Below, in pieces: positions 1 through 64,000 of a stretch of DNA of 64,000 nt. This stretch comes from Arenicola marina. Taxonomy: Eukaryota > Annelida > Polychaeta > Arenicolidae. Every line of letters starts with the position of its first letter. Positions within the stretch are counted from its first letter, which is position 1. The stretch is taken from positions 22,017,911-22,081,910 of the forward strand of contig OZ025256.1 of assembly GCA_964019135.1 (NCBI GenBank), in the 5' to 3' direction. The position numbers and the translations under genes were made by a program. The notes under the pieces were generated by a model, which was not told the DNA's origin, did not search any database, and saw only the letters and a list, made by a program, of their open reading frames with translations.

Positions 1-408
1 AATTATAATGAAAGGTTTAATTATTTAGTGTCTGTCTGATGACGAATTTGTAACGAGTGTCCTGGATCTTATACGATAATAAAGTAGGAGTCGACCAGTA
101 TGCACGTAGTCTTCACTTTCGGTCAGGACCAGAACCAATTAGTGGTTATCCGGTGTAATAAGCCTTTTGAGAACCTTTACAGAATTTTCAGGTTTTCAGC
201 TTCTCCTTTTTTTGTGGGTCCCTATATTATTAGTAACAGCCTATTAAGTTAAGTAGCACCACCCCTTCCGCCCCGCCCCCCGTCGGTGTACGTGCGACCT
301 GGCCGCCGATTAAGTTGGCGGCTGGGGGAGAGCGGTGGAGGAGGGGTGTGGATGGCGGGGGCGGCGGGTAGGGGTGTTTGTGCGGGCGCTTGGTCAGTAG
401 GTTGGTCG

Positions 409-572
409 CAATGAGGAATACTATTATAAACATGGTATAGGGCCAGAACATGGCAAGAGTGGTACAAGTAACATGAAGTCTCTACCAGCAATATTAAGGG
501 CGCTGTGGCTATTTACAGGGGACCCCTATGTTATGTAAATTTTCGATTTTGCCCATGTTTTAAGCCGTGTGA
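409..572. repeat. Direct repeat, left copy (164 bp)
   Basis: This 164-bp block recurs almost unchanged at 1158-1321 in the same orientation, with only a few single-base differences. The two copies bracket 585 bp of unrelated sequence. The block has no recognised coding content and no clear terminal inverted repeat or target duplication. It could be a dispersed repeat inserted twice or the ends of a small local duplication. Confidence 0.9.
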
Positions 573-1157
573 TGATTTGGCCAATTTTGACCTCCCCCTA
601 GCCTATGAAATGTGTCTGTTCGCTCTATAAACGCCTCGTTTTGGACAGGGTTTGATTGAGAACTAAGCCCAGTTGACCTCCGTGTATGAATCAATATCGA
701 TCGGAACAATATCGATTGAAATCGGACACGATTTAACCTTGAGGAGTAAAAAATGGACCAAAATTCAGAAATCAGTAACATGTTTTCGATCCGTTCGATA
801 GGAAATAATGCTCGTCTGCGTATTATATATGCATGAACAGAACGCTCAGAAGGCGTACTATGTAACTGCCTATAGGGTACAACCCAAAAGTGCGAGGAAA
901 AGACTTAAAATCAAGAATTTCCATTTCCCGCCAAAACCTTGAGTTTGGGCGGGAAAGTAGCGTCTTTGCTATTTATAGCTACATTAAAGATATTTTTGCA
1001 AATGTTTTCGTCGATTATTGTAGTAGACATTACCTTCATACCTATTTAATGTCTTTCCGGATGTTTTTTGGCTCATTTGAACGTATCGGAAAGGGGAACA
1101 TATGTCTTTTTGTACGAACATTTATTGCTTACTTTACACATTATAAGTGTTAAATGA
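573..1157. other. Spacer between two 164-bp direct repeats; no gene seen
   Basis: The short reading frames here have no recognisable motif or splice context. The spacer contains small near-palindromes around ATATCGAT (690-720). I see no gene. Confidence 0.5.
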
Positions 1158-1321
1158 CAATGAGGGAATACTATTATAAACATGGTATAGGGCCAGAACA
1201 TGGCAAGAGTGGTACAAGTAACATGAAGTCTCTACCAGCAATATTAAGGGCGCTGTGGCTATTTACAGGAGACCCTATGTTATGTAAATTTTCGATTTTG
1301 CCCATGTTTTAAGCCGTGTGA
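1158..1321. repeat. Direct repeat, right copy (164 bp)
   Basis: Second copy of the block at 409-572. The similarity ends abruptly on both sides in both copies, which gives a well defined repeat unit. Confidence 0.9.
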
Positions 1322-2190
1322 CACTCCAAAATGACTGAAAATATGTGTTGTTGATCTGAGGGAATAAAAAAACCGTAATTTTGAGGGTAACGCAGTTATC
1401 TTTTCATGTTTTGGATAGAACACTGTCTTTTCATATTCCCATTCGGAAAATATGAGGTTTGATGAAAGATGAAAAGTAAAAGAATCAAATTTTGTCACTG
1501 AAAATTGTCCAAAGAAAGTCAATTTTGTTAATGGAAAATGCGTTATGGTAGATACCTGTGTGACATATTGGTGCCATAAAGCGCCCGTTGACGTGGGCTG
1601 GCCCAGTAGTGCAATCGACACTAGCCGAACACGCCACCTACTAGACCACGGGGCGACCCCCGTTCCGCAGCGAGAAATGGGAATCTGCAGTCCAGGACGC
1701 AGATGAAATTAAGCTTAGAACTTACTCGTAATAAATTAACATTTAAAGTGTCTTTAGCTGGCTCAGTAGGCTGATTTGTGACTACACATGATAATTCAAT
1801 GAATGATAACGTTAATGCGCGCCCAAGAAAAAAATACTAACGATAATCTGCAATGATAATAATAATATAATTATTTGTTCACGGGCGTGGTCAGAGAGGC
1901 ATGTACCAGGGCTAGGTTCCGGACACCTCACCGCTTCCTTGGATCCGCCCTGTTGTGATAGGTATACAGCTTCGATGTGACATTGATAAAACAGAATGTG
2001 TCTTTGTGTCTCCGAGGCCATGTTGTCGGGTGGCGAACTGTTCAGTATGCGTATCACTCTGGTGTTTTCAAATGATTCTACTCGCTGCCACGTGACAGGG
2101 AGTCGTTTTCCCATTGGTTGTAATACTAATGATGTGGAAACTTTGTTTTCCAAATTCAAACGTGCTAGAGGAGAGGGGAGGCACTATTAT
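1322..2190. other. No gene recognised
   Basis: Mixed-composition sequence with short overlapping reading frames on both strands and no recognisable protein motif. A weak tRNA-like string on the minus strand near 1562-1680 was not accepted. Confidence 0.4.
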
Positions 2191-2194
2191 ACAA

Positions 2195-2670
2195 ATCGGA
2201 GGGGGGGGGGGGGGCGGTGGGGTCCTCGGGTGCCGTGATGCCTGAGAGAGCGGACATTTGTGATCAAAAAATACCCCTATATAGCGGACATTTATGATAA
2301 AAAAGATACCCCTATAGAACGGCTAATTTAAAAGGTTGCGACCGAGGAGGGGGGGGGGGGGTCTGACAATGTGCGTTCATGGAGCGGATTTTGGCGGTAA
2401 AACGCCCCGACCGAGCGGAATTGGGCGGTGAAAAAGCGGGGCCTTTACCGCGCCCCCCCCCCCCCCCGGTTTCTGGCACAAAGTCTCAAGAAGACTCCGG
2501 TACGCATTAGCGTGTTTCGACGGAAATAAACTTTCGAACAATTTCTAAAGTTTGTACTGGGCCTAATGCACATCAAAGTAAAGATATGTCCCGACCGAGC
2601 GGATTTTGGCGGTGAAAAAAGGAGGGGCGGGGGGAGGCTTTACCGCCCCCCCCCCTCCCCCCCGCCCACA
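2195..2670. repeat. Cluster of G/C-homopolymer-rich repeats
   Basis: Several G or C runs of about 10 to 17 bases (about 2201, 2345, 2450, 2640) alternate with short repeated text. A unit of about 36 bp built on GCGGACATTT and ATACCCCTAT is tandem at 2251-2325. The phrase GCGGATTTTGGCGGT occurs at about 2387 and 2600 and again near 21298 and 39621, and a 'ttgcgaccg' plus G-run at 2335 matches the interior of the 21628-21954 element. These are fragments of dispersed G-tract repeats, not genes. Confidence 0.75.
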
Positions 2671-3162
2671 GCAATGTATTAACTACCCGCACTCCCCGCC
2701 CCCCCTGGACAGAAACATACTAAGGTAGGAAAAGGCTTCTGATGTCTCGACGCTCAGATGCCGCAGATGTGTACATTTGTTTTCGTCGACACGCCTTGTC
2801 TACAACTTCAAAATATTCCTGGGCCCTCATTTCATCTTCGCAGCCTCTTTTCATTGCCGAAACCACGTTAATTCGCAAACAATTTAATCCATTTTGCATC
2901 CAATGCACGCACACCACCCGTGACGCACCATCGACATTTCAAACAACCCCCCCGGGGACATGGCTCCACTCTCCCTTCCTTCTCCCATTGACGCGATATG
3001 ACCAAAAGTGGTTAAAGCGTCCTGAATAACCCACCAACCAACCATTTCAAACAACCAGTCTACGTTCGCGTCTTCTCCTCTCGACCCAATCGCTAGATGG
3101 CGCCACTGGGTGTACACATTGCACGAATCGTCTCCCGGCAAAGCATTGCAGCACTCTCGCGG

Positions 3163-3310
3163 CATGGCGGCCATGGAGCACGTGCAAGGACTGGCCCGAG
3201 ATGGCCACAACGTCATCAATACAGGGCAATGCGGGACGGGAAAGACCTACATGTTCAAGGGCCTGCCACATGATATTATTTGGCATCAACTTGACAGGTT
3301 GGGTCATGGA
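3163..3310 (+). pseudogene. P-loop ATPase fragment, PIF1-helicase-like
   Basis: In the plus frame a stretch reads GHNVINTGQCGTGKTYMFK (about 3210-3266), a canonical Walker A motif (GxxxxGKT) set in the wording typical of PIF1-like helicase N-termini in invertebrate genomes (GHN.x.TGQ.GTGKT). About 15 residues of amphipathic sequence precede it (MAAMEHVQGLARD). No Walker B, sensor or later helicase motif was found downstream, and the frame ends at 3412. This looks like an isolated exon or a fragment from a Helitron-type or other helicase-bearing element. The motif is short, so chance similarity is possible. Confidence 0.35.
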
Positions 3311-3419
3311 TCGTTCAGGGCCGGGCGGATCCGGATATACTGGACAGGGGGGCCGGTTACGGGGGATAGCCTAGGTTTTAGTTTTTATGTGTTTAAAATG
3401 GTGCCCGTATGACGTAATT

Positions 3420-4590
3420 TGAAAAGAAGGGCGTAGGGAGGGGGTTTCGGACAAAAGGGAAATATTGGATGGCGATATATACTCTTAAATCATATTACAA
3501 TCGAGCACTGGAGAGAGGCACAATACCAAACGGAGACTTAGGCTATATATAGCCCACACCATCTAGTCGTAATGTCAGCCCTGAATTATACATACATTAT
3601 GTGACTAATGCAGTGGCGGATCCATTCTTCTTACTTAATTGATTGTTATTATTTTAGACCATTTTGCGGCTTTAATACAATGTTGACAACGCTTAGACAT
3701 GAACATTTCTATGAAAAACTTGACTACCTAAATAATCAGTGGGGATAAAAAGGATGTGTAACGATTGACGTAGATCTATAGGCCTAATGACAAAATGTCA
3801 GGGTGCGGATCTAGGGGGCGGGGGAGCGGCTAGCGAGGTTGCAAGCCCACCTTGGGAACTTGAGCATACACTGGAAAAGTAGACGAAATACAATGGAAAA
3901 ACGATATTTTGTAGATGCAACCCTGAGGCGGATCCAAGGGTGAAAGGGGAGTGGGAGGGGGGGGGGGAGGTTGGTTGGTTAAGCTAAGCCATCTGCCCCG
4001 TTCAGGTTGTCAACAAATTGGTGGAACAGAATACACGGGCGTTCGCCAAGTGGATTCTGAACAACGAAATCAACAACTTTCGACTGTTTTCTCTTACTTA
4101 GACCATGTCACCTTAAAACATGTCACCTATTGGACCTAAAGGACCGATCCAGGCGTCAATCATTCACTGACGTCACTTGCTTTTATCCAATCATGTGATG
4201 AAAAAGGTCTTCCACCTGCGTTATGTAGGACAAACAAAAGTTTCAGAGATGAGTTACTGCTCACTTGTACCTCATCAGTTATCATTGTTAATGTTATACT
4301 CACGATTGAGGAAAATGGACTCAAGCGTGGGAGTGGCTTAGTGTCGGAATGTGCATCGGTCTATTTTAGACTTACCATTTGTTCACATGTCTGAGTCATA
4401 AGAGTGCCATCAAGTCTCCTATATGAGTTTATTTTTCCGGTCGTTGTTCCATGTAACACTGAAACATTGGTTCAGCATAGCTCACATATTACTCACGCCT
4501 AACCTTTACTACAAATATAATATATTTCTTGAGCTCTACCATTAAACATCCCCGGATAGGAGCCAAATACAACTCCTAACCACTGAGATC
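3420..4590. other. No gene recognised
   Basis: AT-rich sequence with one G-run near 3957. Fragments resembling the dispersed CAGTGGCGGATC terminus occur near 3610, 3785 and 3912. No coding motif, RNA gene or clear element boundary is visible. Confidence 0.4.
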
Positions 4591-4767
4591 TGACCAATGA
4601 TTGTGCTTGTCCGTCATGTCTTTTCTTATGTTACTGGAGTATCTTATCCAGATTCACGAGAGAATATCTCGTGTGGGTTTGATACACGGAGGATACACGA
4701 ACTTGTTAGAATACGGCAACAAGGTTATTCGTATAGCACCATACCATACATCCTGGATATATTGTAC

Positions 4768-5096
4768 ATGCCGGATACACCGTGGATACATGCTGGATAC
4801 ACCCTGGATACATGCCGGATACACCGTGGATACATGCCGGATACACCCTGGATACATGCCGGATACACCGTGGATACATGCTGGATACACCGTGGATACA
4901 TGCTGGATACACCGTGGATACATGCTGGATACACCTTGGATACATGCTGGATACACCGTGAATACATGCTGGATACACCGTGGATACATGCTGGATATAC
5001 CGTGGATACACCCTGGATACATGCCGGATACACCGTGGATACATGCTGGATACACCGTGGATACATGCCGGATACACCCTGGATATATACACTGGA
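4768..5096. repeat. 22-bp minisatellite, about 15 copies
   Basis: The unit is GATACATGCTGGATACACC plus GTG (22 bp), repeated head to tail about 15 times with two alternating variants (GCTGG or GCCGG; CCGTGG, CCCTGG or CCTTGG). Because 22 is not a multiple of three and the unit has few stops in any frame, long reading frames run through it on both strands in several frames. These are by-products of the repeat and not genes. Confidence 0.95.
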
Positions 5097-5375
5097 TAGA
5101 TATCATGTACACCGAATGCACCATGGTTGTACGCAGATACGCTCGATAGGCACTGGATACACTCTGGTACAGTTTTCATTGCCAACCCCATCTCTACCCA
5201 TCTCCAGTTCAGCGTGGGATTCCTCTGCGCGGAAAGGAGACACAGAGACCTCTGACCGCGTGATCATTGAAAATAACATTGTTCGTGGTTTAAATTAAAC
5301 AATTTTGTGTGTATTGCTGCTTAAAGGGCCTAACTTCAAGCCCATAAACTATTTGCCGTGGGGGGGGGGGGGGGG

Positions 5376-5430
5376 TGCTCAATAGACCGCAGATGAATAG
5401 GTCCGGGTTCGAATCCCAGACACTGGAACA
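5376..5430 (+). repeat. tRNA-derived SINE fragment (box B region)
   Basis: GGGTTCGAATCCCAG at 5404-5418 is a perfect RNA polymerase III box B. The upstream AGACCGCAGATGAATAG matches the minus-strand SINE at 30372-30445 (AGACTGCAGATCAATAG), so both belong to one tRNA-derived family. The box A half is replaced by a G-run, so this is a partial copy. Confidence 0.45.
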
Positions 5431-5639
5431 TATTTCACCCATTCATCCTTCATCGTCGTCTGCACAAAAGCGGCCTAAAACACCAATTCGTTCCATTTCC
5501 TATTTGCCGTGGATACATCTTGGTGACGAAGAAGCTGTACTTTCCTCCTCTTGTAATAAGTGGGCAACATTTGACGCCCAGCCTCGGGTGGAACAAAATC
5601 GACTCATGAAAGTGTTGCTTCGTAGATAAAAATCAACAC

Positions 5640-6210
5640 TTTTAACAAAAGAATGACGTCATAACAATGTTTTAACACAGGCGAACTGACCATACAGCTG
5701 TGAACTTTGCCGCCGTTTTTGCCAGCTCTGTCACAAATGTAACACTTGAATTCCGTAATAGCTTCAGCTAATGAATATTCATGAAACGATTTTCACAGCT
5801 CCACAGTTCGTAAGCGGAACGCCACCTACCGGCGTCGTAAACTATGTGCGTCTCCGCTCAACAAAATGGCTTGATCGTTTGCTTTGCTCACCTGCTCACC
5901 TGCTCACTTAAACTGCTTGAAATCCCCGTTTCGCAAAGAAAATGAACAGACCAGATAACGTGATTAAGCAACAATTACCGATAAATGTTTACGCCATTCG
6001 CTAGTTAGAAGTCTAAGCTTAGTTGACCCGCTTTCGCACACTGTCACTGTCACTAAAATATAATATGAAGGCAGCTCCCCGTCTGTCTGTCTGTCCCACC
6101 TATGCACCCGAGGCCCCCGCTTCATGCACCAGCACATTGACACCAACAGCCGCCGTGAACATGTTGAATGTGTCAACATTGTCGCTGGGTCCTTATCGCT
6201 TTTCCCGTCA
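5640..6210. other. No gene recognised
   Basis: Sequence with small simple repeats (CACCTGCT near 5890, CTGTCTGT near 6083) and no convincing exon. It is the immediate left flank of the nested transposon. Confidence 0.4.
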
Positions 6211-6250
6211 CCAATAGGGGAGACCGGGGCACGTTCGCTCCATTTTTACA

Positions 6251-6254
6251 TTAA
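6251..6254. repeat. TTAA target-site duplication, left
   Basis: TTAA directly abuts the left end (AGGAATAG) of the Kolobok-like element and is matched by TTAA at 10232-10235. Confidence 0.75.
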
Positions 6255-6552
6255 AGGAATAGACTAGTCCGAGGATTTGTGCGTTGGATTGTCCTTTTCT
6301 TTTTAGCATATGCAAGACAAGTAAAATATCTATTGAAATGATCAAAATTGAATATAAAAAAAATATTAAGTAAAAAGTGACGAAGGTTTTGTTGTGCAAA
6401 AAAAAATTTGGCGCAAAAGTTGGTCTTCCAAGGATCGAGTGAGAAATCGACCTTGACCTTGGATCCCGCGTCATTGGTGCTTCGAATGTTTTGAGCGCCC
6501 AGGTCAGCCATTCGTTCAACACTCAAAACAAACAAGCACATCTGGCCTTAAA

Positions 6553-6702
6553 ATGCCGACGTGTTGTGCTCCTAGTTGTGTCCGAGTAAAGGAATCAAGC
6601 CCAGATTGTTCTTTCTTCCGCTTACCATGGGATAATGCGCCAAGGATTCGTTTGTGGCTGGCAAAATTGAATCTTGTTCACCCCACCTGCCCACTAACAC
6701 GG
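6553..6702 (+). pseudogene. THAP zinc-finger segment of a Kolobok-like transposase
   Basis: The frame starts at an ATG with A at -3 and reads MPTCCAPSC..., then SFFRLPWDNAPRIRLWLAKL. This is the N-terminal half of a THAP (C2CH) DNA-binding domain: paired cysteines close to the initiator Met, the F-P loop, and the conserved Trp of the first helix. The domain should continue with a C-x2-H pair, but the frame ends in TGA after about 50 residues, either at a lost exon boundary or through decay. Its position near the left terminus of a TTAA-flanked element fits the N-terminus of a Kolobok-type transposase. A host THAP gene exon is the less likely alternative. Confidence 0.6.
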
Positions 6703-7179
6703 GCTTTGTCACCTCCATTTTGAAGAACGTTTTCTCGTCATGGAGCCGCATCGCCCCAGAGTTATACCTGAGACCTGTTCACAAACTCACTGCGGATATA
6801 TGTCAACACAAGTCAGTGAAGGAAACAAGAAAAAAGCTCCTTGCATCGGAAGAGAACGCGAGATCACGAAGAGGGGAAGTTAGTAGGCCCACAGCGGTTT
6901 GATACGGTCCGTTCACACTCACAGTCACACCACCAAGGCCAGGGTCAAGCACCTAAGCCAAGGCTAATGCTAAATTGGGCCCTTTTGACAGTTTGATAAG
7001 CTTAGCAGGCCCCCTGTCTCAACTTATAATAATATAAGTGTGGTAGTGTCAACCCAAGTCTATGATATATCAAGTAAGCTAAGTTACTAACTTATCATGC
7101 TTATATGTTTATATATTAGATCTAATAAATTCAATATAAGCTTATTTCAATCCTCATCGTCTGGACATATTTTTTAAAT

Positions 7180-7338
7180 TGGAAATGAGGGATATAATTC
7201 TTTTCAATGGAGAATGGGGCATTAACCGACCGCTGTCAATTATGTTCAGTAATCGTGAACTGGGAATTTTAATATTAAATAACTGAATATCCAGAAATAG
7301 CCAATTCTCCTTTTAATTCATCATGACCTCCCCCCCCC
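7180..7338 (+). repeat. Partial copy of a G/C-tract-bounded repeat family
   Basis: The string around GAACTGGGAATTTTAATATTAAATAAC and the closing 'tcatgacc' plus C-run match the fuller copies at 27722-28042 (plus) and 23183-23494 (minus). The left part is missing here. Confidence 0.55.
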
Positions 7339-7496
7339 CATAGATCTACCGGTACTGAGAACTGTTACCCGGCTAAAAAAACACATCCGTGGAATCCTTC
7401 ATGGCTATAATTTTTACAAAAACTGTGTTTAGTTTTTATTTCAGCAAATTACAATATGTGAATAAGTATTGAAATATGTCTTTTTCTGCATTTCAG

Positions 7497-8320
7497 CTCC
7501 TTCAGGAGCTTGAATTCGCGCAAGTGCCCCCAGGCAAGCCCGCTTCTCTAGGGGCACAACGGTAACAATGTTAAAATCCTTCGACGTTAGTAGGGAATCG
7601 ACTGTAGCTTTTATTATAATGCGGGCGCGTACAATAATATTGCTTACGTATTCTATATACCTTGTTCTATCATCTGAGATCAAAAAAGTGTGTCGACACT
7701 AGGTTGTTTCGATTATATTTTCGCGAAGAAATGTTGGAGCACACAACTGTTCCCGACCAGCCATCCGCCATATTTTTTTTTGGCGGATGTCGGTACCTGC
7801 GAATGCGAGTTAGTTCCTCCTCTCCGTTAGCATATGACTCTGCGCTAGAGGGCCTTGTCAGTCGCTCACTTTGAATTTAAGGACAACATGAGCGCCCTCT
7901 TTCATAGGTCATTGACTGTTACAAAGTTTGGGGCCCAGGCTACATATGGTTCAAATGGTGGCGGGATTCGCCAGGTGGCGCTGCATACACATGGCGGTTG
8001 GTAGGGAAAAGTCGCATGCTCCAACATTTGTTCGCGAAAATATGACTGGAACAATCTAGTGTTGACACACTGTCTTGATGTCAGAAGATAGAACAAGGTA
8101 TATAGAATACGTAAGCACAATTATTGTACGCGCCCGCATTATAATAAAAGCTAAGTCGATTCCCTACTAACGTCGAAGGATTTTAACATTGTTACCGTTG
8201 TGCCCCTAGAGAAGCGGGCTTGCCTGGGGGCACTTGCGCCAAGAGCTTGAAGAAATACCAAGCATTAATGAAACTTCTGTTGTTGAGTCACACAATGAAC
8301 TCAATGACCTTCCTGTGAAA
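7497..8320 (+). pseudogene. Exon-like segment of the Kolobok-like element, split by a MITE
   Basis: A polypyrimidine tract and CAG acceptor end at 7496. The frame reads LLQELE up to 7514 and resumes as EIPSINETSVVESHNELNDLPVK from 8252, immediately after the 728-bp MITE and the second copy of its 9-bp target duplication. The pre-insertion sequence is therefore a continuous acidic coding-like segment. No family motif is visible in it. It lies on the same strand as the THAP segment and probably belongs to the same transposase gene. Confidence 0.4.
7515..8242. mobile_element. Mutator-like MITE with long inverted repeats (inner level)
   Basis: The ends TTCGCGCAAGTGCCCCCAGG and, reverse-complemented, TTGGCGCAAGTGCCCCCAGG begin arms of roughly 230 bp (about 7515-7745 and 8020-8242) that match well along most of their length. 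The sequence is flanked by a perfect 9-bp direct repeat GAGCTTGAA (7506-7514 and 8243-8251). Very long TIRs with a 9-bp target duplication are typical of Mutator-like MITEs. There is no coding capacity. It lies inside an exon-like segment of the Kolobok-like element, so it is the youngest of the three nested insertions. Confidence 0.8.
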
Positions 8321-8329
8321 ACCAGTAGA

Positions 8330-10200
8330 CTTTTTTTCTTCTTTACAGTCATTTTTACATCAGAGCAAATAGATAATTTGCCATGATTAACAAGGCATGT
8401 TAAAAGCACCTTTTTGGCTAGTTTAGGGTTGATATGTCATGATGAATAGTGTGACGACATTTTTAGCATCTCAGAAGGTTCATAGATTGGAGTATGATGA
8501 TTGTATTAAAAAATGGCTGCATGAGCAGAATTACACAAGAGATACTGTATAGTATTTAATTACATATCCTTGACCTGTTGACACATATTGTGGGGGGAAA
8601 TACAAAACCCTGGATGGGTTATTCTCTATAACGTGGGATATACTGACCCTATTGTCTAGCTAAGGTTAATAATGATAGTTTGATAAACCTTTTTTGATTG
8701 CACATGGATTGCCAGATGCAGTTACCTTGTTTGGCAGAATGAGACCTGACCTGAGGGGGGTAAATATAACTATATATAGGTTACATAAGATGCCAGGTCC
8801 AGATTCATTTTATTATGGTTTAACTGTATCGCATATATACATACACAAGCCATTGAATTGTTTAATAAGGATATTGTAACCAGAGTAATTATTCATCGAC
8901 TGGTTGGTGAGACTGACCCAGATCACTGAAACAATGTGCAAGGTTTATTCAATGTTGATCATATACAATGTAGTGTGCTTTTGGCTAATTGAATTAAAAG
9001 CCATTAATTTTACTGTGCCAATTCTAATTGCTGGATGGCAGTTATTGTGACTTGGATAGATCTTGCTTGATCTTGATATCCTTCACATAATCAATTGGAC
9101 TCAGCAGTGACTTGCTTGATAAATACTCCAAATGTATCCTTATGGTTATCAGAATTCGAATAAACTGTGCAGGGTGCTTTTGATATAATGCCCATGAAAA
9201 TGTAGCCATCAGTTTGATTTGTTGTGATTTTTATAAAACAAATAACTGCTTACTTTGGACACCATCACAGTATGGGTGAATAAAAGATTTACTTCAAGCG
9301 TAATATAAGTTTCATGTTTTTTTTTCATATTTCTTTTGCAAAATTTTATGAAATAAGCTTACTTTCATTTGGGACAATCAGTGCCTTGACACAAAAAATG
9401 TCTACTCACTACAAAAATAAGTTCTGGACGAAGTGAATACAAAATTAAAATATTCCATAATATTAAATATTCTATAAAGTGTTTTAAATTTTAATTTACA
9501 TTATTAATTAATTATTATTGCATCCTTAATCAATTTTACACACAAAACTGTTACATTGGACACAATTTCCACCTTACGGTCATTTTCAAGCAGTGTCAGA
9601 TTTACCATTGCACTCACAACAAATATTACAATTCTGTTAAATGGTAATCACTATTTCTTAAATTCAGTATACTTTGAATACTGTTTTATGTAGCGGGAAA
9701 CAACTGTTTCCGACAGGCCTGCAGTTTTAGGTATAAGTCACACATGTCTTCTACATATACTGCTGTCGTGTATCGAAAAGAGGCCGAGTGTCCATACATC
9801 TCTGTCAATGCATCTCTCGCTTGAGACAATGTATTTGCTCGCCATTGAGTGGAAAGTCATTTTGTTGCATACGAGAGTAATTTCCTGAACCAGCAGTTGG
9901 TTTTGCCGTTTAATTTATTATCCTTTCACGTTTGACCCGCGTTCACCGCGGCTACGTTACGTTCATGATAAGGCTGCGACAGGGCAGGCTGTGTGGTCGC
10001 CTGGAACCTATGACGCGTTTTTTACGCAGCGCGCTGATTGCCTTGCGCTCTGCTCAGCATGCCGAACTCACAGTCGAGCGTGAAGCGGTAAATGTGAAGG
10101 TTTCAGTGCCAAATACTAATACTTATAGTTGGAGCCGGTAGCAACATACATTTTAGACTGATAGTTTGCATGTTGATCTATATGTAACATGCTACGCCTT
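8330..10200. other. Degraded interior of the Kolobok-like element; no domain recognised
   Basis: AT-rich sequence with only short reading frames. One frame at 8694-8879 starts at a TTG codon and has no recognisable motif. The catalytic part of a transposase should lie here but could not be identified. Confidence 0.4.
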
Positions 10201-10231
10201 GCTGGCCCAAAAACCGGACTAAACTATTCCT

Positions 10232-10235
10232 TTAA
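10232..10235. repeat. TTAA target-site duplication, right
   Basis: TTAA directly follows the right end (CTATTCCT) of the Kolobok-like element and pairs with 6251-6254. Confidence 0.75.
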
Positions 10236-10573
10236 GGTCCATAGATGCGCTAAGGTTAAAGCATGTTGTCTGACTTTTTGTTAGGTGACAGCTGTATTAT
10301 ATAGCTGTATTTTGGATCCTGTTTAGTTTGTTTCCGTCAATTGTTTTTGCTGTAGTTTGCAGTTTAGCAGAGGCACCCGACAAGGGCTAATGTGCCCCGT
10401 GACGGGGCACGTAGACCCAACCCGCGGGGCAAGTACGCCCATGGTACAAAACGCAAATAATTCGTCTGTCTTTCACCCTTTTTTTATTAGAAATACAACG
10501 TTATCTTAAACAATCTAGACACAACCAACGAAATCTTTAACAAAACACTTGGATCGCTACAAGTTACTCTGAA

Positions 10574-10978
10574 TTATTTGGTATAAATCGAATCGTGATC
10601 AGAGTTGCAATTGTGGCATACGTAGAGAGGGGACTCCATCCCTGTACATTCTCTGTGTGACCAGTCGTTACATGATGCGCATTGCACCCACACCTCTCCT
10701 TTCCTGCTTTCTGACCATGGTGATAGACACACAAGACAAATATTCAGAGGAATCATCACTAGACGAATGGCTTCTTCTTCGCTTCATTCTGTTTCTTCTC
10801 TTTGCTTTGGGTTCTTTACCTGTTTTTGATTTAGTCTTTTCTTTTGTAACACCGATAAGTTTCCTTTGCCTTTTGTTTCTGTCGCGTGTTTCGGCTTCGA
10901 TAGCTTCTTTTTCTGTGTATCGGTTAGGATTGCAGCTCGTCTTCGTTTTCTACCCTTGGTCGTTAACTTCCGGACCAT
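10574..10978 (-). pseudogene. pogo/Tigger-type transposase C-terminal tail with PHD finger
   Basis: On the minus strand a lysine/arginine-rich segment (from 10978, GRKRRRAAILTDT) leads into a cysteine/histidine segment at 10759-10574: CLVCLSPW, then WVQCASCNDWSHREC, then YVCHNC. The spacing C-x2-C ... C-x2-C-x4-H-x2-C ... C-x2-C is a PHD-type C4HC3 finger. A basic tail followed by a small PHD-like finger is the usual C-terminus of pogo/Jerky-type DDE transposases in invertebrates. The catalytic DDE domain, expected at higher coordinates, was not found. The recognisable segments lie in more than one frame, with at least two shifts between about 10940 and 10735, so the gene is dead. It lies inside the element with pogo-type ends. 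Confidence 0.6.
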
Positions 10979-11925
10979 CCTGCAATATCGAACTAGGTAT
11001 GTCTATATGTAGGCCACTATATAACTCGCCTTTATGATTGACTTACAAGGTGCTTATACTAATATCAATATTAATTGGTAATTGAATCTTACATCTGAAT
11101 TGAATAGTAAGCTGTCCCATCATTTTACTATATGTAGAATCCCTATCCCTCATTACCACGTCTGTGTTGCGGTTATCACAAGTCTTGCAGCAAGGGCTGT
11201 AACTTATTGTTGAAGATCTTTGGGGTCATGTATAAAACAGTGTCTGCATCAGGTAGGGCTGTCAGTCTTATGTTAGGGCCACCTTTCCATTGTGTGAACG
11301 TTGTATAGATGTTCCATGTTATGCATATGGGGTACATTAGACCAGGCGACCGGGGCATGTTCGTCCAGTGGGCCAACTTGCCCCGACTCAAGCGGGTGGA
11401 TGTGCCCCAAACGTGTCTGCTATATATGGATGCAAGAAATATGAATTGGACTAGAAGTTAGAGTCTTCAATTTGTAATCAAAATTAGGCGCACATGGTAC
11501 ATGACTTTCGGTAAATTATTCATTTTCTAACTCTACAGGACATACTTGAAAAGCGAAGGCAACACATGGCGGAACTGTTATTTACTTACCTGGCAGAAAA
11601 AGTTCATTTCCCGCCAAACTGTTCGTCGCGCAACTCGATCTTGATGAAAAAATTCTGGGACGTAAAACATTCATCACATGACCGCATCACATGACACAAC
11701 TTGGTGCTTTAGGGGTGTAAAGTCGAAAAAATCGATGTGGGCTAACGTACCCCGAGGGCCTACTTGTCCCGGTCTCCCCTACCTGGCTGGGTGCCAACAC
11801 TAATAACATTAGTCCCAACGCCTTGTCGCCGAAGTCAACACCATGTCCGATGTCAGCGGCAAGCCGATAGTCATACTGCTAGCAATGCCCAAACCGTCGT
11901 CAAAACACAGCAGTTGCGGACAGCT

Positions 11926-12023
11926 AAGCGGACTTCACGCAATATCAAACGTTACGATATCCAACTTTACAGTTAAGCGGACTACACGCAGTATCCAAGT
12001 TTACAATTAAGCGGACTACATGC
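11926..12023. repeat. Short tandem repeat, three copies of about 35 bp
   Basis: The unit is built on AAGCGGACTACACGCA followed by ATATCCAA and TTTACAGTT and is repeated three times with drift. The last unit runs into ATGCGGAAACCGCGCTAGAC, a phrase that recurs near 21009, just before the duplicated block. Confidence 0.7.
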
Positions 12024-12048
12024 GGAAACCGCGCTAGACCCCAGATAA

Positions 12049-12298
12049 CATGCCAATATTGGCACTATGTTGGCAGGGTTGGTATTGGCTGCCATGAATG
12101 GCCCAATGTTGGTTCCATATAGGTTGTTCTATTGGCCCAACATTGGCAAGCCTGGCACTGGCTACCTTAAATGGTCCAAAGTTAGTTCTACGTTGGCAAC
12201 CCTGGCATCGGGTGCCACACTTGATCCAATGTTGAATCCACATTGAAGCCTGGCATTGGCTGCCATACATGATCCAATGTTGAATCCACATTGGAGCC
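12049..12298. repeat. Minisatellite of about 60-65 bp, four to five degenerate copies
   Basis: Units share GGCATTGGCTGCCAT followed by CCAATGTTG and CCACATTGG. Later copies (12210-12298) are closer to each other than the earlier ones. No gene is associated. Confidence 0.75.
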
Positions 12299-12463
12299 CC
12301 CTTCCACCCATTCACTTGAAATGAGGCGAAAACAAGGCACGTCACAGGGGACACATTTACTATGCTTTCTTCTGCACACCCTCACCCGCACCGCCCCCCC
12401 CCCCCCCCGCGCCCCACCCTGGTCGCAAGTTCTTCACTGGGTCCGCGCCTGGGTCGTACTTAA

Positions 12464-13400
12464 GGTAAGCTACCCATAATAGCAAGGTAAAATAACTCTA
12501 TATTTGTGATTATTTTATGAAAGTATACCCAATTACACACCTGGTGAATTTTTAGGATACTTTACCGTCCCGTTAAAAAAATATGCTCTATTTTCCAAGT
12601 ATACCCCCATTTAACAAAATGACCAAAACTTGACACCTACCACGAATATGTAATTTTGCTACAATTCAGCTCAATATTAAATCATTATCATCAGTATTAG
12701 CTCTTTTGAAAGCTTAAACCTAGTGCAATGCAGGAAAGATATTCAAAAATGTAAATAGTAGCCACAAAAAATAACAGAATGGTAATAATATAGTGCAATT
12801 ATACAAAATCAGGACAGTTTTTGCCAAAATTCGGAATCACCACCTTCACAAAATTTACTATAATTTCATGAAAAATGAAAATCTTGACACCAAACTACTT
12901 TTAAAAACTTCTAATTATGTCACACCAATTATCAGTAATTTACGCCTTGTGTTCACATTTTAATAAATCTGGTTATATATAATGGTCTCCGATATAATTA
13001 TGATCTACATGAATGTTTTCTGAGCTATTTACAAGTTTTCTCGATGCCTTTTTCTTGAATTTTCAGAATTTATCACAAAGAGCCATTCTCGGGGAAATAC
13101 CCTGTGAATGACGTCATGAATTGGGGATTCCCCTGTGAATTATGTAACGAGGTAGGGATTTCCCTTTTACTGACACCCGCCGATGTTTGTCGATGTTTAC
13201 CGAGTTTTTTTTTAAATCGCCGAAGCTTAATATATGATGCTCTATTCATTTTACCTATGTTGCCACTTCTCTTGCTGTGTTTTATTCGTGCTTTGTTTCA
13301 TTAAGACTGCGTAAAATCTCAGGGCTACAGCCCGCCGATGTTTGCCGATGTTTACCGAGGTCTGCTCAAAATCGCCGAGGCTTATTATGGGTAGCTTACC
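12464..13400. mobile_element. TTAA-flanked MITE (937 bp)
   Basis: The left end GGTAAGCTACCCATAATA is mirrored at the right end (TATTATGGGTAGCTTACC reversed), and TTAA flanks both sides (12460-12463 and 13401-13404). TTAA plus a 5'-GG terminus suggests a non-autonomous Kolobok or piggyBac relative. There is no coding region. An internal phrase (GCCGATGTTT...CGATGTTTACCGAG) is duplicated at about 13178 and 13333. Confidence 0.75.
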
Positions 13401-13484
13401 TTAAATAAAAGGCGCCCTCTCCCCCTCTTTCTTTCACTGCGTACAACGTAACAAAAGCATATAATTAAGTCACCGCAAGCATAC

Positions 13485-13536
13485 GCCCCCTAGCGGACGA
13501 AAATGGCGATGAAACTGGACCTGTCCGCTAGGGGGC
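13485..13536. promoter_or_regulatory. Perfect 14-bp inverted repeat resembling paired CTCF cores
   Basis: GCCCCCTAGCGGAC (13485-13498) and GTCCGCTAGGGGGC (13523-13536) are exact inverted copies 24 bp apart. CCGCTAGGGGGC fits the core of the bilaterian CTCF consensus (CCGCNNGGNGGC). Both the inverted arrangement and the CTCF match are read directly. Function is inference, and a MITE remnant could also produce this. Confidence 0.3.
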
Positions 13537-13969
13537 TACCTTCTTGCCTGGTACCGCGGCCGCTCAGGCAGGAGCAGCTCTAGGCCGGTTCCCAGCTCAT
13601 ACCGCTGCCACAACCGCTGCGGTAACCCTCAGCTTATCAAACCAGTACCCCCCCCCCCCACCCTCCTCCACCCGCTTTTTGCGCACCACCCCAAAGAAAC
13701 CACATGTTTCACTTTCTGCTTTTCTATTGGTCATTCCCAAGGGCGGCTGCGAGGCGGGAAGATACTTTTTTTTGGAAGTTTCGAGAATTGACCAGTCTGG
13801 CCAGCGTGTAGATCTACTTGACCTATTGACATAATATGGAGCACAGTGAAATTCCAGAGGTGATTGTATAGATTGTATAAATCTATAGACTTGCAACATT
13901 GGTAAACAATGGGAATAGTGTAACACAGTCTTGGTTATCAGCTGTGTGGTCTGTGATAAGCAGATAATC

Positions 13970-14090
13970 ATAAGGGAAGTTCTACGACTACGTGATTCAT
14001 TTATTTTATTTTAAGCATAAGCCCAGCACCATTGATATGCCTAATGGGAAGTTCTACGGCTACGTGATTCATTTATTTTATTTTAAGTAG
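13970..14090. repeat. Local duplication of about 45 bp
   Basis: GGGAAGTTCTACGACTACGTG plus the following ATTCATTTATTTTATTTTAAG occurs at about 13976 and again, with one change, at about 14047, separated by about 25 bp. Confidence 0.8.
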
Positions 14091-14240
14091 ATCTAGTAGA
14101 TTAAGTAGATCTAGGGCTAGGCCTAGGGACCCTACTCCCTACCGCCTCTAGGCTAATTAAACAGTTCAACTGTTAAATGTCAAATGAGGCTCGGCGGCGG
14201 TTGTGCCGTCGCCTTGATAAAGTTTGATATGCAGGGTTTT

Positions 14241-14731
14241 TTGGGGTTCATAAAAACACCGGAACGGACCGGAACGCACAGGAACGGACCGGAATCAGAC
14301 TACTGGCAAGAAGGCGACCAAGACCTCTAAGAAGTATTGAGACCGGAATGTGTATATGATTGGGATTTGATTTGTGTGCAGTTACTCGTATTATTGGAAA
14401 ATAAACATTATGAAAATGATACCTTTCTTTTCCAAAAAATTTCAATTCATGACTTATGACATTGGAAGTATAATATAAAGTTCCGTTCCGGTGCGATTCG
14501 GTTCCATTCCTGTCTGTTAAAAAAAAAGTCCTAAAAGTATTTATTTATATTTTTACATATAAAAAAAGGCTTGAAACTAATTATTTTTATTGTTGACACA
14601 TTTACATTGGCCTATATAACATTGGAAGTATAATATACAGTTCCGCTCCGGTGCGATTAGGTTCCGTTCCTGTCCGTTCCGGTCCGTTCCTGTGCATTCC
14701 GGTCCGTTCCGGTGTTTTTATGAACCCGGTT
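14241..14731. mobile_element. Foldback MITE with TIRs of about 50 bp rich in CCGGAACGGA
   Basis: The left end GGTTCATAAAAACACCGG continues into repeats of ACCGGAACGG. The right end is its inverse (CCGGTGTTTTTATGAACC). Inside, a block starting ATTGGAAGTATAATATA and running into TTCCGTTCC occurs twice (about 14461 and 14621), so the right half contains a partial second copy of the terminus. The outer flanks (CAGGGT at 14232, ACCCTA near 14747) hint at hAT-type ends, but no clear target duplication was found. Confidence 0.65.
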
Positions 14732-15100
14732 TTTTTACCCTACACTTACAACTTGAACTGGTGGATGTAGAATTACTCAGTCTCAGTTAGTCTGCATTAC
14801 AATTCTGAATTCAGTCAACTGGTGGAATGTTTTATAAGCTGGCCTATCTTAGCTTTCTGCATCAAATAGGTTTTTTTGTACTAGGTAGGCCTAATGATAG
14901 ATGTTGTCAACAGGTCAAGCTGAACTTGAACACTTTAACAAATTTATATTTGTAATTTCACTTTTAATATCCGGCATCCTACGATATTAAACATAAGCTG
15001 TGGTATATATGATTGTTCTACCTAAGGTATTGTTTTTAATAATCTTACACATCAAAACGAATCACGAGTAAACGAGTAACAAAAGACTTATGTGATATAA

Positions 15101-16009
15101 GTGAGAGACAAAGAAAGAGACGTTCCACATATACCACGTGAATTCGCGAGAAAACCTAGATCGTTATCTTTCCTTGAGCGTTGGAAAGCGACAGAATTCC
15201 GCCTTCTGTTGCTGGACAGTGGCTTTGTTGCATTTGATGGGGTTCTTCCTCAAGATTATTATGAACATTTCATGCAGCTTTTTGTTGCTATGCACATATT
15301 GCTTAGCCCCACGCTAAGTAGACAGTACCTTGGATATGCTTCAGAATTACTCAAAACCTTTGGGACACATTTTCGTGAGGTATATGGTATGGCATCTCAG
15401 GTGTACAATGTACATGGGCTCATTTATCTGGCTACTGATGCAGCACTCTTTGGAAATCTAGACAATGTCAGTGCATTTGTATTTGAAAACTACTTAAAAA
15501 CTCTCAAAAGAATGGTGAGAAAACCACATCAACCGCTGCAGCAAGTTTGCCGTAGACTAAGAGAACTTTCAGACAAGACTGCTATCAAATCTGATCATGA
15601 GGCTGCCTGTTTAAAGAAACATCATTACAATGGTCCATTAGATGGCTTACATGGTGATCAATATGAAAATGTTAAAATAAGTGGTACATACTGCATATCA
15701 ACCAAAGGGTGTGACAGCTGTTTTGGCACAAAGCAAGGAGACATTGGTTTGTGCCAAAATATTGTGCAGACTGATGATGATGTCATCATTTTGTACAGGA
15801 AATTTAATACTAGGGAATCTTATTTTAATTATCCACTGGATTCAGATGCATTAGGCATCTTCCAAGTGTGTGATGTAACAGATCATCTAGAAAAGGTACC
15901 AGTCAGTGAAATTTCATGCAAGTATTTAATGCTACCACTCAATGGAACTGATGATGTGCGTATTGTATTGCCATTTCTCCATACTAATGTCACAAATGTA
16001 AACGCATAA
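15101..16009 (+). CDS. CACTA/EnSpm-type transposase C-terminal exon (DUF4218-like region)
   Basis: This 300-residue open frame has no disruption. It runs through VPHIPREFARKPRSL, RWKATEFR, a helical stretch (LPQDYYEHFMQLFVAMHILL), VYNVHGLIYLATDAALFG and FVFENYLKTLKRMVRKPHQP. That order (PR.FARKPRSL, WKA.EFR, Y.VHGL.HL..D...FG, F.FE..L..LK..VRKP) is the signature of the region downstream of the DDE core in animal CACTA/EnSpm-like transposases, comparable to plant DUF4218. A divergent Cys-containing tail (CISTKGCDSCFG) completes it before TAA. Just upstream of the first aligned residues is a plausible acceptor (CAAAG ending at 15113), so this is probably a last exon, and the nominal GTG start is not a real start. 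The catalytic exons are not seen upstream, where the foldback MITE at 14241-14731 lies. The next gene is co-oriented and begins about 300 bp downstream. Confidence 0.7.
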   Translation: MRDKERDVPHIPREFARKPRSLSFLERWKATEFRLLLLDSGFVAFDGVLPQDYYEHFMQLFVAMHILLSPTLSRQYLGYASELLKTFGTHFREVYGMASQVYNVHGLIYLATDAALFGNLDNVSAFVFENYLKTLKRMVRKPHQPLQQVCRRLRELSDKTAIKSDHEAACLKKHHYNGPLDGLHGDQYENVKISGTYCISTKGCDSCFGTKQGDIGLCQNIVQTDDDVIILYRKFNTRESYFNYPLDSDALGIFQVCDVTDHLEKVPVSEISCKYLMLPLNGTDDVRIVLPFLHTNVTNVNA

Positions 16010-16301
16010 AAGATCATCTTTTGTTAAGGGACAAACCCTGGCAAATATAACTGGCTTTGACACCCATCTTGCTATCTATGAATGGAAAAATGACATTAAA
16101 AGTTTGGGTATAAATTAGGGTTTTCAGATTTAGTCATAATCTGGGTTAGACCTCTCAAGTAATGGTAGGATGGCACTGTCACAGCATATAAGTAGGCATA
16201 CCCAGCATGTAAGAATGTTGACCCAGATACTAAATCCAAATTTGCTTTGTCAATAGAAAAGCTTTGTGGTAGTGGATTTCGCTGAGCTGAATGAGGCTTA
16301 G

Positions 16302-19300
16302 GTAGTGTCGAACATGTGCATGCCAAACGTTGGGGTGGCATTCTGGCCAACCCACATCCAAGATGCAGCCAAGCTGAGGAAAAAAATAATGCAGCATAAT
16401 CCTCCAGAAGACAACTGGACACGCTACAAAGTCAACAGAGTATTTGGAATGTCAAGTAAGAATTTGTCACTGCTAATTCTATCCTGTAAATTAACTGTTT
16501 GACCTTTAATTGCCTGTGCTTTTGTAACGTACATAGAGGTAAGGTGGGTTTTTTCTGATGAAGGGAAGTGGTTAGTACATAAGTATATGTATGTTAGTCG
16601 GTTTTTAACACTCAATCAAGTATTAGTGACCGCTGTCACCATGTTACAGGTCTTGGGTGGGGAAATACTGACCATGCAGGATCGAGATTCTTATAAGAGT
16701 TAACAATTTAAGGTTATAATATATTTTACATGCTAATTTAATGACATCATAATTATACAAGTTGCGGAATGAAGTGATATACAGCGATGATTGGGGTGCA
16801 GCCATTTTCATGCAATTTATTTTCCACCAATATTATTCAAAAACAAGTTTGACATATATGTTTGATAAATTCAACAGTTTAAATTTACTTTCTTTTCGGG
16901 CAGGCAATTCATTTTCTTAAAATTATATGATATGAAATTATATATAATATGATGAAATGACCCCCTGGTACATCCCATGTGTGAGTGACAAATAGGAACA
17001 ATTCCTGACGTTTTATCACCTGAAATGTGTATTGCCACATGTAAAACAGTTTAATAGGTTCATTACTTGGATTCAAAATCACCAGTAATAATGTCTCCTG
17101 TATAGTGAAGTTGTATCTGTATTAGTATCTAGTATCAGTCTAGTCTAGAGGAAGGGATATAATATTCTTGGATTTTTTTTTGTATGCTTTAATTTAGTCA
17201 TTATGGCTAATTAAATGTAACACAACATTCTTTGTATCCTTTTAATGTATGTAGCAAATTATGAAGAAGCTGTTAAACTGAGGGAAGCTGCGCTTCTCAG
17301 TTCTGATGTGGAGATACCCAAACAAATGTTAGGGCGTGGTCATCGTGAAAAGATGTAAGTGTAAACATGCAACAAAAAATGTAATTTTTGTTTTGTTTAG
17401 TTTTTTGGTTAAAAGCAGAACATCCAGTTTAACAAAAGTGATGTAAGGAATTAACTTATATATAAGATTGCTTTGTGTATGAAATTACAATACTGCTATA
17501 TATGGCTGATGCTGAAAAACAATGACTACAAGAAGTGGTCAATCTTTGTGCTTGTAATACTAATTTGTGGTAATACTGGTTTTTAGATTATGATAAGGTG
17601 CAGCTTCTAATATGTATGCGGCTTCAAAAAGGCAGTTTACAGTATATATATTATTTCGCATTATTGATAGTCTCAGTTTTTAATTACGGCTGTACTGATG
17701 TGGCATTTGTCACACTTTTAACCATAATTTTAGGCCACGGAAAACCTTCAATGCCGATAGCGAAGATGAGAGTGAGAGTGAGATGAATTTGCAGCGATCC
17801 TCACTAAGTGTGCCCAAGCCACCAACAAAGAAGCTGAAAAGAACATTAACAAGTTAGTTTAAGTTTTACTGACTTATATCATTGTTAGTGTATAACGGTA
17901 TATATTATATCCCTTGAGGCTTTTACTGATTAATTGTACTACTTAGGCTGATGTGGAGTCTCGTTGATTCTAATTCTGCATGATGTTTTTTTATGCAAAC
18001 CAAATTTGTGTGAACATTTTAATATGTTATTTTAAAAATAAAAAGGAGGATTGCCTAGCTTCTTTCTGTTATATTTTAAATATATAATGCTTAGGCTGTT
18101 CTTATCTGCTCATCCATCAATCTGGTTCTCTGTTATAGTAACATCAGAATCCTGTCAGCGAGACACTATGAAAGGTGAGAACAGACCTTTTCTATATAAT
18201 TAAATTTACCTAATTGTTTATTTTTGTTATGTATTCACTTGCATCTCCTGTGATTTGAGGCCTGTGTCGGATAATGAAACAAAGTTGCAAAAGCATAATA
18301 CTGCTTTATATCTTATCATAGATGCATGCATATATGAATTACTAAATTTCTTATATTATATGGACAACAACATCAGCCATGGGACCTGGGCCCAGTAGCA
18401 GCTGTTACACTACACCAGAGGTGGCAACAACTCCTATACGGGACTCGGAAAGAGGTTAGCACTTTCTATTCGTTTAACTGAATGACTTCTTAGGTTTGGG
18501 TTTCGGAAGTCTCATTCTTCACATTAGGCAAAACTGTCGGATAATAAAACAAAGTTGCAAAAGCATAATAATGCTTTGTATTTATATATGCCTGCATGTG
18601 TGAATTTACAGTTTTTTGTATTATATGGACAACAACATCAGCCATGAGACCTGGGCCGGCCAGTAGCAGCCGTTACACTACACCAGAGGCAACTCCTTGA
18701 AGAGACTCGGAAAGAGGTTAGCACTTTCTCTTCGTTTAACTGAATGACTTCTTAGGTTTGGGTTTTGGAAGTCTCATTCGTCACATTAGGCAAAACTGTC
18801 GGATAATAAAACAAAGTTGCAAAAGCATAATAATGCTTTGTATTTATCATATATGCATGCATGTGTGAATTGAAAGTTTTTTGTATTATATGGACAACAA
18901 CATCAGCCATGAGACCTGGGCCGGCCAGTAGCAGCCGTTACACTACACCAGAGGCAACTCCTTGAAGAGACTCGGAAAAAGGTTAGCGCTTTCTCTTCGT
19001 TTAACTGAATGATTTTTTAGGCTTGGGTTTTTGGAGTCTCATTCGTCACATTAGGCAAAACTGGCATGAACTATGCTAACAGAATGGTTCGCCCTACCAC
19101 AGAAGAATGACCTGAATTGCACACAATTGTGCTGCTTGTAACATGTGTAAGGCTAATATAACAGTAGCGTTAGCGGGCGTAGGCAATTGTTTTGGCCCGA
19201 CATTATGCTGTAGCGCAGCCCGTCAGTAATGTCCCAATGGCAAAGATTGTCGATTGAAGGGCAGCAGGGCGGGTTGCGTCAGGGGATCATTTCACTAAGA

Positions 19301-20679
19301 GTTACGACCTGGTAACCGTATCTTTTACACGCTTATTTAACGTCCCAAATGGCAAAGATTGTCGATTGAAGGGCAGCAGGGCGGGTTGCGTCAGGGGATC
19401 ATTTCACTAAGAGTTACGACCTGGTAACCGTATCTTTTACACGCTTATTTAACATCCCAAATGGCAAAGATTGTCGATTGAAGGGCAGCAGGGCGGGTTG
19501 CGTCAGGGGATCATTTCACTAAGAGTTACGACCTGGTAACCGTATCTTGTACACGCTTATTTAACGTCTCAAATGGCAAAGATTGTCGATTGAAGGGCAG
19601 CAGGGCGGGTTGCGTCAGGGGATCATTTCACTAAGAGTTACGACCTGGTAACCGTATCTTTTACACGCTTATTTAACGACAGATCGTAATTTTACGCGCA
19701 ACGAAAATAAGCGTTATGCTGCGATTATTGGAGTGCAGCCATCTCCGTGCATATTTGACATATATTTCTGATAAATTCAACAATTCTCGTTTTTCTTCGG
19801 GCCAGCAATACAATTAAGAAAATTTACGAGCAAAAGTTACAAGATCTTAGTGAAATGATACCCTACTTACATGATTTTAGCCATCTTCAGATCTAACGCT
19901 ATGGTACTCGTTAACACCGACATCAAATAACATCGTAATAATATAATTTGTTTGACCACAGAAGTAATGCTCAAGATCCTCCTGGATGTTAAGGGCATGG
20001 TACAGCAAACGCTGAAGCTCCAAAAGAAGCTGCTGAAAAATGCGGCCCTGTCTACGGAATTGGTTGGGCAAACGAAGCTTGAAACTGAGCTTCCCATATC
20101 ACAATTTCCCGTACTGGCGAAGCTAGGAGAAGTCGAAGCTGAACGTGCAATATTAGTGAGTATAGTACCAATGTTTAGAAGTCGTACGAAATATTGTCCT
20201 AAAGTGGTGAGCTTCGTGGTATTGGCAGGGAATAGCGTTGGTATGCAGCATAGGAATAATCCGTACTTTTTGTTAATTCAAATATGTTGTATGATTTATT
20301 TTTTGGAATACGTTTATGGCAAAGTAACATAATTAATACCTTTTTTTCATTCCACTGAGCTCATGCATGTTCGTTTTTGATTCATGCCTTTGATCATGTA
20401 GCCAGGCAGATCGAATCTTCTGAAATATAAATGTAGTTATGTAGTGTATTATATTTGGAGAATTAAGTCAAATATCTGTAATAGTTTGTTACCAGTTATA
20501 AACGAATTTTGTGCTTCAGCTTCAGGTGCTAAGCGAAGACGTGCGAAGGAACTTTGGCGACAGCACAAGGGCCATGATGAGAAAGCTCATGGCCGTGCCA
20601 CTTGCCACGCAGTTGAATTGGGCTGGCAAAGGTGCAAAGTTGGGAGTGAAGGACCTGCTATTCACCAGTATCTTAGTGC
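16302..20679 (+). CDS. DUF4806-domain gene, at least seven exons, 3' end not found
   Basis: Exons with GT-AG borders are seen at 16302-16455, 17255-17354, 17734-17852, 18139-18174, 18377-18454, 19962-20155 and 20526-20679, and the codon phase carries correctly across every junction. The first encodes the N-terminal module usual in this family (FWPTHIQDAAKLRKKIMQ, NWTRYKVNRVFG). The second gives NYEEAVKLREAALLSS. The third is acidic then basic (ADSEDESESEM ... KKLKR), with a probable nuclear localisation signal. The last two give the DUF4806 domain: MLKILLDVKGMVQQTLKLQ, LPISQFPVLAKLGEVE, then FGDSTRAMMRKLMAVPLATQ and LNWAGKG. The function of DUF4806 proteins is unknown. They are often found near transposases, and here a CACTA-type transposase exon lies directly upstream on the same strand, so this may be the second gene of a transposon. 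The start codon is in an unseen upstream exon, and the final exon is not recognised before the repeat block at 21061. Confidence 0.75.
18269..18985 (+). repeat. Tandem triplication of an exon and its intron (about 265-bp unit)
   Basis: A block starting GGATAATGAAACAAAGTTGC and ending just after an exon of 75-78 bp (18377-18454, 18642-18716, 18907-18981) is present three times. Copies 2 and 3 are closer to each other than to copy 1. All three keep an AG acceptor and GT donor in the same phase (1-1), so any could be spliced or skipped without a frame change. Copy 1 encodes MGPGPSSSCYTTPEVATTPI. Copies 2 and 3 lack one codon and carry TGA at the position after ATP, so inclusion of either would end the protein early. 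Confidence 0.85.
19231..19677. repeat. 112-bp minisatellite, four copies, intronic
   Basis: Four nearly identical 111-112 bp units start at about 19231, 19342, 19454 and 19566, each containing GGCAAAGATTGTCGATTGAA and GTTACGACCTGGTAACC. The array lies in the intron between the triplicated exon and the first DUF4806 exon. The near identity of the units indicates recent amplification or active homogenisation. Confidence 0.95.
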
Positions 20680-21064
20680 GTAAGTATTGAAAGGAACATA
20701 ATGAACTCACTGGGCATGTAGCGGCGTGTTTGCTTGTGGGCTGTAGCTCGAACGTATATGGGTAAATAAGAGTAAACTCCTGGAGGTAGTACAACAGCTA
20801 AGGTAAACATTCATCAAGATAATAATGTATGTCAGGGTGCGCACAGGCATGAAAAGTGCTTGAATTTTGACTGATGCCTGGAAAAGGTCATAAAAACAGA
20901 AATGGGTCTTGAGGTCGATCCAATGTACTTGAATATGCTTCAATAGGGCAGTTACAATGATCGATTACCGCAGTGTCTAACCGTACAGTTAAACGGTTAG
21001 GCGGACTACATGCGGAAACAGCGCTAGACGCCGGCTAGTTGACTTATAAAAAAACACGAAAATC

Positions 21065-21151
21065 AGACGTTAATGTCGTGAGACAGTCTAAGGGATCGTA
21101 ATTAACGTTAATGTCGATCAATCAAACTGTCTCACGACATTAAAGTCAAAT
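21065..21151. repeat. Hairpin, 18-bp arms, at the left boundary of copy A
   Basis: TTAATGTCGTGAGACAGT (about 21070) is mirrored by ACTGTCTCACGACATTAA (about 21129) with a loop of about 40 bp. The copy-B counterpart begins three bases inside the post-gap contig. Confidence 0.8.
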
Positions 21152-21627
21152 TTTCAGGCTACAATGGCTCGTGTCGTGTCACAGACTCACTAGGGCACTG
21201 TTATACAAATCTGGTGGGGGAATTTCGCAGGTGAGAGATATTTGTGATGAACAAAATAACCCTCTGAAAATGTGCGATAAAAATACCCATTCCCGGCGGA
21301 TTTTGGCGGTAATACGCCCTGACCGGATTTGACCGGAGAAAAAAAGTGGGGGGGGGGTCGCTTTAGCTAGGGTTCACTTAAAGTGTGGCTATTTGTGAAG
21401 CATTTTGATAAATATTAAATATTCTAAAACATTATCTTTGTAAGTCCATCATAAAAGCCGAAAATAAATAGTTTAATCATCGTTATCCGATTCGGCCTGA
21501 AAACGTGGGGGAATCCGGGAATTCCGGGGAATTCGTGCCAATGACGTCACTCGAGGCACTCGTCCGGGGAAGCCCTACGTAAACCTGCCTCCGACAACGG
21601 TCTTCTCGAAACATTCACATGCATGTG

Positions 21628-21954
21628 CAGGGGCGGATCTAGGAATTTGCCGAGGGGGGGTTGCTGTCTGAAAACTTGCGACCGGAGGGCGGGGGGGGGG
21701 GGCGGGGATGTACTCTCTGGCTAAAACTTGCGACCCGGGGTGGGGGGGGGGGGTGCTCTCTTTTTGTCAAGGGGGCGGGGGGTTGCTCTCTGACTGAACT
21801 GGCGTCCGGGGGGGGGGGTGGTCTCTGGCTAAAACTTGCGACCGGGGGGGGGGGGCGCTGCTCGGAGAAGCCGACTTTAACAGTGTATGTTCAGGTTCCC
21901 AAGGGGGGGGGGGGTTGCAACCCCCCTAACCCCCCCCCCCTGGATCCGCCACTG
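21628..21954. mobile_element. G-tract MITE with CAGTGGCGGATCC ends (copy A)
   Basis: The left end CAGGGGCGGATCTAGG and right end, reverse-complemented, CAGTGGCGGATCCAGG are inverted, each running into a G-run. ATGTG flanks both sides (21623-21627, 21955-21959), a possible 5-bp target duplication. The interior is an array of units of about 50 bp: GCTCTCTGGCTAAAACTTGCG, CGACC, then a G-run. Copy B of this element (39950-40154) has lost about 120 bp of the units. Confidence 0.65.
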
Positions 21955-22505
21955 ATGTGAATTAAATAGCGACTGAATGCCAATCGGAAGAAAGGAAATT
22001 GTAAATGTGTGTTTGTATAGGGGGGGGGGGGCGGCGATGGTTAACTAAACTGGCAGATACACGGTGAGGGTGGGGCGGGGTGAGGCGGCGGCGGCGCCTT
22101 CTTATATCTACTGAGGGGGTGAACGAGAAGTGTATGCTTCTTTTTTAAGTTTTTTTTATGGCAACGAATCAATTAAGATTTTGGTTTAATTCAAGACCTA
22201 TATTCTCGAATGTTCGATATGGTATGCCGAGTCCTTTCGTACGGGACCAAATAATATCAACGGCAAAGATCTAACGTTGACGAGGATTGTCCGCGAATAC
22301 GAACACAGCATTGGGGGTCGGAGATATGTATCCGTCGCTGTTTTTCGTTGAGCGCGGAGGCCACTTTGCATGCAAAGTTTCCATCAGCCCGTTCCTTTCG
22401 GTATCCCTCCTCGCTAAGAATCGTTTTGCATGTGGAGTCACCGGAGGCTTGAGCAACTACCCACTGTACAAATGATCATAAAAACGTGGCATCTTGCGGG
22501 ATGAA

Positions 22506-22572
22506 AAGTGGCGCTGTCGTTAAGCGTTCGCCTTTTACCGGAGTGACCGGGGTTCGATCCTAGATTCCGATT
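22506..22572 (+). repeat. tRNA-derived SINE head (copy A)
   Basis: GTGGCGCTGTCGTTAAGCG (box A region) and GGGGTTCGATCC (box B, about 22559) are spaced as in a tRNA, but the acceptor stem is not complementary, so this is the head of a SINE and not a tRNA gene. Confidence 0.6.
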
Positions 22573-23000
22573 TTTGCATATCCAGTGGGGCCCGGACCAT
22601 AAATATCACACGTTTATCCACCCAGCACCTCTGTCGATATGTTCTATATTCTGAACAAAATATTACAAACATTCACACTGAAATTGTAGATCTATTAACT
22701 TGCCCAATAATCAGCGGCATCCCAGCACGGCTGCTATAGATATAAGCTTAGATTCTAAGACTTATAGAATAAACTTGGTCTACAGTCAAATACGGATTAA
22801 GCTTAGTCGGATAGCGTGGTTAAATTTTGAGAGCTGGAGCTGGGATAGGAAGTAAGCGTTGCCTTCCCGGCGGTTTTTTCGCCACTTTGACAAGTTTGGG
22901 TCACAAGTTCTGCTTCCGGGGTTTTGGTTTCCTCCTGAAAATGGGAGTGTCAAACTTTCCCTTCCGTTTTCAATAGGGGTGGGGGTCCCCTTGAATGTGT

Positions 23001-23047
23001 CACAGGCACAGTAAATCAGTGGCAGGGGGGCGCGGGGGGGGGGGGGC
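23001..23047 (+). repeat. Half of a CACAGGCACAGTAAATCAG palindromic MITE (copy A)
   Basis: CACAGGCACAGTAAATCAG followed by TGG and a G-run is identical to the arm of the complete palindromic MITE at 62003-62134. The mirrored arm is missing here. Confidence 0.6.
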
Positions 23048-23182
23048 ACAGCGAAAACAGTGTTTTGCGGAAACCCACCCCTTAATTATCAGCTTCAAAA
23101 TTCGATCTTTTCTACGTCGCATTTCCATGCAGGCCAGGTTAGTTTATTCTTTTTTTTTCGGCAAACCCACCATAGAGTTATT

Positions 23183-23494
23183 GGGGAGGGGGGGCGGGGG
23201 TGGGGGGCGTGTTCCCCGCCAGATCACGAAGAATAAATTTCTTTATTCCCAGGTAACGATGAATTCAAAGGACAACTCCCGGCATACAAACAAAGGGCGG
23301 ATACATGATACTAAATTGACGATTTCACGAATCACGGATAATTAATATTAAAATTCCCAGTTCCCGATTAATGAAAGTCCTTGATCACGGCGGTCGGTCA
23401 AAGAATTATTTTCCTCATTCCCAATTCACGGTAAAAATGAAAAGCCCATTCCCGAGGAATGGAAATACCCCTTGCGCCCCCCCCCCCCCCCCGC
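23183..23494 (-). repeat. G/C-tract-bounded repeat family, minus copy (A)
   Basis: Reverse-complemented, the text runs from a G-run through GGAATGGGCTTTTCATTTT, GAATTGGGAATGAGGAAAAT and GGAATTTTAATATTAATTA to a C-run. This matches 27722-28042 in the other orientation and the partial copy at 7180-7338. Confidence 0.6.
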
Positions 23495-23499
23495 CCTCT

Positions 23500-25550
23500 A
23501 GAGACAATGTTGCGTGCCCCCAGGATGACACCAGAACTTTCCGTTCGTCCTCAAATTTAGTGTTGGTTTACATGTAAAATATCAGTTCAGTGAGGCAGGC
23601 CTAACTCGATGAATATTTTAGTTCTAAAGGGTCATCTTGATCTTTTTTTATGAAAAATATCATCTCTGTAGGGGTATCTTTTTCATACTGGGCATCCAGG
23701 GACCCCCTCTCCCCGGAACCGCCCCTCCCACACCAGAGGGTTAAGGCCTACTCGTGTTGATATGATTCAGGGGGGAAATGTGCTTCACAGATGACAGCTT
23801 GTAAAGGGTGAATGGTCGGAGTTTCAAAGTCACAACATGGACCTTTTCCCCCAATTAAGGTTGGTCATTAGCCTCATATGATTTACCGTGCCTCATGTCG
23901 GCTAACGGTATGATCCAGATATGTTGGATAGGGGGGGGGGGAGTTTCGAAAGATGGCTTTGCTTTTGTTTTTGATATGTCAAATGGTATAAATTTCGGCT
24001 CTAAAAGGGCGGGGGGGGGGTCCCCCCCCCCCTCCCGCCCAGGCTCCGACCTTGACTAAGGCGAGGGTAGTTCTACTGTCAGAGCAAAGACCTTATCATA
24101 GCTCAAAGCTAGGGCGGGAGTAGCCCGTTCTATGTTGTAGTACCGTGCAAGTGGCAAACTCAGACAGGGCCCGCCCATCTTACAGCCATAGAACCAGGGC
24201 CAAGACTAATGCAGACGTGATTTTCTGTTATTGATCCGATCAGGGAACAAATGAACCGTGTGTCCAGTTAAATAAGAGCCCCCATTGACCAATATTTAAA
24301 CCACCATAACAAGTGAGGACAACCAGCGAACCGTTCATAATAATGCGTTTGCAGGTAAACCAACGCGATGTATGAGCAGCGTGCGGGCTGGGTGCCTCGA
24401 GTGACGTCACAAGGACTGAAACCCGCCATGTAAACAAGAGCACGTGTTTTTATCGTGCAGCGGAACAAGGCACAAGACGGCAGTTTTGAATCGAAAAAAA
24501 TAATACTTCCCCGCTTTGATAATTTTTTTGATGGACATATATGGGGAGATTAAGCATTAATCTATCAATGTCCACTGATGAATTCAGGTTTTAAATAGTA
24601 GCACCATGCACTTATAAATGTTATGCCCTTGCAGCAACTAAACCGTAGAAAAAATGCTGCACACAAAAACGGGCAGAGAAATCGTTCGTGTAAGTTAGGT
24701 CACCATCACTGGTACAAATACAATCAGAGACACTTGTTTCTTTTAGTCCTGGGTATTCCATTAGTATCTGTATCTTAATTTAGAGGGAGTTTATTTTAAT
24801 ATATATTTCATATATTCATTAGACTTAAGCTACTCATAGGGTATTGATAAATTGTATGTTATTTATTAAGCATGTACATGCATATACCAAATCCATATAG
24901 CTATATACTTAATAACTGCATGTCACACCCAGCTTAGGCAAATTCCATGCAGGGTTTTATTTGTTATTACCCATACTAATCGGCTTCCAGCATATTATTC
25001 GTATTACAGAGTTGTTAATACATGCAGGGTTTTCTTTTGGGCTGAGATTTGGTCAAACTATTGGCAATTAACCATCTAATGTTATAATTGATTGTCAGGT
25101 GAAATTGTGGCTATATTGTCAACTGTTTTATAACTAGCACATAATAATCAATATATCGTACTGGTATTATATAAAATTGTCTTACCATGTAAGCTTGTTT
25201 TCTTTTCAAAACCTCAAATTGCCGACTCAAATTTGACACATATGGTAATCAGGGCCATATGTAAATTACCCTTCAGTTAGAAAAGAGTTGAAATTTAGAT
25301 TTTCATGAAACTAATAGTTGAAAGCTGGTTGAAATCAGGAACTTTGAAATATTCGTAGTTAATAATACGTTGAAATTAAGGATTTAATAGAACCTTGGTG
25401 AACATCGCACGAGAACCCGAGCGGCATGCAGTGCGCCACCGCGAGGCAGATTGCGCAGCCGTCTAGCGGAGATTTAGTTCCAGATCATACATGCGCGAAG
25501 TTTACAAATATTGCGGAAAGGCGAACGGTTTGAGTCCTACCGCCTGTGTC
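23500..25550. other. No gene recognised
   Basis: Several G/C runs (23930, 24010) and AT-rich sequence with repeated GTTGAAA near 25285-25385. Reading frames here are short and lack motifs. The counterpart in copy B is 41700-43760. Confidence 0.4.
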
Positions 25551-25557
25551 TACCATG

Positions 25558-25579
25558 CCCCCCCCCCCCGGGGGGGGGG
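25558..25579. repeat. Self-complementary poly(C)-poly(G) tract (copy A)
   Basis: About 12 C followed directly by 10 G. The copy-B counterpart (43766-43789) has a different run length. Confidence 0.9.
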
Positions 25580-25751
25580 CACTACATAGAGTTAAGTGTA
25601 TACATATGTGCCGCCCAAATGACCCCTTTTTTCTCTCAATCCCCCAAAAACAGAAATGTACAATTCCTCTCGATGTGCCCATCTGAGACGGACCTTTTTC
25701 TCAATATATAGTCCAGTTGATATCGAACTTGTGCAAATAATTAACCTCCAG

Positions 25752-25932
25752 ACACTTTGTCGTAAATGTCAGTGCCTATTTTCGATGCTTTTTTTAACCG
25801 CAAATTTCTGTCATTGTCTGTTATAGATGCCTTTTTAAACACAAATGTCTGTCCTAGTCTATTTTAGATGCATTTTTAACCACAAATTTCTGTCAGTGTC
25901 TATTTTCGATGCATTTTTAACGAACAAATGTT
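25752..25932. repeat. 45-bp tandem repeat, left of the integrase gene (copy A)
   Basis: About four units of the form AACCACAAATTTCTGTCA, GTCTATTTTAGATGC, TTTTT. The same unit recurs in the same orientation at 34858-34990, on the other side of the integrase exons, suggesting both sets belong to one element. Confidence 0.75.
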
Positions 25933-26082
25933 CTCTCAATGACCACAAAATCGCGCACTGTTCTCACTCTCCAAATGTCTATGGCATGGGCGGCATGGGC
26001 GGTACACCCCCACCACCGTAGTAATGTACAGTCTCCCCCCCCCCCCCACCCCACGGACCATGGCTCGGCGTTAACGCGTGTC

Positions 26083-26215
26083 CGCTTGTCCGGTGTGACG
26101 TTGGATAATGCATCCCGTGGAAAATGCACCCCCTACCACAGCGCGTGCGCAGCAGCGCTTCGCGCATGCCCAATACCATCCGCTCCCAGTTCCCATGAGA
26201 TTTTGCACCCCCTGA
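26083..26215. repeat. Left GCACCCC subterminal units of the integrase element (copy A)
   Basis: Contains GTGGAAAATGCACCCC (about 26118) and CATGAGATTTTGCACCCC (about 26194). Related units lie in reverse orientation at 37455-37560 (GGGGTGCAAAATCTCACG). They also lie in direct orientation in the array at 35015-37070. This left set is 80 bp upstream of the first integrase-gene segment. Confidence 0.5.
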
Positions 26216-26296
26216 TCCAGTGGATCATTTGCAGTATCAGGAGCGCGCGTGGCACGTACAACCAGACTACCGAGATAGATTTACAATTGCCTAAAG

Positions 26297-26460
26297 ATGG
26301 AAGAAAGCGACAAGTGGGAAAAGTGGGAACGAAAGTTTCAGGATATTTATTTTTTCCTTAAAAATAAACAATATCCGGCTGGTTGCTCTAACAAGGCACA
26401 GAAAGGCAGTCTATGAAGACGCGCAGGGAACGTTGAACTGTCGGATCTGCTAGAATCAGG
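26297..26460 (+). other. N-terminal segment of the integrase gene (copy A)
   Basis: Encodes KWERKFQDIYFFLKNKQYPA followed by GCSNKAQK, the 'I..FL..G.YP.G....K' wording that opens integrase-derived proteins of the Ginger/KRBA2 type. It lies just inside the left GCACCCC units. The fragment is short, so the assignment rests partly on position. Confidence 0.4.
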
Positions 26461-26699
26461 TTGGTACAAACGCATTCGTTGCTGCCGCACATACCATATA
26501 TAAGCTAGCTATATCGCTAGTATTTACTTGAATGCGTTCATGAATTATATTTACAGATCTGTACCTGTAATTCTGGACATCCGATTTAAAATAAAAACTG
26601 CATTATTATAATAAAATAAAGCCAAATATGATATAGCGGTTCTTCACGACAATGCTAATTTAATTTTCATTTAAATTCCAAACATCAGATTATTCTTTA

Positions 26700-27345
26700 G
26701 TCTGGAGATTTATTACGTCAGTCGCACGTCTATATATATATTTGGAAAAGTATAAGTGCGCGCCGGTGTATCAAAAAAAAAATATATATATATTAATTTA
26801 TATAAATATATACATGTATATACATATATATCATCGGAAGTAGAAGCCCGATAAAACACGCTGTAGTATTTTGTTGATCTTAAAATAATGAAGTGAATGC
26901 ACCATAAGTGTAATATCGACCCATATATATATATATATATATATATAGCAGCCACTACATGCGCTGAATGGTCTCGTAGCATGGTTTAATGCGTGTATGC
27001 AATCAAGAACAGTCGGCAATGACTAGTAATTAAGAAATGATTGTCGGTCTCAACCGAGTCTGGCTATTTATTATATCAGCCGCGCCTCTATATATATTTT
27101 TGAAAACTAACCTGGCCTAACCAAAAAAAGTATATATATATAGGAAGTCGAAGTCCGCTAAAACACGCTATAGTATTTTGTTGATTCTAAAATAATGAAG
27201 AGAAATTGCACCATATGTGTGTAATATCGACCCCCATATAGCCACTGGCTGGCCCAGTAGCATATGACGTAATGCGTGTATATGCAAGCAACAAGTGTCA
27301 GCAATGTAGCAAGGAAAGATTGTCCATATTGTTACGATGGGGGCC
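26700..27345. repeat. Diverged tandem duplication of about 300-350 bp with (AT)n (copy A)
   Basis: 26700-27050 and 27060-27345 share, in order, a TATATATATTT stretch, GGAAGT(A/C)GAAG, TAAAACACGCT, TAGTATTTTGTTGAT, TAATATCGACCC and AATGCGTGTAT. (AT)n tracts near 26783 and 26923 give repeat-derived reading frames that are not genes. Copy B: 44900-45540. Confidence 0.8.
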
Positions 27346-27721
27346 AAATGGAACGTAATTCCTTTGTTTGAAATTTGAAAAGAGATCGTCATACAAACGA
27401 AATATTGTGGCGAATGAACATTCAATCTATGAAACCATTATTTCGGTTGTAGGCCAATGTGAAGATTTAAGATTAAATGCCCATCCTGTTGATAACGCAT
27501 AGCTTTACTCTTTGTTTCAAGTCTTCTCATTGCGTAACTTCGGACGTATGATGGGGTTGAAAGGCGACCCCGCTCGTGTAATAACGCATGTCTGTCCCCA
27601 TGCAGTTGGTCTGGCACACCTTAACAATAAAATAATCTGCGTGCAGCCCTGTATACCTCGTGTAGCCTCATGTAGGCTTCAAACATAGTTGTATAAAGAG
27701 AATTACGAGCACGATATCAAT

Positions 27722-28042
27722 GGGGGGGAAGGGGGGGGGGGGGCAAGGGTTATTATCAGTCCCTCGGCAATGGGCTTTTCATTTCATTATGAATTGGGAA
27801 CGAAGAAAATAATTCTTCGTGAACTGAGAAAGAGACATTAGCCGATCATCGTGATCAATGATTTCCGCTAGTCGTGCACTTGGAATTATAATATTAAATA
27901 ACCGTGCATCGAGAAATCGCCAATTTATATAATGTATCTGCGCTTTCTTTTGTATGCGGAGATTTCTCCTCTTAGTTCATCGTGATCTGGGAATAAAGAA
28001 ATTTATTCATCGTTATCTGCGAACACGACCCCCCCCCCCCCT
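27722..28042 (+). repeat. G/C-tract-bounded repeat family, plus copy (A)
   Basis: Begins with a G-run, passes through GGCAATGGGCTTTTCATTTC, GAATTGGGAACGAAGAAAAT and GGAATTATAATATTAAATAA, and ends in a C-run. It is the inverse of 23183-23494. The G- and C-runs act as the termini of the unit. Copy B: 45990-46301. Confidence 0.65.
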
Positions 28043-28723
28043 TGACCCCCCTTCCCTCCCGCTTAATTATTACAGCAAAGACACTGCACGAATAATACGT
28101 TAGATACACAAACAAAACCGTTCCTATCACATTCTCTAACTTACATTATTATTACAATATTTTTTGGCTTGGAACTTGAAAGTTTTGACTATATCAAGCC
28201 AGATAGTCCGGCCATTTAGCTCACTAACTTTGATTTCGATACTGCCGAGGCGGTTCGCTACAGCTATAAATACGTATATTGAATGAGTGGCATCGGAATA
28301 CAATGGTCAAAACTTGGCTGACTTGCGGCAGCGGTCGAAATTGTTTGTTTAGTTACATGAGCAACCCGTAATCCGCTGCTAATTTCAGCTAATCGTTTCC
28401 GCGCCGAACTGATTGATTGACTTAGAGATACATAACGTTTCATTTTATTTTTGAAAGATAACAGTCAACGTTTTCTAGCAGCGAAATGTCATCGGTTCTT
28501 ATTTAGTCAGTCGGTAAACCTGATGACCATGTTTGGGAATAAAGCCTTTTATAAAATTGGCTTACAGCCCATCACTAGGATATAATTATATTCTAATGTG
28601 GCCATGTTTGCCAGAGGTATGTTTGGCTGTGAACTCTCGAAGCAAAATCTTTTGTTCGTTTTATTTTCATCGTTTTTTTACCAATTCCCTGAATATGTTT
28701 TAATGCGATCGTTTCTATTTTAG

Positions 28724-28932
28724 AAAATGCGACTACGACTGCTTATCAGCATCTAATCCACACATCAAATGGCAAAAGGACTGAGGTCCTGAAGAGATAA
28801 GAGGAGTGTCTGGCAGTGTTCAGCGAGTTTCATGGCAGTAAAATTGGTGGACATAGTGGCATCAATAAAAATGCGGATGCCATATGTCAGCGATTTTACT
28901 CGCCGGGCCAGACCGACGACATCCGGATATGT
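28724..28932 (+). other. Integrase H2C2 zinc-binding segment, first part (copy A)
   Basis: Encodes EFHGSKIGGHSGINKNADAI followed by CQRFYSPG, the HHCC-type integrase zinc-binding module (H...GGHSGI.KT...I..RFYWPG). The exon-like borders are TTTTAG at 28723 and GTAAAT at 28933. Same segment in copy B: 46984-47192. Confidence 0.7.
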
Positions 28933-29209
28933 GTAAATTTCGAAAACACCGTTCGCCCTATAACATTTTTTGGGCTAGTTTTTGTCAAAGATTTGTTTGG
29001 GAGTGCGTAGTTGTGCGGAAAATTAACGTAAGGTGCATGGATTCGGTTATTGCTTATATTTGTCTGTGAAAGCGCATTACTTATAATATATGAAATTGTC
29101 AATATAATTTAGCAACGGAATAATATTTATTATTAATTCGTGGAACATTGATACATTTCTCTCTTTTAATTCTAATATCATTTTTATGCTTTCTGCCTTG
29201 TTCACAAAG

Positions 29210-29278
29210 ATCGCGACATGTGACAAGTGTCAGAGGGTAGGACCCCTCGAGAAGAAGGAACCGCTGCAGTCAATCAAG
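29210..29278 (+). other. Integrase zinc-binding segment, Cys pair (copy A)
   Basis: Encodes IATCDKCQRVGPLEKKEPL; the CDKCQR pair is the expected completion of the H2C2 module. A pyrimidine-rich tract precedes the acceptor-like CAAAG at 29209. Copy B: 47470-47538. Confidence 0.65.
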
Positions 29279-30371
29279 GTTCGCTAGACATTATTCGCTA
29301 TACAAATAACCTTATATCACGTAAATTTGCGGATACTTAAAAATAATAAATTTCTGCTTGGCGGAACATTGGCAGTAGCAAAATTACCTCCGACATCTAC
29401 TGTCCGCAAACTTAGATACATCAAACAATTAAATTCTGTCAATTAATAATGATTGTTGCCTATTGACTCGCAGTGCCTATAAGTTTTCGTTTAAAGACGC
29501 GTTTGTTAGTCGCCGGACCGATATGTTCGGTTTGCAGGGTTATACTGGGGACGACTGGAGGGCCCGGAAAGTGGGTGGCAGGCGGATTAAGAAATCAGAT
29601 AAGCTGACCGTGGCCAAGTGTCATGCATTAAGCTGCTTAAAACTCGTGCTACGGCAAATACAATAACAGAGAAACTAGTAGCACCAAGGGGCAAGATACT
29701 TTATTTAACAAGCTCTATCAATTACACCCTTTACTGCATGTTTCTATTGTTTCATCAGAGTCGTGTTGTGCCGCAGCAGGAGGCCATTATTTTACCAGAG
29801 CGGGTCATTATCTTTCCGTCACAACAATGACCCACCCAAGAAAATAATAACTCGATACTTACCTATTACCTGTGTCAACCTGTGTTGTACCAGTGTTCTT
29901 CATACACCTCACATCATTGACAAATGTTACTACGTGCAATACACTAAAATTATCCATGAATAACTATGGATTCACGGAAGAATATTTGTCAATAAACAGT
30001 ATACGGGCCTACACAACATATGTCGCCTGCTATGTAATACGCGATATTGTTTCATTCGAATTCTGCATTTCGCCTACAAGGGCGGATATATAGGCATTTT
30101 AAAATGGGGGTGGGGGGGGATCTCTGCTCTCTGAAACCTTGCGACCGGGAGTGTCGGGGGGGGGGGGGGCAGGGAGTAAAAAAGAATAACGCGGCCGTGG
30201 GTGTCCACTAATGATCTTAACATCCCCTTGCTTGATGGGGGGGAGGGAGACATCTACGAAAACGAGACTTGCTCCACTTCCCAAGAGGTACGTTGGGGGT
30301 AAGTAAAACTCCCCTACCCCCACCACCCCCTCACTCGCCCGAGATCCACCCGTGCCCGTATAAACGCTTAT

Positions 30372-30445
30372 TGCAAAGGATTCGAACCCAGGAGCTATTG
30401 ATCTGCAGTCTAGTGCGCTAATTAAGGACTACACCAGGAAGGCCC
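30372..30445 (-). repeat. tRNA-derived SINE head, minus strand (copy A)
   Basis: On the minus strand TGGTGTAGTCCTTAATTAGC (box A region) is followed by CTGGGTTCGAATCC (box B). It shares AGACTGCAGATCAATAG with the fragment at 5376-5430. Copy B: 48589-48662. Confidence 0.6.
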
Positions 30446-30481
30446 CTCATACAAATTTGTAAATATTTGTAAACTTATACC

Positions 30482-30814
30482 ATGTTAGACCGCCTAGAAA
30501 TCCACGTCTTTGTTCGATCTTCCCCGAATTTCGATAATCCTATCCTATATCATCATCAATTATCGACAGACGAAAATCGTCTTCCGCGGCGAGTGAAATA
30601 TCGTAATATTGTGCTAAATTCAAACCTTGAGACAAAACATGTGTCATTTCTTAACTTAGGCAGGGGAAAGCTAAGTTGCTCGCACGGTAGGAGGACATTT
30701 AGTAATTGTTCCCTGGTTGTAAATAATAGTGCAACCATTAGTTACACATGCATACATACTGGAAACACACCCACTGGCAGATTAATTCACTGTCGATTCC
30801 TTTCACACAATTGA
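30482..30814 (+). other. Unidentified 110-residue reading frame (copy A)
   Basis: The frame is open and the same length in both copies (B: 48698-49030) and has three cysteines near its end, but it shows no known motif and no splice or promoter context. Because the copies are nearly identical, its conservation says little. It lies inside an intron-like interval of the integrase gene and is probably not a gene. Confidence 0.15.
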
Positions 30815-31199
30815 ACGTGCCAAAACGTTCACTACACACGATCTTCACACCTCGCGCTTTTTGTCGCTCATGGAAGATAAAATTAAAGTAATTGTAACTA
30901 AATGCTAGCCAACAGATGCAGAATCACTCAGTTACTGCTATATATGATGTGACATGATATCCGAAAATAAACGTGAAATACGGTATGGTTGTTGGCCATT
31001 TAAACAGAAATTAGCATTTCGTATTATTCGAGGATAAATGTGAATTAATGTTTAATTCTTTTTACACAACATTTCTATGACTGCTATGTCTCATAAAACA
31101 TTATTACAGAATGGAGATAAATCGAGTGTAAATTGTCTAATCATAACACGCCCTTTGTTTATCAAATAAAAACATGTACATCCCCTCTTCTGTTAATAG

Positions 31200-31433
31200 G
31201 TAGCTGGCCCATGGGAAATGCTAGGCGTCGACCTCGTGGGACCCCTGGTAACCACGACGGCTGGAAATAAGTACATCTTTACAGCGACTGATTACTATAA
31301 AAAGTGGGTGGAAGCGTTTCCACTGAAAGATAAAACTGCAGAATCAGTTGCTTCGTGCCTGATGGAAATTTTCTACCGTCACCGGGCTTCACATTGCATA
31401 TTAACAGATCAAGGAAGGGAATTTGTGAACAAG
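31200..31433 (+). other. Integrase core (rve) segment with two catalytic Asp (copy A)
   Basis: Encodes MLGVDLVGPLVTTTAGNKYI, YYKKWVEAFPLKDKTAESVA and CILTDQGREFVNK. The Asp of GVDLVGP and the Asp of TDQGREF are the first two residues of the DDE triad, with the usual spacing. It is bounded by a pyrimidine-rich AATAG acceptor (31199) and a GTAAGT donor (31434). The Glu-bearing second half is not seen downstream. Copy B: 49416-49654. Confidence 0.8.
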
Positions 31434-31629
31434 GTAAGTGAAATAAATCCTAGGTTTAGCCGCGAGATGATGATATGTTTCCACCGCACCACAACAATAT
31501 AGGAGCTAACCCCTTTCTACGCGAAAATGAGCGTTGTTTGCAAATGCAGCCGTTAGATTGGGACATCGCATATTAGATGTCCATGTGGCCATAACTCACC
31601 GAACGTCATGACCAGACATGGGGTAATCT

Positions 31630-31755
31630 TAATCAGTAATCGTAATCGATTGTAATCGATTACATTTTCCAAATAATCGTAATCGATTACACTGTTTTTA
31701 AAAGCAATATAATCGTAATCGATTACATTGCTAATGTAATCGTAATCATTATGAC
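31630..31755. repeat. TAATCGATTAC tandem repeat (copy A)
   Basis: Four to five repeats of AATCGTAATCGATTACA with short spacers. TAATCGATTA is itself palindromic. A (TG)n run follows at 31800-31824. Copy B: 49850-49975 and 50022-50048. Confidence 0.85.
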
Positions 31756-33398
31756 GTAAAATCTTCGATTTTACGGCATCTATCACTTCGTTCGTTGGCC
31801 TGTGTGTGTGTGTGTGTGTGTGTGTCCGCTCTGTAGGTTGCAAAACGCAACATTTTGTTCTGTAACTTTACCCATCGCTAGGTAACCGACATATCTCGGT
31901 CAAGTTCGTTAGCGGGGTATGTACGTCAAAGGTCAAGGTCACATAAATTTTTTGTTTGTTCCTTAACCATCGGTAGATAGGACCAAAAATCGGGAAAGTC
32001 GCTATAACGTTCACAGTGTTCATTTAATGACGCTGTACATTAGGTTACGTATTGAGCCCGTCGGTAACTTGTATCACGTCTTTGAATTTTGCAAATCGCC
32101 TAATTAGTTTGTCTGCAAAAAATTGCTAAACTTTAACATAGGACCCTACGAGAGCTATTAACTATTAAGAACAGCTGGTCCATCTCTATCGCCTGGTGAC
32201 CTGTCAGGGACCCCACACCACGGCATCCCTTATATATAATTACAAAGCCCGACGGGGTGGTGGGATAATTAAAGTTGCATGTCGAGTTCTTTCCCGCCAA
32301 ACCTAAGTCCAGGCAAATTTTATATCAAAATTTGCAGAAAACTCGATTGTTTCATTCTATAAACTCAGAAACCTAATAAACATCGCCGTTTCGGCTGTGG
32401 TGTGGCAAACATGTCTATTCCGGGACACCACAGATTTCTGTCGCGGCACTGCTACTTATACCAAAACATCGCGAAGCACACAAACTGATGACGTTTACCA
32501 CTAAAATGAAAATTTGTGGTAAGTTGATATCACGGGCAAGGCTAAGAGACACTATTTGGCAGTCTGGCATGGGTGAAGTATAGACCATTATTATTGTACT
32601 GATTATTATTTGTATTTTGACCGCTTTAGTTTCGACGGGAAAGAGCTCGACGTGCAACTTTAAGTTGACTGTCGCGAGCGGTGACAGCGACCGCGGTGCC
32701 AGTGTAGGCATACTGTTGTTGGGGGCGGGGCGGGGGAGGGGGGTGGGGTTCAAGCTGGGGTGGTGGGATGATTCAGTTGGTTGCTATGAAACTAATGTGC
32801 ATGGTAGGGATGTAGAAACTAGAAATGTAGACCGAAAGTAAATAAACGGGCAGTTCGGTTTTAGCTGTCCACCGAGTGAGATCGTTGAGCCTGGGAGAAA
32901 CTAAAGAATGATTTTACTTTTGGGATGGGGCCAACAATTAAGAGGATCCTGACTATAGCGACAGTTTTAGACCTGCCGGATCTGAGTGGTCAATCTGGAT
33001 CTAAGGTGTCAATTAAATCTGGATCTGATGGGCCAAATACGTCACAAATGAAGTCACAGTCAAGTCAATTGTCAAGGTCAAGGTCACTGTCACAGTAGTG
33101 GACCGAAGACATAATCCGGATTTTACATTTTACGTCATTCTCAATCTCGCTTATCAATATTAATACTATTAAATGATTGTCTTGAATGCGGATTATACGA
33201 CTTATGAATAAAGGCAGACCTTGCATATGTATGGTATATGATTATGCAGGGAACAGATATATTCTACCTATAATAATACTCCGCAGCTGTCGATCTGTCA
33301 TCAAGATCCACCTACCGGCGAGATATTGGACGTCCTTTTTGTTTCAATATTAATAAATCGTGTTTACTGACTTGGTGCTGACCACCAATTATTTGCAG

Positions 33399-33469
33399 AG
33401 AACGTTGGCGCGTTCTGCAGGGGATGCCATCGCAAAGATGCAACACCGCCGACAACCGCTGGCTCGTGG
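33399..33469 (+). other. PHD finger, first half (copy A)
   Basis: Encodes FCRGCHRKDATPPTTAGSW: the first C-x2-C of a PHD finger. Bounded by TTTGCAG (33398) and GTGAGT (33470). Copy B: 51623-51693. Confidence 0.6.
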
Positions 33470-33805
33470 GTGAGTTAATGTTGAGTAGCTGTGTATGTGT
33501 AGGTCAAATTTACCTTTGGAGGCATTCGTTACACACTCCGGCAGAGAGTGTCGCCCTAAATATGCCACCTTGTTTATTCAATATTGTCACTTGATCCACC
33601 AAGAATATAGTTTACAACGACCTCTATACACAAAACATGCACCACACTCAGCAGATTGGTTTGAATGATATAGCCCAATAGAATTCGCTCATCAATCTTT
33701 CTGTGAAGCAAGTAATACAGCTCCCATTTTCTCGCCAGAACTTTCCGTATTTAATAAACATTAGGTTAGTCACTAGATTAGGGCCCCTGAGGGGGAGGGG
33801 GGGGG

Positions 33806-33980
33806 GTAGCCATGTCGCGTGTCGATTTTAAGAAAAGGTCTGCGTCGCGTGTCGATTTTATAAAAGGTCCGTGTCGCGTGTCGATTTTAAGAAAAGATCC
33901 GTGTCGCGTGTCGATTTCCAGACAACCACAATGCCGCGTTGTCGATTTTAAAAATCGCCGTGTCACCGTGTCGAAAAAGC
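33806..33980. repeat. 30-bp minisatellite (copy A)
   Basis: About six units of GTGTCGATTTTAAGAAAAG, TCCGTGTCGC with drift, beginning just after a G-run. The units are contiguous with no spacers, so it is not CRISPR-like. Copy B: 52023-52200. Confidence 0.9.
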
Positions 33981-34186
33981 CACTCTGGACCTCTTAGATT
34001 ATATTGCAGTTCAGTCTGGCCTATTACGAACAGACGAAAAATAAATGTCGTGCCACACGGGTTTCTGCAGACACTGCCCCAGCAAATGCTTCTTGAATTG
34101 GACAACTAAACTTGTTGTTTATACCTCGGGCTTACTATATCAGCTTAATATCACGAATATTATAATTGCGCCGTACATCGTTTCAG

Positions 34187-34714
34187 ATCAAATGCGTCCA
34201 GTGCATACGCTGGTTCCACGCAAGGTGCCTGGACAGCCCACAACCAGGTTTCTTGTGCTTAAACTGCGATCAAGCGAATCATCCAGTGGCGCCCGGCGGG
34301 CAATGCCCAGCACCCCCACCATCCCACAACCGCCAGCACGAGGGGGAAACAAGCGGTGGAAGGCGTCTCAACCGGGCCAAGCCCCAGCCCGTGACATCGT
34401 CCTCGACCTACACCGTCACTAAACTCAGCAAACGGGTCAAACGGTGTCAGGGCTGCAAGAGCGGATTCCAGGCACATGAGGTTGACGATACCCTTGTAGC
34501 GAGGAGATACGAGAACAAACCCTTCTGCATGCGCAGCAAGGCTCTTGGCTACCACCACCACCCATGGAGGCATTACTACTTCCACCATGAATGGAACTGC
34601 CTGAAGGCCGTTAACTCAGAGGCCGAGAGTAGTGCGGTGGTCCTCATGGATGGGTTGTACCTCACAGAGTCGCAGAAGGTGTTACTTGCCAGCAAAAGAT
34701 TTCACGTTATCTGA
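34187..34714 (+). other. PHD second half and Cys/His C-terminal domain (copy A)
   Basis: After a GTTTCAG acceptor (34186) the segment encodes IKCVQCIRWFHARCLDSPQP and FLCLNC, the second half of a C4HC3 PHD finger. A Pro/Gln-rich linker follows, then RCQGCKSGFQ, ALGYHHHPWRHYYFHHEWNC and a terminal ESQKVLLASKRFHVI. The second Cys/His cluster looks like a further zinc-binding domain seen in invertebrate transposon proteins; I cannot name it. Copy B counterpart: 52405-52932, more damaged. Confidence 0.65.
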
Positions 34715-34857
34715 GCATGAATGCATCTACCCACCCTGTCTTGTATGGCACGCCGTTTGAAACTTTTTCTGAAAACAGTTATTTTCACTGTCTACTTTTC
34801 ATTTTGCTTGCCTAAACCATCGTTCGTCTCAGGTAAAATTAATTCTGCTTGCCAATT

Positions 34858-34990
34858 CTATTTTAAATGCCTATTTAACGACACATTTCTGTCAATGTCT
34901 ATTTTAGATGGCTATTGAACCACAAATTTTTGTCAATGTCTATTGTATATGTCTTTTTAACCAACAATATCTGTCGGTGTCCATTTTTAA
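34858..34990. repeat. 45-bp tandem repeat, right of the integrase gene (copy A)
   Basis: Three units of the type found at 25752-25932 (TCTGTCAATGTCTATTTTAGA, AACCACAAATTT). Copy B: 53076-53208. Confidence 0.7.
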
Positions 34991-35091
34991 CGCGGGGTGG
35001 GTGGGGGGGGGGGATAATGAATCTCATGGATACTGCTTCTCCTGTGAGAATTTGCACCCCCTACCGATATCTTAGCGAGAGGGCTACCGTA

Positions 35092-36113
35092 TGCTAGTTC
35101 GCCCCCGGGGTAAGTCCGGCCACCTCGATTATTATGTTATTCGGTTAAGTAATGGTGGACCAGCTGACTGCAGCAGGTCACTCGATTCGTTCTGCGCATG
35201 CACGGAGAAAACAGGGGCTGTCTGTTAAACTATCTCGCGACTAGAAGCAAATACATGAAATCAAACTGCGTTAGTAAATTTTTTGCTCATAGATTTTGTT
35301 TAATTTGCTATATATGCGGTGTAAACAAAAATTATTATATATATATCATCCAAAAGTACAGGCAATCCCGTATTTAGTGACATTTAGTTCACCCCTGTAA
35401 TCAGTTTAGGTTTTGTGCGAAACGAAGTCAAAACTAAAATTACTCGTGGGGCAAGTTGGCCCTCCGACGATGGGGCACGTTTGCCTTGTGTAGTTTGTGT
35501 GGCGATTTCAGCGAGAAAGGCAGAATCTCGGTGTGGTGGACTGCCCTTGATTGATTTTTTATTATGCCGTTCACTTTAGGAATATGGAAGTCTATAAACT
35601 TCGTCTTCTTACTTCGTCTTTGTCAAATGTTTTTTTCTACTCGATTTCCTGTTCGCCTTGTGTAGTTTGTGTGGAGACTCCAGCGAGAAAGGTGAAATCT
35701 GGGTGTAACACTGCCCTTGACTGATTTTTTATTATGCCATTCACTTTAGGAATATGGAAGTCTATAAACTTCTTCTTACTTCCTCTTTGTGAAATGTTTT
35801 TTCTACTCGATTTCCTGGAATTAAATATTTTTCGGGCCAAACGAGCATTTTTTAGCAGCGTTGTTCTTGCCGGGGCGAACTTGCCCCATTAAGGGGGCGA
35901 ACTTGATCCGACTCGAGGCACGTTCGCCACTTTTACCTTAGTGTCTTTGGTGTTAAATTATGTTGTTGGTAAACAATCCACAACTGTAAAATAATGCCAG
36001 TGTTTTAGCCGAGATATGTACATATTATATCAGACGTAACATGGCTTCCTAGCTAGGAAATAATGGCCTAAAGATCAATTTTAGTGAAAACTGGCCGAAC
36101 TAGCCCCGGTCTC
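35092..36113. mobile_element. pogo-like non-autonomous element in the unit array (copy A)
   Basis: The right end, reverse-complemented, reads GAGACCGGGGCTAGTTCGGC, matching the terminus of the 6217-11779 element, and the left end starts inside that terminus (GCTAGTTCG). Internal GGGGCAAGTTGGCCC and GGGGCGAACTTGCCCC motifs match the subterminal motifs of that element. The interior has a tandem duplication of about 170 bp (35481-35652 and 35653-35818). It interrupts the 107-bp array. Copy B: 53313-54339. Confidence 0.6.
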
Positions 36114-36178
36114 CTCCCTGCTTCTCCTGTGAGAATTTGCACCCCCTACCGATATTTTAGTGACATGGCTACCGTATG

Positions 36179-36677
36179 TGAGAACCCAAAACGTCTGACT
36201 GCCCAAAATGGGCCAGGATCAAGACTTTCACACCTATAACATAATACACAGTTAGACGCCGATTTTTGTCCAAGCACAACACGATAATCCAAGAATAAAT
36301 ATGTCCCCAGATTTGTTTCGTACCCTCCTAATCTCGCAATAAATATTGTTTTAATGGATAGATCTAGTTCCGGAGGGTGTGACAAGTCCTATAACGAGCA
36401 AAGAGGCCAAGCCTGTAAAGTATTGCTAACGCTTTTTTCCGTGCCTTTTTACGCACCGTTCCCATACTGAAGCTCACACGTCCGCCCCCGCCCTTTCATC
36501 CCCAACTTCTCATAAGACCTCAATATTATTCGTATATCGCTAACTAAGAGCTACAAAACGAGCGTATCGTGGCTTTATATATGCAGATTGTGTAGGAGCC
36601 CAACGTCAAATGTAACTGTTAGTTTGTTCCTAGGTATGTAGGACGTTTTGGGCAGTCGGACGTTTTGGGCCCCAACA
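36179..36677. mobile_element. MITE with 8-bp target duplication ACCGTATG (copy A)
   Basis: The ends TGAGAACCCAAAACGTC and, reverse-complemented, TGTTGGGGCCCAAAACGTCC are inverted, each followed by GACTGCCCAAAA. ACCGTATG is duplicated at 36171-36178 and 36678-36685 and is part of the 107-bp unit, which proves insertion into the array. An 8-bp duplication suggests hAT or P-type mobilisation. It is present at the same site in copy B (54404-54854), about 50 bp shorter. Confidence 0.8.
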
Positions 36678-37454
36678 ACCGTATGCTATATATCGCAGGG
36701 GGGTACCGAATCTTATGGATACTGCTTCTCCTGTGAGCATTTGTACCCCCTACCGATATCTTGGTGAGAAGGCTACCGTATGCTATATATGGCAGGGGGC
36801 TGGGGGTACCGAATCTCATGGATACTGCTTCTCCTGTGAGCGTTTGTACCTCCTACCGATATCTTAGTGAGAGGGCTACCGTATGCTATATATGGCAGGG
36901 GGCTGGGGGTACCGAATCTCATGGATACTGCTTCTCCTGTGAGAATGTGCACCCCCCACCTATACCTTAGAGCCAGGGCTACCGTACGCTATATATCGCA
37001 GGGGGAGGGGGGTACCGTATCTCATGGATATTGCTTCTCCTGTGGAAATTTGCACCCCTACCGATTTAGGACTTGCTTAGTTACACGACTTGCTTGAATT
37101 CACAGGGTACCTACACGGACTGCTAAAATATAGCCAGACAAATGGTGTACAATTTGCAACGTTCCACGACTTGTGTTATTGTAAATTATGTTTTTGGGGT
37201 ATCACACCTTGTATGATAACATTTGCATGATTTTATAAAAATAATAAAATAAAATACAATAATCATAATAATCCCCATCCGCCATTGTTTTATGGGAGCG
37301 AAATCACGTTTCGATACTGGACAATTTTGGAATGTGGCAAGATAAACCGGCCGGTGTAACATTTCCATTAATCTAAAAGGTGGGAATAAATAGTTGAATG
37401 TTTTGCCATATATGTATATTTGTCATTAATATTGGAATGGTCCGCCATAGATGC

Positions 37455-37560
37455 TTTTCTGGCGAGGGGTACACAATCTCACGGGGGTGCACTATCTCAT
37501 GGCACGGTAACATCATAATGCGTCCCCGGGGTGCAAAATCTCACGGGGGTGCAGAATCGT
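37455..37560. repeat. Right GCACCCC subterminal units, inverted (copy A)
   Basis: GGGGTGCAAAATCTCACG, GGGGGTGCACTATCTCATGG and ACACAATCTCACGGGGGTGC lie in reverse orientation relative to 26083-26215. Copy B: 55425-55530. Confidence 0.5.
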
Positions 37561-37605
37561 ATGCCACACCGGGACAAATAGTTTTACCCGTCGGATAACA
37601 CTTCC

Positions 37606-37648
37606 TTGTACTTGTCCGACAGGACAGGTGCTTGCCGGACAAGTACAA
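37606..37648. repeat. Hairpin with 13-bp perfect stem (copy A)
   Basis: TTGTACTTGTCCG and CGGACAAGTACAA with a 17-base loop, conserved in copy B (55576-55618). Confidence 0.85.
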
Positions 37649-37749
37649 ATTGCATGTTTCAAACTATTTTGTCGCCTTTAGCTGTACGAAAAAATATACG
37701 AATTTCAACTGTATAACTTCAGTTGAAAGTTGAAAGGTAGTTAGATTTC

Positions 37750-39180
37750 AGTTACTCCTTAGCTAAAAAATTGATCATGCGAATTAGTTAGTTTTCAACT
37801 TCCCAAATAGAAAGTTGTATACATAATTCCAGGTTTTTCTGAATATGGATAAGAAGTTAACACAGCATAATAATCATCAGTATTTATTATATTATTATTT
37901 CTTATTTATTACTTTATTTCATAAACAAAATGGCGTGATAGATATATCGATCAACGTTCAGCCATGGCCGAGTGATAGTGGCAGAATTCTTATAATTAAG
38001 TATACAACATCTATAAACATATAAACATCGAGAAAACATCGAGATATATGTTCAAAGATACGTATGAATAAACACTGAAGCGTCAGTCACAAAAATAGAA
38101 AGGAGCCAAAAACTTCAATATCTGAATTATGCTACACTACAATTCAGTAAAACACAAGTAGTAGTAGCAGCTATGTGGACACAGCAGTAGACAGCTTACG
38201 AACAAGGAAATAATATATTCTATACATTTCAAATTCTCTTCAAAGATATTTTCACTATCATTACCATTTCTTTGCATTATACACTTTGCGACAAATCAGT
38301 GTCGCGGCATAAACCATTTTCACTTACATGAGAGAATATACGTTTTGCCAACAAGTATAGTATGGTTAATAAAAACCATAAACGATAATTACAGCAGTTT
38401 CTTATAGCAAACGATATTGTTGGTGTTGATAAAGTTTTAATAAATACTTTTTTGCTAGTCTCAAAACCGGGAGTCCCCAAAACGCTTAACAAACGGACAA
38501 TAATAAAAGATGTTCATGCAATAGTCTCAACCTGTTAAGTTACAATTTGATAAGTAGGAATTTATTGGGATACATTATTGGAAAAAGTAAAAAAATGTAC
38601 AAAGTGAATGTAAATGCCACACTTTTTCTGAAAACCTGGCCAACCAAACATATGATGTTATTATTATATATTATATGATGTATAACTTGGTTCTGCGGTC
38701 ACATATACCTGCATAGCCCTACTTGTATGAAGCTTGTCACATGAATATAACTTTTGCCTTTTTGACAGCGCATCTTGCTTATTATAACGATTTGCCACCT
38801 TTATATAACCTAATTGGTAAGCTATTTAATTACTAAAGAATCATCGCTATGCTGGAATAAAATGTCAATAGTATCCTACAATGGTAGAAAAGGTCCCAAT
38901 TCATAACATGTATGGTAAACTACACAATTGTACGTACTATTATTTATCATTTAAACTATGGAAATGTTGGTTTTGTTACAATTGTGACAACTTTTCTAAC
39001 CTAGTTTCACAACTGTTACGATATGGCATGAGTGACATGAATGAGTGCGTTATGACAGAATGATAATGATAACTGGGTGAGATGATTTAGGTAGGGTCAA
39101 GGGGTCAAGAGTGAAAGGTTACGTCAGAGTAGTGTGACGAGAAAGAATGAGAGCAGATGAGCCGGCCGGCGTTGGATGCC
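37750..39180. other. No gene recognised
   Basis: AT-rich sequence without motif-bearing frames. The counterpart in copy B is about 55740-57157 and continues past the gap boundary into unique sequence. Confidence 0.4.
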
Positions 39181-39189
39181 TTTACATGT

Positions 39190-39389
39190 NNNNNNNNNNN
39201 NNNNNNNNNNNNNNNNNNNNNNNNNNNNNNNNNNNNNNNNNNNNNNNNNNNNNNNNNNNNNNNNNNNNNNNNNNNNNNNNNNNNNNNNNNNNNNNNNNNN
39301 NNNNNNNNNNNNNNNNNNNNNNNNNNNNNNNNNNNNNNNNNNNNNNNNNNNNNNNNNNNNNNNNNNNNNNNNNNNNNNNNNNNNNNNNN
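39190..39389. other. Assembly gap, exactly 200 N
   Basis: A run of 200 undetermined bases. The round number indicates a scaffolding join of unknown true size. The flanking contig ends overlap each other by the 18-kb block, so the true gap is probably negative. Confidence 1.
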
Positions 39390-39949
39390 AATCAGACGTT
39401 AATGTCGTGAGACAGTCTAGGATCGTAATTAACGTTAATGTCGAATCAATCAAACTGTCTCACGACATTAAAGTCAAATTTTTCAGGCTACAAAGGCTCG
39501 TGTCACAGACTCACTAGGGCACTGTTATACAAATCTGGTGGGGGAATTTCGCAGGTGAGAGATATTTGTGATGAACAAAATAACCCTCTGAAAATGTGCG
39601 ATAAAAATACCCATTCCCGGCGGATTTTGGCGGTAATACGCCCTGACCGGATTTGACCGGAGAAAAAAAGTGGGGGGGGGGGTCGCTTTAGCTAGGGTTC
39701 ACTTAAAGTGTGGCTATTGTGAAGCATTTTGATAAATATTAAATATTCTAAACATTATCTTTGTAAGTCCATCATAAAAGCCGAAAATAAATAGTTTAAT
39801 CATCGTTATCGATTCGGCCTGAAAACGTGGGGAAATCCGGGAATTCCGGGGTATTCGTGCCAATGACGTCACTCGAGGCACTCGTCCGGGGAAGCCCTAC
39901 GTAAACCTGCCTCCGACAACGGTCTTCTCGAAACATTCACATGCATGTG

Positions 39950-40154
39950 CAGGGGCGGATCTAGGAATTGCCGAGGGGGGGTTGCTGTCTGAAAACTTGC
40001 GACCGGAGGGCGGGGGGGGTGGTCTCTGGCTAAAACTAGCGACCGGGGGGGGGGGGCGCTGCTCGGAGAAGCCGACTTTAACAGTGTATGTTCAGAGTTC
40101 CCAAGGGGGGGGGGTTGCAACCCCCCTAACCCCCCCCCCCTGGATCCGCCACTG
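39950..40154. mobile_element. G-tract MITE with CAGTGGCGGATCC ends (copy B)
   Basis: Same insertion as 21628-21954 with the same ATGTG flanks, but only two internal units, giving 205 bp against 327 bp. Confidence 0.65.
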
Positions 40155-40702
40155 ATGTGAATTAAATAGCGACTGGATGCCAATCGGAAGAAAGGAAATT
40201 GTAAATGTGTGTTTGTATAGGGGGGGGGGGCGGCGATGGTTAACTAACTGGCAGATACACGGTGAGGGTGGGCGGGGTGAGGCGGCGGCGGCGCCTTCTT
40301 ATATCTACTGAGGGGGTGAACGAGAAGTGTATGCTTCTTTTTAATTTTTTTTTATGGCAACGAATCAATTAAGATTTTGGTTTAATTCAAGACCTATATT
40401 CTCGAATGTTCGATATGGTATGCCGAGTCCTTTCGTACGGACCAAATAATATCAACGGCAAAGATCTAACGTTGACGAGGATTGTCCGCGAATACGAACA
40501 CAGCATTGGGGGTCGGAGATATGTATCCGTCGCTGTTTTTTCGTTGAGCGCGGAGGCCACTTTGCATCGCAAAGTTTCCATCAGCCCGTTCCTTTCGGTA
40601 TCCCTCCTCGCTAAGAATCGTTTTGCATGTGGAGTCACCGGAGGCTTGAGCAACTACCCACTGTACAAATGATCATAAAAACGTGGCATCTTGCGGGATG
40701 AA

Positions 40703-40762
40703 AAGTGGCGCTGTCGTTAAGCGTTCGCCTTTTACCGGAGTGACCGGGGTTCGATCCTAGAT
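40703..40762 (+). repeat. tRNA-derived SINE head (copy B)
   Basis: Counterpart of 22506-22572, with box A and box B intact. Confidence 0.6.
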
Positions 40763-41380
40763 TCGATTTTTGCATATCCAGTGGGGCCCGGACCATAAAT
40801 ATCACACGTTTATCCACCCAGCACCTCTGTCGATATGTTCTATATTCTGAACAAAATATTACAAACATTCACACTGAAATTGTAGATCTATTAACTTGCC
40901 CAATAATCAGCGGCATCCCAGCACGGCTGCTATAGATATAAGCTTAGATTCTAAGACTTATAGAATAAACTTGGTCTACAGTCAAATACGGATTAAGCTT
41001 AGTCGGATAGCGTGGTTAAATTTTGAGAGCTGGAGCTGGGATAGGAAGTAAGCGTTGCCTTCCCGGCGGTTTTTTCGCCACTTTGACAAGTTTGGGTCAC
41101 AAGTTCTGCTTCCGGGTTTTGGTTTCCTCCTGAAAATGGGAGTGTCAAACTTTTCCTTCCGTTTCAATAGGGGTGGGGGTCCCCTTGAATGTGTCACAGG
41201 CACAGTAAATCAGTGGCAGAGGGGGCGCGGGGGGGGGGGGGGGCACAGCGAAAACAGTGTTTTGCGGAAACCCACCCCTTAATTATCAGCTTCAAAATTC
41301 GATCTTTTCTACGTCGCATTTCCATGCAGGCCAGGTTAGTTTATTCTTTTTTTTTCGGCAAACCACCATAGAGTTATTGG

Positions 41381-41692
41381 GAGGGGGGGGCGGGGTGGGG
41401 GGCGTGTTCCCCGCCAGATCACGAAGAATAAATTTCTTTATTCCCAGGTAACGATGAATTCAAAGGACAACTCCGGCATACAAACAAAGGGCGGATACAT
41501 GATACTAAATGACGATTTCACGAATCACGGATAATTAATATTAAAATTCCCAGTTCCCGATTAATGAAAGTCCTTGATCACGGCGGTCGGTCAAAGAATT
41601 ATTTTCCTCATTCCCAATTCACGGTAAAAATGAAAAGCCCATTCCCGAGGAATGGAAATACCCCTTGCGCCCCCCCCCCCCCCCCCCCCGCC
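41381..41692 (-). repeat. G/C-tract-bounded repeat, minus copy (B)
   Basis: Counterpart of 23183-23494 with longer C-run. Confidence 0.6.
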
Positions 41693-44496
41693 CTCTAGAG
41701 ACAATGTTGCGTGCCCCCAGGATGACACCAGAACTTTCCGTTCGTCCTCAAATTTAGTGTTGGTTTACATGTAAAATATCAGTTCAGTGAGGCAGGCCTA
41801 ACTCGATGAATATTTTAGTTCTAAAGGGTCATCTTGATCTTTTTTTATGAAAAATATCATCTCTGTAGGGGTATCTTTTTCATACTGGGCATCCAGGGAC
41901 CCCCTCTCCCCGGAACCGCCCCTCCCACACCAGAGGGTTAAGGCCTACTCGTGTTGATATGATTCAGGGGGGAAATGTGCTTCACAGATGACAGCTTGTA
42001 AAGGGTGAATGGTCGGAGTTTCAAAGTCACAACATGGACCTTTTCCCCCTAGATAAATTAAGGTTGGTCATTAGCCTCATATGATTTACCGTGCCTCATG
42101 TCGGCTAACGGTATGATCCAGATATGTTGGATAGGGGGGGGGGGAGTTTCGAAAGATGGCTTTGCTTTTGTTTTTGATATGTCAAATGGTATAAATTTCG
42201 GCTCTAAAAGGGCGGGGGGGGGACCCCCCCCCCCTCCCGCCCAGGCTCCGACCTTGACTAAGGCGAGGGTAGTTCTACTGTCAGAGCAAAGACCTTATCA
42301 TAGCTCAAAGCTAGGGCGGGAGTAGCCCGTTCTATGTTGTAGTACCGTGCAAGTGGCAAACTCAGACAGGGCCCGCCCATCTTACAGCCATAGAACCAGG
42401 GCCAAGACTAATGCAGACGTGATTTTCTGTTATTGATCCGATCAGGGAACAAATGAACCGTGTGTCCAGTTAAATAAGAGCCCCCATTGACCAATATTTA
42501 AACCACCATAACAAGTGAGGACAACCAGCGAACCGTTCATAATAATGCGTTTGCAGGTAAACCAACGCGATGTATGAGCAGCGTGCGGGCTGGGTGCCTC
42601 GAGTGACGTCACAAGGACTGAAAACCCGCCATGTAAACAAGAGCACGTGTTTTTATCGTGCAGCGGAACAAGGCACAAGACGGCAGTTTTGAATCGAAAA
42701 AAATAATACTTCCCCGCTTTGATAATTTTTTTGATGGACATATATGGGGAGATTAAGCATTAATCTATCAATGTCCACTGATGAATTCAGGTTTTAAATA
42801 GTAGCACCATGCACTTATAAATGTTATGCCCTTGCAGCAACTAAACCGTAGAAAAAATGCTGCACACAAAAACGGGCAGAGAAATCGTTCGTGTAAGTTA
42901 GGTCACCATCACTGGTACAAATACAATCAGAGACACTTGTTTCTTTTAGTGCTGGGTATTCCATTAGTATCTGTATCTTAATTTAGAGGGAGTTTATTTT
43001 AATATATATTTCATATATTCATTAGACTTAAGCTACTCATAGGGTATTGATAAATTGTATGTTATTTATTAAGCATGAACATGCATATACCAAATCCATA
43101 TAGCTATATACTTAATAACTGCATGTCACATCCAGTTTAGGCAAATTCCATGCAGGGTTTTATTTGTTATTACCCATACTAATCGGCTTCCAGCATATTA
43201 TTCGTATTACAGAGTTGTTAATACATGCAGGGTTTTCTTTTGGACTGAGATTTGGTCAAACTATTGGCAATTAACCATCTAATGTTATAATTGATTGTCA
43301 GCTGAAATTGTGGCTATATTGTCAACTGTTTTATAACTAGCACATAATAATCAATATATCGTACTGGTATTATATAAAATTGTCTTACCATGTAAGCTTG
43401 TTTTCTTTTCAAAACCTCAAATTGCCGACTCAAATTTGACACATATGGTAATCAGGGCCATATGTAAATTACCCTTCAGTTAGAAAAGAGTTGAAATTTA
43501 GATTTTCATGAAACTAATAGTTGAAAGCTGGTTGAAATCAGGAACTTTGAAATATTCGTAGTTAATAATACGTTGAAATTAAGGATTTAACAGAAGCTTG
43601 GTGAACATCGCACGAGAACCCGAGCGGCATGCAGTGCGCCACCGCGAGGCAGATTGCGCAGCCGTCTAGCGGAGATTTAGTTCCAGATCATACTGTGCAT
43701 GCGCGAAGTTTACAAATATTGCGGAAAGGCGAACGGTTTGAGTCCTACCGCCTGTGTCTACCATGCCCCCCCCCCCCGGGGGGGGGGGGGCACTACATAG
43801 AGTTAAGTGTATACATATGTGCCGCCCAAATGACCCCTTTTTTCTCTCAATCCCCCCAAAACAGAAATGTACAATTTCTCTCGATGTGCCCATCTGAGAC
43901 GGACCTTTTTCTCAATATATAGTCCAGTTGATATCGAACTTGTGCAAATAATTAACCTCCAGACACTTTGTCGTAGATGTCAGTGCCTATTTTCGATGCC
44001 TTTTTTAACCGCAAATTTCTGTCATTGTCTGTTATAGATGCCTTTTTAAACACAAATGTCTGTCCTAGTCTATTTTAGCAGCATTTTTAACCACAAATTT
44101 CTGTCAGTGTCTATTTTCGATGCATTTTTAACGAACAAATGTTCTCTCAATGACCACAAAATCGCGCACTTTTCTCACTCTCCAAATGTCTATGGCATGG
44201 GCGGTACACCCCCACCACCGTAGTAATGTACAGTCTCCCCCCCCCCCACCCCACGGACCATGGCTCGGCGTTAACGCGTGTCTGCTTGTCCGGTGTGACG
44301 TTGGATAATGCATCCCGTGGAAAATGCACCCCCTACCACAGCGCGTGCGCAGCAGCGCTTCGCGCATGCCCAATACCATCCGCTCCCAGTTCCCATGAGA
44401 TTTTGCACCCCCTGATCCAGTGGATCATTTGCAGTATCAGGAGCGCGCGTGGCACGTACAACCAGACTACCGAGATAGATTTACAATTACCTAAAG

Positions 44497-47400
44497 ACGG
44501 AAGAAAGCGACAAGTGGGAAAAGTGGGAACGAAAGTTTCAGGATATTTATTTTTTCCTTAAAAATAAACAATATCCGGCTGGTTGCTCTAACAAGGCACA
44601 GAAAGGCAGTCTATAAAGACGCGCAGGGAACGTTGAACTGTCGGATCGGCTAGAATCAGGTTGGTACAAAGGCATTCGTTGCTGCCGCACATACCATATA
44701 TAAGCTAGCTATATCGCTAGTATTTACTTGAATGCGTTCATGAATTATATTTACAGATCTGTACCTGTAATTCTGGACATCCGATTTAAAATAAAAACTG
44801 CATTATAATAAAATAAAGCCAAATATGATATAGCGGTTCTTCACGACAATGCTAATTTAATTTTCATTTAAATTCCAAACATCAGATTATTCTTTAGTCT
44901 GGTGATTTATTACGTCAGTCGCACGTCTATATATATATTTGGAAAAGTATAAGTGCGCGCCGGTGTATCAAAAAAAAATATATATATATTAATTTATATA
45001 AATATATACATGTATATACATATATATCATCGGAAGTAGAAGCCCGATAAAACACGCTGTAGTATTTTGTTGATCTTAAAATAATGAAGTGAATGCACCA
45101 TAAGTGTAATATCGACCCATATATATATATATATATATATATAGCAGCCACTACATGCGCTGAATGGTCTCGTAGCATGGTTTAATGCGTGTATGCAATC
45201 AAGAACAGTCGGCAATGACTAGTAATTGAGAAATGATTGTCGGTCTCAACCGAGTCTGGCTATTTATTATATCAGCCGCGCCTCTATATATATTTTGGAA
45301 AACTAACCTGGCCTAACAAAAAAAAGTATATATATATAGGAAGTCGAAGTCCGCTAAAACACGCTATAGTATTTTGTTGATTCTAAAATAATGAAGAGAA
45401 ATTGCACCATATGTGTGTAATATCGACCCCCATATAGCCACTGGCTGGCCCAGTAGCATATGACGTAATGCGTGTATATGCAAGCAACAAGTGTCAGCAA
45501 TGTAGCAAGGAAAGATTGTCCATATTGTTACGATGGGGGCCAAATGGAACGTGATTCCTTTGTTTGAAATTTGAAAAGAGATCGTCATACAAACGAAATA
45601 TTGTGGCGAATGAACATTCAATCTATGAAACCATTATTTCGGTTGTAGGCCAATGTGAAGATTTAAGATTAAATGGCCCATCCTGTTGATAACGCATAGC
45701 TTTACTCTTTGTTTCAAGTCTTCTCATTGCGTAACTTGGGACGTATGATGGGGTTGAAAGGCGACCCCGCTCGTGTAATAACGCATGTCTGTCCCCAGTT
45801 GGTCTGCCACATGTGTTACGTACCCAAAAAACCGTCTGTAGCCAGCCACTATGGAGTAAGTCTTTGGAGTCTTATCTCATTAGAGAGCTTGAAAATAAAA
45901 TAATGTGCCTGCAGCCCTGTATACCTCATGTAGCCTCATGTAGGCTTCAAACATAGTTGTATAAAGAGAATTACGAGCACGATATCAATGGGGGGGAGGG
46001 GGGGGGGGGGGTAAGGATTATTATCATTCCCTCGGCAATGGGCTTTTCATTTCATTATGAATTGGGAACGAAGAAAATAATTGTTCGGGAACTGAGAATG
46101 AGATATTAGCCGACCATCGTGATCAATGATTTCCGTTAGTCGTACACTTGGAATCATAATATTAAATAACCGTGCATCGAGAAATCGCCAATTTATATAA
46201 TGTATCTGCGCTTTCTTTGTATGCGGAGATTTCTCCTCTTAGTTCATCGTGATGTGGTAATTAAGAAATTTAGTCATCGTTATCTGCGAACACGACCCCC
46301 CTTGAGCCCCCTTTCCTCCCGCTTAATTATTACAGCGAAGACACTGCACGAATAATACGTTGGATACATAAACAAAACCGTTCCTATCACATTCTCTAAC
46401 TTACATTATTATTACAATATTTTTTGGCTTGAAACTTGAAAATTTTGACTATATCAAGCCAGATAGTCCGGCCATTTAGCTCACTAACTTTGATTTCGAT
46501 ACTGCCGAGGCAGTTCGCTACAGCTATAAATACGTATATTGAATGAGTGGCATCGGAATACAATGGTCAAACCTTGGCTGACTTGCGGCAGCGGTCGAAA
46601 TTGTTTGTTTAGTTACATGAGCAACCCGTAATCCGCTGCTAATTTCAGCTAATCGTTTCCGCGCCGAACTGATTGATTGACTTAGAGATACACAACGTTT
46701 CATTTTATTTTTGAAAGATAACAGTCAACGTTTTCTAGAAGCGAAATGTCATCGGTTCTTATTTAGTCAGTCGGTAAACCTGATGACCATGTTTGGGAAT
46801 AAAGCCTTTTATAAAATTGGCTTACAGCACATCACTAGGATATAATTATATTCTAATGTGGCCATGTTTGCCAGAGGTATGTTTGGCTGTGAACTCTCGA
46901 AGCAAAATCTTTTGTTCATTTTATTTTCATCGTTTTTTTACCAATTCCCTGGATATGTTTTAATGCGATCGTTTCTATTTTAGAAAATGCGACTACGACT
47001 GCTTATCAGCATCTAATCCACACATCAAGTGGCAAAAGGACTGAGGTCCTGAAGAGATAAGAGGAGTGTCTGGCAGTGTTCAGCGAGTTTCATAGCAGTA
47101 AAATTGGTGGACATAGTGGCATCAATAAAAATGCGGATGCCATATGTCAGCGATTTTACTCGCCGGGCCAGACCGACGACATCCGGATATGTGTAAATTT
47201 CGAAAACACCGTTCGCCCTATAACATTTTTTGGGCTAGTTTTTGTCAAAGATTTGTTTGGGAGTGCGTAGTTGTGCGGAAAATTAACGTAAGGTGCATGG
47301 ATTCGGTTATTGCTTATATGTGTCTGAGAAAGCGCATTACTTATAATATATGAAATTGTCAATATAATTTAGCAACGGAATAATATTTATTATTAATTCG

Positions 47401-50400
47401 TGGAACATTGATACATTTCTCTCTTTTAATTCTAATATCATTTTTATGCTTTCTGCCTTGTTCACAAAGATCGCGACATGTGACAAGTGTCAGAGGGTAG
47501 GACCCCTCGAGAAGAAGGAACCGCTGCAGTCAATCAAGGTTCGCTAGACATTATTCGCTATACAAATAACTTTATATCACGTAAATTTGCGGATACTTAA
47601 AAATAATAAATTTCTGCTTGGCGGAACATTGGCAGTAGCAAAATTACCTCCGACATCTACTGTCCGCAAACTTAGATACATCAAACAATTAAATTCTGTC
47701 AATTAATGATGATTGTTGCCTATTGACTCGCAGTGCCTATAAGTTTTCGTTTAAAGACGCGTTTGTTAGTCGCCGGACCGATATGTTCGGTTTGCAGGGT
47801 TATACTGGGGAACGACTGGAGGGCCCGGAAAGTGGGTGGCAGGCGGATTAAGAAATCAGATAAGCTGACCGTGGCCAAGTGTCATGCATTAAGCTGCTTA
47901 AAACTCTTGCTACGGCAAATACAATAACAGAGAAACTAGTAGCACCAAGGGGCAAGATACTTTTTTTAACAAGCTCTATCAATTACACCCTTTACTGCAT
48001 GCTTCTATTGTTTCATCAGAGTCGTGTTGTGCCGCAGCAGGAGGCCATTATTTTACCAGAGCGGGTCATTATCTTTCCGTCACAACAATGACCTGTGTTG
48101 TACCAGTGTTCTTCATACACCAACATCATTGACAAATGTTACTACGTGCAATACACCAAAATTATCCATGAATAACTATGGATTCACGGAAGAATATTTG
48201 TCAATAAACAGTATACGGGCCTACACAACATATGTCGCCTGCTATGTAATACGCGATATTGTTTCATTCGAATTCTGCATTTCGCCTACAAGGGCGGATA
48301 TATAGGCATTATAAAATGGGGGTGGGGGGGGGGGGGATCTCTCCTCTCTGAAACCTTGCGACCGGGAGTGTCGGGGGGGGGGCAGGGAGTAAAAAAGAAT
48401 AACGCGGCCGTGGGTGTCCACTAATGTACTTAACATCCCCTTGCTTGATGGGGGGGGGGAGACATCTACGAAAACGAGACTTGCTCCACTTCCCAAGAGG
48501 TACGTTGGTGGTAAGTGAAACTCCCCTACCCCCCCCCCCCCCCCCCTCACTCGCCCGAGATCCACCCGTGCCCGTATAAACGCTTATTGCAAAGGATTCG
48601 AACCCAGGAGCTATTGATCTGCAGTCTAGTGCGCTAATTAAGGACTACACCAGGAAGGCCCCTCATACAAATTTGTAAATATTTGTAAACTTATACCATG
48701 TTAGACCGCCTAGAAATCCACGTCTTTCTTCGATCTTCCCCGAATTCCGATAATCCTATCCTATATCATCATCAATTAGCGACAGACGAAAATCGTCTTC
48801 CGCGGCGAGTGAAATATCGTAATATTGTGCTAAATTCAAACCTTGAGACAAAACATGTGTCATTTCTTAACTTAGGCAGGGGAAAGCTAAGTTGCTCGCA
48901 CGGTAGGAGGACATTTAGTAATTGTTCCCTGGTTGTAAATAATAGTGCAACCATTAGTTACACATGCATACATACTGGAAACACACCCACTGGCAGATTA
49001 ATTCACTGTCGATTCCTTTCACACAATTAAACGTGCCAAAACGTTCACTACACACGATCTTCACACCTCGCGGTTTTTGTCGCTCATGGAAGATAAAATT
49101 AAAGTAATTGTAACTAAATGCTAGCCAACAGATGCAGAATCACTCAGTTACTGCTATATATGATGTGACATGATATCCGAAAATAAACGTGAAATACGGT
49201 ATGGTTGTTGGCCATTTAAACAGAAATAAGCATTTCATATTATTCGAGGATAAATGTGAATTAATGTTTAATTCTTTTTACACAACATTTCTATGACTGC
49301 TATGTCTCATAAAACATTATTACAGAATGAAGATAAATCGAGTGTAAATTGTCTAATCATAACACGCCCTTTGTTTATCAAATAAAAACATGTACATCCC
49401 CTCTTCTGTTAATAGGTAGCTGGCCCATGGGAAATGCTAGGCGTCGACCTCGTGGGACCCCTGGTAACCACGACGGCTGGAAATAAGTACATCTTTACAG
49501 CGGCTGATTACTATAAAAAGTGGGTGGAAGCGTTTCCACTGAAAGATAAAACTGCAGAATCTGCAAAGTTGCTTCGTGCCTGATGGAAATTTTCTACCGT
49601 CACCGGGCTTCACATTGCATATTAACAGATCAAGGAAGGGAATTTGTGAACAAGGTAAGTGAAATAAATCCTAGGTTTAGCCGCGAGATGATGATATGTT
49701 TCCACTGCACCACAACAATATAGGAGCTAACCCCTTTCTACGCGAAAATGAGCGTTGTTTGCAAATGCAGCCGTTAGATTGGGACATCGCATATTAGATG
49801 TCCATGTGGCCATAACTCACCGAACGTCAGGACCAGACATGGGGTAATCTTAATCAGTAATCGTAATCGATTGTAATCGATTACATTTTCCAAATAATCG
49901 TAATCGATTACACTGTTTTTAAAAGCAATATAATCGTAATCGATTACATTGCTAATGTAATCGTAATCATTATGACGTAAAATCTTCGATTTTACGGCAT
50001 CTATCACTTCGTTCGTTGGTCTGTGTGTGTGTGTGTGTGTGTGTGTGTCCGCTCTGTAGGTTGCAAAACGCAACATTTTGTTCTGTAACTTTACCCATCG
50101 CTAAGTAATCGACATATCTCGGTCAAGTTCGTTAGCGGGGTATGTACGTCAAAGGTCAAGGTCACATAAATTTTTTGTTTGTTCCTTAACCATTGGTAGA
50201 TAGGACCAAAAATCGGGAAAGTCGCTATAACGTTCACAGTGTTCATTTAATGACGCTGTACATTAGGTTACGTATTGAGCCCGTCGGTAACTTGTATCAC
50301 GTCTTTGAATTTTGCAAATCGCCTAATTAGTTTGTCTGCAAAAAATTGCTAAACTTTAACATAGGACCCTACGAGAGCTATTAACTATTAAGAACAACTG

Positions 50401-52932
50401 GTCCATCTCTATCGCCTGGTGACCTGTCAGGGACCCCACACCTCGGCATCCCTTATATATAATTACAAAGCCCCGACGGGGTGATGGGATAATTAAAGTT
50501 GCATGTCGAGTTCTTTCCCGCCAAAACTAAGCCCAGGCAAATTTTATATCAAAGTTTGCAGAAAACTCGATTGTTTCATTCTATAAACTCAGAAACCTGA
50601 TAAACATCGCCGTTTCGGCTGTGGTGTGGCAAACGTGTCTATTCCGGGACACCACAGATTTCTGTCGCGGCACTGCTACTTATACCAAAACATCGCGAAG
50701 CACACAAACTGATCACGTTTACCACTAAAATGAAAATTTGTGGTAAATTGATATCACGGGCAAGGCTAAGAGACACTATTTGGCAGTCTGGCATGGGTGA
50801 AGTATAGACCATTATTATTTTACTGATTATTATTTGTATTTTGACCGCTTTAGTTTCGACGGGAAAGAGCTCGACATGCAACTTTAAGTTGACTGTCGCG
50901 AGTGGTGACAGCGACCGCGGTGCCAGTGTAGGCATACTGTTGTTGGGGGCGGGGCGGGGGAGGGGGGTGGGGTTCAAGCTGGGGTGGTGGGATGATTCAG
51001 TTGGTTGCTATGAAACTAATGTGCATGGTAGGGATGTAGAAACTAGAAATGTAGACCGAAAGTAAATAAACGGGCAGTTCGGTTTTAGCTGTCCCCCGAG
51101 TGAGATCGTTGAGCCTGGGAGAAACTAAAGAATGATTTTACTTTTGGGATGGGGCCAACAATTGAGAGGATGCTCACTATAGCGACAGTTTTAGAGCTGC
51201 CGGATCTGAGTGGTCAATCTGGATCTAAGGTGTCAATTAAATCTGGATCTGATGGGCCAAATACGTCACAAATGAAGTCACAGTCAAGTCAATTGTCAAG
51301 GTCAAGGTCACTGTTACAGTAGTGGACCGAAGACATAATCCGGATTTTACATTTTACGTCATTCTCAATCTCGCTTATCAATATTAATACTATTAAATGA
51401 CTGTCTTGAATGCGGATTATACGACTTATGAATAAAGGCAGACCTTGCATATGTATGGTATATGATTATGCAGGGAACAGATATATTCTACCTATAATAA
51501 TACTCCGCAGCTGTCGATCTGTCATCAAGATCCACCTACCGGCGAGATATTGCACGTCCTTTTTGTTTCAGTATTAATAAATCGTGTTAACTGACTTGGT
51601 GCTGACCACCAATTATTTGCAGAGAACGTTGGCGCGTTCTGCAGGGGATGCCATCGCAAAGATGCAACACCGCCGACAACCGCTGGCTCGTGGGTGAGTT
51701 AATGTTGAGTAGCTGTGTATGTGTAGGTCAAATTTACCTTTGGAGGCATTCGTTACACACTCCGGCAGAGAGTGTCGCCCTAAATATGCCACCTTGTTTA
51801 TTCAATATTGTCACTTGATCCACCAAGAATATAGTTTACAACGACCTCTATACACAAAACATGCACCACACTCAGCAGATTGGTTTGAATGATATATTCG
51901 CTCATCAATCTTTCTGTGAAGCAAGTAATACAGCTCCCATTTTCTCGCCAGAACTTTCCGTATTTAATAAACATTAGGTTAGTCACTAGATTAGGGCCCC
52001 TGAGGGGGAGGGGGGGGGGGGGGGTAGCCATGTCGCGTGTCGATTTTAAGAAAAGGTCTGCTTCGCGTGTCGATTTTATAAAAGGTCCGTGTCGCGTGTC
52101 GATTTTAAGAAAAGATCCGTGTCGCGTGTCGATTTCAAGACAACCACAATGCCGCGTTGTCGATTTTAAAAATCGCCGTGTCACCGTGTCGAAAAAGCCA
52201 CTCTGGACCTCTTAGATTATATTGCAGTTCAGCCTGGCCTATTACGAACAGACGAAAAATAAATGTCGTGCCACACGGGTTTCTGCAGACAGTGCCCCAG
52301 CAAATGGTTCTTGAATTGGACAACTAAACTTGTTGTTTATACCTCGGGACTACTATATCAGCTTAATATCACGAATATTATAATTGCGCCGTACATCGTT
52401 TCAGATCAAATGCGTCCAGTGCATACGCTGGTTCTACGCAAGGTGCCTGGACAGCCCACAACCAGGTTTCTTGTGCTTAAACTGCGATCAAGCGAATCAT
52501 CCAGTGGCGCCCGGCGGGCAATGCCCAGCACCCCCACCATCCCACAACCGCAAGCACGAGGGGGAAACAAGCGGTGGAAGGCGTCTCAACCGGGCCAAGC
52601 CCCAGCCCGTGACATCGTCCTCGACCTACACCGTCACTAAACTCAGCAAACGGGTCAAACGGTGTCAGGGCTGCAAGAGCGGATTCCAGGCACATGAGGT
52701 TGACGATACCCTTGTAGTGAGGAGATACGAGAACAAACCCTTCTGCATGCGCAGCAAGGCTCTTGGCTACCACCACCACTCCTGGAGGCATTACTACTTC
52801 CACCATGATTGGAACTGAGTGAAGGCCGTTAACTCAGAGGCCGAGAGTAGTGCGGTGGTCCTCATGGATGGGTTGTACCTCACAGAGTCGCAGAAGGTGT
52901 TACTTGCCAGCAAAAGAGTTCACGCTATCTGA
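44497..52932 (+). mobile_element. Fossil integrase-PHD gene of a Ginger-like element (copy B)
   Basis: Collinear with copy A (26297-34714): N-terminal segment from 44497, H2C2 segments 46984-47192 and 47470-47538, integrase core 49416-49654, PHD halves 51623-51693 and from 52405, Cys/His tail to 52932. The splice-like borders match copy A. This copy appears more damaged than copy A, with a few additional interruptions. If the two blocks are haplotypes this is the other allele and not a second element. Confidence 0.6.
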
Positions 52933-53312
52933 GCATGAATGCATCTACCCACCCTGTCTTGTATGGCACGCCGTTTGAAACTTTTTCTGAAAACAGTTAT
53001 TTTCACTGTCTACTTTTCATTTTGCTTGCCTAAACCATCGTTCGTCTCAGGTAAAATTAATTCTGCTTGCCAATTCTATTTTAAATGCCTATTTAACGAC
53101 ACATTTCTGTCAATGTCTATTTTAGATGGCTATTGAACCACAAATTTTGGTCAATGTCTATTGTATATGTCTTTTTAACCAACAATATCTGTCAGTGTCC
53201 ATTTTTAACGCGCGGTGGGTGGGGGGGGGGGGGGATAATGAATCTCATGGATACTGCTTCTCCTGTGAGAATTTGCACCCCCTACCGATATCTTAGCGAG
53301 AGGGCTACCGTA

Positions 53313-54339
53313 TGCTAGTTCGCCCCCGGCGTAAGTCCGGCCACCTCGATTATGATGTTATTCGGTTAAGTAATGGTGGACCAGCTGACTGCAGCAGGTC
53401 ACGTGATTCGTTCTGCGCATGCACGGAGAAAAGAGGGGCTGTCTGTTAAACTATCTCGCGACTAGAAGCAAATACATGAAATCAAACTGCGTTAGTAAAT
53501 TTTTTGCTCATAGATTTTGTTTAATTTGCTATATATGCGGTGTAAACAAAAATTATTATATATATATATATCATTCAAAAGTACAGGCAATCCCGTATTT
53601 AGTGACATTTAGTTCACCCCTGTAATCAGTTTAGGTTTTGTGCGAAACGAAGTCAAAATTAAAATTACTCGTGGGGCAAGTTGGCCCTCCGACGATGGGG
53701 CACGTTTGCCTTGTGTAGTTTGTGTGGCGATTTCAGCGAGAAAGGCAGAATCTCGGTGTAGTGGACTGCCCTTGATTGATTTTTTATTATGCCGTTCACT
53801 TTAGGAATATGGAAGTCTATAAACTTCGTCTTCTTACTTCGTCTTTGTCAAATGTTTTTTTCTACTCGATTTCCTGTTCGCCTTGTGTAGTTTGTGTGGA
53901 GACTCCAGCGAGAAAGGTGAAATCTGTGTGTAACACTGCCCTTGACTGATTTTTTATTATGCCATTCACTTTAGGAATATGGAAGTCTATAAACTTCTTC
54001 TTACTTCCTCTTTGTGAAATGTTTTTTCTACTCGATTTCCTGGAATTAAATATTTTTCGGGCCAAAGGAGCATTTTTTAGCAGCGTTGTTCTTGCCGGGG
54101 CGAACTTGCCCCATTAAGGGGGCGAACTTGATCCGACTCGAGGCACGTTCGCCACTTTTACCTTAGTGTCTTTGGTGTTAAATTATGTTGTTGGTAAACA
54201 ATCCACAACTGTAAAATAATGCCAGTGTCTTAGCCGAGATATGTACATATTATATCAGACGTAACATGGCTTCCTAGCTAGGAAATAATGGCCTAAAGAT
54301 CAATTTTAGTGAAAACTGGCCGAACTAGCCCCGGTCTCC
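53313..54339. mobile_element. pogo-like non-autonomous element (copy B)
   Basis: Counterpart of 35092-36113 at the same array position, including the internal duplication of about 170 bp. Confidence 0.6.
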
Positions 54340-54403
54340 TCCCTGCTTCTCCTGTGAGAATTTGCACCCCCTACCGATATCTTAGTGACATGGCTACCGT
54401 ATG

Positions 54404-54854
54404 TGAGAACCCAAAACGTCTGACTGCCCAAAATGGGCCAGGATCAAGACTTTCACACCTATAACATAATGCACAGTTAGACCCCAGATTTGTTTCGTAC
54501 CCTCGTAATCTCGCAATAAATATTGTTTTAATGGGTAGATCTAGTTCCGGAGGGTGTGACAAGTCCTATAACGAGCAAAGAGGCCAAGCCTGTAAAGTAT
54601 TGCTAACGCTTTTTTCCGTGCCTTTTTACGCACCGTTCCCATACTGAAGCTCACACGTCCGCCCCCGCCCTTTCATCCCCAACTTCTAATAAGACCTCAA
54701 TATTATTCGTATATCGCTAACTAAGAGCTACAAAACGAGCGTATCGTGGCTTTATATATGCAGATTGTGTAGGAGCCCAACGTCAAATGTAACTGTTAGT
54801 TTGTTCCTAGGTATGTAGGACGTTTTGGGCAGTCGGACGTTTTGGGCCCCAACA
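54404..54854. mobile_element. MITE with 8-bp target duplication ACCGTATG (copy B)
   Basis: Counterpart of 36179-36677. Flanking ACCGTATG at 54396-54403 and 54855-54862. About 50 bp of interior present in copy A is absent. Confidence 0.8.
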
Positions 54855-57419
54855 ACCGTATGCTATATATCGCAGGGGGGTACCGAATCTCATGGATACT
54901 GCTTCTCCTATGAGAATGTGCACCCCCCACCTATACCTTAGAGCCAGGGCTACCGTACGCTATATATCGCAGGGGGAGGGGGTACCGAATCTCATGGATA
55001 TTGCTTCTCCTGTTGAAATTTGCACCCCTACCGATTTAGGACTTGCTTAGTTACACGACTTGCTTGAATTCACAGGGTACCTACACGGACTGCTAAAATA
55101 TAGCCAGACAAATGGTGTACAATTTCCAACGTTCCACGACTTGTGTTATTGTAAATTATGTTTTTGGGGTATCACACCTTGTATTATAACATTTGCATGA
55201 TTTTATAAAAATAATAAAATAAAATAAAATAATCGTAATAATCCCCATCCGCCATTGTTTTATGGGAGCGAAATCACGTTTCGATACTGGACAATTTTGG
55301 AATGTGGCAAGATAAACCGGCCGGTGTAACATTTCCATTAATCTAAAAGGTGGGAATAAATAGTTGAATGTTTTGCCATATATGTATATTTGTCATTAAT
55401 ATTGGAATGGTCCGCCATAGATGCTTTTCTGGCGAGGGGTACACAATCTCACGGGGGTGCACTATCTCATGGCACGGTAACATCATAATGCGTCCCCGGG
55501 GTGCAAAATCTCACGGGGGTGCAGAATCGCATGCCACACCGGGACAAATAATTTTACCCGTCGGATAACACTTCCTTGTACTTGTCCGACAGGACAGGTG
55601 CTTGCCGGACAAGTACAAATTGCATGTTTCAAACTATTTTGTCGGCTTTAGCTGATTCCCCGTACGAAAAAATATACGAATTTCAACTGTATAACTTCAG
55701 TTGAAAGTTGAAAGCTAGTTAGATTTCAGTTACGCCTTAGCTAAAGAATTGATCATGCGAATTAGTTAGTTTCAACTTCCCAAATAGAAAGTTGTATACA
55801 TAATTCCAGGTTTTTCTGAATATGGATAAGAAGTTAACACAGCATAATAATCATCAGTATTTATTATACTATTATTTCTTATTTATTACTTTATTTCATA
55901 AACAAAATGGCGTGATAGATATATCGATCAACGTTCAGCCATGGCCGAGTGACAGTGGCAGAATTCTTATAATTAAGTATACAACATCCATAAAGATATA
56001 AACATCGAGAAAACATCGAGATATATGTTCAAAGATACGTATGAATAAACACTGAAGCGTCAGTCACAAAAATAGAAAGGAGCCAAAAACTTCAATATCT
56101 GAATTATGCTACACTACAATTCAGTAAAACACAAGTAGTAGTAGCAGCTATGTGGACACAGAAGTAGACAGCTTACGAACAAGGAAATTATATATTCTAT
56201 ACATTTCAAATTCTCTTCAAAGATATTTTCACTAACATTACCATTTCTTTGCATTATACACTTTGCGACAAATCAGTGTCGCGGCATAAACCATTTTCAC
56301 TTACATGAGAGAATATACGTTTTGCCAACAAGTATAATATGGTTAATAAAAACCATAAACGATAATTACAGCAGTTTCTTATAGCAAACGATATTGTTGG
56401 TGTTGATAAAGTTTTAATAAATACTTTTTTGCTAGTCTCAAAACCGGGAGTCCCAAAAACGCTTAACAAACGGACAATAATAAAAGATGTTCATGCAATA
56501 GTCTCAACCTGTTAAGTTACAATTTGATAAGTAGGAATTTATTGGGATACATTATTGGAAAAAGTAAAAAAATGTACAAAGTTAATGTAAATGCCACACT
56601 TTTTCTGAAAACCTGGCCAACCAAACATATGATGTTATTATTATATATTATATGATGTATAACTTGGTTCTGCGGCCACATATACCTGCATAGCCCTACT
56701 TGTATGAAGCTTGTCACATGAATATAACTTTTGCCTTTTTGACAGCGCATCTTGCTTATTATAACGATTTGCCACCTTTATATAACCTAATTGGTAAGCT
56801 ATTTAATTACTAAAGAATCATCGCTATGCTGGAATAAAATGTCAATAGTATCCTACAATGGTAGAAAAGGTCCCAATTCATAACATGTATGGTAAACTAC
56901 ACAATTGTACATACTATTATTTATCATTTAAACTATGGAAGTGATGGTTTTGTTACAATTGTGACAACTTTTCTAACCTAGTTTCACAACTGTTACGATA
57001 TGGCATGAGTGACATGAATGAGTGCGTTATGACAGAATGATAATGATAACTGGGTCAGATGATTTAGGTAGGGTCAAGGGGTCAAGAGTGAAAGGTTACG
57101 TCAGAGTAGTGTGACGAGAAAGAATGAGAGCAGATGAGCCGGCCGGCGTTGGATGCCTTTACATGTGATAAATTGTGAATGCAGATTATACATGAATAAA
57201 AGCAAGTATCAAAAGAACAACCACGATCGATATAAATTGTTTTGGTATTGTTTAAATATGCACCAACGTACATTATATATCTATAGGCGCGTCATTGTCA
57301 GGTTGAGACAGACCAACGAAGCCCTGAACTCCTGTACGATGGCCGGTATCCCAGAGAGGTTACCGGAAAGGCCCAGCGTCCGAGAGGTCACTACGAGTGC
57401 CCCCTCGTCCTCCCCTCAC

Positions 57420-57841
57420 CTGGTCCCCGGCTGGTCGAGTGCACTCTCATCCTCCCCTCCCCTGGTCCCCGGCTGGTCGGTAAACATATGTCCCGCGTCA
57501 CTCGCCTCCATGATTGGGCCGGGACCCAGCTGAACGAGTCTAATGTTTATGTCAATCTGAATGTCGCGCACTGAAACAGAAGGACACATGCAGCTTCTAG
57601 TAAATGTAGTATTAAAAAGTCCATCCGTGATAAATATAAGTGTGATGCTGTAATCTCTGTATATCATATCGCCACAATGGCAGAGGCCAATTAAGGTAGA
57701 GAAGAGCGATGTCTCTGGGAATAATAGATTACACTTACACACTCCGACTTCATAAGCTTTGACATCTCCATCCGTAGATGTTATCTCCTCGAGAGTTTTC
57801 TTGAGCTTGGTGAGGTGCGCTTCAACTTTGTGTACACAATT
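57420..57841 (-). CDS. Internal exon of an unidentified host gene, vWA-like segment
   Basis: On the minus strand a CTTTTGCAG acceptor is followed by a 140-codon open frame that ends at CCAG|GTGAGG, an ideal donor. The protein begins NCVHKVEAHLTKLKKTLEEI, passes through GVCKCNLLFPETSLFSTLIG and YSITLIFITDGLFNTTF, then INIRLVQLGPGPIMEASDAG, and ends in two related GTRGGEDES-type and DQPGT repeats. A hydrophobic strand followed by ITDG, then a second strand ending VQLG, resembles a von Willebrand A-type fold. The spacing recalls the N-terminal part of SZT2 (KICSTOR subunit), but that identification is tentative. Neighbouring exons were not found; they would lie at higher coordinates upstream and lower coordinates downstream. 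This is the best host-exon candidate in the right part of the window. Confidence 0.45.
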
Positions 57842-58227
57842 CTGCAAAAGACAAACCTGGATGAATGAATCGTACCTAGAGATCACATGCACTGGAAGAA
57901 TTTGTTACAGAATAGTCCTTGCGATCAAGTAAATTTTGGCAAAGAAAACGACATAAATCAATTAAAACTGGAGATGATAGGAAATGCAACAACTCGTGAT
58001 GAAACAGTCCCAACGATCAAGGAAATTCTGTTATAATAATTCTGGATGAATCCATTGCAGCTAGACGATAGTACTGAAACAGGTCGTTCAAAGTCTTCAC
58101 GATCAAGGAAAAAATTCCGCAGATGTAAACGTAAAGGAATCAGTTGAAGGTGGAGTCGAACTTGTCGAAGTGAAACAACATGCTTTAAAACAGACTACAA
58201 TTTTATGTAACGTTTAGTTAAAGCTGC

Positions 58228-58787
58228 TGTGACCGATATGAAAAGGTCGGCTTGCCATAGCGCCTGTGTGAGTGAGTGTGTGAGTGAATATGTGAGTGAC
58301 CGCTTTTCATAAGGTGCGCCGGGTTGGTGATGAGTGAGTATGAAAGCGAGTTTAAGAGTGATGGAGCGGTCACCGTAACGTGTGTTTGATATGGTTTTTT
58401 TGCTTGTATTGCCCAATCCGCCAACAGTGAAATGGGTGTTAACCCATCCCTTCCTCGTCAATGGGGATATATAAGCGTATCGGGGGTGTGACTAGTTACA
58501 ATGGCTCCGTCCCAGCTCGGGGCAGCTGAAGGTATTGGTGACGGTGGTCGGGACTCGGAAGGTATGTTACCTGTTTGTATTATTGCTATGATATAGACGT
58601 GCTTTTCTATGGGATTATTAGTATGTATTAAAAGACCTTTGTCATTATAGCTCGATATATTTCTATCTGTACATGCGAATATTCTTATATGTTTTTTGTG
58701 TTTCCCCATGCTGCCACGCAATCTTTTGTATACATTTCTGAAATAAATTGAATGAGTGAACCACACCGGGTGTTTTAGTCTGTGTCA
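58228..58787 (+). mobile_element. Candidate solitary or truncated LTR (fossil retroelement)
   Basis: A 560-bp segment begins TGTGACC and ends TGTGTCA. It contains a TATATAA box near 58467 and an AATAAA signal near 58742, about 45 bp before the end. One base after the end comes TGGAGCCCGACG, which has the form of a tRNA primer-binding site. Promoter, polyadenylation signal and binding site are in the order expected of an LTR. No second LTR and no gag or pol remnant was recognised in the window. The identification rests on short signals only. Confidence 0.4.
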
Positions 58788-59455
58788 TTGGAGCCCGACG
58801 TGTTTTAAGATTGCGTGGTAGGCATATATAGGTTTGCAGAGCCGAGGACGGCATCTCTCTTAGGCGGAGAGAAGTGACGTGCGCAACCGTGAAGTGCGTC
58901 GCCATCTGCACCAGTTTCGTCGGCGTTGTAAGACAACCATCTCGGAACGAGTAGGACTCGTCTTAGTAACCACACCAGACAAGGCCCCCCGTCTTATTCC
59001 TGTTCGTCGTTTATTGTACACATAGTGTTTGGGCGTTTGGGGGAATAATGGGGGGGGGGGGGGGTGGCGGGGGGTCCTCATCACAGCGTTAAATGATTAA
59101 GTAAGGCATGATATGGAAGTTTGGAGTGTACTGGTGGTTTAAATACACGTCAATGCTCGGGATAATTCAGGACGTAATTTCTGTTGTACAATTTACGATT
59201 TGAAAACCCATGTTATTACTTTCCAATGCATCATTCAAAGAAGACAACCTTTTTTAATAAATAAAGGTTGGAATCAAAGCGCTTTGTTTGTATTTCTATT
59301 TCTATGTTGCTGCCAAGCAGCTACTTGATATTGTTCAGTGTTTGCAACGATGGACATATATACTATTGAAAGAATTGATGGAAATGGTGCACGGGATGGT
59401 AACGAAATATTTCTTTGTGGGCCTTTATTCCCCCTTGTGGGCGAAATTAGTTATT

Positions 59456-59562
59456 GAGAAAGGTTACATAGGCCGCTGTAGGTGCATAAACCATTTTAGG
59501 TTACATAGGCCAAAACGTGAGGTTACAACGGCCATATTTCGGGTTACAAAGACCAACATCGC
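59456..59562. repeat. Short degenerate tandem repeat around GGTTACATAGGCC
   Basis: Four imperfect units of about 25-30 bp starting AGGTTACA or GGGTTACA and followed by a GGCC or GACC. Confidence 0.55.
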
Positions 59563-59598
59563 AATATGTTGACATGAGACATCTAAGATTTTTTACAA

Positions 59599-59790
59599 TT
59601 TAGAATCAAGACAAAAGGTATCTCAAAATTGATGATGCATATGTTTTATATCTCTTTGAGACGTTTCAACATGAAACTGCACGTTATATTTCAATTTAGA
59701 ATGAAGACAAAAAGTATCTGAAAAGTTATGATGCATATGTTTTATATCTCTTTGAGACGTTTCAACATGAAACTGCACGGTATATTTAAA
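59599..59790. repeat. Tandem duplication of about 95 bp
   Basis: A block starting TTTAGAATCAAGACAAAA and ending AACTGCACGTTATATTT is followed immediately by a second copy with a few changes. Confidence 0.9.
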
Positions 59791-60269
59791 TCCCTCTCTC
59801 CGGATAGCCCGCAGGCTTTCAGGATTTCAATTCCAGAAAGATTGTACTTATTTGACATGGACAAGAGGTTGTTAATACCTGAAAATACGGAGTATATTGC
59901 TTTAACACTCTCTTTCTACACATAAACACCCGATATGGCGAGCACGGACATGGTCATACCTGCGTCACAGGGTTTTCCTCTAAGGGGTATCCGTTTGTAT
60001 CCATGTTCGTAGGAAGTGCTAATTATACTTAATGTTAATACGTGTTGCTGGAAGCTGATATTCCAAAAATCGAAATGCAGGCACTAAAAGGGCAGCTGCA
60101 ATACTGCAGCACAAGCTCCGAGAAGGCATGTGAGGAACGTTGTGGTCGATGTGGTGTTTTCGCGACTAACTGTCTCCACACCTCAGTGTGCACGTCTCGA
60201 CCTGACCCACTCGAGTTTTCGACGCCTCAGTCTCCACCTGGCCCAGGCCCACTCGAGGTCTCTGTGTGT

Positions 60270-60572
60270 GGTCGGTCGGTCGGTCGTGCCGTCGGTCGGT
60301 CGTGCCGTCCGTCGGTCGTGCCGTCGGTCGGTCGGTCGTGCCGTCCGTCGGTCGTGCCGTCGGTCGGTCGGTCGTGCCGTCCGTCGGTCGGTCGGTCGGT
60401 CGTGCCGTCGGTCGGTCGTGCCGTCGGTCGGTCGGTCGGTCGTGCCGTCGGTCGGTCGTGCCGTCGGTCGGTCGGTCGGTCGGTCGGTCGGTCGGTCGGT
60501 CGGTCGGTCGGTCGTGCCGTCGGTCGTGCCGTCGGTCGGTCGGTCGGTCGGTCGGTCGGTCGGTCGGTCGGT
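60270..60572. repeat. (CGGT)n microsatellite with CGTGC interruptions
   Basis: About 300 bp of GGTC tetranucleotides broken at semi-regular intervals by GTGCC, giving higher-order units such as GGTCGGTCGTGCCGTC. Frames are open in every phase (for example repeats of VGRS on the plus strand and PTDR on the minus strand); these are not genes. A (CT)n tract follows at 60573-60607. Confidence 0.95.
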
Positions 60573-60576
60573 CCCT

Positions 60577-60607
<31 letters not shown>

Positions 60608-60609
60608 AC

Positions 60610-61740
60610 TTTCTGTAACCTACACATATTTTTTGTGTCTCAATAATTTGGATAATATCCTTTTTCGTTGCCCTTTTCACACCATTTGCACTCTTCACAC
60701 CTCCATCGATTTCACGAAACGAAAATTAAATATCTTATTTCCACGTGAAGTAAAAGCAGATTGTAGTTGCACGTTATGGCCGATGTAACCCGCTCCGTAT
60801 ATTTATCATTGGAGGGGGTTCGTGAAATATAAAATCATATTTGACACAGTTTCTACTGCACTCCGGCATTGAAATTAAAATATTCTCTTATCCTCCATGT
60901 TTTTGTTCCCTCTTTTTTGGCAACATATTGCCGGTCAAGTCCGACACTAACAATATTACTGGACATGTCGAGGTCACTCAGAAACGCCCGATTTCAATAC
61001 GCAGATTTAAGGGCATGATGTCTGATGGAACTTTCGCAATTACATCTTATCTTCCGACATGTATCCGGTATTAAATAATTCTTTGATGTATCTTTTGCTC
61101 AGTTTTATCAAAATAGTTATGTATTTCACTGACATATTCTCAAAAAGTACCCCAAAGCGTTTTGCCTATATTCCGGGGGTTAATTGTTCCCATGATTTCA
61201 CTTTACCCCATCGATGCCGTTGGCGTTTTTGGTACCACTCCAACATTTTTACATCAAGAATAGCTTGTTATGTTATATCATTCGCTTAGTTTGGGCTTCA
61301 CAAGCAATATTTAAAAGTAATAGGTACATAAAAGACCAAATTTACAATCTGGGGGTAGCAAAATAAAGGACACTCAAGTCCACTAAATACATATTTTTCA
61401 GTACAAATGTTGTGTTTTTCGTGATCCCAATGCTCCAAACTTATTGTTACAAGCAACGGTGTCGCTTTTTTTTGCTGCGGATAATACAATAAACTGTCAC
61501 AAAGCATATGCCTGGGGAAAAACCAAAGATTGCATGTCAGATCAAGCACAAGTTACAAAGTACGTTTAAGGTTACGGAGACCAGAAACTTGGATACAGGA
61601 GTCCATTTCGCAAGCGCCGATCGACATAAGAAAACGATGGATCCCTCTTTCCACCTATTTTCGCTCATTCCTCACATGCGACAAAGCACGCCGAATAGAC
61701 AGACAAACTAATGAAGAACTGTCTCGGATCAAAAAAAGGT
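60610..61740. other. No gene recognised; one possible exon end
   Basis: Mostly AT-rich. A plus frame near 61530-61740 (ending NEELSRIKKR) runs into AAAAG|GTAAGTGAG, a good donor, but it has no identifiable motif and no clear acceptor. It may be an exon of an unknown gene. Confidence 0.25.
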
Positions 61741-61994
61741 AAGTGAGGCTGTTCATATCGATATGTGTCACTCATAACCATGTATAGAAGTTTCGGTTTG
61801 TGTCGGTGTAAATAAGGGGTAATTGTAACGCTGTGGTGCCAGGCAACTAAGCCCCCCCCCCCACCTGCTGTGTAGATGATGTCAAAAACTGTCAGTCATG
61901 TCAGTAGATCTAGGCTTATAGTGCCCTATTATTTTTTGCATTGAAAAATTAAAACAATCAAGGGGCATACCCAGTGTTTGGGTATTAAAGGAGG

Positions 61995-62002
61995 GTTTAC
62001 GC
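61995..62002. repeat. 8-bp target duplication GTTTACGC, left
   Basis: Identical to 62135-62142 on the other side of the palindromic MITE. Confidence 0.85.
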
Positions 62003-62134
62003 CACAGGCACAGTAAATCAGTGGAGGGGGGAGGCCGGGGGGGGGGGGGGGGGTGGGGGTAGGGGGCCCCACAACGTATGCGTTGTGGGGCCCCCTACCC
62101 CCCCCCCCCCCTCCACTGATTTACTGTGCCTGTG
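62003..62134. mobile_element. Palindromic hAT-type MITE, 132 bp, intact target duplication
   Basis: The left arm CACAGGCACAGTAAATCAG continues through TGGAGG, a long G-run and GGGGCCCCACAACG to the centre near 62077, and the right arm is its near-exact inverse. A perfect 8-bp duplication GTTTACGC flanks it, typical of hAT transposition. The two arms differ almost only in G/C run length and a short AGGCC insertion in the left arm, so the insertion or its arm homogenisation is recent. Half-copies with the same arm lie at 23001 and 41195. Confidence 0.85.
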
Positions 62135-62142
62135 GTTTACGC
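62135..62142. repeat. 8-bp target duplication GTTTACGC, right
   Basis: Pairs with 61995-62002. Confidence 0.85.
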
Positions 62143-62317
62143 ACACTTTGATGTTGACTGCCTGGACCATTTGATCGCCAGGGAGGGTAGGGTGGGGTGG
62201 GAGGGGGGAGGTTGTATTGGTGCCAGGAGTATATCGTGTGGGGGGTTTGGTGGTTAATGTTGGCATACCCAAGTAGCAGGGAATTGAGCTGGCTGGTTAT
62301 TATTCATTAATCTGGCT

Positions 62318-62791
62318 GAAGGTAAATCACTGATATACTTCCGATGTGCCGATCTTCTTCCGATCTACATTTTACGGTCGAATGATGTTAGAAAAAAGTG
62401 GTTTATATGGTATAAGCTTAGTACATGTTCATTGCTATTATACTCTGTTTTCACAACGATATGAAATATTAAAGCCTTTTCCCAACCAGCCAGATATTTT
62501 GTGCAGCTCAACGAGGTCGAGCGTGCGGCGTGATTTGACACTGTTTGAGCAGTGTCATGGCGGCCGGATCAGCACAAGAAAATGTCTGGCTGGTTGGAAA
62601 AAGGCTCAAATATTCACTCTGGATACACCAGATCATCCGGAAAATGGAGTATAATAGCATTGAACATGTACTCTAACCATATAAACCATTTTAACCTGCT
62701 CGATCCATAAATTATTTTAACATCGCCCCACCGTAAACCGTAGATCAGAAGGATATAGGAGGATCGGAAAGTACATCGGGCATTTACCCTC
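62318..62791. repeat. Old long inverted repeat (foldback MITE), about 470 bp
   Basis: The arms (about 62318-62505 and 62572-62791) match imperfectly along their length. Matching pairs include GGTTTATATGG with CCATATAAACC and GTACATGTTCATTGCTATTA with its inverse near 62655. AACCAGCCAGA with TCTGGCTGGTT flanks a 66-bp loop. The level of mismatch indicates an old element. No target duplication was identified. Confidence 0.7.
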
Positions 62792-62799
62792 AACCCAAT

Positions 62800-64000
62800 A
62801 ATCTGCTTAAAAATCCTCGCAGACACCAGTTTAGGACATAAGTTAATCATTTATTTTATATATATACAAGGTGATGGAGGTGATAGTTGGTGATGGCAAT
62901 GGGAGGTCGCTGGGTCCTGGTGGAGCGTGACAAGTCACCCAACCATGACAGCATGTCTCAATCCCTTGCAGTTCTGGTATATGTGACGTCGAAACTATAC
63001 TGTTTATCAACACATTGTCATGGGTAAAATATAGATATGGCCAAGTATCCCCTAATTAGTATGGTATTACTGATCCTTGTAGGTTAAATCCCGTGGGGTG
63101 AGGATAGCATCTAATACCTTAAGGTAATGAAATTAGCACCAAATTTATAGCCCTAAATATACAGTTATTCTAATAGGTACGTGTCCTGTGTCATTTGTTG
63201 CTTAAAAATTTCAAATGACATATTTCATTGAGCTGTGAGGGGACATGGTGACGCATATTAAAAAGTTAGCGAGCAGACTACGCAATATTTTATTTAAATA
63301 AATGTCCCAGTATTTTTTGCATATTCCATACATTTAAGGAGCTCTGGAAACTGGGGCCAACCTACTGGCCTTCATATCAGAATCACTGAATATATAGAAC
63401 CAAGGCTCAATGGAGATAAATTTATAGGTATACACAATGATGAATATCCTTAGATCATTCCCAATATGTTACACTGCAGTTTTGTGTTATGCTGAACAAT
63501 CATATTCAAGCATAGACCTCAGCTGATTATATAATATCCATTCCCTGTAACTGTAATGATAAAATATGAGTGCAGGTCCCTTCCTGTACCTGTTCTTTGA
63601 TGTGTGCAGGTCATGTTACATCACATGTGTGAAATAGGTGGAGGTGGGGGGGCTAGTGGAGAGTAGTAATTTGTGGCGGCAGCAAGTGAAATGAAAAATC
63701 CATTCCAGAGAAAATGAAATAACCCTTCACCACCACTACTCTTACTTTTTCCCCATGTATAGCTTTGATGAACCATTCCAACCAAACGTGCAGAGGTCAA
63801 AATCGACATGTGCAGGTCATCTAACATCACATGTGTGAAACCTGCACTCGATGCAGAACAGGGCAGGTCTTGTCATTTGGCAGCAGTTGGCTTGTCAACT
63901 GAACTGATTTTTTTATGAATTAATATAACCTGCATATGGGAGCTTATTGAGGTTTGCTGTAACTAGCTTGCCAACGTACATTGAATCAATAATAATTTAT
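62800..64000. other. No gene recognised; small direct repeat
   Basis: AT-rich sequence. A phrase TGCAGGTCATxTxACATCACATGTGTGAAA occurs at about 63606 and 63812 in direct orientation. A G-run lies near 63645. No coding motif was seen. Confidence 0.4.

Follow-up and report, generated by a model that had tools for sequence, protein, structure and literature searches.

A block of about 18 kb in the Arenicola marina assembly lies twice in direct orientation, on either side of a scaffold gap, and a third time, inverted and without a gap, about 0.75 Mb away. The two neighbouring copies, A and B, are probably overlapping alleles of one locus, a leftover heterotype false duplication, and copy C is apparently a true inverted segmental duplication. 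The stretch analysed, hereafter the window, is 64,000 nucleotides long (C9:22017911-22081910) and comes from an assembly that totals 867,369,267 bases over 762 sequences.

The sole run of N within the window is 200 long (39190-39389). Copy A (21061-39189, 18,129 bp, plus strand) forms the right end of contig 1 and its last base abuts this gap, while copy B (39390-57166, 17,777 bp, plus strand) is the left start of contig 2 and opens with the first base after it. When the window was compared with itself, six main collinear direct matches tiled copy A onto copy B with identities of 95.2-98.2%, gaps counted: 21061-21698 with 39390-40019, 21777-27618 with 39976-45811, 27620-29832 with 45888-48093, 29878-36265 with 48091-54491, 36305-36860 with 54482-55035, and 36878-39189 with 54855-57166. 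This likeness is far above chance expectation and confirms the original prediction of an ~18-kb block present twice, both in its coordinates and in the exact meeting of the copies at the gap. We take the 200 N to be a scaffolder's placeholder without a measured length. The same number is the gap size used by YaHS, which may be the tool behind this scaffold.

Probes taken from the left edge, the middle and the right edge of the block each found A, B and C among the matches listed, all on C9. Besides A and B, the first 1,000 bases of the block have a 99% copy at C9:22842912-22843914 (minus strand), and the middle probe matches copy C at 97%. The right-edge probe, which meets copy A only as far as the gap, matches at 99% across all 1,401 of its bases at C9:22810939-22812339 (minus strand). 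The other listed matches, some of them on unplaced contigs, span the probes only partly, in the manner of dispersed repeats. We aligned 200 kb of C9 (C9:22760001-22960000) to the window, keeping matches of at least 300 bp, and found that C9:22810658-22851377, on the minus strand, matches window 13588-58181; it contains the block once, is free of gaps and carries a large insertion. The block had been taken to be counted twice; it occurs three times among the listed matches of the three probes.

The single block of copy C links the left flank of A to the right flank of B. The 60 bases to its left are those found left of A, and the 60 to its right agree with those right of B at all but one position. 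Both flanks had been described as unique sequence, and both recur beside copy C. The left flank of A (13588-21060, plus strand), to the right of which the contig of B begins, matches C9:22843915-22851377 (minus strand) with 33 differences in 7,458 compared bases (0.44%). The right flank of B (57167-58181, plus strand), to the left of which the contig of A ends, matches C9:22810658-22811672 (minus strand) with 21 differences in 1,015 bases (2.07%). The repeated unit measures ~26.5 kb in copy C with the insertion excluded (7.46 + 18.04 + 1.02 kb). To the left of window 13588 copy C passes into a many-copy element (at least 30 copies), and to the right of 58181 only short pieces match it; at the settings used, no match that begins outside the unit, at window positions 1-13587 or beyond 58181, exceeds 261 aligned bases within C9:22760001-22960000.

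Copy C is long, more than 90% alike, in a separate place, opposite in orientation and different in its outer flanks, as is expected of an inverted segmental duplication. We infer that it is a real second locus, probably arisen by a recent segmental duplication on the same chromosome-scale scaffold; its likeness to A and B may reflect this recent origin or gene conversion. A reading of copy C as the other haplotype of the window, misplaced, was rejected because the parts of the window outside the unit (1-13587 and 58182-64000) find nothing but short and largely diverged matches in the 200 kb around it; that copy C sits in at least 184 kb of gapless sequence also counters this reading.

The insertion in copy C (C9:22817174-22831361, 14.2 kb) lies opposite window 33640-33654 and is absent from A and B. 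Its inverted terminal repeats total ~1.4 kb (283 bp at 98.6% and 1,126 bp at 99.7%), and CTCAGC is probably its 6-bp target duplication. A nested LTR retrotransposon, with 740-bp direct repeats (97.2%) and a frame containing a CCHC knuckle, splits the left terminal repeat; outside this nested element, no stop-to-stop frame longer than 92 aa was found among the frames listed for the insertion. The terminal repeat has at least 43 listed matches, and by our reading at least nine sets of two among them face each other 11-17 kb apart.

A three-way alignment of A, B and C (18,289 columns) gave 205 substitutions in 17,635 positions between A and B (1.16%, 61 indels), 170 in 17,988 between A and C (0.95%, 39 indels) and 175 in 17,567 between B and C (1.00%, 56 indels). 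Among 266 sites with one odd copy, A is odd at 95, B at 107 and C at 64, and 2 further sites differ in all three. With the 14.2-kb insertion of C left out beforehand, the indel events by odd copy number 25 for A, 45 for B and 22 for C, and among the 10 indel pieces of at least 10 bp, with the same insertion left out, the odd copy is B in 8 cases, C in 2 and A in 0. Copy B is thus slightly set off from the other two, and A is closest to C; the left flanks of A and C, too, differ by only 0.44%. Such near-equal divergences would be in keeping with three versions drawn from one population. The closeness of A to C is not predicted by the simplest allele model, with C as an older paralog, and counts against it; it can be reconciled with allelic A and B if an A-like haplotype was the recent source of C or has exchanged sequence with it. 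Two unplaced contigs examined as a control for allelic divergence gave, in C182, one piece 94-95% alike to C3 and a second piece without a full-length partner and, in C364, a piece that is a local tandem repeat; neither contig yielded an established allelic pair.

The odd-copy sites seem to cluster along the block. For the raw sites the observed clustering was reached in 0 of 5,000 shuffles and for the 231 sites away from gaps in 2 of 10,000, and after thinning to 30 bp (157 sites) it was reached in 535 of 10,000. The odd-copy pattern likewise shifts along the block (chi-square 20.3 with 8 degrees of freedom, p 0.009, for segments picked after looking). These values hint that the three copies have a mosaic history, with a signal that is marginal once the sites are thinned.

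The arrangement in the window would be explained as follows if A and B are alleles. Contig 1, from one haplotype, would enter from the left and stop inside the block, and contig 2, from the other haplotype, would begin earlier in the block and leave to the right. The assembler would have left the two haplotypes unmerged, purging would have left their overlap untrimmed, and the scaffolder would then have placed the contigs in series with 200 N between them. At the locus itself the left flank would be followed by one block and then by the right flank, and the ~26.5-kb unit would be present again as the inverted copy C, carrying a 14.2-kb transposon that A and B lack.

The order of left flank, one block and right flank in copy C favours contigs 1 and 2 as overlapping alleles, and since copy C joins both flanks without a gap, a unit with a single block does occur in this assembly. 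Allelic overlap requires exactly the geometry seen at the gap. The duplicated pair lies on one scaffold with 200 N directly separating A from B, and PMC9516828 gives a gap between near-identical neighbours as a mark of heterotype false duplications; in the assemblies compared there, gaps between copies marked false and not true duplicates. These published marks derive from other kinds of assembly, in vertebrates, which we count against the overlap reading. In PMC7203741, heterozygous overlaps kept among primary contigs are described as a hindrance to scaffolding in outbred species, and the YaHS paper (PMC9848053) advises that haplotypic duplications be removed prior to scaffolding. The neighbouring gap (C9:22944191-22944390) lies between tandem arrays, and a comparison of 15.6 kb on its right with 184 kb on its left showed no overlap. 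As far as this one gap goes, the pattern of A and B is therefore no general property of gaps here.

The original prediction had argued from geometry alone, holding that a block meeting exactly at a gap is not what a random tandem duplication would give. This argument fails, since in copy C the ~26.5-kb unit reaches beyond the block at either end. With a unit of that size, a true tandem segmental duplication could produce the same meeting at the gap: two ~26.5-kb units would stand side by side, and the gap would hide the lost end of the first and start of the second, together at least 8.5 kb. With contig 1 ending in one unit and contig 2 starting earlier in another, both contig ends fall inside unit copies and the shared block is bounded by them by construction, so that this boundary is also expected from a larger tandem unit. 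The predicted haplotype overlap still stands as the best explanation, on the different grounds that a single block joins both flanks in copy C and that a gap between near-identical copies is a published mark of false duplication; the geometry first offered for it is no proof, being forced under allelic overlap and possible under a tandem duplication that has lost at least 8.5 kb.

We consider two real tandem units unlikely. Three near-equidistant copies would also suit a burst of duplication, and other local duplications are present in the region: copies of window 57394-59483 lie at C9:22148776-22150862 and C9:21395239-21397331, and window 31741-32400 has a 97% match at C9:22118107-22118752. 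Tandem units would, on the other hand, demand an extra duplication together with the loss of precisely the two telltale parts. A junction of unit end to unit start, the direct sign of tandem units, is found nowhere in the window, and the gap occupies its expected place and could hide one. No further close copy of either flank appears among the matches listed. For the left-flank probe the full-length matches listed besides itself are copy C at 99% and a copy on C5 at 95% only; for the right-edge probe, copy C alone matches at full length at 99%, and the matches listed elsewhere reach at most 93% to part of the flank, those at 93% falling in two further places on C9. The comparison in PMC9516828 also ties gaps between copies to false duplicates.

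It is improbable that contigs 1 and 2 come from two different unit-bearing loci and were placed together by the scaffolder owing to their shared sequence. At least one further locus, copy C, does carry the unit, and the right flank of contig 2 beyond 58181 is common to two other C9 places at 98%, but copy C holds the left flank of A and the right flank of B on one unit. Contact-based joining, if used for this scaffold, normally draws on far more than 18 kb, which speaks against such a misjoin. We give very little credence to an individual heterozygous for a segregating inversion of ~0.75 Mb with inverted units at its ends (A/B versus C), whose haplotypes would diverge beyond the unit and so break the assembly, the gap being a breakpoint footprint and exchange keeping the copies about equally alike: A/B and C are indeed long (~26.5 kb), ~99% alike, opposite in orientation and 0.75 Mb apart, and the odd-copy pattern varies along the block (chi-square 20.3, p 0.009, segments chosen post hoc), but the mosaic signal is weak once thinned to 30 bp (535/10,000 shuffles) and no contig with the inverted pairing of flanks appeared among the matches of our probes.

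Both contigs end at distinctive sequence. The left edge of the block holds an imperfect palindrome of 98 bp (21058-21155) with arms of 49 nt, 82% complementary and without a spacer; a scan of the window for arms of 45 nt with 80% complementarity and a spacer of 0-4 found no other. Contig 2 begins 3 bases inside the counterpart of this palindrome (39390-39480), a coincidence that suggests reads ending there. Contig 1 ends inside the copy A counterpart of a high-copy dispersed repeat (56991-57214, plus strand) that has at least 34 matches elsewhere at 95-97%. At least eight pairs of its matches lie ~4.5 kb apart in the same orientation, and the repeat is probably LTR-like, judging from this spacing. 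The palindrome and the high-copy repeat may have helped the contigs to stop where they do.

Window 57394-59483 and its two C9 counterparts make up a local family of duplicated stretches. The part from 58182 to 59483 recurs at ~98% in both other places. Toward 57394 the divergence from both is 6-11% in 4 of 5 bins of 131 bases, and from ~58,050 onward it is below 2.5% in most bins. This drop, close to the end of the match to copy C (58181), looks as if it could be a boundary of recombination or conversion. In the left flank, window 16200-17600 has a full-length 95% match at C5:1299708-1301108, so this piece is itself repeated or has been copied.

Two long tandem arrays with different 32-bp units, C9:22872146-22896280 (~24 kb) and C9:22779853-22793421 (13.6 kb), lie near copy C, as do many other satellite arrays. 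The window itself has minisatellites at 4746-5085 (22-bp unit) and 60270-60573 (4-bp unit of GGTC type), both of which give long open frames of repetitive sequence on either strand and in more than one frame; these are unlikely to be genes. No Pfam family was found for the 8 open frames tested of the 32 listed (three inside A or B, five in the flanks), and a search of solved structures with one of these frames found none. Scans of the window for Rfam families at gathering scores and for tRNAs with the bacterial-code setting were empty.

If A and B are alleles, their overlap inflates the local counts of repeats and duplications, and merging the two would drop one false copy, which is of value for curation. 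The case also carries a caution for raw assemblies: a block with its end exactly at a gap is evidence of allelic overlap only where no copy of the repeated unit elsewhere in the genome reaches past the block. Inverted duplicated units predispose to inversion and sequence exchange, and copy C, if real, gives this part of the scaffold such an architecture.

Apart from the inverted copy C, the duplication of A and B is ordinary. The two copies are adjacent, in the same orientation, ~98% alike, separated by a gap and situated at contig ends, as in the heterotype false duplication or heterozygous overlap between primary contigs (VGP terms; purge_dups) of published accounts; the difference here is a third, gap-free, inverted copy elsewhere. 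That copy is in turn the same in kind as an inverted intrachromosomal segmental duplication, with a unit of ~26.5 kb, ~99% alike, on the minus strand of the same scaffold and ~0.75 Mb away.
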